A DNA stretch of 64,000 bases from Irpex lacteus. Lineage: Eukaryota; Basidiomycota; Agaricomycetes; Polyporales; Irpicaceae. Made by a program: the position numbers and the translations under genes. Below, piece by piece: positions 1-64,000 of the stretch. Numbering within the stretch: the first letter of the stretch is position 1; each line of letters starts with the position of its first letter. The notes beneath the pieces were generated by a model. It was given only the letters and a program-made list of their open reading frames with translations, made no database searches and had not been told where the DNA came from. The DNA is taken from NCBI GenBank assembly GCA_001986395.2, contig MQVO02000015.1, forward strand, positions 744,001 to 808,000. The letters are read 5' to 3'.

Positions 1-3000
1 TTGGCTTGGGTATGTCTGGAATGGCATACATGAAGATGTGGATGGCAAAACCGACTTTCAATACTGGTATGGTCAGATTCAATTTCCAACCATGATACGC
101 TAACGCATGTCGCGTAGCTTGCAGCATGACGTCTATCATTCTATTCGTCGTGTAAGTTCAATATTTGTGATTGTTGATGTGGGCTTATGATAATCTGAAT
201 AGCGTCGTGAAAGAGGGAGGTTGGGAGACTCTGCTCGAAGTCGCCATCATTGTCCTATTTGGAGCTCTCGTTTCTAATGTTGTATGTGCGGCTCTATGGC
301 CGCAACGTGCGACACGGAACCTTCACGCCACAATGTCGCAGACCCTTGACTCTTTCTCCACGCTCCTTACTATGATCACCGAAACGTTCTTGCTGGTCGA
401 GCCACTGCAGCTGGTATCCCAAGAAAAGCTCGACAAAGCAACGAAAGACCACCAAGCGAGTTTCACGAAGTTGAAGAAGGACTTAGGCGAGGCTCAGAGT
501 GAGCGCCTCATAGGTGGCCCGGGGAAGCCGATCATGCCTGGTCTCTCGAACCCGGGAGGTTCTCGCGCACAGGACCTTGGAACGGCATACGAAGACGCTG
601 TGGCTAGCCTCAATCGACTCGGGCAGCATCTAAACGGACTACGGAGCGGAATTAGCGTGCAGTATGAACTCGTCAAGGCCAGCAGAGACGGCAAATTGCA
701 CCTCAGGGGCCAGTCAAAGCATTACCGTGGAAGTACCGTTGCGTCTAATAACGGCTTGGTCACGACACCTTCTACGAAAGAAACTGAAGAAAATGCCTTG
801 TTGCAAGCAGCTGCAGACGCATTCGGGGACGTAATTGAAGACCTTGCGCCACCGCTGAAGAAGTTATCGGTGACGCTCACGCATTTCCCTTCACTGCGTG
901 TTTGCTAATCCTCATAACGTCGTAGGAAACGTGTACCGGCAGTTTGAAGCGGCTACGGGAGGTTTTCAATGAGCCCGGAAAGAATAAGACGCCACCGAAC
1001 TCAGAAGAATTCGTCAACCTTTCTGAGAATCTCGAGCGTGCTTTGTACACGTTTGAAAGCACGTCCAATCACTCTGTACTGCGGTTATACCGTCGTGGCC
1101 TGGGGACACCAACACTCTCCCGCACAGCCGAGTCTTTGCAATCGTCCGAAGACGATAATTCTGTGCTCACGGGTGCCGAAAGCGAGAACATATTTCTCGT
1201 ATATTTGTACGTTTCTGATGCTTCAACATCTTACCCTCGGGATCGTCACCTGATAGCCACCATCAGCTTCTTCTTTACGGTACAAGAGTTCACCAAGGAG
1301 CTTATTGCCCTTGTGGATGCCATGACTCAGATTTGCAACATACGGGAAGCGAACGCAAGGTCTTGGAGAACGCTCATGTCATATCCGTGGAACTTTCTCC
1401 GGGCTCATTTCGGCGGACAGATATCTCACGTCAGAGATCGCAACAAAGCTGGTCTGCGCCAAAGATTCTGTAAGACATATTGGGCCTGGTGATTCATCCC
1501 GCATAGACTTATTAACTCTTGGCAGCTATGATCTTCTCTCCTCCGTCTTTGCCCAGGAGAGAAACTCAGATTCCCAAATTCCCCAAGATCAAGCCTCATG
1601 CACCAAATACCAAACAAACGCCCAGTCGTGCGGAGCTCTCGTTCACAGATAGGATCGGTCAGAGCGTGTGGTCCATTGGCGCGAGGCTGCGGGAAAATGA
1701 CAGCAAGTTTGCGATTAAAGCAGGCATGGCTACTACGATGCTGGCAGCACCTGCATTCTTTGATGCGACGAGACCCATATTCAATGAGTACAGAGGAGAG
1801 TGGGCGCTGATATCGGTGCGTGTTGTACCCGCTCGGATCCCACCAAAGCTTACATTTTTGTTATACAGTTCTTTGTGGTAATATCTCCTACGATTGGGGC
1901 TGTGAGTGATCTCATAATTGTTGGTTCAAGGGCGTCGGACTGATTGTGACCGCAGACGAACTTCCTTGGCCTCCATCGTGTTCTAGGTACGATGTGAGTA
2001 CATCCGTCTGGGTGAACTCAAACTGTGAAATTAAATTACATCAGACTAGGGGCTGCAACTGCGGTCGTAGTTTGGACAGCTTTCCCGGAGAATCCATATG
2101 CCCTATCGATATTCGGATTCTTCTTCTCCATTCCTTGTTTCTATTATATTGTATCGAAGCCTGAGCTGGCGGCGTCCGGTCGGTTCGTGCTTCTGACATA
2201 CAACCTGACCTGCCTCTATTGGTAAGTGATCCAATGAAGACAAATTATAAATTTACTCATATGGTGCGTGTTGTAGTTACAACCTTCGGCAAGTTGACGT
2301 ATCAGTGGTGGACATCGCCTTCCACCGTGCGACTGCCGTCATAGTCGGAGTAGTATGGGCGGCCATTGTATCAAGGTTCTGGTGGCCGATTGAAGCCCGG
2401 CGTGAACTGGGCAAAGCGTTGGGAGAGTACGTGTGTTTCTTTGATAAACAACGTTGAGAACGTACTGACGTTTGACGTAGATTCTGTTTGAACATTGGGT
2501 GGCTGTATACGCGCTTAGTAGCCTTCAACTCCTGGGAGAATAGCTCGGGACCGCTCATCGGGAGCGTCGAGCCGTCACCATCAGAAACTACGGCTTTGTT
2601 GCAAGCAAGAGAACACCTAAACGAGTCTATAGTTGAGTTCATGGCTATGTATGTGACCGTCTATTGCACTGCCTCCAGCGTTGCGCTCATACGACCATGT
2701 GCAGGGAACTTCATCTGCAGATTAAGTTGATAGAATTGCAGAAGCTGCTCGCTCAAACCCAACACGAGCCACGTTTGAAAGGGCCATTCCCTATCAAGCT
2801 TTATCGCTCCATGCTGACCAGTCTGCAGACTATCTTAGATAAGCTGCACAGCATGCGTTGTGTGACTTCGCGCGAAGAATGGTGCGTACCGTCCCAGTAA
2901 CGCACGTAAAGATGTAATAACTTAACTCTTCGTTTCTTCTACGCAGGCACACGGTGATCATATCCGTCTCTCTTGTTCTACAAGCGTACTGATTATTATC

Positions 3001-3429
3001 AATAGACGGTTAGACGAGACTTCATCGTACCTACGAACATCCCCAGGAGGGAGATGGTAGGCAACGTGATCCTGTATTTCTCTGTTCTGGCGTCAGCCTT
3101 CCGATTGAAGTCCCCTTTGCCACCATACCTACCGCCCGCGGAGAAGGCACGACAGCGTCTCGTACGTACTGCGCCTATTTATTTCGAGTCAGTACTCACA
3201 GCTTCGTTGCGTCTAGGTCACTGCGATCAGGCATCTTGACGTGGTCAAGAACCGAGATGTCAAAGGGTCGCGACAGCTGCTGTTCTTTGCGTATGCATTG
3301 ACTATGCGCGGCGTCATTCATGAACTGGACTACTTAGGAAAGACTTTGCAAGACACATTCGGCGTGATCGGTGAGAGTACCGACGCGTTTGAGGCGTTAT
3401 TCAGGGATACTGCGTATGTCACAGTCTGA
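1..3429 (+). CDS. FUSC-like / ArAE_2 (DUF2421) integral membrane protein, 5' partial
   Basis: A multi-exon gene enters from the left edge and stops at 3429. Exons are visible at 1-66, 125-151, 203-899, 926-about 1469 and then about nine shorter ones. Joined in frame they give a hydrophobic cluster (VAIIVLFGALVSNVV), a long soluble stretch, then a second membrane block whose exons encode FFVVISPTIGA, TNFLGLHRVLGT, AAATAVVVWTAFPENPYALS and WWPIEARRELG, followed by a C-terminal helical domain. The order 'membrane block - soluble - membrane block - DUF2421' is that of fungal aromatic-acid-exporter-like (ArAE_2_N/FUSC_2/DUF2421) proteins, which are thought to export small organic molecules; the substrate cannot be read here. 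No frame break was found. The first membrane block begins outside the window. The family call is good; the transport role is inferred from the family. Confidence 0.85.
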
Positions 3430-3846
3430 TAGGTCTGGTACATCTTCAAGAGGCGAACCGATTTTGTGGCAAAGGATCACGGAGCTACGTTTTAGACCTG
3501 TAGACTATACTGTTCATTCGAGTACCATTATTTGATCGTCAAAGACGCGCATCATGGGTGGCACCATTACGATGCCGTCCAACAATCATCTAGCTGCATT
3601 TCCCTCGAGCTTGAACTAGGACGACCTGTATATGATATACTCACCCCGAAGTCTTCGCACAAGCAAGGCAGAGAAATATTGCGGGTCATCGTTGGTGTTT
3701 GTAGCCTTTGTTACGAATCTCACACGCGTGGAGTTTTTAGTTACGACGGACACCGAATGAAACTGGGATTTGTATACGTTGATAGCTTGGTACATTTTTG
3801 ATTCGTAAATTCAGGCAGGACGAGCCCTACCTGTTCCGCGAAACCA

Positions 3847-4793
3847 CTACACGATCTTTGTCGGAGTGTCGACTCGAAGCCCAAAGCCCTCCTGCCAGTT
3901 CCTCAAGAACGGGATTTCCTTAAAGACTCTTTGCTGTAGCCTAAGATTCGGCGGGTTCGAGACGACCTGCGCGGCAAGTTCTTTCTTCAAATATAGACAG
4001 AACGTCAACTTTCTGAGCTGCGGGAATTTGGGGAAGCCGGCGGGAGAGAGAACTTCTCCAAGAGCCTTGAAATCGAAGTACTCGAGGCCCAGGTGTTCTT
4101 TGTGGTCCACGTGAAACCTAAAATAGAGGTTTTCCAGTCCTGAGGAAGAGACCTTGGATACGACCGATGCCAGGTAGTTGGGAGGACACAACCCGGGGAC
4201 GACATATGTCAGGTTGAGTGTCTTGAGCTCGGTGTTGTGAGATAGGCTAGGGAACGTGGTATCCTGGAAATCTTTGTTGTATCGAGGAAAATGCATTATG
4301 ATGAGCACAAGTGTACACCTACATTGAATGGATTTGATAACGCACTGTTGTCCCATCTCCTAGGCCCAACTGCTGAGAAGGACACTTCTATCAACCTTGG
4401 TCCAAGGACTTCCAGGACTTGAGCCGTCATTCCCCTGCGTTCATCGAACAGTGAGAACCGGAAAGACCATCTAACCGTGAGCGAAGGGGTCCGACTATGT
4501 GATAGCCATAATGCCAGTGATAATGGATGCGCTTGGTTCCCTGATAGAGGGACGTTGATATCGGCGAATTGCAAGGACGAAGGGGGCGCGGGAACCCGGC
4601 ACCCATATGGACACTCTTGCTCCCTACTGGTACCCTTGCGACACTTACTCCATAGGCCGAGATTATCGTAATCCCATGTGCACCCAACGATTTGAAGTTC
4701 TTCGACGGGGACAGAGGACGCGTTGACGATGTCAAGGACTTCGGCGAGGACTTTAAAGTGTCGACGTTCGAGAACGAGACGCTTGGCCATCAT
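3847..4793 (-). CDS. F-box-family paralog lacking the F-box (LRR-like C-terminal part only)
   Basis: Two exons (4793-4323 and 4263-3847) with an intron 4322-4264 ending TTCCAG give a 295-residue protein in one frame. It matches the C-terminal two thirds of the genes at 10532-11987 and 12972-14362. Shared landmarks are an xxCTW segment near residue 40, a Cys-rich loop followed by PLSLALWLSHSRT, the intron at the same place, then NTELKTLNLTYVVPGLCPPN and LASVVSKV. The F-box and the next roughly 90 residues of the paralogs are absent. A TATA box (TATAAAA on the minus strand, 4861-4855) lies 62 bp before the start ATG, the same spacing as in the two full-length paralogs, so this start looks genuine. 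It may be a short functional substrate-binding-like protein or a decaying copy; expression is unknown. Confidence 0.7.
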
Positions 4794-4854
4794 TGTTCGC
4801 TAGGAGGAGCCTTGAAGCTTGAAGAGTTAGCTTACAGATATAATTTTCGCCTGC

Positions 4855-4861
4855 TTTTATA
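4855..4861 (-). promoter_or_regulatory. TATA box of the F-box-less paralog
   Basis: TATAAAA on the minus strand, about 62 bp upstream of the ATG at 4793. The paralogs have equivalent boxes 52-60 bp before their start codons. Confidence 0.5.
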
Positions 4862-5654
4862 CCCATATACGAAGCTCGGGTGGACAAAAAGGAGTGTCAT
4901 CTTGTGGATGAGGAGTTCAATGGCCCCAAGTTCGATCGCGTAATGCTCGACGATACGGCCTAAGGCCAGGGCCTAGCAAATCCGCTGGCCAATGGCCCGT
5001 ATACACCTCATTGTACTGAATCCACGACGGCGATACACTGCAGTTCAAGAGGGCAGGTGCTTGCACTACAGAGGGGGCAGTTCACGATAGTTATTAAAGT
5101 CAACAGCGGATTTAAATTTACAGGGATTGCACAAGTGTACTCACCTCCGCATATACCGATCGAAGAGGTAAGAAGCGACCACGTTACTACCACAGTGTGG
5201 CGTATCTATGCCTGCTCTGGTCGCATCATCTGGTCCGTCAGCAGCCACCATATCATTTTCGTGAGGCAGACATATCAATAACGATCGCGAAGGGAATAGA
5301 TAGCATTCTACTCGCCGTGGCCACAGACGAAGATAATTGTTCCAACAGCACCCAAATAATTGGTTTCTTCCACAACTTGACTTTCAATAAGGGCCACCCT
5401 AGACGATGCTGTCTGGCCATGGTATTGATGCGTAACACATGGAAACCTGCAACTACACGACTTAAGGCCCAAGCAGAACAACAAGCCACGCGGTAATGGC
5501 CAACATGAAAGAACAAAGGCCAAATACTGGCGGCCCAGGTGAAATTGAGTTTATGCATATAAGCAGAGACCGACTTACATGGCCTCGCTATCCAAACTTT
5601 GACTACTACCACATCGCCCGCTCCGCCACTTCTCACCCTTGCGCCTCCTTCACT
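4862..5654. other. Intergenic, no gene supported
   Basis: Divergent promoter region between the F-box-less paralog and the gene at 5655. A CATATAAGC box near 5555, about 100 bp before the ATG at 5655, with a CT-rich leader after it, may serve the rightward gene. Open frames here are short and share nothing with known families. Confidence 0.4.
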
Positions 5655-6425
5655 ATGCTCTCCACCACTGCCACAATCCCTGTACCAGCATACGAACCAT
5701 CACCATACGCCTTGGCAGGCCGTCCATTCAAACTCCTTCCCCCTCTCGCTCGATACTTTCTCGCCGACGTCGTTGGCGTAATCGACCCGAAAGACGCCAC
5801 GCCACAACTCATCCAAGATCATCGCGACGCGCTCAAATGCACGTTCTTCCGCGCGTTGCAAGGGAATGACGAGTGGCTTGTGAGGGAGTGGAGAGCAATA
5901 CAGAAGCGGCGGTCTCTCGCCGCGCAGGGTATGGAGGCCACAGGGCCATCGGAGAGCGAGGAGCAGTTCCTGATGGTCTTGCTTCCTGAAAGAGAAGGGC
6001 TTTTCCGGGAATTCGTGGGCAAGTTTGACGCACTGGTATGGCTGGAGGTGGAAGGGAGGCAGAGGGAGTCTGCCCTCACCGAGGATGAGCAGAAGAGATA
6101 CCGAGACGAGATGTGTGGCCTGAAAGAGGCCCTCGACTACCCGAAGAAAGCACTCGAAGCTCTCGACCGACAAGTTGCTGGCCTGCTTGAGAAGAAAGCG
6201 AGTACCCCAGTCAAGTTATACTTCGAACAGAACGTGTTCCCCGTATCTGTTCCCAGTGCGGTCGCTACCCCTGCGGTAGCACCAGCATGCCGTACTGATG
6301 CAAGCTGGCGACCTCCACGGTCACCTGGAGGGCGTAGAAACTCCGAGTCAAGGAATTGGGCACCATTCGCTGCCGCAGCTGGTAGAAAACGAGGGCGGCG
6401 GGCAGAGGTATCTCTTAAGAAGTGA
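5655..6425 (+). CDS. Hypothetical protein, 256 residues
   Basis: An intronless frame that is open upstream to 5496. I chose the ATG at 5655 because it follows a TATA-like box near 5555 and a pyrimidine-rich leader. I do not recognise the family. The protein starts with a Pro-rich stretch, then a helical Glu/Lys/Arg-rich middle (residues about 40-195, with EREGLFREF and EDEQKRYRDE), and ends in a basic Arg/Lys-rich tail (RKRGRRAEVSLKK) that could be a nuclear localisation signal. There are no Cys/His clusters, signal peptide or membrane helix. It is probably a lineage-restricted nuclear or cytosolic protein; the function is unknown. Confidence 0.55.
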   Translation: MLSTTATIPVPAYEPSPYALAGRPFKLLPPLARYFLADVVGVIDPKDATPQLIQDHRDALKCTFFRALQGNDEWLVREWRAIQKRRSLAAQGMEATGPSESEEQFLMVLLPEREGLFREFVGKFDALVWLEVEGRQRESALTEDEQKRYRDEMCGLKEALDYPKKALEALDRQVAGLLEKKASTPVKLYFEQNVFPVSVPSAVATPAVAPACRTDASWRPPRSPGGRRNSESRNWAPFAAAAGRKRGRRAEVSLKK

Positions 6426-6668
6426 AAGTCCTGTAATAATCCATAATTAGCACGCACCAGTCTCCAACACTCTTTGCTTGTCACGACCCATCTCCTAGTC
6501 ACCATCATGTAATACAATAAATACCATCATGCATTTCAGAACAGAACTTTGAGAACGAAAGTCGGGCGTAGACCGTCGTGGTGGTATGGGAACAGGTCGT
6601 CCGGCTGGTGGAGAACAATCAAAGCAGGTGTCGGAGAATGCCGAAAAGCAGTAGATACCTGACCATAA

Positions 6669-7235
6669 CACTACGTCTAATCTATTATTTTTCATATCCA
6701 AAAAGGGTTAGATAAAGAGTAAACAAACTTTAAGTTCCTAACTTATTTTGTGATGACGAAAATTATGAAAGAATTGAATCGGCAGATGTCGGATTTTTGT
6801 AGACCAAAAAGATTGACCCGTTATTGTATTTTGTACTCTTTAAAATGTGACCAGCTGTGTCACATTTTTATACACTCAAAATATAGAGCAAAATATAGAG
6901 AACTCAAGATTTTATTTTCATTTGGCGACATACAAAATGATATTGCAGCTCTCGCCTTTGTTATCATTTTTTCTATTGTAAAAGTGTATACAAGAAATTA
7001 CATTTTTTCATATCATTTTATTAACTGTTGTTCTTTACTTTTAATAAACTTTTAGAAGCAGTGAAATTGAACCCTGCAGCGCTGATAAAATAAAAAGGGC
7101 TGAATTATATTTTACGTCATGAAAATTTGAAAACAAATCCAAGGAAACCGGAATAAGATTTTATCAATGATTTTGTCAGCTTAAAAATCAATTCATGATT
7201 CATTACATTTTTGTCTTCATAAAAGTAAAAATACA
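6669..7235 (+). repeat. Left inverted arm of the fold-back element
   Basis: It pairs with 7355-7921 in inverted orientation. I saw scattered mismatches, for example one near 6870 and two close to the inner end. Confidence 0.8.
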
Positions 7236-7354
7236 ATGTTGCCCAATACATTTAAACTTTTTCGTGTCGGGATCACGTTCAATGCTGCATTTCCTCGAGT
7301 TACAGACCCAAGTTCGGTACACAATCCATCTGGGCTAGTTTCCGTGTATAGATC

Positions 7355-7921
7355 TGTATTTTTACTTTTATGAAGACAAAAATGCAATTAATCATGAATT
7401 GATTTTTAAGCTGACAAAATCATTGATAAAATCTTATTCCGGTTTCCTTGGATTTGTTTTCAAATTTTCATGACGTAAAATATAATTCAGCCCTTTTTAT
7501 TTTATCAGCGCTGCAGGGTTCAATTTCACTGCTTCTAAAAGTTTATTAAAAGTAAAGAACAACAGTTAATAAAATGATATGAAAAAATGTAATTTCTTGT
7601 ATACACTTTTACAATAGAAAAAATGATAACAAAGGCGAGAGCTGCAATATCATTTTGTATGTCGCCAAATGAAAATAAAATCTTGAGTTCTCTATATTTT
7701 GCTCTATATTTTGAGTGCATAAAAATGTGACACAGCTGGTCACATTTTAAAGAGTACAAAATACAATAACGAGTCAATCTTTTTGGTCTACAAAAATCCG
7801 ACATCTGCCGATTCAATTCTTTCATAATTTTCGTCATCACAAAATAAGTTAGGAACTTAAAGTTTGTTTACCCTTTATCTAACCCTTTTTGGATATGAAA
7901 AATAGTAGATTAGACGTAGTG
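7355..7921 (-). repeat. Right inverted arm of the fold-back element
   Basis: Inverted copy of 6669-7235. It terminates in TTAGACGTAGTG followed by TAA. Confidence 0.8.
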
Positions 7922-8013
7922 TAAGTATTCGCTCCTCTGATCTCGACTACTCGTTTCTCTTCCCCTCACTACTGCTTCAATACCCCTGGTCTATCTGGAC
8001 GCTGTTGAACACG

Positions 8014-10333
8014 ATGGCCACAAAGGAGGAGGAAGCTATCATGAAGGACCTCAATCTTCAATTTCGCGGTATTCGGGCTGCTCCCCGGAACTCAGAGAAG
8101 GCCGCTTCACTGGTTAGTCTGGCTTCATTCGTGCGATCTTTGCACATTTTGACAACATTGTAGGAAAGGGGTCTCTTGCAACGATTGATTGACCTTGTGA
8201 CTTGCCAATATTCGAGTGTAAAGATTCTGGTGGCTCATAGCATTCCAATGTACATCAAGTCGTCTGAGGACCTCGAGGAGGCTGCAATTAACGCAGTGTA
8301 TGACTTATGCGAGGACCAGGACCCCAATGTGCGTAGTCAAAGCCATGTGGGAGAAAATATAAACACTTAAACGGAGCTTCTAGATCCGGAAGGAAGGCTA
8401 CGCAGCGATAACTTCCGTTTCGAACAACTTACCCAAGTACGTCAAGAGGAACGCTGATGTGTTGGTTCAGTTACTCCAAAGCGGTCAGTGATCCTTCTCT
8501 TATCTGCCTAAGCACTTCAGCTTTGTGATGTAGATGCGAGGGCTTGGCTTTGTTTCGAATCGATTCATCGCCACACCGCTTGCGTCTGCTATCATGCAAA
8601 CTAAATGGTTAAACAGATGAGCCGGACGAGGTCAAAGTCGTCGAAGTACAACTGGTGAAACATCTTGACAAGAACCTAGCTGTTACCTTGAATGTCCTTT
8701 GTGATCAAATAATACCACCAGAAGAAGACATCGACGAAGAGGAGCAAGCTATCCGTGATCGCTTACGTTCTCTTGTCATCGAGTTTATGACTGGACGGGC
8801 CAAGCAGAATATCGTTCGTCACGCCGAAGATAAGGAGGAAAGTCCAGATAGGGAGTTCGTCGACAGAGTGATGCGCGTGAGTAGGATGAACAAAACGTAT
8901 TCGAAGTACTCAATGGCGATGTAGGCAATCTCCAAAATACCGCCTGCCGATGGAGAAAGATTGGTGAAGGATATCATCTTATCTTTACCGGCGTACAAGG
9001 CAGGATCCCCTCGTTCAAAGAATCTCCTCCAGGCACTTCTCACTGCAGCAGAACACACCTACGAGAGCGAATCCAAAGAGGACAAGGGAGATGTTTTACT
9101 AACTTACACTCGACACTTGATGTCTCTTGCGTCCTTTGTCGCCAGAGAGAAGGGTCTGACTGGTACCTCACCCATCGTCAAGTTTTGGTGCCCACACAAG
9201 TTGCCTACGGCACTTGCAGACCATCTTGACGAAGCGCCTCGACTTTTCGTGTTCGAAAACGTCTTAAGTGCATACGATGCTATCCCTGTGCGGGATCTCA
9301 AGGCTGAAATCTCAACGCAAGTTCGGAAAAGCCTCGTCACTGCATGTGTACCACTCTTTTCGGTAAGTCTCGGCAATTTTTGCACTAATGGAGTGCAAGT
9401 TCAAGGTCTTCATCGTAGCGTGCGGTGGAGACGCATACCAATACGCCAAGACCATGGTCAGCCTATCGTGGATTGCTCAGAGCCAGCAAACAGGTAAGCT
9501 GACGCGAGGTGGTAGTAACCTGTTTTGATTCTCACAGGACCGTAGCACGCCGCAGAGATGGGCTGGAAAGTGCCGCCTGGCATGATTGCTGCTTTACAGA
9601 TAGTCCAAGCCCAGGCAAAAGAAGAGATAGCTGTCGCAGAGGGAGAAACGAAGACACTCCTGGAGGAGGTGCAAAACCTTACGCTGGTTCGCATAAGGCA
9701 ATCTTCTATCTTCGCAAACTGTGTCCAACGCTCTACTCTTTTCTGTTTGACTAGTCATTGCTCGACCTGGACAAAGGTTCATTAGCATCTCCCAATAGGC
9801 AAGGCAAAGCCGGCGGTGGACCCGTGCAAATCAAACGTGATCGTCAGCCTCAAGCGCAGACAGCATCTGCAGGAAGACAAGGATCCTCATCTACTGTATC
9901 ACGTCAAGCATCTACTGCACAGGCTGGCCCACGAGCTACAAACTCTCGTCAAGACCAGCGTCCCACGCAGCCACGACGAAATAACGCAGGGCCTGCCGGT
10001 TCCCAGGATCAGTTCAATTCACACAAGAGACTGGCCGTAGAAATGTCTGCTCCCACGCTCCTGAGTAGGCTAGCTTTGGCCGAAGACAGTAGGCAGAGTC
10101 GTCCACAGACTCCAACCAGGAGTATACCGGCGAAACGACCAGCAGACTCGGACGCACAGTCTCAACGACGGCCGAATAATCCACCGGTGAAAGCGGCACC
10201 TTCGATAACAGGTTTCAGCATCAAGGGCGCTGCGACACGTCAGCTTGAGAGTGAGAAGTCTGTACCGTTGCTGAACAGGCTTGTCTCCGCGGGCGATACA
10301 GAAGGGAGGAGAAGAAAAAGACCTAGGGTTTGA
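8014..10333 (+). CDS. API5: Apoptosis inhibitor 5 (API5/AAC-11) homolog
   Basis: A multi-exon gene from ATG at 8014, just after the fold-back element, to a TGA at 10333. Exons join in frame to give an N-terminal HEAT/ARM helical array. Recognisable segments are LIDLVTCQYSSVKILVAHSI, AAINAVYDLCEDQDPN, RKEGYAAITSVSNNLPKYVK and RSLVIEFMTGRAKQN, then SLASFVAREKGLTG and a low-complexity Gln/Arg/Ser-rich tail that ends in basic RRRKRPRV, a likely nuclear signal. The order and motifs are those of API5, a conserved nuclear scaffold protein linked in animals to survival and mRNA-related functions; its fungal role is not established. Most introns are 45-60 bp, but the one after VQLLQS is about 130 bp. 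No frame break was seen. Confidence 0.9.
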
Positions 10334-10531
10334 TGATCGTTGTATCATGTCGCGTAGTGCGTTATTTTATAGGTTGTGATAATACCCGAACTTGGACGCT
10401 CGTCCGGCATGTTTGCACGAGTGAAAGTCGACAGCAAAAAAGTTGTTTATGATCGTAAGGAAAGTATACATTCGGTAATACTCAACGCCTGCGATGGCGA
10501 AACGATACACATACACATAACCCAATATGCA

Positions 10532-11987
10532 TCAAGCCTCGAGGCCCACTACCTCGTCATCGTCGACATCCTCATCTACATCCTCCTCTACATCCTCCTC
10601 TACATCCTCCTCTACATCCACATTCTCGTCCTCACGCTCCTCCGGTTGCGACAAGTTCGCCCAGTACACTTTCCCAATGCCGACCTCGATGTCCTTCTGT
10701 CCGTTAATAAGGGGCACCTTTGACAAGATGTAATCGGAAAAGCACTGCTCATCCACATCGCGGTCATCTTGAGCTGCCATGAAAGAGACATGCTTGAGTG
10801 CCGGAAGTCTCGATCGGTCGCTGAGGAGCCGGTCAAAACGGTCGAAGTCAAAGGAATCGGCGTCTTGGAGGGTCATGTCGTCGAAGACAAATTCAATCGT
10901 GACACTCTCGAGCTCCGGAGATTCAACGTTAGAGAAGATGGACGCAAGATAGTTTGGGGGGCAAAACCCAGGAACAACGTTGTTTATACGTAGCGAGCGA
11001 AGCCGAGTGTTATGGGACAAGTTGGGGAACTTGAGCCGCTGAAAGTCTGTATGAAAAAGGAAGGGTGAGCAGATCTGGAGCAGTATTATGTAGACAAGTC
11101 AAGCACTCACCATTGCCCCACGCCACTGTCACTTCCACATCAAGCATCAGGTAACGTAATGACGGGCCTAGCACGCGCAAAGCCTCGGAGGTGTCGATTG
11201 CGCTGGCACCGGTGACTGAGAATTTGAGCTCGCAGACCACTTCCAGATCTGTCCCTTCACGATAGTGCATTAACCATTGCGAAAGAGGTAGAGGTATTGT
11301 CCCTCTACGGAGATATCCACCCACACACGCCCACCGTAAGGAGCCAGGTGCACTGGGGGCAGCACACCTGCAACCTGAGAGGTCATCACAGCTGCACCAA
11401 AGCACAGAGTCGGTATCCTCCCAAGTACAGTCGGTAATCGTGATCTCGGTTAAATGAGGGAAATATGAGAGGAGTTTGAGGAAGTCGCTGAAGGTAACGA
11501 AGTTAACTTCTCTTATACCGAGAGAAGTGACGCACTCTCCGCAATGACCTGCAAAGCGGAATAGGTGCTCCAATTCCTCAGTACTCTTGGTATCGTAGGA
11601 TTCCACAGACAGATCGCGGGGATATAAATGCAAGTTAGCACCAAGAGGTTCGCGGGACGGACTGTAGTGGCGATGCTTATGTTCCGAGATATCAGGCCAA
11701 ATGTGCACTATGGAGTGGAAGGCTTGTTGAGCGCTGCGCCTCCACCGTCGTTGAGTGAGCGAGCATGCATGCAATGCACCGAATGATTCGTTTTCCTCCT
11801 CCGGATCGTGCGTGACGAGATACCACATGACCATGTCAATGAGTTCCTCCAGTAGCTTGTTGATGAAGCACTATATGACCATTCAGAAGGGTTATCAAAC
11901 ATAACTGAAGTGTAAGTAGCGTACAGGCTTCACTCCAAAGTATTGAGAACGTTTCCGTTGTTGATGTTGGATGTTTGGAGGAGTCAT
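10532..11987 (-). CDS. F-box protein (family A), 445 residues
   Basis: Exons 11987-11925, 11870-11111 and 11046-10532 join in frame to 445 residues. After a short basic leader the second exon begins with an F-box (INKLLEELIDMVMWYL, then ALHACSLTQRRWRRSAQ). An LRR-like region follows, with a Cys-rich loop near CSCDDLSGCRC, and the last exon carries NTRLRSLRINNVVPGFCPPN. F-box proteins recruit targets to SCF ubiquitin ligases; the target is unknown. The C-terminus is a run of Glu/Asp/Val encoded by a short tandem repeat. A TATA-like box (GGATATAAG, minus strand, 12050-12042) lies about 57 bp before the ATG. It is a paralog of 12972-14362 and of the truncated copy at 3847-4793. Confidence 0.85.
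10560..10632 (-). repeat. Short tandem repeat encoding an acidic tail
   Basis: About four imperfect copies of a 12-15 bp unit (CTCCTCTACATC) lie inside the last exon of the F-box gene. On the minus strand they encode repeated VEED/VDED. Confidence 0.8.
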
Positions 11988-12971
11988 GCTGGACACTATG
12001 TGCGTCCTAGAGATTGAAGTCACGGAGAGCACACACAGCGTCTTATATCCACCGCGGCTGAGGGCCATAACACGGGCAGAGCGCCTGGCCTTCGAAAGTC
12101 GTTGTGCAATGGCCATAACCATAACCAGAACGCAATTGTCTTACTGAACAGCCGCAGCGAGGGTTGGCACCTGGGGTGGCCTCCATTGTATGACAGCATT
12201 GCTATGGCGATGTATCTAGCAGCCATGGGTAAGTTACCAGGACGGCTTTCAAAGGCCACTCGTGTAAATTACTTACCAACGAACTACGTCATGGCATAGG
12301 TAGGGCTAACTGCCGTCGCATTCGACCACTTTACGATCCATTTAGCAATAGGAGGCTAGCAAGGAGTAGCCTCAGGGCTCGCTGCTTCCCGCTATGGTAA
12401 GGGTGTGGTCCTGTTTTAGAGGGTCAGGAGAAGGCCCTTGCATTCGAATCCGGTGGGGCTATATGATAGTATCGTCCAATCGCCTTTTGTTTTCTCACTT
12501 TCTAACCAGCCGTATAGCTTCAAGCGAGCGCCTGGAGATTTGCTCCTGTAAGTTTGGCATATCATAAAATGGACAAAGTCAAAGTGTGTGAGGGAAAGCA
12601 ACGTGTATAAAATCTCGAAAATCCCGAGCGCTGAGGCCAGAGGCCTGCCAGTGAGGGCTTTATCAGCATTATGTAATCAACATGCTTACCCAATGAGGAA
12701 GTTATATCGTAGCGCCCGAGAGTAAACCACTTGCAGGTCGGTCTAGGTCTACGCGTTCAACCAATGGTCAAGCTATCCAGGTATAGATAGTAGATTATAC
12801 ATTTTTGTATCTAGCCTGTTATTTTAATTTAAAATCCTCTAATGGAACGACGGTAACAGTGTTGTATCTAGTATCTAGTGGACTACTAAGCATCAAGCAC
12901 TCCGTATTCGATTCGTGTAAGACGCGTTTAGTTATTAAGTACCGAGAAAAAAAATAATTGGTATTAGTTTA
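11988..12971. other. Intergenic, no gene supported
   Basis: It holds the upstream region of the F-box gene ending at 11987, including its TATA-like box, and the downstream region of the next one. The right part, near 12780-12960, is AT-rich. No coding region or RNA gene is convincing. Confidence 0.4.
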
Positions 12972-14362
12972 CTATAACTCAGCTGCCTCTCCCTCTTCTT
13001 CGGCGATATCGTCTTCCGCCCCCTGCTCATGCTGGACTAATCTGGGAAGCGATCTCCTGACTCCAACCTCAATGTCCTTGCTTGCATTCAGAAGGGGAAG
13101 CTTTGGCAATATATAAGATAAAAAGAGCCGCTCTTCCACATCCTGACCACCTTGAATGGCCAGAAAAGTGACCTCTCGGAGCTGCGGGAACCTCGAGCAG
13201 TCGCTCAGAAGCTGATCGAAAGGTGTGTAGTCGAAGTAATCCGCGTCTTGGAGAGACGATGAATCGTCGAAAACAAACTGAAAAATGATGTTATTGAGAG
13301 TCGGGGAGTTCATCTTGAGGATGATGGACGCGAGATAGTTTGCAGGGCAGCATCCAGGAACGACGTTCTGAATCTGAAGGGAGTATAGTCGAGTGTTGAG
13401 AGACAGATCGGGGAACCCGAGCTGTTGATGTTCTAACCGTGTTGCAGAAAGGTCAGTGTAAGTACGAGATAGTTAATGCTAATTCAGTACTGACCGTTGC
13501 TCCACTGCCCATCGACTTCTACATCTAGTGTTACACCACCTAGTGATGGGCCGAGGATACGCAACGTTTCGGAGGTGCGAATCGAGCTCGTGTTTTGCAC
13601 AGAGAACCTAAATGTGCATGCCAGATCCGGAATTATCTCCTCCCGTGTGTGCATCAACCATCGTGCAAGGGGCACAGGATTCGTTCCTTCGCGAGGGCCA
13701 ACGTATACATGCTGTAAAGAGACAGGCGCGCCAGGAGCAGCGCACGGGCAGGCAGAGACGCCCTCACAATCGTGCCAAGGCCCCATGTCGACTCCATCCC
13801 AGTAGCAGTCCGTTAGGGAAAGATTGATCAAACGAGGGAAATGCTTGAAGAGTTTTAGGAAGTCGTTGAAGCTAGCGAAGGCAACGTCATCCAAATCAAG
13901 GACAGTGATATGCTCTCCACAGCGGCTAGCAAACCCGTACAAGTATTCATGCGCCCGGACATCTTCCGCTTCAAAAGCATCGACATATAGTCTTCTAGGA
14001 TATAACCCCAGTTGCGCAGCATGGGGTTCGCAGGCGGGGCCGTAGTGGCGGTAGATGTCATTGGAGTTGTCGCGATCGATGTACACTGTTGAGTGGTAGA
14101 TACGCTGAGCGCTGCGTCTCCATCTTCGCTGAGTAAGCGAGCATGAGTGCAGCGCATGGTTGGATTCATCTTCATCACGAGGATTGTCGGTAGCAAAATT
14201 CTCCATGATCATATCGACGAGTTCATCAGGGAGCTTGTTGATCGGACACTAAACTAGGAGATAAGTAACGTGGAAAATATGGGAGAAAATTCGACGGCTT
14301 ACATTCTTTACCGTGCCATACTTCCCACGTTGCTGTTGACGGTTGAAAGTATGAGCGGCCAT
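12972..14362 (-). CDS. F-box protein (family A), 424 residues
   Basis: Exons 14362-14303, 14248-13495 and 13432-12972 join in frame to 424 residues. The intron positions match those of the paralog at 10532-11987. The F-box is INKLPDELVDMIMENF followed by ALHSCSLTQRRWRRSAQRIY. The LRR-like part includes VFASFNDFLKLFKHFPRL-type segments and the Cys loop, and the last exon has DYFDYTPFDQLLSDCSRFPQ. The C-terminus is acidic but without the tandem repeat. A TATA box (TATAAAAG, minus strand, 14421-14414) sits 52 bp before the ATG. It is probably a substrate receptor of an SCF ligase; the target is unknown. Confidence 0.85.
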
Positions 14363-14413
14363 GTTGACGACGATTTTTGTGGATAGTGCAAAAGGCGGGC
14401 ATCCCATCTACCG

Positions 14414-14421
14414 CTTTTATA
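14414..14421 (-). promoter_or_regulatory. TATA box of the F-box gene at 12972-14362
   Basis: TATAAAAG on the minus strand, 52 bp upstream of the start ATG at 14362. Confidence 0.5.
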
Positions 14422-15597
14422 CATGGCGTTCTGTGAAGGAGTCAAAATGCCATAAATTCAGACAATCAAGCTCTCAAAAGGGAATGGTCATGGCCACATC
14501 CACGATCAAGGCGAAACTGTGCTATGTGACCCGGAACAAAAGCGCGTTTAATACCTTTGAGCACCAGGGCCACGATACTGTTCCTCATTGAGTAGTCCGT
14601 GACAGTGACTGCATATGCTGCTATTGTGAGACAAGTAAAATATTTGAGCATGCTTTCAAAATTGGTCGGACAACGCCTTACCTTAGGCCTCAACATCAAA
14701 TAGCAAGGGTCTTCGCAGCGTGAAGGACAACCAAGGCCACATCATCGAGCCGCTCACTACCCATACTGAGAAACTTTGGCTGACCAAGTCCCCAAGAAAC
14801 GACGGCCACAGATGCGGGCATGTCGTCCCTAGCTACGTCTAATGCAGCCTGTGAGCTGTACTGGCCTAGCATCGCAGGTCTGGAACGACTTGGCTATTAT
14901 CCTGCCGTTGCGCTATAGCATTCAAGTCACTGTCTTATAGGTGCAATGAGACTTCAAGACCTCTACCCTGAAGCTGATGCTAACGAGAAACCGACATAGG
15001 TTAGGATATGTGCGTCGAAGCTGGCCAGGTAATGATGATGGTGGAAAACAACAGCTATTTCCTAATTCGTCTGACAGTGGGACCGTTAGCCGCCGGTATG
15101 GCGTCTGATCTAAGCGCTAACATGCGCTGACAGCTTCAGACAGGGCAACCTCAGCAGATAGAGCGGTACGTGCGAATTGAAAAGTGGCTGAAACGGTATA
15201 GACTCTCCTATTGTTTATCATCGTTAGCGTTCAAGCCGCTGTCCTTCTCCAATATTTATCGCCATTTCCGTCAACGCTTCGTCCTATATTAGCGCTGAAG
15301 TTCATCGCCACTCTTACATCGTCCACCCGCTCGAGGCGTCGCCACAAGCCCCAGAGAGACATCCTAGAAGATACAATATTGAGAGACATAACAAGTAATT
15401 ATGGAGTCGCATTCGGAAGAAATTTTACGACCCGGGCTGTAATGTCGAGCTGCAGGCGAGGAAGCAGGAGTCGGGGGTTCAAGTTTGGTTGAATCGTTTT
15501 TAGGCCTTCCGGCGAGTACATAGCTGAATACCACTACTGAGTACTGAGCCTAGGGGATATAGTGATGGTAACGGTAATCTGCAGTAATCGGTTATGG
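14422..15597. other. Intergenic, no gene supported
   Basis: Only short frames without recognisable motifs are present. One of 93 codons at 15211-15492 (+) has a hydrophobic start but no supporting signal. Confidence 0.35.
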
Positions 15598-15880
15598 TTA
15601 AGCTGTATTCGAGTGATTGTGGGATGAGTAAAACATACCTCCTCGCAGGTCAGCTAACGTTTTGAAGTCGACTGCACGAGTTCTTTCGCCTTTTGTGTAG
15701 AATACACTGACACGACCGTCGAGCTTGATCAATGCTGTCCGCTGAGCCTCTATGAATTGAACAAGATGATCATGACTCTCGAATTTCAATTGGAGTCGTA
15801 GGAATCCTTCTTGCGCGGCGCAAAATGAGGTTATCTCCTCCCAAGGGCAGGATAATGCGTATTGCATTCCGATGAAAGGG
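15598..15880 (-). pseudogene. Detached 3' exon of an F-box family B gene
   Basis: The minus strand encodes MQYALSCPWEEITSFCAAQE, followed by a stretch ending LADLRGG before a GTATGT donor. It is clearly homologous to the last coding exon of the gene at 20566-22076 (MQYVVAYPWEKIVHICAAQE ... MEDLGG before GTACGC). Here no upstream coding exon is adjacent: the matching upstream part is found 1.77 kb away at 17648-18885. I infer that an insertion separated the two parts. Confidence 0.6.
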
Positions 15881-17660
15881 TTGCATCAGGAAAAAGGGAA
15901 TTGCGCATACCCGCAGTGCGCAGTCTGTACCGCTGGATACTGTACCTACCGTGTATACCATTTCTAGCATTTGTCTTATTACATACCAGTACAGACCAAT
16001 ACATATTACTGTTGGGATGGCATGATATATTATAGAGCGGCCTAAGGTAATCATCGTGTTTGAAGTGTTTCGTCAGTAATAGTGAGCAGGCCGAGGCTCG
16101 AGCGCATGTGCATTTTCACAGCCGCTCATACGGACCTTCAGTCGACATGTCTGATGTCATACATAGCTATGTAGCATAAGTAATCGTGGTCTTGATGACG
16201 ACCTGAATACTGACAGATAATCATCATTACTATTACGGAAACCGATTCGTTAGGACGCACCAATGTGAGTGATGTGCCAAAGTATGAAAGTATAGAAGTA
16301 CTCAATGTTCGAAGGAGCTCGGGTATTTTAGAGCTATAACCTGCAATAATCATCAACGCCAGTGCTACGTACACAAAGTACTAATAGATAGACCAGTACA
16401 GTACTTGTAACTCGTGCAGTTCGACGTTCACTAGTAAGCGCCATTTAGACGCCAGTCACATGACTTTGTTGATTGCTCGCACGACTCAGAGGTTGCTTTC
16501 TTCCCCGTCCCCGTTCCTTCCTCTCTGCCATGACCTCGCCCGCTACCTTCCCTGGCCATCGACAGCCCTTCTGTCTCTCACGAGCTATGAGTGTCTGGCC
16601 TTGAAACGGCCTATCGTCACGCCATTCCTTGTAGTCCATCCCTCGCGCCGATTTGTCTGCTCGTTGTGTCCCCTCGTACCCGCGTCGTGCCCATTGTATT
16701 ACATTCCGCACTCACGTCCACGTCTTTCTGTATCCTCTCGCTAACGCTGTAAAAGGTTTTAGGTAGCGCAGGCGCTCCATACGTACCACGAGCTCATCGT
16801 GTCACATACCTAGCAGGTGTGTACGAGCCGCTCATGAAAAGTTCTCGCCTTGCTCAGTCGTTTGGTTGGTTTTGAATTCCGCAGCACACCTTCTAGGACT
16901 TGTGACGGTTGAAGAGTGCTGTCCGGTGCTAAACATGATGTTGAAGGTGCGTGTCTGGCCACGTCGTTCTCATAACGTATATCTAATTCATATCCTGATG
17001 TAGATCCAGTCACATCTCTGCTCGCTATGAAAAATACAGTACGTATTATAATTTTGGCTCTTCATCTGTGCACTCATCTGCCATCTAGCTTAGGTAGACC
17101 CGCTGCCTGTGTATGCCATGGCCCCGCCGTAGCTGGAGTATCATGGGTATGTGTTTGTGTACTTCGTGTTCCACGTGCTTGCCTCACGCTTCGGCCTTTC
17201 CAGGGTACCTTGTCCAAATATCCGCACTCTCCTGCCTGTAGGCCCTGTTCCTACCTTCCCTGGTACTGCATGTTCATTGGTATGCTGTTGAAACATCTTG
17301 GGTGCGCGTGTAATGGTCGGTGTGTAGCAGCGCCGCCATATTATCATACGTAGGTCAAAGTAGTACCTAACATAGTAATCATACTATGTAGTCTACATGT
17401 ATAATACCAGTTGTGATAATGATAATGCATTCTATCTATGTCTATTACTGCCTTGATTACCACGAGTGCGATGAATTTCGAGTGAGATCCAAAGAGTTGA
17501 TAGCGGTATGGTTCAATAGGCATTCTCGCTGTGCTCTGTGTAGTGGTACAGATGAGTGTACACCGGTACAGATGTCTCGCGGGTGGTATACAGGAGTATA
17601 TACATGGGGGGTAGGTAGCCAGGTACAAAGGGTACACATGATACATATCACTGTGCACCA
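15881..17660. mobile_element. Probable non-autonomous DNA element inserted in an F-box gene
   Basis: The segment separates two parts of one F-box-family gene. Its ends show an imperfect inverted match (CATCAGGAAAAAGGGAA at about 15894 against CATCTGGAAAAACGGAA on the minus strand near 17680), and CTGTACC-type heptamers repeat in inverse orientation near both ends (around 15926-15950 and 17545-17570). No coding region is convincing; the middle is CT-rich. I found no clear target duplication and the exact borders are uncertain. The alternative is simple divergence of the gene's 3' end. Confidence 0.4.
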
Positions 17661-18885
17661 CTTTCCGTTTTTCCAGATGTGCCTATATCAGAGGAATTGT
17701 CGGTATTGATTTCCACGGAGAGTGCACAGATACGGTCGACTGTTGTGATGTGAACACGGTCCGGCATTGGTTGCGAGGCGTAGAACGTCACGTTTATCAG
17801 TCTCGTTGCGCCAGGCAGTGATCGGCCTGGCTCAGTCCCTCCGATATTCATTTGGCAAACCATGAATAGGTCTACGTAAAACGTCAATTCGTGCCTGCAC
17901 TCCGAATGATGGGATACGCACAAATATCTTTGTGTGCAATAGACTTTGCCATGATGTTGTCGCATTGGAATGCAACCAATGGCACTCTATGGTCTTGTGT
18001 TTTGACAAAGGGCTTACAAATATCCAAGATGACTCGCTGAGCCGATGGAAGAACATGCAGCACCGGGATAGTCAGGCCACCGTCAATCCATGGGGCCAGT
18101 GGGTTCAAGGACACGGTCGACGCTTGTCTCACAAGGCAGCGTTGAGAGGTAACAAAGGCCAGCCAGGCTGCTTCTACGGTGTAGAGCGAGCTATTTACTA
18201 AAGCAAATGAGCCGGAGAAAGATATGCGTATTGGGTCCCTGGTGAGTAGATCTGTTAGATTATTCTTGAAACGCGCGTCCCATGTAACGTTGGTCAACAT
18301 CAGTGCCGCAGTTGGGATGAATCTAGCGATGAGTGATGTGAGATCGCGAGGGGTGACAAAATGAGCCATGTCGATGAGGAGATAGTCACATAGAAAACAT
18401 GACGAAGGAGGGATTCGAGGGAGACTGGCGAAAAGACGTCGACCGGTTGATTGTCGTGAATTGACAGCGCCATTGAGTCCGTCTTCTATATGGAGATGCA
18501 CTCGAATTCTTGCACCGTCTCTGAATCGAAATAGGGATGGTTGTAAGCGAAGAAGATGGATCCACGGTCTTTCTTCTGCACGCTGCACCAAGACCGCATT
18601 TCCAACACACTTCGAGATTGGCGTGAACCTCTTCGGTGTATTGGCTACCAACGATGAGAAAACGTGCATGTCCTGGTAATTCTTGATCCACACAGTATGA
18701 AAGAGCTCCCACCGACAGATGTGAGCCCAGTAAGCACAGGTAAGAGAGCACGCTGCGATGTTCTTGATGCACTCCTTCCGATTCGGCACGTCCCTGGAGA
18801 GATAGAGCAGGCAATCGGCACCCTCGCAGACGTCTAAGAGGATGCGCCTGAACAGCTCGGGAGGTATGTCGGCAGCAGTAGCCAT
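17648..18885 (-). CDS. F-box protein (family B), 3' end disrupted
   Basis: Exon 1 (18885-17945) starts ATAADIPPELFRRILLDVCE and continues with ACSLTCAYWAHICRWELFHT, a clear F-box. An intron 17944-17895 ending GTGCAG joins in frame to exon 2 (17894-17648), which begins KHELTFYVDLFM and corresponds to DLSFYGVQVPV in the paralog at 20566-22076. The frame then runs into unrelated sequence and stops at 17648, while the expected last part (MQYALSCPW...) lies at 15598-15880. The encoded 395-residue protein would keep the F-box and mid region but lose the conserved C-terminus. It may still work as an SCF adaptor or may be a pseudogene. Confidence 0.7.
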
Positions 18886-20565
18886 GAGCTGTGTGTGGAT
18901 ATGTTACTGCTGCAAATCAAAGCGATGAGAGCTGATTGAGTGTAGTATGGGTAGGGTCTGAAACTCACCAAAGGGAGATATCGGAGTGGAGCAAGCCCTC
19001 GAGGAAAGCGAACTGAGGTCGAGGTAGTAGGTCAACTTATGATGAAAACGGGAAACAAGGTGTATGTGGGGACCATAGTAGTCCTACTAATATAGGAAAT
19101 GAATGTGAGAACAATCATTATGTCGCCATCCGAAATGATCCTACCAATGATTGACCAATGTCTTCCGATGTCCATACACACTGTACTTGAGGCACCAGAT
19201 GCATCCTCCCGCTGAGAATAATGAGAAGGTATGCGTATAATTATGGGTACAACCGCCCTTCGACAAAGCGGAGAACCATTGCTAAAGCGATCCGATGTTT
19301 CACGCGGGCGCCGTTGAGGGCGCAATCCGTACTCCTTCCTCAGATACTTCCAGAAAACACGCGGCGTTGTTTATGGAGAGATGGACCATAGTCAAGCCAC
19401 GAGGCAACGAGCTTCTTGGGGAGTTCGAATGCTGGACATATGGAGAAACGTGAAGGGCTAGGAGTAGGCTTGATCTCTATGGCGGCACGTGAAGTAACAA
19501 GTTCAATCATCGACTCTGGCGGAGAAAGATACAACGAGCAGTTCACGTGATGCGTAGAGCAGCAATAAACACGTCGACTTCGAATATATGAGCTCAAAAA
19601 TCCAAAACACCTCGAAGTAAATGTCCGCAACGTACCACGTGTTACTATAACCAGTGCCATCTGTTCCCAATTACCAGACCACGGCCACGCAGCCCTTGTA
19701 AACGGGTTAGTATCGCGGAACCTAGATAGCTCAGCGGGCATTCAGTAGCTCATGGCTGTTCAGATGGTCATGAGCTCGGAATCGGCTTGGAGTGAGGTAA
19801 AGGATGCACCGAGGTCTATAACCCCTCTCTGGGACCTGCACCTAAAGAGATCAAGACTAAGGGACTGTTATCACGGAGTTCAGATGATTAAGTGAAAGGC
19901 AGAATCGACATGCATCGCACCCCGTATACGATGTTGAAGCTGACTTCAACGGTCTCACAGCAAGCCAGCTTCACCAGAGCAAATCCACACGACTTACGCA
20001 ACGAGTGAAGGCTAGTGATGCGCCCATAAATTGGCCGAGATTGTCCATGCTCCAGATCCAGTCACAAGTGTCAGCCGTTGAACTCCAGAAGAGTGCGACG
20101 GCGGTCGTCGTCGCGGCGTAACAAGGAATGGCTCCGGCGCCTAGATGTGGTCGGGGTCGTGCTCATCCGGCATTGTCCAGCCAATTGCAAGCGTCGACGT
20201 AACATCGATGATTCAAGCGCCCACGCTGCTCGCTCAGGCTCACCACGGTCTGTGATGAAAGAGTCTTGAAGATGATGTCAGGCTACGGAATGCTGCAAAT
20301 CTACGTTCATTCCATTGTGTAAGCACTAGCCTACCGAATTACGCTGACTGCGAACTATCGTCCATATCCGACAACACAAAGGAGAGAAGTAAAAGAGTGA
20401 GCGAGCCGTGGATTCCCTTGGCAAACTCGAGTGCAAATGTATTCTGGATGAGGGAGGCCGCTGAAGGCGTGTGCAATATTTGGTAGTCGGAGTAAGCGTG
20501 CGCTGATTACAAGAATGGCCAATGTGATCGGGGTATATAACCATGATTGCGGGCTTCTACGATAT
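18886..20565. other. Intergenic, no gene supported
   Basis: The longest frame, 133 codons on the minus strand at 19340-19741, shows no recognisable domain. The region contains the upstream sequence of the F-box gene ending at 18885. Confidence 0.35.
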
Positions 20566-22076
20566 TCAATATATTTCAGTTGTAGTATCTATGTAAAACA
20601 ACGTCAACGGGAGCGTACCTCCTAAATCTTCCATCGTGTGGAAGTCTGCCGCATACTCTGCTTCGTAATCAACGTCGAATCCATAAAATAGGCTGATGCG
20701 ACCCTCAAGCATATTCAGCGCTGCTCGTTGTAACTGCATGAACTGTACAAGATCCTCTCGAGTATGGCAATGGATTTGCAGGAGTTTGAAACCCTCTTGT
20801 GCGGCACATATATGTACTATCTTCTCCCAAGGATAGGCCACGACATATTGCATTCCGGTTGATAGGCCGCCCGCTTTCTCGACCATAGTATCAATACGCA
20901 CACGGAGTACGGAGATGTGGGTAATTGCCCTGCAGCTGTAATTACCACCGTCGGTAGCCGGGATTACCACTGGCACCTGCACACCATAGAACGAAAGATC
21001 CATTTTGCAGAAATTCTCATCACTGGCCTGCTCATGATCTTGGATCTCCGAGTCCATGCTGCATATATAAGACGCCTCTGAGGGAACTGCTATCAGGTTG
21101 CGCTCTGCTCTGTGAACAAATAGATAGGCTACTGACCAACATTCTCACAGCGAATATATAGCAGAGGGAAACGGACGAGTTGAAGATTGAAGTCTTTGTG
21201 TTCTTGGCGTTGACAAAGAGACTTGCAGATTTCCAAGATGGCTCGTTGAGCCGATGGAAGAACCTGCAGCCCTCCGATTCTGTCATGATTACGGGAGGTT
21301 GAAAAGTGCCGGCGCTGGAGGTAAACGAAAGCAAGCCAGGTTGCTTCTGCGGTATGGCATGCGCTATGTACTGTAGCACTGGTAAAGGAAGAAGATATCG
21401 ACAACAAATCCATTGTGAGCAGACCGCTCTCGAAATGCACCTGAGCATCCCATGTGACATCAGATAACCTGATGGACTGAAGAGGGGAAAATGCATCAAG
21501 GAGTAAGGCAAAATCGTGAGAAGTTGCAAAATGTGGTTTGCGGATCGTTAGCATCAAACATCGGAGACTTGACGAGGGAGGAGTGCGAGGGAGGCCAAGA
21601 AAAATCCGTCGACAGGTTGAGCGTTGTGGAGTGGCAGCATTGTTGAGAGAGTCCTCGATACAAAAATAGATGTGAAGGTCCGATCTGAAGGGGAATAGAG
21701 AAGGCTGAAGCTGAAAGAGATGTATCCATGGTCTCCGTCCTACGTGCTGTATCAGAGTTACTCCATACACGTATTCCGAGATTGGTGTGAATCTCTTCGG
21801 CGTGTTGGACACCAGCACAGAGAAAACGTGCATGTCATCATAATCCTTGATCCCCACAAGTGTATGGAAGAGTTTCTTGCGGCAGATGCGAGCCCAGTAG
21901 ACGCAGGTAAGCGAGCAAGCCGTGATCGTTTTGACGGCTTTTTTCTGGTTTGGCTTTAGTTCCTCGAGGGGAAACAGCTCCTCGCCTGCAGTGTCGCAAA
22001 TATAAAAGAGAATGGGCTCAAACAGTTCCGGCGGTATGTCGGCTGCAGTAGCTATGCGCTTAGGGTGTGAAGCCAT
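20566..22076 (-). CDS. F-box protein (family B)
   Basis: Exon 1 (22076-21137) starts MASHPKRIATAADIPPELFE and carries TACSLTCVYWARICRKKLFH, an F-box. An intron 21136-21078 ending CCTCAG leads in frame to exon 2 from 21077, which encodes MDLSFYGVQVPVVIPATDGG and a conserved C-terminal block (MQYVVAYPWEKIVHICAAQE ... LEGRISLFYGF). After MEDLGG a GTACGC donor may add a small final exon; otherwise the frame stops at 20566. It is the intact counterpart of the disrupted gene at 17648-18885. The left end of the large element lies 234 bp upstream of the ATG, so its promoter may be partly element-derived. Confidence 0.8.
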
Positions 22077-22490
22077 CTACAATTCATGGCAATAAGAGGA
22101 GAGTGTAAGGCTCAAGTGTATATGTGGTGTGTTTGTACTTACGGAGAGCGTGATTGTATGGTGATCTAAAATGGGTTTGGATATGAGCAGGCTGGGGGTC
22201 AAGACTCGACTCAAGTAGAGATGAGGGTAAGAGACAAGAGCCTGGAATCCGTGCCGCAACGGGGATGCGAGATAGAGGCAGTGCCTGGAAGTGGAGATGA
22301 ACGTGAGAACCACTACGTCTAAAGTAAGGTTTTTATGGCCGAAAAAGGGATACATAAAGAGTAAACAAACTTTAAGTTGCTAAATTCTTTTTCTACACGA
22401 AAAATCATAACAAAATTTGTATCAACATTTCACATTTGTAGAGATATGAAAGAATAGAAAAATCATAGGCTACCTTTGCATTTTAGAACC

Positions 22491-22910
22491 TGTAAAATGT
22501 AGTTCACCATTATATTTGTGTCACAAACAAATTCAATTCAAAATTATAGACGTTTATTATTTTACCCCAAGAAAAAATGTAAACTTGGGATATTATTTTT
22601 TGTTCCTTTTTCAGTGTTCAAAATGAAACAGTGATTGTAATCTTTTGTTATACTTTGTGTATTAGTAAAACGTGACACCGGTAGTTACATTTAAACTTCT
22701 ATTTATGTATTATTGTTGTTTTCATTTTTTCAAAATTTCATCATAAGAAAAATCAAATACATAGGATTGAAAAAATCAAAGTGTCTGGCTTTTTCTTTTG
22801 TGGGGTGTAAAATAGTAAACAAATGGTTCGCTACAAAATTACATTTTCTATATTCTTTTACTACCTGTAAAATCAATGTTCTCTTGATTGCATTTTTTGG
22901 AATGTAAAAT
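22491..22910 (+). repeat. Subterminal TGTAAAAT repeats
   Basis: Exact TGTAAAAT occurs at about 22491, 22806, 22866 and 22903 in the left arm (mirrored in the right arm), along with near matches such as AGTAAAACGTGAC. In plant CACTA elements, subterminal repeats of this sort bind a transposition protein; a similar role here is inferred. Confidence 0.45.
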
Positions 22911-22984
22911 CTAATATAAAAATCTGACTCATATTATTAAACTTTTACGTTTCACAAAATATTGAAGCAAATCAGAAGACATAG

Positions 22985-23037
22985 TCATTTGTCACTAGTC
23001 ATTTGTCACTTGTCGGGAGTCATTAGTCATTTGTAGT
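22985..23037 (+). repeat. Short tandem repeat AGTCATTTGTCACT
   Basis: Two full and two partial copies of a 14-bp unit, mirrored in the right arm. Confidence 0.7.
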
Positions 23038-23593
23038 CTGTTTTGTCCTGTTTTCCAGATTTATGCAGGACAAATGTTTCTTTTACTGTGTTGAGACAAT
23101 AAAATGCACTCAAACAAAGGACTAACCTACCAAATCGCCTAAAAACTACAAAGGTGCGATAATGTGGAATGGACAAGAGCAGGGAAGCATACTGTATAAT
23201 TCAAATTGTAGCGGACAAGCTTGTGACCTATGACAAAAAGTTTCACAGCAGATGAGCAGACAAGCCAAGGCCCCAGTGTGACATGTGTCCGCTAACGGAC
23301 CCGCGTATGCTTCACAGAGCCACAAAATTCCAGGCGAGATGGGACTTCAACAGTCACTAGCGAACAAGGAAGTGGTGACGTGTGACGGAGTGCATTTAGC
23401 AGAGGGGATGAGGTCCATGTTACGCTAAATTTGTATCTACAAGAATCTGGTCTTCATATACATTTTTCTGAAGGTCATTTACTGAGATAAAACTACAGAA
23501 TTCTCTGTGCTTGGTAAGGCGAAGTGAAATGCGAGGAGAAACAGAACAGAGCCAACAAAAGAGGAAGGCGGGCTGGACTCAACACCCAAACCC

Positions 23594-23735
23594 TGTTGTA
23601 ATTAGGCGCCTACGGCGCATAGATATCGTGTGGCGTAGATTAAACGCTCGCTTACGTAGATGTACTGTACATGTCCGTAGCCACACCAAACCTTATTGAA
23701 TTGTCTCGTTGTCCCGCCTCCTCATCCCGACAAAA
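23594..23735 (+). repeat. 5' LTR of the gag-only element
   Basis: 142 bp, nearly identical to 24909-25050. Its end is fixed by the adjoining primer-binding site and the AACCC target duplication. Confidence 0.85.
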
Positions 23736-23748
23736 GGTTATGAGCCCC
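23736..23748 (+). other. Primer-binding site (half tRNA-iMet type)
   Basis: GGTTATGAGCCCC begins right after the 5' LTR. It is complementary to a Met tRNA anticodon arm (GGGCTCATAACC) rather than to a tRNA 3' end. Confidence 0.6.
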
Positions 23749-24051
23749 GCCGGCGCGCAGGTTCTTTGACTTCTTTGCTTCTTTCTCGATCGGCAACTTG
23801 CTCCCTTGTTCGCTTTACTCCTTGAACTCGTCTGTTAGCCACGGCAGCTCAGTCTGAGCTGTGCACCGTGCCCGAAGCCCACTCGTACCGTCCGTTAGTC
23901 ACGACTGCTCAGGTGAGCAGTGGACCGTGCCCGTACCGTCGTAGAAGTCGCGGCTGCCAGGTAGGCAGTGGACCGCGCCCGAAACTCGAACTCGTACGTT
24001 ATTGTCGCATCGTATCCCCCTTCCCTTTCGTTTTCGCCACTCGTTTTCGTC

Positions 24052-24835
24052 ATGGCCGACTCGTCGCGCTACTTGTTCGAGAAGTTGAAGTCTGGAGGAT
24101 GGTTTAATTGGTCTATGCGGATGCAGATGAGGTTAGTGGAGAAGGATCTTTGGAGCAGAGGAGAGGCCGGAGACTGGTGTCAAGAAGCAGGCCACGTATG
24201 ACAAGCGCGCCCAGACTTGCCTCGCAGAGCTCGTCCGCCATGTCGAGGACTCTGAACTTCCCCACATCTGTCGCTACCTCACACCCCCTGAGCCTTGGCT
24301 TGCTTGGGAGCGCCTTCGCGGCGTACACGAGGGTCGTGGCTGGGCCACTCACATCCAACTCTGTCGTAAGTTCATCACCGCTCAGATGGACGTGACGAAA
24401 CCTATGCAGGACCACATCAACATGGTTAACGAGCTCGCTACCCGCCTCGCCTCCATCGGCTCCCCCGTCAGCAAGGAAGATATTCTTCTCGTTCTCCTTG
24501 CGTCCCTCCTCGACGCCTACGACAACATCGTTGTCGCCCTCGAAACCCATCACACCTCCCTTACCGTCGACATCGTCACTTCTGCGTTGCTCAACGAAGA
24601 ACGTCGTCAGGCAGACCACACCGAGCGCCTCTATCCGAACCAAGTCACACTCGTCGCTCGTAAATCCGCCGCTCCCCGTGATAAATCGCACATCACCTGC
24701 TTCCACTGTGGTCGCAAGGGCCACTACAAGTCTGAATGCCCGGATGTCGAAGAAGATCTGAAGTCTTTCGCAAGAGCGAAGTTAGCAGCCGTAAATCAGG
24801 AGGAGGAAGATTCGAAGCCGTTTAGGGTATTCTGA
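24052..24835 (+). pseudogene. Copia-type Gag (UBN2 family) with one frameshift, left arm
   Basis: The frame starts at ATG 24052 (MADSSRYLFEKLKSGGWFNW) with the W-x-x-W-type start typical of UBN2 Gag. After the DLW triplet near 24150 the homology continues in another frame (by about one base) through AQTCLAELVRHVEDSELPHI and VNELATRLASIGSPVSKED to a CCHC zinc knuckle, CFHCGRKGHYKSEC (CX2CX4HX4C), and stops at 24835. The single break would cut the nucleocapsid part from the N-terminus unless ribosomes shift frame. The copy in the right arm has the same break. Confidence 0.75.
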
Positions 24836-24908
24836 TTCAGTGGGTGGACTTTTTCGTATTCACGTTTATGTTTTGTATCGCTTGCATTTATTCTTCGCCA
24901 AGTGGGTG

Positions 24909-25050
24909 TGTTGTAATTAGGCGCCTACGGCGCATAGATATCGTGTGGCGTAGATTAAACGCTCGCTTACGTAGATGTACTGTACATGTCCGTAGCCACA
25001 TCAAACCTTATTGAATTGTCTCGTTGTCCCGCCCGCTCATCCCGACAAAA
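24909..25050 (+). repeat. 3' LTR of the gag-only element
   Basis: 142 bp. It is preceded by a purine-rich AAGTGGGTG likely used as the polypurine tract. Confidence 0.85.
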
Positions 25051-25190
25051 AACCCTAGTCGGCGCTATGTGCCGCTATCATTGGGATAAACCTGCTGACG
25101 CCCAAATAAACAACGCACCCCCTCAACGAGCAGGTGGGTGAAACATGGCGTGAGTTGCCTTAAAAGAAATACGAAGGAGCATCTGTGGTT

Positions 25191-25394
25191 TCAGTAGTAA
25201 CAAAAGCGATATTCGACTCGATCTTCTTTTTGGCCTGGCCTAATGTAACCCTCCTTTCCGCACCTATGACAGAAAATACCTTTCCTGTACCTTCGTTTCT
25301 TCTCTCCTGCATAGAGTACGGTGGCATCGGCAGGTTCGCGCGTCGTCTTGAATAATGCGCCCAATGAGATCGGAAGAGCAGAGTGATGAGTCAA
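25191..25394 (-). pseudogene. Truncated second Copia-type gag fragment, left arm
   Basis: The minus strand encodes TVLYAGEKKRRYRKGIFCHR, a basic stretch that leads into a zinc-knuckle-like motif where the expected His and last Cys are replaced (CHRCGKEGYIRPGQ). Nothing of the Gag core precedes it. It is a decayed fragment unrelated in frame to the gag-only element next to it, and is mirrored at 60906-61109. Confidence 0.5.
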
Positions 25395-25641
25395 TATTGA
25401 TGGAAGAGATCAGCCAAAGGAGGGTCTGAGTGAAACATGTACAAAGGGAATACAAGAAAAGGCAGATAAAACAAGTGAAGATGAAGGGAAACAAGCGGCG
25501 AGCACATGGAAAATGAGTAATGAACGTCAGCGAGCAGGATGAAACAGGGGTGAGCAAGCAAGAATCGTACAACAAGCAAGCAAGGACGAATGAGCAAAGG
25601 AACAAAAGAAGTGAATGGTGAAGTTGAAATAAGCAACATAA

Positions 25642-25644
<3 letters not shown>

Positions 25645-25681
<37 letters not shown>
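25645..25681 (+). repeat. Poly-A run, 37 A (left arm)
   Basis: The mirrored run in the right arm has 33 T. This is the only length difference found between the arms. It could be the tail of a retroposed sequence. Confidence 0.9.
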
Positions 25682-25684
<3 letters not shown>

Positions 25685-26975
25685 AGCAATGGTATGAGTG
25701 CTCGCCTTGAGGCAACCAGAGTGACAGTGCAATGTCCGAAAAGGGCAAGGCAGCAAGTACCTGGCCAATACAGCCGAGCGTCCAATAGCAAACCTGCCCA
25801 AAAAGTCTAAGTGAGGTGGTTGGTTGCATATGGTACGACTGCATGAGAGCCACGTAATTAAGATGTTGTGTTACCAAAACAAGCGAGAGGGCGGGCGAAC
25901 ACGTGCGAGGAGCACGAAGTCCGAGCCAGAGATACCGAGTGACCTAACAATCACCTAGGAATGGTGAAGGATACCGTGAGAAAAAGATCTGAGAGAGTGA
26001 TCATGCAAGCAAGGTGGGCAAAGGGTGATCGTCAGCGAGGGGCTTGCCCGTGCTAGCAAGTGAGATGTCCCAAAGCTAATCACGGCAAGGCCAAAAAGAG
26101 CTGTTAGAGTGTGAGTGCAGCTGCCCCGTTTAGCAGCGCATGTCACCATATATGCATTACAGAAGGAAAAACACCTGTGAGCGACTCTGCGAAGGAAATA
26201 TTTTGATGCATCTGACCCTGTCATGTGAGTTAGTTTGAGACTAGACAATGAGACTAATCAAACCGGAAGTATTTCAACAATAACTTCCCGATAAGGCAAT
26301 AGTCCGACAAAAAGAGAGCGAGCATCCGGAAACTTCAACATATTCAACATCACTGCCGTCATGACTCTATTACTAACCTAGTTCGTTGTAACGCAATGTC
26401 TTGACTAAAGGCAACAGAGTTCGAAATGACAAACGCGCCCAGATTGATCACGACGGGTGTCTGCCATGAAGCGCTGCGACCTGTATAAGTAGTCCACGTG
26501 CGCTTGATAGTCTGAGAAACGTGCTTTAATCATGAGTCAGAGGCCTAGGCATCCTTTGTCCACGTGGACTTTCGGGAATGTCCATGTCCGGTGCGAGGAC
26601 CGATTCTGTCGTCCTTAGAATTTGCCTCTTTTGGCAGCACGATAGCGCACTCAACGTCTCATCACAACCTTGCGTAGAACGCGGCATCTCTCCTTCGAGA
26701 GACTGAACGCCGACTGAATGCCACTAGTCACTGACCACCAATCCATAGGGTCTCAATTGTCGCTTATACGGCGCTGACCAAAACGATCGTGCAAATTATG
26801 TACTTAATGTCCCGGGCGCACGTATCAGAGCGGCCCAGGGCAGGTTTCAATACTTCATTCATGTAGCTCAGACGGCTCGGTTTCGTCACACAAAAGTATG
26901 CATAAACATAAATTCGAATAAATTAAAGGACAGACAAAATGACGCGACACGGAAAACATGAAATTGGCTCCATGA

Positions 26976-28891
26976 CTATTGGGTGCCCTTGGGCTCAACT
27001 CCGGCCGACGCAAGCCATGGATGCCTTAAGGCTTCCGCGACGGAAATTCGCTGGGTCGGATCGCGTTGGCAGAGACGAACGATAAGATCCCGCACTTCGG
27101 TCTAGATGAGATAAATCGTCTACGTCATGAATCGAAAACTCACCTTCTTCGCTCCAGGTATTGGGCAGTTGCTCCCAGCTAACCACACGAGTGTCAATGC
27201 CTTGCTCGAGTTGAACAGCTCCTTGAGCGAAAGGAATCTCTCCACTGAGCCTTGATGAGTGTAGATGTTAACGGGGAATGACTGCCCACTATTAGCACAT
27301 TGAAACGCACATGTGTATGATGGTGACTCCAACAGACCAGCTATCCACTTTAAAGTCATAGCGGGTGGGGCCTGTATTTGCAGCGCAGACTTCGGGAGCC
27401 ATATAAGCGGGAGTGCCGCACATGCTCTATACGACGTCCAGTGAGCATATGTAAGGCATGGACCATTAGTAGCGACAACTTACGTGATTAGGTGCTTGTT
27501 CGTCATGCGCTTTCGCAAGGCCAAAGTCCGTGACTTTGATCACCGCAGGTTGAAGCGAGGCAATTAGGATATTCTGTTTGTGATTGGTCATTCTGCTACC
27601 TTCCATTATTTATACCTAGCACATGACTTACCGCGGGCTTGATATCACGGTGAATGATATTGGCGGAATGCAAGCAGCAGAGTGCCGAACACAATTGTTG
27701 GGTTATAAGTTTCGCATCTGGCTCACCTGCAGGAGCACGGGGTAAATCTCTGGGCAAATGGGCAAAGGTGTGAACGAGATATCACTGACCAACGCGCTGT
27801 TCATGCTGAATGGCCGAGCTGAGATTACCGAACCGAGCGAGTTCCATGATAAGATCTGGCCAGGAATGGTAAGGGCTTTGCGGTTACCCGTCAAAAAGTT
27901 CGCTACTCACAAACGTGACGATTCTCGATGATGACGTCCTCAAGACGGACAATATTGGGCTATAGTAGGCGAGAAAGTGGTAAGTAGGATGAATTTTGGA
28001 CTATCGGCTGATGCTTACATGGTTGATGCTCCCCATGAGGTTCATTTCACGCTTGACGACCGCATGTCGTCTCTTCTCGTCTTCGGGAGAGTCAGCGTGC
28101 TCGCCAAGCGGGATGATTTTAATGGCAACTGGTAAACCGGTACCGCGATTCACAGCTTCGACTACTGTACCGAACGTGCCTCTACCTAGCCTAGTGCCAG
28201 CAGCTTCAGTACGGCCAGAGAGATACAGGATAGGACTCACTCCTTGCCAACGAGGAAGTACCGACTGCTCAACTTCAAAGCACATTGTCAGTCGTGGTAT
28301 TGCTCAGGGCGCATGTACTCACAGATTCCGGGGAGTATTTGGTGAATACAAAAGCTGTACAATAAATAAGTATTACAGTCAAAATCGTTCCACAATTGAA
28401 TGCTGACATATCGCATCGTCTCGTGGTCCTCCTAAAGATATTGTATAGCCGTCTTCGATAGCGAATGGTTTATGGGGCTGTAGTTTGCGGTCGTTGATCT
28501 AAGATTCCGAGATTAATTGGGGAGAAAGAGCAAAAGGCGGATAGGCAAAAACTCACGAAAGAGCCATTCTTACTCAGATCCGTCACGTTGACAAGATATC
28601 CCTTCTTGTCAGGAGAAATGGTGCAGTTTATCGCACAATGAAAACGGCCTGTGGTAGGTTTAATGGTCACTCAATACGTCGCTCAGGCTTTCATCTGAGA
28701 CACTCACTAAGAGAGCCTTCTCCTAATAAGGGCTGATCGCATTCGAGGTCCCTCCCGACAATGAACTGTTCTACACGAAACGGAACCTCAAAACCGTAGG
28801 AGGGGTCATCGACAGATTTGAATACTCCGCAGAGGGGCTTCAGATCTGTGCGAGTACCGTCAGAAGCTACGCTGGGCGACGAGGATGCCAT
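26976..28891 (-). CDS. FHA-domain Ser/Thr protein kinase (Rad53/Chk2-like), copy 1
   Basis: A multi-exon gene from ATG at 28891 to a stop at 26976. The first exons give an FHA domain: GRDLECDQPLL, GRFHCAINCT and VTDLSKNGSF followed by INDRKL, the phosphothreonine-binding core. A kinase domain follows with LGRGTFGTVVEA (glycine loop), VAIKIIPL (lysine), IIHRDIKPA-NILI (catalytic loop), VTDFGLAK (DFG) and MCGTPAYMAPEV (activation segment), and ends in a typical RDPTQRISVAEALRHPWL. All catalytic motifs are present. FHA plus CAMK-type kinase is the build of checkpoint kinases of the Rad53/Chk2/Cds1 type, but the actual pathway is not shown. It is the paralog of 32062-33948 and lies next to the left arm. 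Confidence 0.88.
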
Positions 28892-30190
28892 GGATGTTTG
28901 GAACTCAAGGTTGTTCTGGGTGGAAGAGGGGAGGGTAGTCGATGCGTTGCAGAAAAAAAGGTCAGGCCGCAGTTTATATCGTTTGAGTTCAGCTTACCTC
29001 TTGCCACTCGGTTTGACGGGTGAGCCATCTCGCCCGCCGGAATGGTTGCCATTGTCTTTGTTACTGTAAGGGTGACGAAGCCATGCCAGCCAGCTAATTT
29101 GCCACTGAGTGGTGATTGAAAGCACGACAGTCACAGTAATAGGCCAGACCAATGTGATAGAGACAAAGACGACTCACCGCGATCGCTGTCAATGTTCTGC
29201 AGTCATGTTGCCACTCGTGCCACTGGAAGCGCACTGAACATTGGTAGCCAGAGGTGATACTGCTGTTCGTATACAATGATCGTTTCGGTCCGCGCGAGTC
29301 ACTCGTTAGGTAGCGTTTCCGATTAAGAGCTGAGATACGTACAACGCGCCGACAAGACAATCCCCATCTTTGTTAGCTCTGTGTGATATGGCTGCCAATG
29401 TCCGGTACTGCAGAATGAATGAGCGGTATGCAGCATGAATCTGAATACAAAGGAAAACACTCACATTTCGGACAAAACAGAGCTGCGACGAGATTCATCA
29501 TCTTTATAACTGACCCCTACAAAGGAGGCTATTCCTGGAAACGAGAGATCATCGTGGTATATCATCGTGGTATGCGCGACGTCACAGCTCACTTCCGTTG
29601 TGAACTTTGCAGGCGTTGCAAAGAACGTCCATTCACAGGTGCAGACTGCGTGCGGTGGCTGTGCATTGACGCGCTGAAGGTCGGCTCTGTAAGGCCCCTT
29701 CCTTGCAGTGCGCGTGGTCACGCATCGTTCAATCAGACAACTTGAACCCCGGCCGCTAGACACTGTCATCCACACACAACTTGAGCTGGTCTCATTGCGC
29801 GAGGCTATGACAGGTGCGGGCTGCTGGGTAGTCTGAGTAAGGGCAACAATTGGAGCGGCGCGTTATGTTATAGACGATTTCGAAGTTGCATACATTATTT
29901 GTCAGCAGTTATTAAAAGTGCAATAGATCAGCGTTGCGAAACATGACGAAGAAAGCGAAGAAGAGAGCGATTGACATGAAAGTCCGTCTGTAACGACTCA
30001 GAGAGGAGGGAGGGAATGGATTCAATTGATAGCAAGGCGAGAGCAGACTTGACGAGAACAAACAAGCCAAAGCGTAGATTGGACGTTAGAAAAAGAGCTT
30101 GCCCAGAGCCCTCAACGAGTCAAACATGACGGACAGGGGTGAGCGAGTCACAGTGTTGAGAACGGAGCGATCGGTGACAGTCTACGAATA
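28892..30190. other. Intergenic, no gene supported
   Basis: It contains the upstream region of the FHA kinase. Short frames on both strands carry no recognisable motif. Confidence 0.35.
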
Positions 30191-31100
30191 TTAGACCGAC
30201 GGGACAGCATCAAGGATAGGAGCACGTACCATTATGGCTGTTATAGTGCCCTCTTGGCCTTTCAGAGTTGTAGTGCACACCTTCGCGAGTTCCGGAGGGG
30301 TTACCAATGCTGCAGAGACACGGTTTGTGTGTTTCTGCTGCGTAGTAAAGAACACCGTGAGGGTCTGGCCGCTACGCAATATACCATCTGTGGGCCAGCA
30401 GGCCACTCGGATGGGCTAAGGCAATGTCAGTCAGATCATGCATGTAGACCAGAACGTGTCCAGTATCACTCACGATCTCTTCCTCAATGGTAGTCGACTC
30501 AGAATCCTCTACAAGCTTCTTGTTGAAGGTGATGGCAAGTCTAGCAACTTCAACCTCCTCAGAAAAGGAGAACCACGATGAGACTTGGGCGAGAGAGAAT
30601 AGTCGCGACCACATAACGGGGTGCTGGGGAAGTTCCTATGAGACAACCATCGAAAGCTCATGCTGTTTAAGTAACAGATGCCACGTACTCCGCAATCTCT
30701 ACACACCTGGATAGCGTCTTAGTAGCGGGGCTTGTATCCTGTTGAGGATTAGTCTGGCGGCCTCTACTCGCACTTGACCGACTCGCGATCGGGAGAGCTG
30801 CTTTCGACAGGATCGCCACATCCCTAGAACCCCAGAAAACGAAGGGTGTCAATTCAATAAGCAGGGACGACGACCATCAGAAAGGGTTCTGAACATACCG
30901 TACTACGACGGGGCACATCCGTCGTAAAGGATAGGCACAGAAGTTGGCCCTGCCGAAAATGAACGGGTCGTCATCGACACGACCGTCAACAGATAGGCTG
31001 CTCGGTGCAATGTATGTCTAGCTGCCTTGCATAGTTCGATAGGTTCGCAAGTACGTCTGGGACAATCTGTGCTGTGTCGCCTGGGAGGTGTCAACTAAAG
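30191..31100 (-). CDS. Unrecognised multi-exon protein, structure uncertain
   Basis: The best supported part is two exons joined in phase by an intron near 30470-30416. They encode a stretch containing MWSRLFSLAQVSSWFSFSEE and ITFNKKLVEDSESTTIEEE, then PIRVACWPTDGILRSGQTLT and QQKHTNRVSAALVTPPELAK, with a stop at 30191. Further coding-looking pieces lie upstream (a basic Ser-rich stretch near 30720-30850 and FIFGRANFCAYP near 30950), but I could not join them with confidence. I do not recognise the family, and the 5' end is not fixed. It lies between the two kinase paralogs in the same orientation. Confidence 0.4.
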
Positions 31101-32061
31101 CGCGTCAGTTCTCGTATGGCCATTCAGATGGCTGGCCATTTCGGACATATTGCCGTCGTCTCCGGTGCCGTCGATGCCGAATAGATATTGTCAGTCTCGG
31201 GTCTAGATCATTGCACACTGTCTGCTGACTGTGATCCGTCACGTCATTACCGTTGAACTGAGGCATGAGTCTCGCTTCGCATGATGTTTAGGCCCAGACC
31301 AAGCAACGAAATAATGACCATTGAACGTTGAACGTTTGAACGTTTGAACGTTGAGCAGTGAGCAGTGAGTCGCTACTTGACAACTTGACATTTTAGTGAC
31401 TGAAGCTGAGGACGTGTGCTGGCAGGGGTGTGCACGAATGGGGCTAAAAGTGGCTACGCTCTCAATTCCAGACATCCAGCATGAGAATCCGCCGCAAAAA
31501 CCGCCGAACTGTACTAAGTTACTTCAGACCCAGGGACGAACCGACTACTAATAATCGCGCCGGCCAACATGGCCGCAGGCCAGATGGGATCGTTCTTGGC
31601 AACTCGGGGGGTCAGAAAGCATTGGTCTGCTGGCCTGTCTGGCATTTCGACGTCCGTGTGTGCAGAGAAGTACATGCATAGTAGCTGTAAGTAAGATAGA
31701 CACTCCAAAACTTGTGCGATGCGCGAGCGTATTCTCAGAATGATAAGGCTTACTCAGGAACCTCGGCCATTGAGCCGCATCACCGTGGGATGCGTTGGCA
31801 GTGCGGGCAAGCCCGCCTCAGCAAATTCCGTAGCGATGATCAATGATGCGTGTAGGGCCATCCTGACAGTGAGCACGCTCAGCACTTGCTGACCGGAACC
31901 GGCTAGTAATATCGTCTAACATGTTGGCTTGAATCATCCACAATATACCAGAATGCGAACATCAGAAATTGCAGCCAAAAAGTATTTACATAATCAACTT
32001 TAGTGAGTCATACGTCTTCACGACTCCAGCAAGATCTACTGTGCGGGGCCCTTCGAATAAA
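31101..32061. other. Intergenic; minor tandem repeat
   Basis: No gene supported. A small array of TTGAACGT-like units followed by GAGCAGT repeats lies at about 31320-31365. Confidence 0.4.
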
Positions 32062-33948
32062 TCAGGCATTACGAGGGTTGAGCCACACGTGGCTCGCGGC
32101 TGTGGCCATCGAGATACGACGTTGCGGATCACGCTCGCATAGACCACTGACGAGGTTCCGAGCTGACTCGCTGCAGTTAAGTCATGCATCCATTACTAAA
32201 ACGATGCTGCTTACCTCCAGAGCTGCAGGTAGAAGGGAGATGTTCCGGTCGAATCTCCCTGTTATCGATACCTTGCTCAACTTGGATATCGTGTCGTGAA
32301 AACGGAACTTTGCCAGACAACCTGTAGTGTGTTAGGAAGCGGAACGGTGGGAAAATGAGAACGTACATGTGTATCAATGTAACTCCAACAGACCAGCTGT
32401 CTACTTTATAATCGTAGCGACGTCTGGCCGGGTTTAACACGAAAATTTCAGGTGCCATATACGCAGGGGTACCACACATTGTCTGGATAGAAACATTTAG
32501 ACGTTTTGGTAAGATATGTAATGGTGGCTAGACAAGGCTGACCTGTACAAGCGAGCGAGCATCGTGGGCTTTCGCAAGTCCGAAGTCTGCAACCTTGATG
32601 ACCGCAGGGGTGAACGAGCAGATGAGAATGTTCTACAACAGTTGTTAGTAATATTCGAGCAATTGATATGTCATTTTACTTACAGCGGGCTTGATATCGC
32701 GATGAATGATCCCCGCGTTATGTAGCCACAATAATGCAGCGCACAACTGCTGTGTGACGGTCTTCGAGTCGCGCTCACCTATATCAGACAGATTTGTTAG
32801 CAATCTACCTTGAGCATCGCGAACACCAGGTACGAGCACACCCAATAAATTAACCCGCCGAATGAGCGAACCGAGATTGCCATGACACGCGAATTCCATG
32901 ACAAGGTCTGTAGATACGAATTAGTGAGAAGTCTAAAGCAAATACTAAGCCACAACGAACAAACGCAATTATCCTCGATCATGGCTGTCTCCATCTTGAC
33001 AATATTGTGCTAGATTACGGGCGTGTACTCAGCATGAAAGTGGCCAACGCAGCATAAGTAACTCACATGCTGTATGCGGGCCAACAAGTCTATTTCACGC
33101 TTTATGACAGCCCGCCTGTGCTCTTCTTCCTCTGCACTGTGTCCACGAGCCTCCAGTTTAATCACCTTGACCGCGACCGGTGATCCCGAACGACGGTCGA
33201 AAGCTTTCACCACAGTCCCAAACGTACCCCTGCCTAATCTATCCAAGTCGTGAGCGATGTGGCCGAGAAAGCTGTTCTGCACTATACACTCACTGCTCAG
33301 ACTGAACGCTGTACAATGCGTGCAGCTACGGTACATGTATGTCAGTGTATCGCAAGATCGTCGCGCTCGAAGATGACTTACTGAATTCGGACTGTACTTG
33401 ATGAACTCGAAAGCTGCAAAGGGCGCAATGAAAAGGATGGAGCCAATCGTATTAACAGGCTACTTACATGGACCTTCTAAAGCACCAAGCTTGATAACCG
33501 AGCCGCCTTTGATCTCGAACGGCTGCTCGCGTTGTAGGCGGGTGCCATCGACCTGTATGAGACAGATGGCCATAGTGAGTAAAGCAGGCACAAAGGAAGC
33601 AAGTAACGACCACATACATATGACCCGTTCTTGCTACGATCTGTAACGTACACAGTATAGTCGGTAAGATCTTGATCGAGAGTGGCGTGAACGGTACAGT
33701 GGACCTTGCCTAGGATACTACGCTTAATTATAAATACCTTGGAAGGAGTCTGCTCACTTACTGACGAAATCTTTGCATAGTAAAGGCTGATCACAGCTAA
33801 GGTCTCTGCCGATAGTAAAGCGTGGAAGTTGGTACGGTATTTCGAAAGTGAAGGAGGGTCCATCCGTGGCTTTGAATATGCCACAGATGGGACGACGGTT
33901 TGATCGAGCAACAGCATCTGAAGGCGCAGGCAGTCCGGGGTTGGCCAT
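32062..33948 (-). CDS. FHA-domain Ser/Thr protein kinase (Rad53/Chk2-like), copy 2
   Basis: The ATG at 33948 is chosen because MANPGLPAPSDAVARSNRRP then aligns with the start of the paralog at 26976-28891. The FHA core is visible (GRDLSCDQPLL, GKVHCTVHAT, VTDRSKNGSYV). The kinase part has LGRGTFGTVVKA, VAVKVIKL, IIHRDIKPA-NILI, VADFGLAK and MCGTPAYMAPEI, and ends in RDPQRRISMATAASHVWL with the stop at 32062. All catalytic residues expected are present. One extra stretch (GVLVPGVRDAQGRLLTN) between helices is probably a retained intron in the simple reading. The two kinases look like an older duplication, since they differ throughout. Confidence 0.87.
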
Positions 33949-35072
33949 AGCGAAGGAGACGACGACAGACAACGCAAATGTTCGTGAAGATAATGAGACA
34001 GCAGTTGGGGAAGCGTACTCGAAGCGGCTCCCACCTTATGAATGGTCGCTTCCCACAGCAAGCCACAATCCGATCCTAACTCAGCAAGCACTCAGACCGG
34101 CACCGGGTCTAAATTCCATAAAGCGCATAATGGGCCCAACAGATGAGACTATGATAGAAGCCAAGGGAGGGTGCACACAGTTGAACACGCGTTGCCTGCC
34201 ATCATGTTAGTATTCCCGGCCACACCCATTCAGCCAAAGGATACATCGCACCTGTCGTTTACCACGTGTTCTTAATATATGCCAATGGCACAATTGACGA
34301 CGAAGGAGTTTGTGATGAGCGATAACCAGATATGTGGTAGCCGTGTGGAACGATTGGGTGTCGGGATGAGCGCAGAACGGATGAAAGGGCACCTGATACA
34401 AGATTGAGCCTTTCGACGCGATTATTGGCCTTGAAATTCTCCGGATTTTTATACCTCAGTAGTGCTCCAATCAATTCAAGTCAAATTGACGCACCGTCAT
34501 GTTTGCTGTCATGGAATGGGGCGAATTCCACCTACCACGCGGTAATAGCAGCCAAAGTTGAGTTTGCAGCGAGTGTCTCGTCTCAACGGCGAATATACGA
34601 AGTCAATTGGGCCCTCGTAGAATTTCACTCACTTGGATAATTGACACACGTAGATCGTGTGCGCTACTGCAGCTTAGCCGTAGTTCAAGTACTGACGTAC
34701 GATAAGATCAGGCAAATACGAAGCTCATACGGTTCGCTGCAGCGTATCTCGCCGGGAGCTGGTGCATCCGATTGGGCCAGGTCTCTGCAACATGGAGAGA
34801 GCCTCTACGATGGTAGAATGCCTCAGTACGAGGTCAGAAGGATGAAATGGAGATGGACTTACGTGTATACCTGTCCAAAAACCGACATACTCACAGCGGA
34901 ATCCCATACGGTTTTCACCTTCTCTGCCTGCGAATCCGAGAAACTCTTCGACTATCGAGGTCCATCCGAGTGCGCAAATGTTACTGAACATATGCGATTG
35001 CTTCCAAAATATGCAAATCATAAAATCAATCAATGAGTACTCGACTGTCGGTCAGGATACCAAACGCAAATA
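33949..35072. other. Intergenic, no firm gene
   Basis: Overlapping frames at 34641-35036 (+) and 34725-35033 (-) are open for about 100-130 codons, but neither has recognisable motifs. I cannot choose between them. Confidence 0.3.
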
Positions 35073-35468
35073 TCAGATATAAAACTTCCATGCTTGCATT
35101 TCCTCTAAAGTATGGATGACACCAATGACATCGACGCTCGTGCCAATTTCGGGGACGACCTTACGAGAGACAATCAGGGCCATTTGAGAACGTAGCACGA
35201 GAACCAGGCGTACATCGTAAAGGAGCACCCGCAAGAGCTTACAGTCCGCGGTCTTCACTAACACCACAGAGCCCTGGTTCGTATAGCATGCATCAACATC
35301 CGGATTTGACACTCGTCGAGAGTGTGTACGTACCCTCTCACTAAGTCCCACAGTTATGACACCTTTGAAATGAACTGTACGCCCAAGAAAGCGTGTCAGC
35401 TCGGACTTGCTCCGTAGCTGAGGTAGTTTGAGCTGGAGTGGGTTGGATGGTTCCGTCTGGGCTGGCAT
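35073..35468 (-). CDS. Small OB-fold-like protein (Ten1/RPA3-like?)
   Basis: The frame is open for 131 codons, but two in-phase segments look like introns (about 60 bp with GTACGT...AACCAG and 54 bp with GTACGC...GTAAG). Removing both leaves 93 residues with a clear beta-barrel rhythm: LTRFLGRTVHFKGVITVGL, then GSVVLVKTADCKLLRVLLYD, then GTSVDVIGVIHTLEEM. A 'GRxVxFxGxI ... GTxVxVIGxI' pattern of this size is typical of small OB-fold proteins such as Ten1 (telomere CST complex) and RPA3 (replication protein A). The fold is a reasonable guess; the specific family is speculative. It lies in the same orientation as the FHA kinases. Confidence 0.5.
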   Translation of the reverse strand: MPAQTEPSNPLQLKLPQLRSKSELTRFLGRTVHFKGVITVGLSERVRTHSRRVSNPDVDACYTNQGSVVLVKTADCKLLRVLLYDVRLVLVLRSQMALIVSRKVVPEIGTSVDVIGVIHTLEEMQAWKFYI

Positions 35469-37213
35469 GATGGATGGGCAGTGATCAACGATAGAGGGCG
35501 AAAGACAGGAGGTTGTCGACGAAGACGCTTATGAAGACAGATATTGTTTGTGCACTGATTGTCCTTGAGTGTCCATCGACTTAGTATGCCGTGTGACAAC
35601 TGCGGCCCGAACGACTACTTAATGTCGGGTCGACGTTCCATGCATATGTATGAACTGGAAGTATGGGCATGATATCATTAGAGATGTCGGTCAACTGTGA
35701 GACAATAGTAAGATATTCGCACCGAATGGAAGAGCAGACGTTAACGTCATTGTGGTCTGCCTTGAGATCTCAACACCGACAACAGTTGAGTACATGCCTG
35801 TCCATCCCAATGCTGAGTACCTGCAACTTAGAAGACGGCGGAATAGTATATAGCGACCGTACCGTGGTACCAGGCAGCGGACGACAAGCATCGTCACGCC
35901 GCATGATAAGAATGTAGTACGTCATGGCAAAGTTCAAAGCTGTATGCGCGCCTGTTTACATAAGGAATCCTTATTTGCTGGCGTTAATCGTTCTCACTGC
36001 CGTTAACGTTATGAGTGTTAATAACGACAAGGCTGGAGTTCTGACAGTACGTCTAAAAAGGTTTGCCAGTCATATCGACACATGATCCAGACTAATGCTC
36101 AGCTTGCAGGGCCTTGTTTTTGTGTACCCAAGCGTTTATAAGTAACGTTTTAGATATGTGCAAAAATCCGACGACGCATTACATATTCATTCGCCGACGA
36201 AATAATGCCTAGAGGTAACTCACAGCCGCTTTCGGATCAGACAATGTATAAGCTCATGGGCAGATGTGATTGGTTCTGGCTGGCAAGTCTTTATAGTCTG
36301 ACTTTCGATAGAGTTGCTATTCCGCACAACAGGATAAATTGTCGCACCTTATCTGCCTTTGCAGCTCACGTTGTTTATAGGCATATCAGCAAGTAGCTAA
36401 CGAGACTCTGTATTCACCGATGCTGGAATACTAGCCGGCTCCCACAAGATATGGTACTTATCCCTGCATAAAGCTCCAGCGCATCACGTCGCAGCGTCGG
36501 TGACATTTGGAGTACAATCTCACATACAAGCAGGAGCGACATTTGGGCTTTTTACTTGGAAAGAGAGGTCACACGAGAAGACTAAGGCACTTGTAATCGG
36601 ACTACATGGGCTACAATGCTGAAGGTGACTGTTAACGCTGGGACTAAGCTGCGTCTCTCGAAGCAGTCACCCTACGATACAAAGTCCTTACTGATATCTT
36701 ATCTCGGAGTCGAGCCAGACAGTGGTCTGTAATGTTGCGAGGATATATTTACGGTCGCGACGAGTTTACTGATTGTATCTCCGGTGCATTGCTCACGCAA
36801 ACATTACCTACTCTAATGTAGACAGCATGCCAGAGGCGGGAGCTCTGAGAACTTCGCCCAACATTATCACGAAAAAGGCCGATAAGTACATTGTTAGGAT
36901 CGTAAGACTCGTTAGACTAAGGTTACACGTCCAGCAGCCATCGCTATGAGAACAATCACCAAAGCCGAAACTGCCACACAGACAAACACAGCCCCTCCTG
37001 ACAGTCTGCCAAGCATGTATGAGGCACGATCTCTAACGGAGAGGCGACCTGAAGCTACGTCGCATGAGATTCATATTCCACCTCTCACAGAAGGAATAGC
37101 TTACAAGGGTTCGCTGGCTGCCATAGGGCGATTTTCGTGGAGGACGCCGTGGCTATACGAAAAAGCCCTGCATGATCGTCCGAGTATGCCTATGACTTCA
37201 CGTTAGTAATATA
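35469..37213. other. Intergenic, no firm gene
   Basis: A frame of 86 codons at 36946-37206 (+) is the best candidate but has no recognisable domain. The rest is AT-rich with short frames only. Confidence 0.3.
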
Positions 37214-38399
37214 TTATTGTATGTGCAAAATTTGGATCGTACAGCGATACAGTTGAGCTGCGCGACACCTGCAGAGATGGATTACTCGAAAGTCACGTAT
37301 GAGATTCAAAGACAACGTACTCGAATGCAGCACTGCCTGCAGTTCTTCTCCTGACAGAGACCACAACTGGGCTGCGCTACGTTCATAGCGGCTCAATAGA
37401 ACCCCTCCTTCGTGTATGAATAGAATCGGGCACTCGAGGCCACATTTCGGGTCCGCGAGAAGCTCTTGCCTTCTGCTTGGCACGTCGATCATGTCAATTC
37501 CGCCAGTCATGACCACTGCCAGGTGCTTTGCGTCCGGTGAAAGGGCAGTACTCCCTCTATATCACGTGAGTCAGCTGTCGCAAAGCAGATGCTAAGAGGG
37601 ATACTGACATGGGCACAGACGTGTTGAGGATCGTATGTACGATCTGGCCAGAATATACGTTCCACACCCTCATCTACAATGAGTTTGTTGCAGGTTACAA
37701 AGATGTTTTCTCGCTCACTGGATGCCATGGTTTCGATAAGAAACGATCAGTTGCGATGGAAGAGTGGCGGTTCGTTCCGCTGCTGATTCAAGCCAATGTA
37801 ATGATGTTATGGTGACGTCGGTGGAGGCATTGGCATGAGAGGTAGGGGGAGATGTCAACTGTTGCAGCCCGGCCCATGTACCTAGTCGTTCCCAGAGGTT
37901 AGCTATGGTATTTCTCCAATAATCACTATCTAAGCGTACCCTCCAGTGCGTTACGCCTCCATATCCTGACGTCTTTCCCGCATCCAGTGGCCAGGTACGT
38001 GTTGCCGTGACTGATCGCCATTTTTTCAATCTGGTGTCCTCTGCAAACTGTTCCTACTACCAGGATAGATTTCTGCGAAACAGTGTGGTGAATCTCTGGT
38101 AATAAAGTAGACGAAGTAGCACGGCATACCTGAAGTAATGAAACAGTCATGATAGTCCCATCTCGCCTACAACATACAAGTACTATATCTGACACCCATA
38201 GCATCGCGCTGATGGCTATTAGACATTCGATCCTAACGGCAAGCGCACCATTATCAGCATGAAAGATAAGAAGCGAAGAATCTTCTGCAGCTGAGAGCCA
38301 GCTGCCCGAGTTATTGAGGGAAATACAAGTGATATTTTTCAGGTCTTTGCGAGACCATCGACGACTATACTGCAGGACGCTGGCAGTCGATTCGGACAT
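37214..38399 (-). CDS. WD40-repeat protein
   Basis: A multi-exon gene from ATG at 38399 to a stop at 37214. WD40-like blades are visible: ITCISLNNSGSWLSAAEDSS followed by LLIFHADNGAL, then VLVCCRRDGTIMTVSLLQ, then IEKMAISHGNTYLATGCGKD followed by VRIWRR. Later come VTITSLHWLES and, in the last exon, TALSPDAKHLAVVMTGGIDM and AAQLWSLSGEELQAVL. The protein is probably a single seven-bladed propeller acting as a protein-binding platform. Such WD40 genes are expanded in mushrooms and mostly lack assigned roles. Exon borders are approximate, and the order of blades suggests no large deletion. Confidence 0.7.
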
Positions 38400-39988
38400 G
38401 GCTTCGAGATTTCAGGGGGGCAACGTTCTACGAGATGCGTCCTTTCAGCCCACTGTTGTGCATATAGTACGTACTCGGCGTCTCCCAGTCTCCGCTCAAA
38501 CGAGAATGAAGCGTGCCCAGCATGCGCCTGTGCGTCTCCATTATCTCCTATTAATTAGGCATTGGCGGAAGGCCTTTTGTTATTTTCTAACCTATTGATT
38601 GGATACGTATCGGAATTCTGGTCAGTATATGTCACACAGTCACGCCCACAGCCACAAACCTCGACAGGTCCCGGAAACCTCTGTGTAATGAGCACCGAGT
38701 ATCGTTGAAGATGAACCATCGTAGCATGTTTTTCATTTCGGTCGAAGTTGCGATGATATCGATCAGCCCCAAAGACACTCCCATGGAGACTTTTCCGGAC
38801 ATCGGCCCAGGTCGAGTTGGCTTCCGAGCCCTACATCGACTCCTATCTAGAGTGTCCGCGGGCAATCCTAAATAAAGCAGTCAATACAATAATGCGACCG
38901 CTGGTACCCGCCCTGTTGCCGAGCCATCACCGAGCAAATATACTGCGCAAGCTCGACATCTGCGATAGAGCTTGAAGAGAGTCTGGTACCGATGCGCATC
39001 TGCGCCCTATGGAAATAAAAACTCATATTCATCTTGAGGCACGTAGTCTCAGCAGTGCGAACCGACTCGGTCTGTCGACGTCACCGTTATCAACGAACAC
39101 GGTGACCTGGTCATGATGGCCGACGTATCATACCGTGATTGTTCAGGATCTGTTTCCCTGGTAAGCCAAGTGACCTAGCCAGAACGAAAGATGTGTCGTA
39201 ATCAGAAAAGGAGGCGAGGCATGGTGCCATAACTCACCGTCACCTGAGTCACTGACGGAGCTCGAGAGTATGCTAGGTAGGCAAAGCTTTCTGGATGTTC
39301 AAGTCGGGAGAGAAATACTGTATTGCCAAGTATGTATGTATAGTAGCGGGGCGACGTCGACAGGGCGGTGAAGGTCGGTGAGCGCTAGCGAGTCAAGCTC
39401 ACTGATCCGCCCTGCGCTTAGTAAGCACTTGTTCGCTCGCAGACTGACGACCCCGGCCCAAATACACTTTTCCAGACAACCGCGAGAAGTGGTGCAGTGG
39501 TCCGTTGTTTGCTCACATGTAGCGTGCGGTTTTTGCATCACGTTCCACAGGATTGAACTATTGGAGAAGGTGCAGTCACAGTCCAGCTAGTACCGCACAT
39601 CGAGACTTGACAAGCTTGACAGACACGATACTTAATATGATATAAGTCACTGGCGCATTTTATAGTACAGGTCCTACTACAGGAAGAGACCTGCTATGAC
39701 GGTATTTTCATCCAAGCTCATGACAGCATTTGTTACAGAGGGCAGTTTCCTCATCTGCAAATACGTTTGCTTCACAGGTGGTAACCAGATACTATGACGA
39801 AATGTGGTAGATCTCTGGTACGCACAATCCCTAAAGTACGAGTCGTTATTCCAAGCTGTAAGTTCAAAATTTAACTGCACGTGTCAGATACAAGATCTGC
39901 CCTACGGCATCTATCGATGGCACTCACGAAACGCATATAAAGCCAAGCGTTGAGCAACAAGCCGTCTCCTTACTCGTATTTCGCTATA
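38400..39988. other. Intergenic, no gene supported
   Basis: Only short frames are present, none with motifs. The upstream sequence of the gene at 39989 shows no obvious TATA box. Confidence 0.3.
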
Positions 39989-40863
39989 ATGCCTGAGGAG
40001 CCAAATGAAGAATTGACTCTTCGCCCTCTCAGTGACTCAGCCATGCCACCTTCCACAGGACCAAACGTACGTTGGCTAATCTCTGTTCTTCTACTGTACT
40101 TAATACCTCGTAACAGAATGTTTCTCAGGAGACAGCGAGCGACGACCTTCCTGGAAGCAATGACTCGACAATCACCTATCCTCCTCGCCCTTTGTGGGGC
40201 TCGTCTGAGAGCCTGAGTGCCCCCCCTTACACTGCGCCTCCCGACGACGACCCATCACCCGAGGAGAGCGATGCGGCATCTTCGCTTTCTAAGGAAGATG
40301 ACACCACATCGCTTCCGGCATTGCTTCCTAGAGAGCATGATTCAAGCCCGTCGCACCGTCGTCGTCTTTCGTGGGGCTCGTCTGGGAGTCTGGGTGCTTC
40401 CGTTTACACCATGCCCCCCGCCAACGGCCCATCACTCGAGAAGGGCGATGCAACATTTTCGCTTTCCAAGGAAGATGGCACCACGTCGCTCCCAAGAGAG
40501 CATGGTTTGAGCCCTTCGCACCCCGAGAAGAATGTACCGACGGATAATGAGGAAGCGGTAATGAACTCTCTCCTTGATGGAACGGTGCGTGCCTAGGGAC
40601 TTTTACTCGATGCTCCTGAAGCCTTACTTATACACATGGTTTCTACGTCACAGGAGAGAACCATTCTTCGACGCATGCGCAAGAACGGCGTTGCTAACGT
40701 CGTCATTAAGCATTACTATTATAAGCAGGCTGATGAAAAAGCGAAGAGCTGGAGAGATGTGTTTGAAAGGGTAGTTTTTGCGCTGTTCTTTGTGTCTCTC
40801 GGCATCCTTCTTGCTTTGAGATTCCATTACGACGTTTTGTGTAGAGTACGGGCCTTGGCTTAA
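39989..40863 (+). CDS. Tail-anchored Ser/Pro-rich protein with an internal duplication
   Basis: The ATG at 39989 begins MPEEPNEELTLRPLSDS. A short intron follows at about 40066-40117, then a long exon with two tandem units, and after another intron the exon ILRRMRKNGVANVVIKHYYY leads to one hydrophobic helix (VVFALFFVSLGILLALRF) five to ten residues before the end. The units share WGSSxSLxA, DDDPSPEES/NGPSLEKGD and SLSKEDxTTSLP. The build (disordered acidic N-part plus C-terminal membrane anchor) suggests a tail-anchored membrane protein facing the cytosol. I do not recognise a family. Confidence 0.6.
40194..40535 (+). repeat. 177-bp tandem duplication inside a coding exon
   Basis: GTGGGGCTCGTCTG recurs at 40194 and 40371, and the following sequence repeats with scattered substitutions. 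The second unit lacks about 12 bp, and both stay in frame. Confidence 0.8.
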
Positions 40864-40977
40864 CGTAGTTTGCAATCAACACTGTGTTAGGAACGAATCC
40901 CGCTGTGCTCAAGTCGAACTAACTGCCCATTTAAAATACAAATTCCTGATGTATATACATGAACGTAAAAATCGTAA

Positions 40978-42046
40978 TCAGGATGTGGTGTTTGTGATCG
41001 CATCGGCTTTATCTCTGTAACGACGGGCGAGGCTATTTGGGACGATATACGAAGGTTTACCGTTGTTGGTAATGACAAACTGACGAAGTCTATGATCACC
41101 AGGGACTACAATTGTCTCTGTTTCGACAAGAGGAGTCCACACTATGGGACGCAACGCCGTACATCTCCAGGCTTGATGTTTGGTCCTCCACGAGTGAAGG
41201 AAAATGTCGTTGAGCTCCAATAAGCTGTCTTTGGCCAGCTCTGGAGGATGCTCGATAGGGTAATCGGACTGCGAGGCGAACCAGCCAATATCTATCTTGG
41301 AATCGCGAATACGCCTAGTTTGTCTTGCTTGAACCCTACTTGCGGGGACCTGTAGTATACGCGTCATATATGAAACATCAGTGTTCTATATAGCTAGCCC
41401 CAATATGAGTTGACGGCGTACTGTCGGTCTTGGCTGTACTTCAACTTCTTCGGATTCCGGTGCGAAGGATGGTGCTCCTTTTTTAGAAGGCTGTATTATT
41501 TGTCAACCTCTGGAACATCAAATTGCGCACCGTTCAACTTACGGTCGGTAGTGGTGGGGCAGCTGCTGTAGTAGTTACGTTTCTGGCTGTTCGATCGGCC
41601 TGTGAGGGCCTGTGCAGTGTGAGCACACTTTGTGCGTGGCGATCGTTATCAGTAGCGAACCCATGGACGTCGAATTGTGAAACTTACGTATGGTCTTTCT
41701 CTTCGTTCTGCTCTCCATGCGCTTCAACACGTTCATAGGAAGGTCTGTGCATGAATTTAGTGATTCAGGGTAAGATTTACGACAGCAAAGAGGCACCTCA
41801 CCCTTCGGGTTCATTTCCGTGTATAACCCCCTCATGCGTACGAAGAGAGGCGGCCGGATCTGCAGTCGGAAGTTGCAATGTGACGACTGTGTTTCTTGAC
41901 CAAGCCTGCTCGAATCTCCACGTAGTGACTTGAGAAATCCACTCATTCGAGGCCTGCATGTTGCCGGTGGTTTGTGGGAGGTCGAAAGTCTGAGGGCTGC
42001 AAACTGCAAAATCACTTACAGAAATGTAGACGTCTGGGAGAGCCAT
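40978..42046 (-). CDS. Hypothetical protein, five exons
   Basis: Exons join in phase from ATG 42046 (MALPDVYISVSDFAVCSPQT) through EPEG|PSYERVEAHGEQNEEKDH|T, a Thr/Ala/Pro linker, PSKKGAPSFAPESEEVEVQP, and a large last exon starting VPASRVQARQTRRIR and ending DKADAITNTTS. Introns are about 50-80 bp with good donors (GTGAGG, GTAAGT, GTAAGT, GTACGC). The last exon contains a compact conserved-looking block, WRTKHQAWRCTALRPIVWTP followed by HRLRQFVITNNGKPSYIVPN. I do not recognise the family. A further frame upstream at 42142-42537 (-) might add 5' exons. Confidence 0.5.
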
Positions 42047-42673
42047 GGGATACAAAACCGACCCTGCGTAGATTCAATCGTAGCGTGCATGTGATCAGGC
42101 AAGATACGATACGTGTAATGTACGTACGCACCATACACAAATCATCGGGGTTCATCCGTGAAAGCTCTCTCCTGATGGCAAGTGGTCCCTAGACGTATGG
42201 TCCACGCTGCATCGTGCTTCTCTTGCATTGAATAGTAGTCAGGGACAGTTCCGGAAATGAAAACCTTGCGTCGAAAGTAATGGAGCGCATGCGGATTGTG
42301 GCGCGATAACGCTGAGAAGGCGGAAAAGAACCCACACTCAAGTGTCAGCAACAATATCATGCGGGCCCATAATGAGTCACACACTGATGAAAGCAACCCC
42401 ACACCAACCCCCACTGAATTTTCCCACAGCACGAGCGAAGTGTGATGTCTGTAATGCATTAATAGCAGATAGGGAAGAGTGTTCCGACCAACGGTACTCA
42501 CTAAAGACCCCGTTTCACGAGCCCCGTGTACCGTCATCGATAGGGCATGATCATCCTACTCCGCCGTAGGATAGTCTTAGCACGCGAGTTTCACAGGCAA
42601 TTGTACACGAGAAGCGAATGACACGAATAAATATTGTTTCAATTCCAAAATTTGCGTCAAGTCATGCACCTGA

Positions 42674-44882
42674 TTACCATAACTCGACAAAGTTCTCGGA
42701 GCCAATTAAAGCTATAGTTTCCCTCTGCATACGGCGAAGATCGGACGCGGCCTGGATCTGGAGTGGAGTTTCCGTAGTGAACGTGGCGGGCTGGAGAATC
42801 ATGTTTAGGGCGAGGGCGCGAAGGGTTTCGGTGCAAGTGTCCGTCTCAAGCTGCAAGACGGCCAGCTCGAAGACTTCGCATTCCCGTGGGGAGAGCATAT
42901 CTTGCAGTAGTTCATACCGCTTACTGAGTCGTGCAGCCCTCTGAGCGAGGATAGTGCGATGCCTGACAGCGTGCTCGAGAGAGATCAAGCGGTTTCGCTC
43001 TTGAGCGGCCGGACGATTCGTCTGGCGAGCGATATCTTCCATCAGGCGTAGTTGGGTACGCGCGATAGCATCTAAATCACGAAGCTTTTTCTGTGAAGTA
43101 TGTTAGCAGAGCCCATTTGCACTATGTACAACGTGTCTCACCTCATGTGGTGATGGGCCTCGTTCCAAAGCCTCGGAGTCGGAGTCGGTGATATTGTCGT
43201 CGTCTTCAGGGGCTTGGTGAGGAAGTCCATCGTCGGTGGCGTGTTCGGGTAATTGTTGGTCGCCATCGGCGTTGTCGCCCGTGGCTACATGCTGTTGAGT
43301 GCTTGGACCTGCAAAAATGTCCTAGAGGCAGTCGCAGATGAGTGGCTGTTAGATCACGAGCAAATGTGGCCTTACATTTGGTTGTTCCTGTTCTTCAGGG
43401 TGATCTTCGCGAGGAGCATCAGCCGATGCAGCGCTACTGCCGCTAGGAGGTGCGGGGCTGAGCCCTCCGTTGGGCTGGACAGTGACGGTACCTGAACTGC
43501 CTTCCACAGACGGCTTCTACAAATCTTAACGATTGGACCATGCGAGAATCAACATTTAAAAGACGTACGGAGGTAGCGAAGGAAGGAGTGTCGACGCTGC
43601 GTGCCAGGGGCGTCTGACTGGACGAATCGGGTATAAGCTGCTGTTGTACGACTCGCGTCAGGAAAACAATAACTCGTTTGTAGAACGAGTACTCACAGCC
43701 GTATGAAAGATCTCATCCACGGCAGTTGTGCTATCGGCAACAGTGACCTGTGTAAGCGCTGTGAGCTTCGAGACGGCATAATAAGCACAGGACGACAGCC
43801 TACCGTCAGCGATGTCTGGCCATGTACAATAGCCGTGTCCATATGCACGGCAGTGCGGTCGGTGGTGGGCTGATAGAACGTAGCTATAAGTTTTGACACT
43901 GAAGGTAGTGATCGGTGACTTACTGTTGCCCCGATGTCTCCCAGCAATCCTTCTACGTTCATGCTCGAACCAAAGTGACCAGTGGGAGCTACAGAAGTGC
44001 CCTGAAAGAATGTCTGAATCCTAAACGGTATACAAGAGACAACAATCGGATGACATACCCTTGACGAGGCCGGGCTATGCAAAAACGCACGGCCGTCATC
44101 CACATCTACGACACTGGCGGTAGGAGTGACGCTGTCGTGACTGTCGATCCTCCCGTGATACTGGCGCTCATGGTCAGAAATAGAGCTCGTGCGATCCAAA
44201 CTCACGCCACGAGCAAACGGGAATTCGACTTGAGGCTGAGCACTAGCGCTGCGGGAAGAAGTGCTATCGACTTTGGGATGGTTGCTACCCTGGTCGCGGT
44301 CGCCAAGGTAAGAGAGAACACTGGCTTCGTCTTTGTCAGAGCGTTCTTCCTCGATGTCCGACATGTCCTTGTTTTCATCGATCTTCTCAGCTTGACCGCT
44401 GCCCGACTCCACGACCTCCGTATCCATGATGATATCATCCGTGTAAAAGTCTGTCTCGGTAGCCTGACAAACAGGAGACACACGTTAGCGGTTGAAAAAA
44501 TGAGCAAGCTGCATACCCACCATGTTATTGCGAGCTATCCCAGCAGATTCTAGCTCAAATGCACCAGGGGGATGGGCGAAGTCTTGAGACGAAAGCTGAA
44601 GGGAAGACCTCGTCAATATTACATAGCGAATTGGCTCTACTGTGCACGGCTGACCAGAATATTGGCGCTGCTCGAAGGAGCGGGGTCGGATGAATTCTTG
44701 GAAGTGAAGCGAGTTTTCATGCGGGATATAATGCTTGGGCGAGGGGGACGTGAGTTGCGATCCTGAGTCCTCTTTGGAGTGCGTCGCAATCGTTTGGTCG
44801 ATGTCGGGCTTGGTGATCGCGAATGTGGACGTTTAGGCGGGGAAGGAGTCTGCGTAATTGAGCGAGAGCGTGTATTCACCAT
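42674..44882 (-). CDS. Hypothetical protein, disordered N-part and helical C-part
   Basis: A multi-exon gene. The proposed ATG at 44882 begins MVNTRSRSITQTPSPPKRPH, a basic Ser/Pro-rich start. A middle exon is acidic (ENKDMSDIEEERSDKDEASV) and carries Ser-rich DRTSSISDHERQYH. Later exons are Pro/Ser-rich, and the C-terminal exon is helical (KKLRDLDAIARTQLRLMEDI ... LLQDMLSPRECEVFELAVLQ) with a stop at 42674. It looks like a nuclear protein with a long disordered region; no known domain is recognised. An open frame at 45014-45262 (-) could be a first exon, but I could not join it in phase. Confidence 0.5.
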
Positions 44883-45578
44883 GCCAGAGTTCACACTGTA
44901 GGAGGTCTTTCTTCGGGCGAGCGTATGAATACGAGAGGGCGAACGTATATACCCTTTCTGGTTTAACAGAGTGAGCGCTGAGTTAGTTAGAAGATAAGGG
45001 ACGAGCATACGTCTCACCTCATGGCTAGAGATGGAATTTCGAATCGCATGGTGGACTCAACGTGTGTAACACCCTTAGGCAATGAGGCGAGAGAGGTCAG
45101 ACAACGGCCCTCCAAGGTTGTCGTTGCAGGCAAGGATGTCGAATAGCCGCCAGAACCCTTGAACGACAGATCGGATTCAGAGAGAAGCGCTCGTAGCACC
45201 TCCAGCCGGGGCAGTCTCGTCGGCGAATGCAACGCTGTCCAAGAATAATGGGTAAAGTACATTTTTCTGGACCTGAAAACTACGAGAAATATATTAATTC
45301 CACGAGGTCACAGCATGCATCAATATACCTATCTTTCAGACAATAATGCCTTATAGTACACGCAAGCTGCATACTCTCGGTGTCGTTCTTTCTTGCTATG
45401 TCCAGTGGCGTTCAAAGAGGCGTTCAAAGAAAATCCATACCACACAAGATTCACCACTACTCTATGGCAAGACCTAGTAGCGATGAGAGCAGAGTTGCGC
45501 GACGTGTTAAGACAACGTTGCTTCCTTCGTTGAACTCTGGCCCTCCGCGGACGGCACTCATCTTCTCGGAAGGTTCGC

Positions 45579-48328
45579 ATGGCTTCACTTTGGACTGATA
45601 TTGTTCAAGTCTTGACGCGGTTGCACTGTAATTTAGGACGCACGACTAACAAGCCAGGAGGTCGTCCAGATGAGACGACGGGTACGTGAATATCTCTAGG
45701 ACGGCGTTGGCTCGTTGAGTCGTTGACTATCCATGGTTTCGTCAGTGGACATTAGGGACATGAAAGGTGCTGTCGACAAAGACAATGCAGATTATATTCG
45801 TACGTTGCTCATCAAGATTGAATGTGTATCATTTACTCACCATCGTTTGTTCGTGAACACAGGTAGTTCCTCGGCTCTAACGGAATCTGTGGCCTCCCGC
45901 CTATCCGACGGTTCTAACGGAAAGGCGTCAGCCAGAGGGCATGGCATAGAATCCGTTCTTGGGCCTACCCAACTCAACCCTTCTGAGCAGCAGCGGCCCG
46001 TTGTTGCTCATGCTCAGGTGTGTATGTTCTATCGACAGTAGCTGACCAAACTCACTCCTTCTCAGGGCAGAAGTTTGTTCATAGCGCAAGTCGTCTGTCG
46101 TCCTGAAAGTGGTCAGGCACCACGAGGGGCGTACGACGGTTCTCCTGTAGTAGGCCTGGCTTCGTCAGAGGATACAAGTACTTCACATGTAGAGGAGAGT
46201 ACGGTAAGTACTTATTGCTACGAGATCTTGAGACTTCATTAATAGTACTTGTCAGCTGAGGCCCTCTGTGCCGTCGCAGGAGATCCAATTCGTCGTTCAC
46301 GGACAAACACAGACCCATATCGCCAACACACCAGGCACACAGCACTTCGATGACGCCACTCCTCATGGCCCAGAGAAAGACCATCTTCAAGCGCCTACAC
46401 CTCCCCCAGAGGATGTTTTCATGTCGGCGCCCCAGGCCGGAGTCGACGATTCGCACGAAGAACTTTCGAGTGCTCCTACGGTCAACGTGGGTAACTTTAA
46501 CCCACGGCTAGGGGAACAAGAAACGGTATGTCATGCATCAGTCGATATGAGCAACATAAACATTCATGGAACTGTACGCAGGTCGCGGGTCTCAGAAGTC
46601 ACGGTGATCAGCATATGCAGCAGAGCCATCAAGACGAAGACCAGGTATATAATTGTATGTTCTCGGACGGCATAAACTCAACTGACGGCTCTCTCGTGTA
46701 TGGCAGTGGAGGTCGAACCCATTTGAGCCCGACGTAGATATGCACGCCCATCATGATGTATCGCCGCCTCTTCCACCCAGTCATCATACTTCTACACGCA
46801 CTGGCTCTTTAGGGAATACTAGCCTGACACATGTGTCTATGCATGACCTGGTGAGTTATCACAGTATATGTCATGATGCCTTCTGACCCTGGAACCAGGA
46901 GAACGACCTTGCTGGTCTCGTTGAAGGTCCCCAGGCCGAAATAGCTGCTTTGAAGCGCGATATCGGCAGGCTGCACCAGCTTGTCCGCCGTGTAATCCCT
47001 TTCTTATCGCTACTCGATCCCGTTGAACCTCCCGCTCCCTCTGTGTCGGCCCCAGCGGGTCCTGGCAGGACTCCGAGGCCTCCGAGACGCGTAGCAATAC
47101 GCTCGTCAGTAAGCCGTATGGAGCCTCCCAATGTGCCGCTCTCGGACTCGTCAGTAGCTGCCGTTCAGGTTCCTCGCCGTGTGCAATTACCGAAGAATTG
47201 TCAGCCTAAGTATCGTCTATCGGAGAGGGAGTATCGTGATCCAAACACCGTAGATCTCCAGGTGAGCTGTTGTACGGGTCCCACGGTTTCTAAGCTAACA
47301 TGGTTAATCAGGCTCATGTCCGTTCGGCTGCTCGCGATTTCTTACACAGGGAGTCTCGCAAGGCTGATTTCCCTGCTGGCCCGTCGCGCTCTGAAAAAGC
47401 AGCGGCAAAGCGTGGTGTAGTAGGCCCAGATCCTGATAACCCTCGTCTTGATGTTAGCGGTAAGGAGATGCGTTCGCCCTGGAACAAGGCAATCGCAGTC
47501 ATGTTCAGTCAATACTACGTTTCTCTCTCGGACGCTTTGACCCAGGATCGTCATGCAGTCGAAGAGGCATTCCTGTCGCACATCCCGGCCATGTGCAAGC
47601 AGGCGCAGAAGGTCAATTCCGACGGGGCCCTCACCAACAACGTCAACTCAGGCCCGGGTGTGGTGGCTAATCGTAGACGTGGCAGGCGCCGTGAAGTACG
47701 TCCTTGTAACAATACCTTGATATTGCTGACATCTTATTTCTAATTAATTTAGATCGGTAATCAGCGGTGGCAGACATGCCTCTCAGAGCCATCGCTCAAA
47801 CCTATCAGCGGCTGGGTCAACCGTATCGGGACTGACGGCAACAGCGGGGATGAATCTGGCGGAGAGGGCGAACCAGATTTCTGGATCGATGAGCTCGACT
47901 GGCGAGCAGACGACCTGAAGACCATCCTTAGGGCTCTGGATATAGTTCGCCTATCCCACCGGTTTATTTGGGATGGCACGAAGTGGAAGACAACGCCCGG
48001 TAAATGGCCTCGTTATCGCACCGAAAGACTGAATCATAAAAAAGATTTTAACGTTCGGGGAGTGCCAGGCCTCCCTCGGAACTTTTATGACCGCCAATGG
48101 CTCGACATGCGCAGCGAGTGGGAACTAGCGCGGCTCGAAGTTCTTGACTTCGACGTCGACCTCTCTGTGCCTCCTGACGTCCAAAGGTGAGATCATATCT
48201 ATCAAGAAAACTCTCCTCAACTCACGCCTTGTGTCAGTATCGTCGACAGATTCAGCCACATCAAGTCCCGACAAGATAAACCTCTGGGCATCGCTGCCCC
48301 GGCAAACCAGCGTCCCAGGGGAATTTAA
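45579..48328 (+). CDS. Agaricomycete-type protein of unknown function, about nine exons
   Basis: The ATG at 45579 starts MASLWTDIVQVLTRLHCNLG and ends its exon with GGRPDETT before GTACGT. The central exons are Gln/Ser/Pro-rich and acidic, then a coiled segment (ENDLAGLVEGPQAEIAALKR) and a conserved C-terminal part follow: AHVRSAARDFLHRESRK, SPWNKAIAVMFSQYYVSLSD, then RNFYDRQWLDMRSEWELARL and IVDRFSHIKSRQDKPLGIAA, with the stop at 48328. Basic RRRGRRRE suggests DNA or RNA contact. No known domain is recognised. The ordered N- and C-terminal parts with a variable middle resemble large uncharacterised families of mushroom genomes, which is inference from general experience. It shares a divergent promoter region with the gene at 42674-44882. 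Confidence 0.6.
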
Positions 48329-48882
48329 CGCCAATAGGTTCAACGGGTTTTGGCACGAGTGGATCCCTATCTTCATGATAGGCCGTGGGTCGACTACATA
48401 ACGTTCACGTTGTATTTTGTTTTTTTTTCTCGTTCGGTTGGTCACGCTGTAAAGTAAGCTATCCCTGTATCTCTGCTTCCGGGTGAGGCTGTAGCTAGGG
48501 CTAGTCATATTGATGTGCTGAGAATGGTATAATATTTATAATTGCAAGGCTGAGACATGAGTGGCGTCACATATGCCGGTTACACAAAATTTCAATTTGA
48601 GATGAAATCAATCCTTGTGACTGCACATCCACGAAGAAAAAGATGCTCACGTCGGAATGGATCGCCATCTCCCGCATTCAATGTATTCGTTCAGATTGGA
48701 CACGATAAGCAACTGTGGTACATCACAAGGGAAAAGCACAATTGAGCAAGAGGATCCCCGGTGTCATAAGCGAGAGGCCGCACCTACTATAAGTTAAGGC
48801 GAAATCTGCCAAGATAGACGAAGTGAGCTCCTCGAGTCATCAGCGTCGACTTGCACTGCGATTACCACCTCGCCCAGCTATT
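48329..48882. other. Intergenic, no gene supported
   Basis: Short frames only. The T-rich stretch near 48415-48430 may be part of the downstream region of the preceding gene. Confidence 0.35.
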
Positions 48883-49977
48883 ATGTCCACCACTAATTCT
48901 GCGCAATACGAGCGATCTGCATTCTATTATAGTGCTGACGCGGATCTCATTCTCCAAGTAAGCAATTTCAGATACGCTACCGTTTGTCGCCTCTAATATA
49001 CAACTTCCCTATTTAGGCAGGTGACGCGGACATTCGCTATGGCGTCTCAGAGGCCGATTTTTGTCGTGAATCTTCTGTACTACGTGAAAAGCTGGAAGCC
49101 GGCCGATTGACTGACCAGTCTCTCGGGAAGAGCGATGAGAACCCACTCCCCCTGGAAGTAGAAAAAGAAGATTTGGAGGCTCTATTAGGTTTTCGCATCG
49201 GCAGAGCGTGCGTTCCTCTTGTGTCCATTCTGTAGAGCTCGTTCCTGATCATCATATTTTATCAGCGAGATATGCGATCACTTTCTGAAGCTCACCAGAG
49301 CCCTCCAGCTGGCGACTTACTACCTGATGTTGCCGACTCGCCAACAAGTCATTGCCGCCATGTCCGCTCATCGTGACTTCTGCTCAGACCCACCCGTTTT
49401 GCTACGCATTGGACAACTGTCCGGTGTCAAGCGTTGGTTTTACGAAGGTTATAAAACCATCGTCACCATGCCATTGTCCGCCCTGTCTTCCGAGGACTGC
49501 AACACGATAGGCGGGGAGCTCTTGTATTATCTGATACAGAGTAAGACTCACATGGACATGCTGCATCATCTTCACGTACTCGCAGGTCCGAACTTCCAAA
49601 TGACATCCGGCTGCTCAGGCAGGACTTGTCAGCTGGGGTGGCGAGCTTTCTGGGACCGCAATGTCGTTCCCATGGTCCTTGTCGACCACAATATCTCCAG
49701 TGCCCGAATTCGGGCTCAGCTGCGCCGTACGCCTATGGGCATGTGTGTCCCTTGCTATAGGCATAACATCATCAGTCTTTGCGACAGTGGCGAGCTGGAC
49801 CTCACCGAAGACTTAGCATGTCAGGAGGCTTCTAATGCCTGGACTGTGGTTTCGCAGGATAAAAGAGGGGCAGGCCTGGGCGAGGAGGAGGCTGGGGACA
49901 GCGACCACAGTAGTCACGCCGGGGTGTCGGGCCACGCAGCTCCAGAGGATAGCGACACGGAAACTAGCGAAATTTAG
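48883..49977 (+). CDS. BTB/POZ-domain protein
   Basis: Exon 1 (48883-48957) encodes MSTTNSAQYERSAFYYSADA ending DLILQ. Exon 2 continues AGDADIRYGVSEADFCRESS and VLREKL, with EVEKEDLEALLGFR, and after an intron of about 60 bp exon 3 gives EICDHFLKLTRALQLATYYL. Order and spacing (D-x-x-L..., Cys-Arg-Glu-Ser at the first helix, DLEALL, ALxLATYYL) fit a BTB domain of the mushroom-expanded type. The long C-terminal part has a Cys-containing segment (GCSGRTCQLGWRAFWDRNVV) and an acidic tail. BTB proteins often dimerise and can serve as adaptors of cullin-3 ligases; the role here is unknown. Confidence 0.7.
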
Positions 49978-52640
49978 GAAGTAGAGAGTAGTACGATGAT
50001 GTTGCAGATAACGACTAGAATGTAAAGAACGGTACCTCAAACGTAGTCATGATTGGCCTTTTGATCTCGAGCATGCAGACCACTATGTATGTTACGCGCA
50101 GCAGTGACCGAACGCACTCCTATTTCACCGATGGTAAGCAACGGAAGATAATTCAGACGCCCGCAGTGCGGAATCCATAGCTGTCGAACGAATCTATTAT
50201 TGTTGTCATGAAGCCTCTACAGTATTGAGGCTTATGAAGGGTGATTCGCCTTAGGCACAAACTTATTTTACCACAAGCGAAAGAGGACTAACCAGATACC
50301 GACCGCTTGTGAGTCTCGGTAACTAGATGTAGTGGTGCGTGCCATTACAGTAGTCCTGATAGGTCATAACTGCACCGTAGTAGTCGCAGCATAGAGGTAA
50401 GTTTCCCTTGCATTCCCTGAGATAGGTGTGAACGATGCGTAGCGACCTGGGAGTTTCTGATGAGCATTGAGGGTGTCGTGGCGGATATGGTCGACGTCGT
50501 CCTCTTATCGTCAACCTCTTATTCTCAAGAGAGATATACCTAAATACGCACCAACTGTGGGGTACTACCCTCGCTCCGAACCCTACTTTATCCGCTTCTG
50601 CGAAGTTTGAACCCGAACCAACCCTCGACTGACGTAGACTCCCGAGAACTTCCCGGCATTTGGGAGTAGGAATTAGATGGCTGGTGTCTGAGTGACTTGA
50701 AGATACAATACATAAGTAATGTATGGACTTGCGACTCGGATGTACTAGAGAGGCCTCGAGGAGCGCGACCGTTGCAGCTTCGCGCAGTGTTGGGCACTAA
50801 TTCGGGGTACTCCAGCGTTTACTGCCATCACATGACTCGACGACAAGCGTCGCGTTCTTCTTTCTTTCGCTTCCTGACACTCCCCCAATCACTACAGCGT
50901 TATGTGCACTCACGGTACGTGTTTCATTGTCTCATTCTCAGCAAAATAGTGAGTGCTGTATTTAAATTGCAGGTAGGGCTCCAATGGGAGTTGGACGTGG
51001 GGGGTGGGGTGTCTCGTATCATTGGAGGCTATGAGATCGAATAACCCGGGATACGATGAGCTCGTCCCTAGTACTTCGAATTCTCGTATAGTTACTCATG
51101 TGGTGCCTTGCCTGAAGGATGCCTGGTACGGCTTGGCAGCCGCAACGCCTTCGTTACTTCTGGTGGTATCGCTGGCCATCGATACCAAGGGTTCTGCTGG
51201 GCCATTCTTTGACAGCGCAGCAGTGCCGCCTCTTCAACGTTGTCGATGAATCTCGAAGACATGAGACTTCTCTGTTATTCGCGCTCACGCACCGCGACGA
51301 ACGTACAGCCGCACGCTTTGTGTTTGCTGCGTCATACCCTTGCAATCTTCTATTCGTTGTGAGTGCGCATTCCTCTCCTTACTCATATTCTTACGCTGAT
51401 CCTCCACTCCTGTGATTTGACCCCAGAGAACATTCGATACTCTCGCTCCCTCTTGGCCGGTTCCCTGTCCAATACGTGCGCCAGCTGACTAACTTGCGAA
51501 ACCCCGGTGCTACAACGAGACCCATGCTACTCACGCGATGGGTCCTTCCGCATCCTCACGCGAATTAATTCCCTCCCCCTCCAGGCGCACCTGTATCTCC
51601 CTTGTGGATCCTTGGTTAGCTGCGGTCTTTGAACATGTTTTGCGCTACTCATGCTGTCAGTTTACCCACAGTTGGCGACCACCAGATGTGTATAGTTTAA
51701 AGCTAGGTATGTTCACCGTCTGGGTCTATCTGTATACCATGCTGATTGTTGGCTCATCGGTTCTATTCTAGTCACGGAGGTCGATGTCGCACACATCATC
51801 AGGGCCTGGAGCCAACAGCAATCGCCTGTATCCTAGCCGCGTGCACCTGTCATTAATACCAATGCCGCAACTGTGACTGTATAGCTCGACACACGACGGG
51901 GAGGTCCCATGACCAACGTTTCGTAGCAGTTATCCATACTGCATGTGCGTCTCAGGCCCCGTCGTGATCTCATGATAGCTTCTGATAAGTAACCTGTATA
52001 GCTGACTTCCATGAGCGGCTGAGTTCAGGACAGTGACGGTGATTAGTTCTGACATGGGTATTGACTTATAGGCTGTATCGTTGAATGGCCACTCGTTTGA
52101 CGAGGTGTTTGTGTGAGCGAGAGAACGAGCGGAGGAGATTAGCGATCACCACCCGTAAATACTTATGTATAATGTACGCTAAATCTCCTAATCTACTATA
52201 GATAGTTTCTTCCGGGATAATCGTGCATGTACCTAAGCTGGCTAAAGGGCCTAACAGCCTAGTATCTGAGCCTAATTAACTTAATTAACCATAAATTGGA
52301 GAAGACGTTTTTCCTGATAGGCCCGTCCACTCTTCATCACACTGTTCACTATGGCGAAGGTACATAATCACTCTATACCTTGTCTATTAGTAACGGAAGC
52401 TAAGAAACGTAATGAGCACCCGATCCATATATTCTGCACATATTTGACCTAGACTTGACAACCTGTGCCTTTTCAGTGTAGGGCGTGAATATTCAATGAG
52501 CACCCAACCCTTAAGACGACACGAGAGAGCGAGCAACGTTAACATATGTGGCAGCATTGTCATGCCCTCACAAAATAGAGTACAAGTTTATCCTGCTGCA
52601 AATATCCACAAGAGAGGACCGTTAAAGTTATGACATAACA
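49978..52640. other. Long region without a firm gene
   Basis: A hydrophobic frame near 51031-51249 (+) (AAATPSLLLVVSLAIDT) and a following piece with a clear intron (about 51361-51426, GTGAGT...CCCAG) could be remnants of a membrane-protein gene, but they lie in different frames. Nothing else is convincing. Confidence 0.35.
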
Positions 52641-53299
52641 CTAGCGTTGAAGACTAGTGGCTAACATCGGTAACGACACAGCACAGGTAGAAGGTTGCGT
52701 AGAAGGTTGAATGAAGAAGGAGGCCTCGTGGACATATGCAGTCACAGTGACGGGGGTGAGTTCAGCGGTGAAGAAAGATGTCGCATGTACATATGTGGTC
52801 ACAGTGACAGGAGTGGGTTCAGCGGTGAGCAGGGGTAAGGCCAACTCCCCGGACCCGTCTACCACACACGTCAGCTGTGGGAATCGGGCCGAGATCAGAG
52901 AGCATATTTGAGGCTCATGGGTGATGATGAAGCTGCTCAAAATGGCGGAGAGGAGGACTTGTAGCGCAAATAAGACGCCTCGGCCAAGGAGGGACCAAAA
53001 GTGGCTGCTTCGATTCTACAGATATTGAGCGACAGCTTGGTCACAAACGCCCAACGACTCACCTTCAAATCAGGTCGTCCAGCGCGACCACTGACCCCAG
53101 AACCTTCGCTCATATCGTCGTTAGAGACCTGTTTGACGTCTTCGAGAATAACAGTGAATGAGACAACTAGGCACCACGGCTCAACGTACTCACCAGAGTC
53201 CCGCCGATGAGTGACCTCGGGTCCAAGAACATTTGGTAGGCGAAAACGGGAGGGGGGGTAATTTTCCGATGGCTGTCTGGTACGAGAGAGGGTGAACAT
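52641..53299 (-). CDS. Small putative membrane protein with a tandem repeat
   Basis: Exon 1 from ATG 53299 (MFTLSRTRQPSENYPPSRFR) ends GRAGRPDLK before GTGAGT. Exon 2 resumes in phase after CTGTAG with NRSSHFWSLLGRGVLFALQV, continuing LLSAILSSFII, a single hydrophobic helix. Two tandem units follow (PTPVTVTTYVHATSFFTA and LTPVTVTAYVHEASFF), with the stop at 52641. The frame is also open upstream of 53299, so the start is not certain. The Thr/Val-rich repeat after a membrane helix suggests an exposed beta-rich stalk. The family is not recognised. Confidence 0.5.
52719..52830 (-). repeat. 54-bp tandem repeat in a coding exon
   Basis: Two copies share ACATATGxxGTCACAGTGAC and GGTTCAGCGGTGA with few changes; they encode the repeated TPVTVTxYVH units. 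Confidence 0.7.
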
Positions 53300-54053
53300 G
53301 TTCGCGAGGAGTAGAGTATAAAGGTAAAGAGACCATGAGTTATATGTATGGCGACTGGATGACGGAGAGCGGAATTTGAATTCCCAGCCTGCAGGAAACC
53401 ATGATGTCGGCTCAATCAACGATGACCGACTCGTCTATGCAAGAGAGCAGACTTTGAGAAGAGGCTGGCAATGCTTGAAGATCCGTGATCACTTACTCAG
53501 GCTATATGTCTTGACATTGTGCTGTTCTCGTCGTCTCTAGTGCATGAGGGGAAGTCGTCAGTGCTCAAGCGCTCACGAATCTCCTCTACTGACTAGTACT
53601 GACTACTGACAGAGCCGCCCTAACAGGCGCTTATCGACTACTGATCATGTCATGCGATTCTGTTACTTGACGTCCACCACCTCCAGCAGGTCTTGATCTT
53701 CGTCCGTCCATGGTTTGTCCATTACTTTCGGAAACACCCGTACATGAGGCTAATGCGTCGTTTTAGACTATGTGCTAGACGTAGATTCATAATCAGAGCG
53801 GGACGTGACATTATATTTGTAGGAGAGGCTTCCAGGTAGGATGGAATTTACTTCGGTTTCATAGCGCAAAAAATTGATACGATAATAATTTTTACAGCCA
53901 AGGACCGCATAGTTTGGCGTTCTAGTTGCAAATCACGAGGTACTTGGTTGCACATCCGATGCATGTTCATTCTGCACTCGAATTTAATGAATACGATTGA
54001 TTTACTTCATTCCATAGCTTATTATCTAATTCGTCTACTATTTTATTGCGGCG
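53300..54053. other. Intergenic upstream of the transposase
   Basis: No gene supported. The last 250 bp before 54054 are AT-rich and probably contain the transposase promoter. No CACTA-like terminus is seen here, so the transposase has no private inner ends. Confidence 0.4.
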
Positions 54054-57000
54054 ATGCGGCCCTACTTACGTCGAGGGGCTGCAGTCGGCCAACGACGTCC
54101 GCCACCCAAACCGATCGCTCTCGTGCTCTGTACATGCGTAGAATGCGCCGACAACAACATGGCATTCGACCCAGTAGCTGGGAAAATGGTCCCCGGTCGA
54201 CTTATCGGACGTCAAATGGCAATCTTCCATCGAAGGCACGGAGGTTCTGTGCCACGCACCCGAGACGATGACATACCTGCAGGCACATCCACCGAGCCCA
54301 TCCAGGAATCCTCGGACAGTGCACAGTACGTTCATATAAAATATGCATTTTGAACTCCAGATGACCGGATCTGCTTAGGTCCATGATACAATCCGCTCTC
54401 ACGAAGATCCAGGCGCTACGAAAAGAGTGCAGGGATAGGGCATCCAAGATCACTCGAATCGACGGCCTCATTTTCCTTATCTCACCTCAGTCAGCTTCTC
54501 TCTCAACGGCTCCCCGGGGTGGTTTGTCTGGCTTGAATGATGGGAAGCACGCGCTGGACCCTAATCAAGCCGTAAACAAGGACTACTTAAAGCATGAGTT
54601 GTGGCTATTGTCGGCGCTGGAGGAATTGGACGCAGTAAGCTCTCACTCTGAGGAAGTCGTCAGGGAGCATCGTAGGAAAGCAGTGAAATCTATCCAATCA
54701 GAGCTGGACAGGTTAGAGTTGTTGAAGGCGGAGGAATGGACACGACAGGAAGCTTCTCAATCCAGGACGAGGGCTCTCGCTCATGCTAGCGGAGTGGAGG
54801 TTATAGATACGGGTAAGGCAATATCAGTTCCGCAGATATACTCTCTAACCATGCACTCTAGATAAATATACCGCCCTGTCGATCTACACGTCCCCCGTCG
54901 CGTTTGTACTGCACTCAATTACCGCAATACTACTGCTTATGTGTAAAGTCTCCCTTGCACATTGCTCTGTGGTACTCATCGGCATGCGCTCGCTCGCTCT
55001 GGCCATCCTCGCGGCCGTGAACGCGGCCCCTACTGCTGCAACGCCAGTCCTAAACTCAATGGTGCAGGATGTTCATGCTGCGTTCGACGCTATGAACTTG
55101 CGACCTACCGCTCGCGAGTTCATGTGCTGCCCCAAATGCTACGCCTGCTATGTTAAAGAAGATTGTCCGGATACGTGTACTAGCGTCGCCAATGCTAACG
55201 GTGATCCTTGTGGCCGAAGGTTACTTTCGAAGATGAGCGGAACAGCAAACAAATTTCGCGGAGCTGCTGCGAAACGCTACCTCCATCACGACATGAAAGA
55301 GTGGCTTGGTAAGATGCTCTCACGCCCTGGTATGGAGCAGCACCTGGACCGAGACGTATACGATACTGGTGCTCCTTCAGGTGAAATGCATGACATCTGG
55401 GACGGTGATGTTCTTAGACATTTCAAGACTCCTGACGGACACCTCTTCGTCAAGCCGAAGCATAAGTCCGAGGGGCGGTACATATTTTCATTGAATATGG
55501 ACGGTTTCAATCCCCTAGGAGGACGAAAGGCAGGCAAGGCGATTAGCACGCAGGCGATTTACATGGCTTGCTTGAATCTTCCACCCCATCTTCGCCATCG
55601 ACCAGAAAACATCTTCCTTGTCGGTCTCATCCCCGGTCCCGCGCACCCAGTACTTACCCAGATCAACCATTTCCTGCGGATTTTGGTGGACGAACTGCTC
55701 GTTTTTTGGAATCGTGGTGTCTATTACTCGAGGACCCCTTCCTATCCAGACGGCCGCTTAATCAGATGCGCGCTGATTCCCGTAATCTGTGACTTACCAG
55801 CAGCACGGCAGATCCTGGGTTTTGCGAGTCATTCGGCGACCAACTTCTGCAATTTCTGTCGTCTACCAATCCAAAAGATCAATAATGTCGATCCTTCAAC
55901 ATGGCCACCTGGTTATAGTGGGCGCGCAGAGTATTGTACGTATGCAAGCGCGTGGAGAGATGCGGGGGAAGCAGAGCGATGCGCGCTTTTCAACGAAACC
56001 GGCATACGGTGGACGGAACTTCTCCGTCTACCGTACTGGGATCCGACCAGGTATATTGTCCTCGACACCATGCATTTGTGTTATTTGGGCAACTATCAAC
56101 GTCACTGTCGGGTTGTGTGGGGGATGTCCGTCTCTGTCGCGGATGGAGACGGCCTAGTACAACAAGTTATTCCTGACGAGGAGATGATCTCCTTGGCATG
56201 GGAGATCGTTCGCGGTGGCACCGACTCCGAGCTGCAGAAAATCAAAGCCAACATTCTTCGACAGATCTGTACCGAGCTCTCGATACTGGAGCGAGCCAAC
56301 AAGGCTCAGATGATATCGGGAATCAAGCGATACGTGAGTACTCAAGCCAGCAGTTTGTTTATCCAAAGCTCAACTAGAACAGCGTCATATGGCTGGACTC
56401 GTCAATGCCAACGGTACCCCTGTTCACCCAAGGGTCAAGCGACGCCCACAGGCTGGACCAGTAACTGACGAGGAAGTCCAACAAACCAGTACTTCCGTGT
56501 GGAAATCTGCTTCGGCGGCGGATGCCAAGCAGAAAGGGGTTCGCAAGGCGGCACTCGTGCCAGTGGCGGAGTCATGGAGTCGGTACCTGAACGCATCGGC
56601 CAATTCGGAAGAGGTTGTGGACGGTGGCGATGACGATGACGAATGGATGGATGACTTAGACGACTTTGAGGATGAGGATGAAGCATCTGGAGATGAGGAC
56701 GATTCTGTGGACGAGCAAAATGTTGTCAAAGGCGGAGATCCAGGTACGACCACGTCAAGTACAAGCTCTAGTCGGGATAAAAAGTATGTCGATATGTCCC
56801 GAGACGAGCTTTTGAAGACACTCTTCACCATGGTAACTCTGTCATTCTTAACAATCGTGCTTTGACTAATATATTTTACATCTAGCGAGGTCAACTTGCA
56901 AGCAGACTAGGGGATACCGTACGTCCGCCTGGAGGAACGAGAAAAAAAACAGGGGTTTTGGGGCGAGCAACACTTGAAGAAGTATGGAACGATATCCAGC

Positions 57001-58187
57001 GAACTGAACTACCTTCGTGGGCTGGGAAGGCACCTGTTGGAGTGGGAAAGGCTGGTAGGGGTAAGCTGAAGGCCGACGAGTGGAGAACGCTATGCAATGT
57101 CAGCCTCGTTCACACGCTCGGCCGTGTATGGAACGAACATGGAGTGAACTCTCGGCACTGCCAGTTGTTGGATAACTACATGGATTTGGTTACCGCTACG
57201 AAGCTCGCGACGCGAAGGGTCCTCACTCCCGGTATCATACAAGAATACCGCGTGTGTATCGAAAGGTATCTGCGTACACTGCGTATCCTTTTCCCACATC
57301 GTCGTATATCTCCGAACCAACATTTGGCAGTTCACTTGCCAAAGGCTCTTGCAGACTTTGGGCCGACTCATGCCTGGCGATGCTTCCCCTTCGAGCGATA
57401 CAACTATATACTGCAACAAATCAATACCAACGCGAAATCAGGTAAGACTCACCTCGGAGGAAACAGCATAATGCTCAATTTATTTGAAGGTGAAATGGAA
57501 GTGACGATGTTCGAGCGCTTTTGTATGATGCAGAACCTCCGCGCCCTCATGCAGTTCGATTTGCCTTCTGAGGTACTAGATCTCCAAGCACGTTTTCTCA
57601 ACGTTTTCGGCCCGGACTACGGTGGTACGGCTCTGAACGACTTGTGGGCCTCCGACGTGGACGCTCCTCAGTATCATAATACGAGCAAAAGGAAATCGTT
57701 GGATAAAGAAACATGGGCTTTACTCAAACAATGGTTTGTAGACAAAGCCTTGGGCAACCACGCGCCACGAGATGTTCTCTTCCAACGCTCAGTCAAGAAA
57801 TGGAATATGAGATTCTCCACCCGTGTCGGTCGTACTCATAACGGGGACAGTAATATCGTCTGGGGCAACCCGGCCACTGACTCGTGGCATGCTGGACGCA
57901 TCAGATCCATTTTTGTATGGCCAGGAGAGGTAGAGCAGATATTCTTGGTGGTCGACCAGCTGAAGGCCAAAGGAAACACGAGCCTCTGGCAACGATATAG
58001 AAGCTCTGCGGCCGGCCGAATATTTGAGGACAAAGTATCCGGAACTCGTATCCTCCGTCTGGACGAGGTTGCTTGCCATTCAGCTGTCGTGCCTTTCGCC
58101 TTTGGCCCCGCAAAGCAGCCTTGTTTACACGTGTTGCCATTAGAGAGGGTGAGTCCCGATACTGCCAGAACGAAAAATCCCGTCTGA
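54054..58187 (+). CDS. Tnp2-type CACTA (En/Spm) transposase, apparently intact
   Basis: Five exons (54054-54325, 54379-54812, 54862-56333, 56383-56832, 56886-58187) join without a break to 1,309 residues. The N-part has a Cys motif (LCTCVECADNN), a helical region, then a zinc-binding stretch (CCPKCYACYVKEDCPDTC). The catalytic region shows SLNMDGFNPLG, CLNLPPHLRHRPENIFLVGL followed by IPGPAHP, and VICDLPAARQILGFASHSAT with CNFC, the hallmarks of Tnp2 proteins. An acidic linker follows, then a DUF4218-like block (NQHLAVHLPKALADFGPTHA, WRCFPFERYN). The stop at 58187 could move slightly if a last intron (GTGAGT at 58148) is used. It would cut CACTA-type ends and could act on both elements in the window. 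Confidence 0.88.
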
Positions 58188-59616
58188 TACCATATCTACA
58201 TAGACATAACGAATTCGAAATCTCGCGTCGAGCTCGAGTGACGCGTACGACATTCTTGGATGATTGGCACATGGGATTGCTTAGCGCTGGCGGCCGCTCA
58301 TTACACACATGACTTGCGATATAATATTTATTCTAGCATATGAACTACGTTGCTGCGAATTCTAAACCATAGACAATCCTGTGTGCTCTACAGTTCTACT
58401 AGCATTTCCCGTTTTACTATAGACTGAGTTATCAGAACTTTGTATTCGGGCCCAGATAGTTGCCCGATCGAGACGGCGGATCTCCATCTTTGGAAGTCCG
58501 CATCTTCGAAGTCAGACGACCGCCGTGAGCTGCGAGATTCACGACTTCGTCACTGACTCACTGTGCCCGACAACTTTACGCAACAGTGGAATGGCTACTT
58601 GCGCCAACACCTGCCCAGACCTATTTGCAGTTTTCTTCGCTCATGTGTTCTCTTGCTTCCTGTCAATTGCGCCCAGGTGTCGGCTCAAGTGGATAGTAAT
58701 ACGGTGAGTTTAGGGTACTAAAGTATGACTGGAGGGAAATGAGACAGAGATAACCCCGCCCCGAATACAGTGGTGTTTGAAGGAGTAAAGCATGAGTGCT
58801 GTGAGGTAGAGTAGAGCACAGGAAAGCGGTGCCGGGGTCGTATTTGAGTTGTATACATGATTTCGCAGGTGCGTAGTCGTATAATGCTGCTCGCCGAGAT
58901 CCTCCTGACGAAGATCTCTGGGTAGCAGATTCCAGCAGGCTCCAACCGGTTCGCAATGTTTTACGCCGCGTCCAGCGACGGCGGGTCTACGCAATATCAA
59001 CCCTGTGTCTATACATATTAGGACTTGCTCCCCTGACAATTGTCTTTTCACGCCTATAACCCCCTTAGGAGTTTTTGTCTCGCCATACTCAGAGGTCCAC
59101 TCTGGCATGACGGATACATAATCTTCCGGATGCCTAACTTCTCATAAAGATGCCTGGGTACGGTCAGAGAAGAGACACAGGACGTCCTTGCGTAGGGGAT
59201 CTGGCCGCTGGTACAAAAGGTATGTTTTTGTTGGCATACTTAGTCTTCAATGTATTGTATCCCCGCAGAATACATTCGCACAGCATTAAATATGTCCGCC
59301 GTTGTCCGTGTCACCCTGGTGATATGTGAGTGCAAAACCTTGCTTCAGAGGTGGTGCAGACGTACGCTAAGGTAGTCTGAGCGCGAGCGATTGCTTGACG
59401 TAAGGAGTCACTATTTCAAGCCATGTTACACGTGGGAGGCATTGCACGAGCCTGGTTGTATACTTACGCAGCTTTTGAATTCTCTATCGGTACTCGCGAA
59501 CGGAGCTGCAACATTCACAGCACCGATTAGAGCAATTATCCATCACCAATTGTTACAGTAATATCAGGTGTAAGTTATGCTCATTAGTAGTCCTCATCTA
59601 TACGAGTTCCTAATTT
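58188..59616. other. Intergenic between transposase and right arm
   Basis: No gene supported. A minus-strand frame of 132 codons at 58710-59108 has no recognisable motifs. Confidence 0.35.
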
Positions 59617-60619
59617 ATGCCGCGTTCTACGCAAGGTTGTGATGAGACGTTGAGTGCGCTATCGTGCTGCCAAAAGAGGCAAATTCTAAGGACGACAGAA
59701 TCGGTCCTCGCACCGGACATGGACATTCCCGAAAGTCCACGTGGACAAAGGATGCCTAGGCCTCTGACTCATGATTAAAGCACGTTTCTCAGACTATCAA
59801 GCGCACGTGGACTACTTATACAGGTCGCAGCGCTTCATGGCAGACACCCGTCGTGATCAATCTGGGCGCGTTTGTCATTTCGAACTCTGTTGCCTTTAGT
59901 CAAGACATTGCGTTACAACGAACTAGGTTAGTAATAGAGTCATGACGGCAGTGATGTTGAATATGTTGAAGTTTCCGGATGCTCGCTCTCTTTTTGTCGG
60001 ACTATTGCCTTATCGGGAAGTTATTGTTGAAATACTTCCGGTTTGATTAGTCTCATTGTCTAGTCTCAAACTAACTCACATGACAGGGTCAGATGCATCA
60101 AAATATTTCCTTCGCAGAGTCGCTCACAGGTGTTTTTCCTTCTGTAATGCATATATGGTGACATGCGCTGCTAAACGGGGCAGCTGCACTCACACTCTAA
60201 CAGCTCTTTTTGGCCTTGCCGTGATTAGCTTTGGGACATCTCACTTGCTAGCACGGGCAAGCCCCTCGCTGACGATCACCCTTTGCCCACCTTGCTTGCA
60301 TGATCACTCTCTCAGATCTTTTTCTCACGGTATCCTTCACCATTCCTAGGTGATTGTTAGGTCACTCGGTATCTCTGGCTCGGACTTCGTGCTCCTCGCA
60401 CGTGTTCGCCCGCCCTCTCGCTTGTTTTGGTAACACAACATCTTAATTACGTGGCTCTCATGCAGTCGTACCATATGCAACCAACCACCTCACTTAGACT
60501 TTTTGGGCAGGTTTGCTATTGGACGCTCGGCTGTATTGGCCAGGTACTTGCTGCCTTGCCCTTTTCGGACATTGCACTGTCACTCTGGTTGCCTCAAGGC
60601 GAGCACTCATACCATTGCT

Positions 60620-60622
<3 letters not shown>

Positions 60623-60655
<33 letters not shown>
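60623..60655 (-). repeat. Poly-T run, 33 T (right arm)
   Basis: Mirror of the 37-A run at 25645-25681. Confidence 0.9.
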
Positions 60656-60658
<3 letters not shown>

Positions 60659-60905
60659 TTATGTTGCTTATTTCAACTTCACCATTCACTTCTTTTGTTC
60701 CTTTGCTCATTCGTCCTTGCTTGCTTGTTGTACGATTCTTGCTTGCTCACCCCTGTTTCATCCTGCTCGCTGACGTTCATTACTCATTTTCCATGTGCTC
60801 GCCGCTTGTTTCCCTTCATCTTCACTTGTTTTATCTGCCTTTTCTTGTATTCCCTTTGTACATGTTTCACTCAGACCCTCCTTTGGCTGATCTCTTCCAT
60901 CAATA

Positions 60906-61109
60906 TTGACTCATCACTCTGCTCTTCCGATCTCATTGGGCGCATTATTCAAGACGACGCGCGAACCTGCCGATGCCACCGTACTCTATGCAGGAGAGAA
61001 GAAACGAAGGTACAGGAAAGGTATTTTCTGTCATAGGTGCGGAAAGGAGGGTTACATTAGGCCAGGCCAAAAAGAAGATCGAGTCGAATATCGCTTTTGT
61101 TACTACTGA
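60906..61109 (+). pseudogene. Truncated second Copia-type gag fragment, right arm
   Basis: Same sequence as 25191-25394 in inverse orientation. The zinc-knuckle-like motif lacks its His and last Cys. Confidence 0.5.
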
Positions 61110-61249
61110 AACCACAGATGCTCCTTCGTATTTCTTTTAAGGCAACTCACGCCATGTTTCACCCACCTGCTCGTTGAGGGGGTGCGTTGTTTATTTGGGC
61201 GTCAGCAGGTTTATCCCAATGATAGCGGCACATAGCGCCGACTAGGGTT

Positions 61250-62706
61250 TTTTGTCGGGATGAGCGGGCGGGACAACGAGACAATTCAATAAGGTTTGAT
61301 GTGGCTACGGACATGTACAGTACATCTACGTAAGCGAGCGTTTAATCTACGCCACACGATATCTATGCGCCGTAGGCGCCTAATTACAACACACCCACTT
61401 GGCGAAGAATAAATGCAAGCGATACAAAACATAAACGTGAATACGAAAAAGTCCACCCACTGAATCAGAATACCCTAAACGGCTTCGAATCTTCCTCCTC
61501 CTGATTTACGGCTGCTAACTTCGCTCTTGCGAAAGACTTCAGATCTTCTTCGACATCCGGGCATTCAGACTTGTAGTGGCCCTTGCGACCACAGTGGAAG
61601 CAGGTGATGTGCGATTTATCACGGGGAGCGGCGGATTTACGAGCGACGAGTGTGACTTGGTTCGGATAGAGGCGCTCGGTGTGGTCTGCCTGACGACGTT
61701 CTTCGTTGAGCAACGCAGAAGTGACGATGTCGACGGTAAGGGAGGTGTGATGGGTTTCGAGGGCGACAACGATGTTGTCGTAGGCGTCGAGGAGGGACGC
61801 AAGGAGAACGAGAAGAATATCTTCCTTGCTGACGGGGGAGCCGATGGAGGCGAGGCGGGTAGCGAGCTCGTTAACCATGTTGATGTGGTCCTGCATAGGT
61901 TTCGTCACGTCCATCTGAGCGGTGATGAACTTACGACAGAGTTGGATGTGAGTGGCCCAGCCACGACCCTCGTGTACGCCGCGAAGGCGCTCCCAAGCAA
62001 GCCAAGGCTCAGGGGGTGTGAGGTAGCGACAGATGTGGGGAAGTTCAGAGTCCTCGACATGGCGGACGAGCTCTGCGAGGCAAGTCTGGGCGCGCTTGTC
62101 ATACGTGGCCTGCTTCTTGACACCAGTCTCCGGCCTCTCCTCTGCTCCAAAGATCCTTCTCCACTAACCTCATCTGCATCCGCATAGACCAATTAAACCA
62201 TCCTCCAGACTTCAACTTCTCGAACAAGTAGCGCGACGAGTCGGCCATGACGAAAACGAGTGGCGAAAACGAAAGGGAAGGGGGATACGATGCGACAATA
62301 ACGTACGAGTTCGAGTTTCGGGCGCGGTCCACTGCCTACCTGGCAGCCGCGACTTCTACGACGGTACGGGCACGGTCCACTGCTCACCTGAGCAGTCGTG
62401 ACTAACGGACGGTACGAGTGGGCTTCGGGCACGGTGCACAGCTCAGACTGAGCTGCCGTGGCTAACAGACGAGTTCAAGGAGTAAAGCGAACAAGGGAGC
62501 AAGTTGCCGATCGAGAAAGAAGCAAAGAAGTCAAAGAACCTGCGCGCCGGCGGGGCTCATAACCTTTTGTCGGGATGAGGAGGCGGGACAACGAGACAAT
62601 TCAATAAGGTTTGGTGTGGCTACGGACATGTACAGTACATCTACGTAAGCGAGCGTTTAATCTACGCCACACGATATCTATGCGCCGTAGGCGCCTAATT
62701 ACAACA
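61250..62706 (-). mobile_element. Gag-only Copia-type LTR retrotransposon, right arm
   Basis: Inverse copy of the element at 23594-25050, with LTRs at 62565-62706 and 61250-61391 and the same AACCC-type flanks. It is part of the duplicated arm, not an independent insertion. Confidence 0.85.
61465..62248 (-). pseudogene. Copia-type Gag with the same frameshift, right arm
   Basis: The predicted protein pieces are identical to those of 24052-24835, including the frame change after DLW and the CCHC knuckle. Confidence 0.75.
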
Positions 62707-64000
62707 GGGTTTGGGTGTTGAGTCCAGCCCGCCTTCCTCTTTTGTTGGCTCTGTTCTGTTTCTCCTCGCATTTCACTTCGCCTTACCAAGCACAGAGAAT
62801 TCTGTAGTTTTATCTCAGTAAATGACCTTCAGAAAAATGTATATGAAGACCAGATTCTTGTAGATACAAATTTAGCGTAACATGGACCTCATCCCCTCTG
62901 CTAAATGCACTCCGTCACACGTCACCACTTCCTTGTTCGCTAGTGACTGTTGAAGTCCCATCTCGCCTGGAATTTTGTGGCTCTGTGAAGCATACGCGGG
63001 TCCGTTAGCGGACACATGTCACACTGGGGCCTTGGCTTGTCTGCTCATCTGCTGTGAAACTTTTTGTCATAGGTCACAAGCTTGTCCGCTACAATTTGAA
63101 TTATACAGTATGCTTCCCTGCTCTTGTCCATTCCACATTATCGCACCTTTGTAGTTTTTAGGCGATTTGGTAGGTTAGTCCTTTGTTTGAGTGCATTTTA
63201 TTGTCTCAACACAGTAAAAGAAACATTTGTCCTGCATAAATCTGGAAAACAGGACAAAACAGACTACAAATGACTAATGACTCCCGACAAGTGACAAATG
63301 ACTAGTGACAAATGACTATGTCTTCTGATTTGCTTCAATATTTTGTGAAACGTAAAAGTTTAATAATATGAGTCAGATTTTTATATTAGATTTTACATTC
63401 CAAAAAATGCAATCAAGAGAACATTGATTTTACAGGTAGTAAAAGAATATAGAAAATGTAATTTTGTAGCGAACCATTTGTTTACTATTTTACACCCCAC
63501 AAAAGAAAAAGCCAGACACTTTGATTTTTTCAATCCTATGTATTTGATTTTTCTTATGATGAAATTTTGAAAAAATGAAAACAACAATAATACATAAATA
63601 GAAGTTTAAATGTAACTACCGGTGTCACGTTTTACTAATACACAAAGTATAACAAAAGATTACAATCACTGTTTCATTTTGAACACTGAAAAAGGAACAA
63701 AAAATAATATCCCAAGTTTACATTTTTTCTTGGGGTAAAATAATAAACGTCTATAATTTTGAATTGAATTTGTTTGTGACACAAATATAATGGTGAACTA
63801 CATTTTACAGGTTCTAAAATGCAAAGGTAGCCTATGATTTTTCTATTCTTTCATATCTCTACAAATGTGAAATGTTGATACAAATTTTGTTATGATTTTT
63901 CGTGTAGAAAAAGAATTTAGCAACTTAAAGTTTGTTTACTCTTTATGTATCCCTTTTTCGGCCATAAAAACCTTACTTTAGACGTAGTGCATGGCGTTGA

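What the first reader, a model, noticed from the sequence alone, without database searches (positions are those of the whole stretch)
22311..63989. Candidate giant CACTA transposon (41.7 kb) with cargo genes
Seen directly: inverted CACTACGTCTAA ends, each in a 4.37-kb arm, enclosing an intact-looking Tnp2 transposase and about a dozen non-transposon genes. Known: Tnp2 belongs to CACTA/EnSpm transposons, whose ends begin CACTA and whose target duplications are 3 bp. Inference: the whole segment is one transposon that captured genes, comparable in concept to the giant cargo elements of ascomycetes but built on a different transposase class.
Basis: partly seen in the sequence, partly recalled or inferred. 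Interest (0 to 1): 0.9.

Follow-up and report, generated by a model that had tools for sequence, protein, structure and literature searches.

The report
Giant gene-carrying fungal jumping gene
A fungus, probably a wood-decayer, carries a family of unusually large jumping genes that travel with the same set of passenger genes, including copies of a DNA-damage alarm enzyme, so the passengers look like permanent crew rather than random cargo.

Summary
In detail: 22311-63989 has inverted CACTACGTCTAA ends in 4,377/4,373-bp arms differing only by AAAA, around an uninterrupted 1,309-aa Tnp2 model and 12 other gene models. The 44.3-Mb genome (probably a polypore) shows a mobile family. A second copy (C67) ends at the same terminal base in other DNA. 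Nine of nine shorter elements with both ends read have perfect 3-bp target duplications. C252 (Tnp2 block inverted) and C19 carry 11 and 8 of the 13 genes in order, at 37-77% protein identity. A distant 32.5-kb element with CACTG ends has two insertions with 3-bp duplications, each read across two contigs, and shares Tnp2, a WD40 protein and two unknown proteins. So the extra genes are mostly a conserved complement under purifying selection (dN/dS 0.08-0.30 in 7 of 8 compared), not fresh captures; two are Chk2/Rad53-like FHA kinases. Against: the window copy has no target duplication (AAC versus CAT), no empty site was found, C19 shows no ends, and the assembly is chimeric at one such element. 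Giant EnSpm elements of 15-20 kb with accessory genes are reported in algae; this is a larger, fungal variant.

The parts
22311..26687 (+). left arm (long terminal inverted repeat, 4,377 bp), CACTACGTCTAA at the outer end
59617..63989 (-). right arm (4,373 bp), identical to the left arm except for 4 A
   Evidence: the same terminus stands in different flanking DNA at C67:11352
22311..23072 (+). terminal core shared at about 74% with a 2.3-kb element on C264; 27-29% GC in its first 750 bp; holds a TAGTCAT-type tandem repeat at 22982-23034
23594..25050 (+). gag-only Copia-like LTR element in the arm: 142-bp LTRs (98%), gag ORF 24137-24835, 5-bp duplication AACCC; mirrored in the right arm at 61250-62706
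26976..29241 (-). FHA + protein kinase gene 1, Chk2/Rad53-like, 511-aa model
30191..30614 (-). small gene model, 121 aa, conserved on C252 by translated match
32062..34119 (-). kinase gene 2, 519-aa model, homologous to gene 1 and with FHA-like and kinase motifs; 71-77% identical to two E2 models
35073..35468 (-). small gene model, 131 aa, conserved on C252
36912..38399 (-). WD40-repeat gene, 391-aa model; shared by E1-E4
39989..40848 (+). gene model with a membrane-type stretch (by eye); its 3' exons overlap the next gene on the other strand and are doubtful
40978..42046 (-). protein '40978' without Pfam match, 285 aa; shared by E1-E4
42674..44882 (-). unknown protein, 544-596 aa depending on the model run, shared with E2
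45398..45598 (+). 66-aa model; matches part of the E2 gene 39390, so probably a 5' exon of the next gene
45760..48328 (+). unknown protein '45760', 674 aa; shared by E1-E4; its homologues lie near a Tnp2 at all 10 places found, this one included
48883..49977 (+). unknown protein '48883', 325 aa; shared by E1-E3 and a Tnp2 locus on C58
52641..53299 (-). weakly conserved gene model, 204 aa, with a membrane-type stretch (by eye)
54054..58187 (+). Tnp2 transposase, 1,309-aa model, 5 exons, with a BAG-domain match in its N-terminal part
6669..7921 (.). 1,253-bp element with the same ends, ~568-bp arms and TAA duplications (separate insertion, probable non-autonomous relative)

Best explanation
22311-63989 (E1) is a 41.7-kb element of a CACTA/EnSpm-type DNA transposon lineage. 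Its own Tnp2 protein most likely binds the AT-rich terminal core, cuts at CACTA...TAGTG and inserts the whole unit at a new site with a 3-bp duplication (inferred from the family; shown here as DNA marks, not as activity). Besides Tnp2 the lineage keeps a conserved crew of genes: Chk2/Rad53-like FHA kinases, a WD40 protein and several unknown proteins. They have stayed together and diverged with the transposase for a long time and bear the mark of purifying selection (shown, roughly). The simplest reason is that they serve the element. The 45760 protein, which goes with Tnp2 in all four giants read here, may be an accessory transposition or end-binding protein. The kinases may couple excision and gap repair to the host's DNA-damage response (both inferred). 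Shorter elements with the same ends are probably mobilised by the giant copies, since no normal-sized coding element with these ends turned up.
For: C67:1-11352 equals window 52629-63989 at 99.67% and leaves it at the terminal base for other DNA. Shorter elements with the same ends have 3-bp duplications, 9 of 9 with both ends read. E2 (C252; 11 of 13 models matched) and E3 (C19; 8 of 13) are collinear apart from an inverted Tnp2 block in E2. The two lone ends C252:10536 and C187:977809 are both flanked by CGT and by the two halves of another TE. E4 (32,530 bp as assembled on C187) has CACTG ends, a 509-bp TIR at 99.8%, and flanks pairing as TGT/TGT and ATA/ATA over contigs. Four genes are shared by E1-E4. 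Leaving out the query's own place and counting E4 once, 45760 homologues lie within 45 kb of a Tnp2 at 8 of 8 places and within 20 kb at 7 of 8, p about 1e-12 by a rough binomial. dN/dS E1-E2 is 0.08-0.30 over whole alignments for 7 of 8 genes compared; WD40 is saturated. The Chk2 match covers FHA and kinase, residues 117-504.
Against: No target duplication at the window site (AAC versus CAT), and C67's flank (AGG) matches neither. No empty site: the right flank found only itself at high identity, and the left flank was not searched. The C67 copy is cut by its contig end, so no second complete E1 was seen. E2 and both E4 insertions are read across two contigs each, and C187 appears to be chimeric there; E2's two ends could also be separate insertions into the same spot of two copies of one repeat. 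C19 shows no matching ends within about 6 kb of the gene block. In E2 the Tnp2 block is inverted and several genes are interrupted or split. Neither the kinase nor 48883 was found in the part of E4 that was read, so the shared core is four genes, not the whole crew. At least five Tnp2 loci showed no 45760 homologue. No movement or expression was observed.
Confidence: 0.85

Rival explanations
1. The element is real, but the copy as assembled at C315 is a chimera: its left and right flanks belong to different insertions of near-identical copies, joined by the assembler through the element.
For: No target duplication at C315; three arm ends with three unmatched flank triplets. The same assembly shows such switching between two E4 copies on C187, whose flank triplets pair with other contigs.
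Against: The matching partner flanks (right flank starting AAC, left flank ending CAT) were not found next to any arm: only three E1 arm ends turned up.
Confidence: 0.35
2. An ordinary chromosomal segment was bracketed by two CACTA ends and occasionally moves as a macrotransposon; the interior is host DNA.
For: C19 carries the gene order without detected CACTA ends.
Against: Three interior genes besides Tnp2 were searched genome-wide. 45760 homologues were found only near Tnp2 genes (10 of 10 places, own place included). 48883 homologues lie at four Tnp2 loci and one weak place. Kinase matches at 50% identity or more are confined to E1-E3 apart from short fragments on C315, C25 and C18 (84 of 150 candidates scored). 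The distant E4 shares four genes.
Confidence: 0.06
3. One reading: a CACTA element that captured about a dozen host genes as cargo, recently.
For: Plant CACTA elements capture genes (PMC4290129, passages seen). The kinases are clearly of host type.
Against: Collinear E2 and E3 with high synonymous divergence (E1-E2 pS 0.64-0.75) show that most genes have been aboard for long. No close donor copy outside giant elements was found for the three genes searched.
Confidence: 0.05
4. The crew genes serve the host (for example, defence or competition between nuclei), and the transposon is kept for them, as proposed for some Starship cargo.
For: Purifying selection fits this as well. FHA kinases and WD40 proteins are host regulatory types.
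Against: Four of the same genes are together even in the distant E4, and several E2 genes are interrupted, which a needed host function would not easily allow.
Confidence: 0.15

Closest known systems
CACTA/EnSpm DNA transposons (fungal and plant), Tnp2/Transposase_21
   Same: CACTA ends, Tnp2 transposase, 3-bp duplications in the family, short relatives with the same ends, a repeat in the subterminal region
   Different: 32-42 kb with about a dozen genes (usual 1-2 ORFs, PMC6431247 passages), conserved crew genes with FHA kinases and WD40; this copy has no duplication
Giant EnSpm elements of the red alga Chondrus (16-20 kb, 4-5 ORFs; PMC6431247, passages) and of Ectocarpus (EnSpm up to 15.2 kb, KDZ up to 30.3 kb, with accessory genes; PMC12477816, passages)
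   Same: EnSpm-type giants with accessory genes and nested insertions
   Different: Here fungal, about twice as long, with one gene set conserved in order across lineages
EnSpm and Plavaka elements of fungi encoding TET/JBP (PMC12730594: abstract, outline, sections 15 and 18)
   Same: EnSpm-like ends 5'-CAC..GTG-3', 3-bp duplications, an extra regulatory gene
   Different: No TET/JBP match among the window proteins scanned; different and more crew genes; Plavaka ends are TGT..ACA or CATCA..TGATG
Starships (ascomycete giant cargo elements; also reported in Tremella, PMC13066641, passages)
   Same: Tens of kb, many genes moved as one unit
   Different: Classified by a tyrosine recombinase (start of the abstract of PMC12134995 in the listing) instead of a Tnp2 transposase with terminal inverted repeats
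CACTA gene capture in wheat (PMC4290129, passages)
   Same: CACTA elements carrying genes, some under selection
   Different: There mostly gene fragments; here a long-kept collinear set

Membership tests
CACTA/EnSpm | Ends 5'-CACTA...TAGTG-3' in inverted repeats | tested here: met
CACTA/EnSpm | Tnp2 (Transposase_21) transposase inside the element | tested here: met
   PF02992 E=2.2e-14; uninterrupted 5-exon model
CACTA/EnSpm | 3-bp target duplication at the window copy | tested here: not met
   AAC | element | CAT; C67 has one readable flank, AGG. The mark belongs to an insertion event and can be lost or hidden by a misjoin; this copy is filed by homology to the lineage, not by its own insertion site
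CACTA/EnSpm | 3-bp target duplication in relatives | tested here: met
   9 of 9 shorter elements with both ends read; E2 CGT across two contigs; E4 TGT and ATA, each across two contigs
CACTA/EnSpm | DDE catalytic triad with C(2)C and H(3-4)H (as given in PMC12730594) | tested here: inconclusive
   Several D and H columns are invariant among 7 Tnp2 proteins (D413, D416, D427, D449, D512, D637, H640, H650 among others), but the triad was not mapped against a characterised transposase
CACTA/EnSpm | Short relatives sharing the ends | tested here: met
CACTA/EnSpm | Excision or empty site | tested here: inconclusive
   Right flank search found no second allele; left flank not searched
Plavaka | Termini TGT..ACA or CATCA..TGATG | tested here: not met
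   Ends are CACTACGTCTAA; criterion from PMC12730594 section 18
KDZ | 7-8-bp duplications (7 bp for Kyakuja in PMC12730594; 8 bp recalled) | tested here: not met
   Family duplications are 3 bp
Starship | Tyrosine recombinase captain (domain name DUF3435 recalled) | tested here: not met
   No such match among the 20 window proteins scanned; not every possible exon was scanned

The most novel reading that the evidence does not exclude
Some basidiomycetes harbour a long-lived class of giant CACTA transposons that carry their own DNA-damage checkpoint kinases and helper proteins, using them to time excision or steer repair of the large gap left behind. That would explain how a cut-and-paste element of 30-50 kb stays mobile.
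Probability: 0.25. Interest if true: 0.88.

Novelty: new variant of a known kind. Interest (0 to 1): 0.76.

Why it matters
Cut-and-paste transposition is said to drop with cargo above about 6 kb, although very large loads were moved in artificial constructs (PMC6431247, passages). A fungal CACTA lineage that keeps many genes in order over 30-50 kb, including Chk2-like kinases, makes a direct test possible of whether transposons recruit repair control to move large loads. It also gives basidiomycetes a possible vehicle for moving gene blocks, built on a different enzyme from Starships.

Tried and rejected
A simple reading as one fresh capture was dropped after C252 and C19 proved collinear. I first read the C252 left end and the C187 right end as one element with an unknown filling. 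One search showed that the filling includes a nested giant (E4), and that C187 itself switches between two E4 copies. Ends for C19 were sought by inverted-repeat BLAST and by CACTA scanning within about 6 kb of the gene block and not found. The ATTACGGCCGTAAT-type repeats flanking the C252 block were considered as its ends and set aside as other repeats. Structure prediction of the 45760 family (P0006-P0008) and of 48883 (window ORF plus P0009) gave mean pLDDT 33.7 and 37.9, so no fold search was made. Pfam found nothing for 48883, nor for its E2 and E3 relatives up to E 5; my impression that it has a BTB-like start is a recalled pattern only. The solved-structure search for 48883 found nothing. 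dN/dS was first computed with poorly matching columns dropped (E1-E2 0.06-0.21) and then on all aligned columns (0.08-0.30; WD40 undefined); the second is quoted. Eight gene pairs were chosen for it out of the 11 matched; 35073, 45398 and 52641 were left out as short or weak. Flank ORFs gave no Pfam match, 0 of 10. The association test included the query's own place and E4 twice; one search repeats it without these. Ten paper searches listed nothing on giant CACTA elements with conserved crew genes in polypores; subscription papers are mostly not in that library.
Full report
What is in the window. The pattern CACTACGTCTAA stands at 22311 (+) and at 63978-63989 (-), and also at both ends of a small element at 6669-7921. 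Five matches with up to one mismatch compare with 0.14 expected. The two outer copies head inverted arms of 4,377 and 4,373 bp that differ only by AAAA in a poly-A run. The flanks read ...GAGAAC | element | CATGGC..., so there is no 3-bp duplication at this site. The window is C315:744001-808000 of a 44.3-Mb, 317-contig genome. The three relatives found for interior protein 45760 come from Irpex lacteus and Cytidiella melzeri; the named Tnp2 relatives come from Pisolithus, Trametes and Puccinia at 31-41% (only the 7,992 candidates sharing most words were scored). A polypore of the Irpex group is likely (inference).

Genes inside. A small script-based gene finder, trained on long ORFs and helped by conservation with contig C252, gave 13 models between the arms. 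They are predictions, not transcripts. Tnp2 (54054-58187, 1,309 aa, 5 exons, no internal stop) carries Transposase_21 and, in its N-terminal part, a BAG-domain match. The BAG match is also seen in the E2 and E3 relatives, not in E4. Two genes encode FHA-type kinases; the first matches human Chk2 over both domains (E=2.8e-41, residues 117-504) and, over the kinase, yeast Rad53 (the best 60 of 2,681 matches were shown). Both keep the VAIK/HRD/DFG/APE motifs (motif meanings recalled). A WD40 protein is recognised. The other models scanned have no convincing Pfam family.

The element exists elsewhere. A search with the outer 1,001 bases of the arm gave 24 matches. Contig C67 (224 kb) begins inside the element and matches window 52629-63989 at 99.67%; at the very last base of the element it continues into DNA unlike either C315 flank. 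Its interior differs by 3 substitutions over about 7 kb, its arm by 18 over 4.4 kb, while the two C315 arms differ by no substitution; exchange between arms would explain this (inference). Its Tnp2 exons carry four single-base indels relative to the window. These may be decay, or errors at a contig end. The rest of this second copy was not found in the assembly.

Shorter relatives. Nine elements with both ends readable (one of 2.3 kb on C264, eight of 1.25-1.31 kb including 6669-7921) share the ends, and all nine have perfect 3-bp duplications. No normal-sized coding element with these ends turned up among the 24 matches, so the giants are the likely source of transposase (inference).

E2, a diverged giant. 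C252:18358-50977 carries matches to 11 of the 13 interior models, in order, at 40-77% protein identity; the Tnp2 block is inverted, and the WD40, second kinase and Tnp2 genes are interrupted or split. A lone left end at C252:10536 and a lone right end at C187:977809 align at 96% over 929 columns, some 30 of which lie in a palindromic stretch of the flanks. Both are flanked by CGT, and each sits against one half of another transposon; the halves meet at the same point. They are best read as the two ends of one element of about 81 kb that contains a nested giant (below); this join across contigs is inferred. Separate insertions into the same spot of two copies of that transposon are not excluded.

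E3, an older relative. C19:56135-75923 has the kinase, WD40, 40978, 45760, 48883, 52641 and Tnp2 homologues (8 of 13 models matched) in the same order and orientation as the window, at 37-54% identity. No CACTA ends were found within about 6 kb on either side. This is the main observation that speaks for the genes existing without the arms, but its Tnp2 travels with them.

E4, a distant giant. C187:940389-972918 (32,530 bp) has CACTGCGTAAG ends and 509-bp inverted repeats at 99.8%. C252:54096 onward is the left part of the same element; the stretch compared (54096-60000) is 99% alike. The left flank on C252 and the right flank on C187 both show TGT and are adjoining halves of one transposon. 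The left flank on C187 and the right flank on C182 and C181 (the two read alike in the bases shown) both show ATA. So E4 has two insertions, each with a 3-bp duplication read across contigs, and the C187 contig seems to switch between them. E4 carries Tnp2 and homologues of WD40 (best E=6.6e-26), 40978 (2e-21) and 45760 (3e-9). About 12.7 kb of its interior was not read; in the part read no kinase or 48883 homologue was found.

Do the genes belong to the element? Homologues of 45760 lie within 45 kb of a Tnp2 at 10 of 10 places and within 20 kb at 9 of 10, the query's own place included and E4 counted twice. Without these it is 8 of 8 and 7 of 8; a rough binomial estimate is about 1e-12 for either radius. 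The Tnp2 list is a lower bound (35 of 73 candidates scored). Homologues of 48883 occur in E1-E3, at the C58 Tnp2 locus, and weakly at C163. Five Tnp2 loci (C165, C308, C21, C37, C57) showed no 45760 homologue; C67 is cut before that gene. Between E1 and E2, synonymous differences are high in all eight genes compared (pS 0.64-0.75), and dN/dS over whole alignments is 0.08-0.30 in seven of eight; WD40 is saturated. Near-saturation makes these values rough. They still show that transposase and crew genes diverged over a similar time and under constraint. The 45760 family is also present in two other polypores, as unnamed proteins.

Mechanism. Shown: a defined unit with matching ends; a second copy ending at the same base elsewhere; 3-bp duplications in relatives; and a conserved gene set. 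Inferred: Tnp2 cuts and pastes at the CACTA ends; 45760 acts with it; and the Chk2-like kinases act on repair or timing. The kinase idea is the weakest step: FHA kinases could equally regulate the transposase itself or serve another purpose, and E4 may do without them.

What is known. Giant EnSpm elements of 16-20 kb with 4-5 ORFs are reported in a red alga (PMC6431247, passages). Ectocarpus has EnSpm elements up to 15.2 kb and KDZ elements up to 30.3 kb, with accessory genes in its giant families (PMC12477816, passages). Fungal EnSpm and Plavaka elements can carry a TET/JBP gene (PMC12730594, abstract, outline and two sections). Wheat CACTA elements capture genes (PMC4290129, passages). Starships use another enzyme (PMC13066641, passages; PMC12134995, listing and abstract start). 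PMC12810828 (passages) describes CACTA-group elements in Cryptococcus. Against these, the present family is a new variant: larger, fungal, and with a conserved crew.

Limits. No activity, no expression, no population data. The window copy lacks its own duplication. Several joins cross contigs in an assembly that looks chimeric at one such element. Gene models are approximate.

Noticed in passing
window 23594-25050 and 61250-62706: A gag-only Copia-like LTR element (142-bp LTRs, zinc knuckle, AACCC duplication) sits at mirror positions in both arms, so the arms were probably copied from each other after it inserted.
   Followed up: partly
C67:6988-11352 versus window 59617-63989: The C67 arm has 18 substitutions against the window arm, but the longer interior only 3, although the two C315 arms show none between them.
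   Followed up: partly
C187:940389 (L046) and 972918 (L045): Contig C187 appears to be chimeric between two copies of the 32.5-kb E4 element, judged by flank triplets.
   Followed up: yes
window 15641-22055 and C315:809783-815811 (in L011): Both flanks of the element hold diverged repeats of one another (66-84% DNA identity), probably a tandem gene family; the left-flank ORFs scanned had no Pfam match.
   Followed up: partly
C255:9690-15816, and single or non-inverted pairs on C58, C213, C308 and C255: CACTACATCCAA recurs in clusters; one inward-facing pair stands 6.1 kb apart on C255, possibly another CACTA family.
   Followed up: no
C252:29196-31774: A common repeat, present in many copies, interrupts the WD40 gene of E2; other copies of it were hit by the E2 and E4 insertions.
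   Followed up: partly
C58:2347650-2384252: A Tnp2 gene with two 48883 homologues and one 45760 homologue within 37 kb: a probable further giant element, ends not examined.
   Followed up: no
window 54365-54865: A BAG-domain match (Hsp70 co-chaperone type, recalled) lies in the N-terminal part of the Tnp2 protein, also in E2 and E3.
   Followed up: partly
P0009 (unnamed source): The only outside relative found for 48883 looks by eye nearly identical to the E2 version, so E2 probably occurs in another data set of this or a close organism.
   Followed up: no
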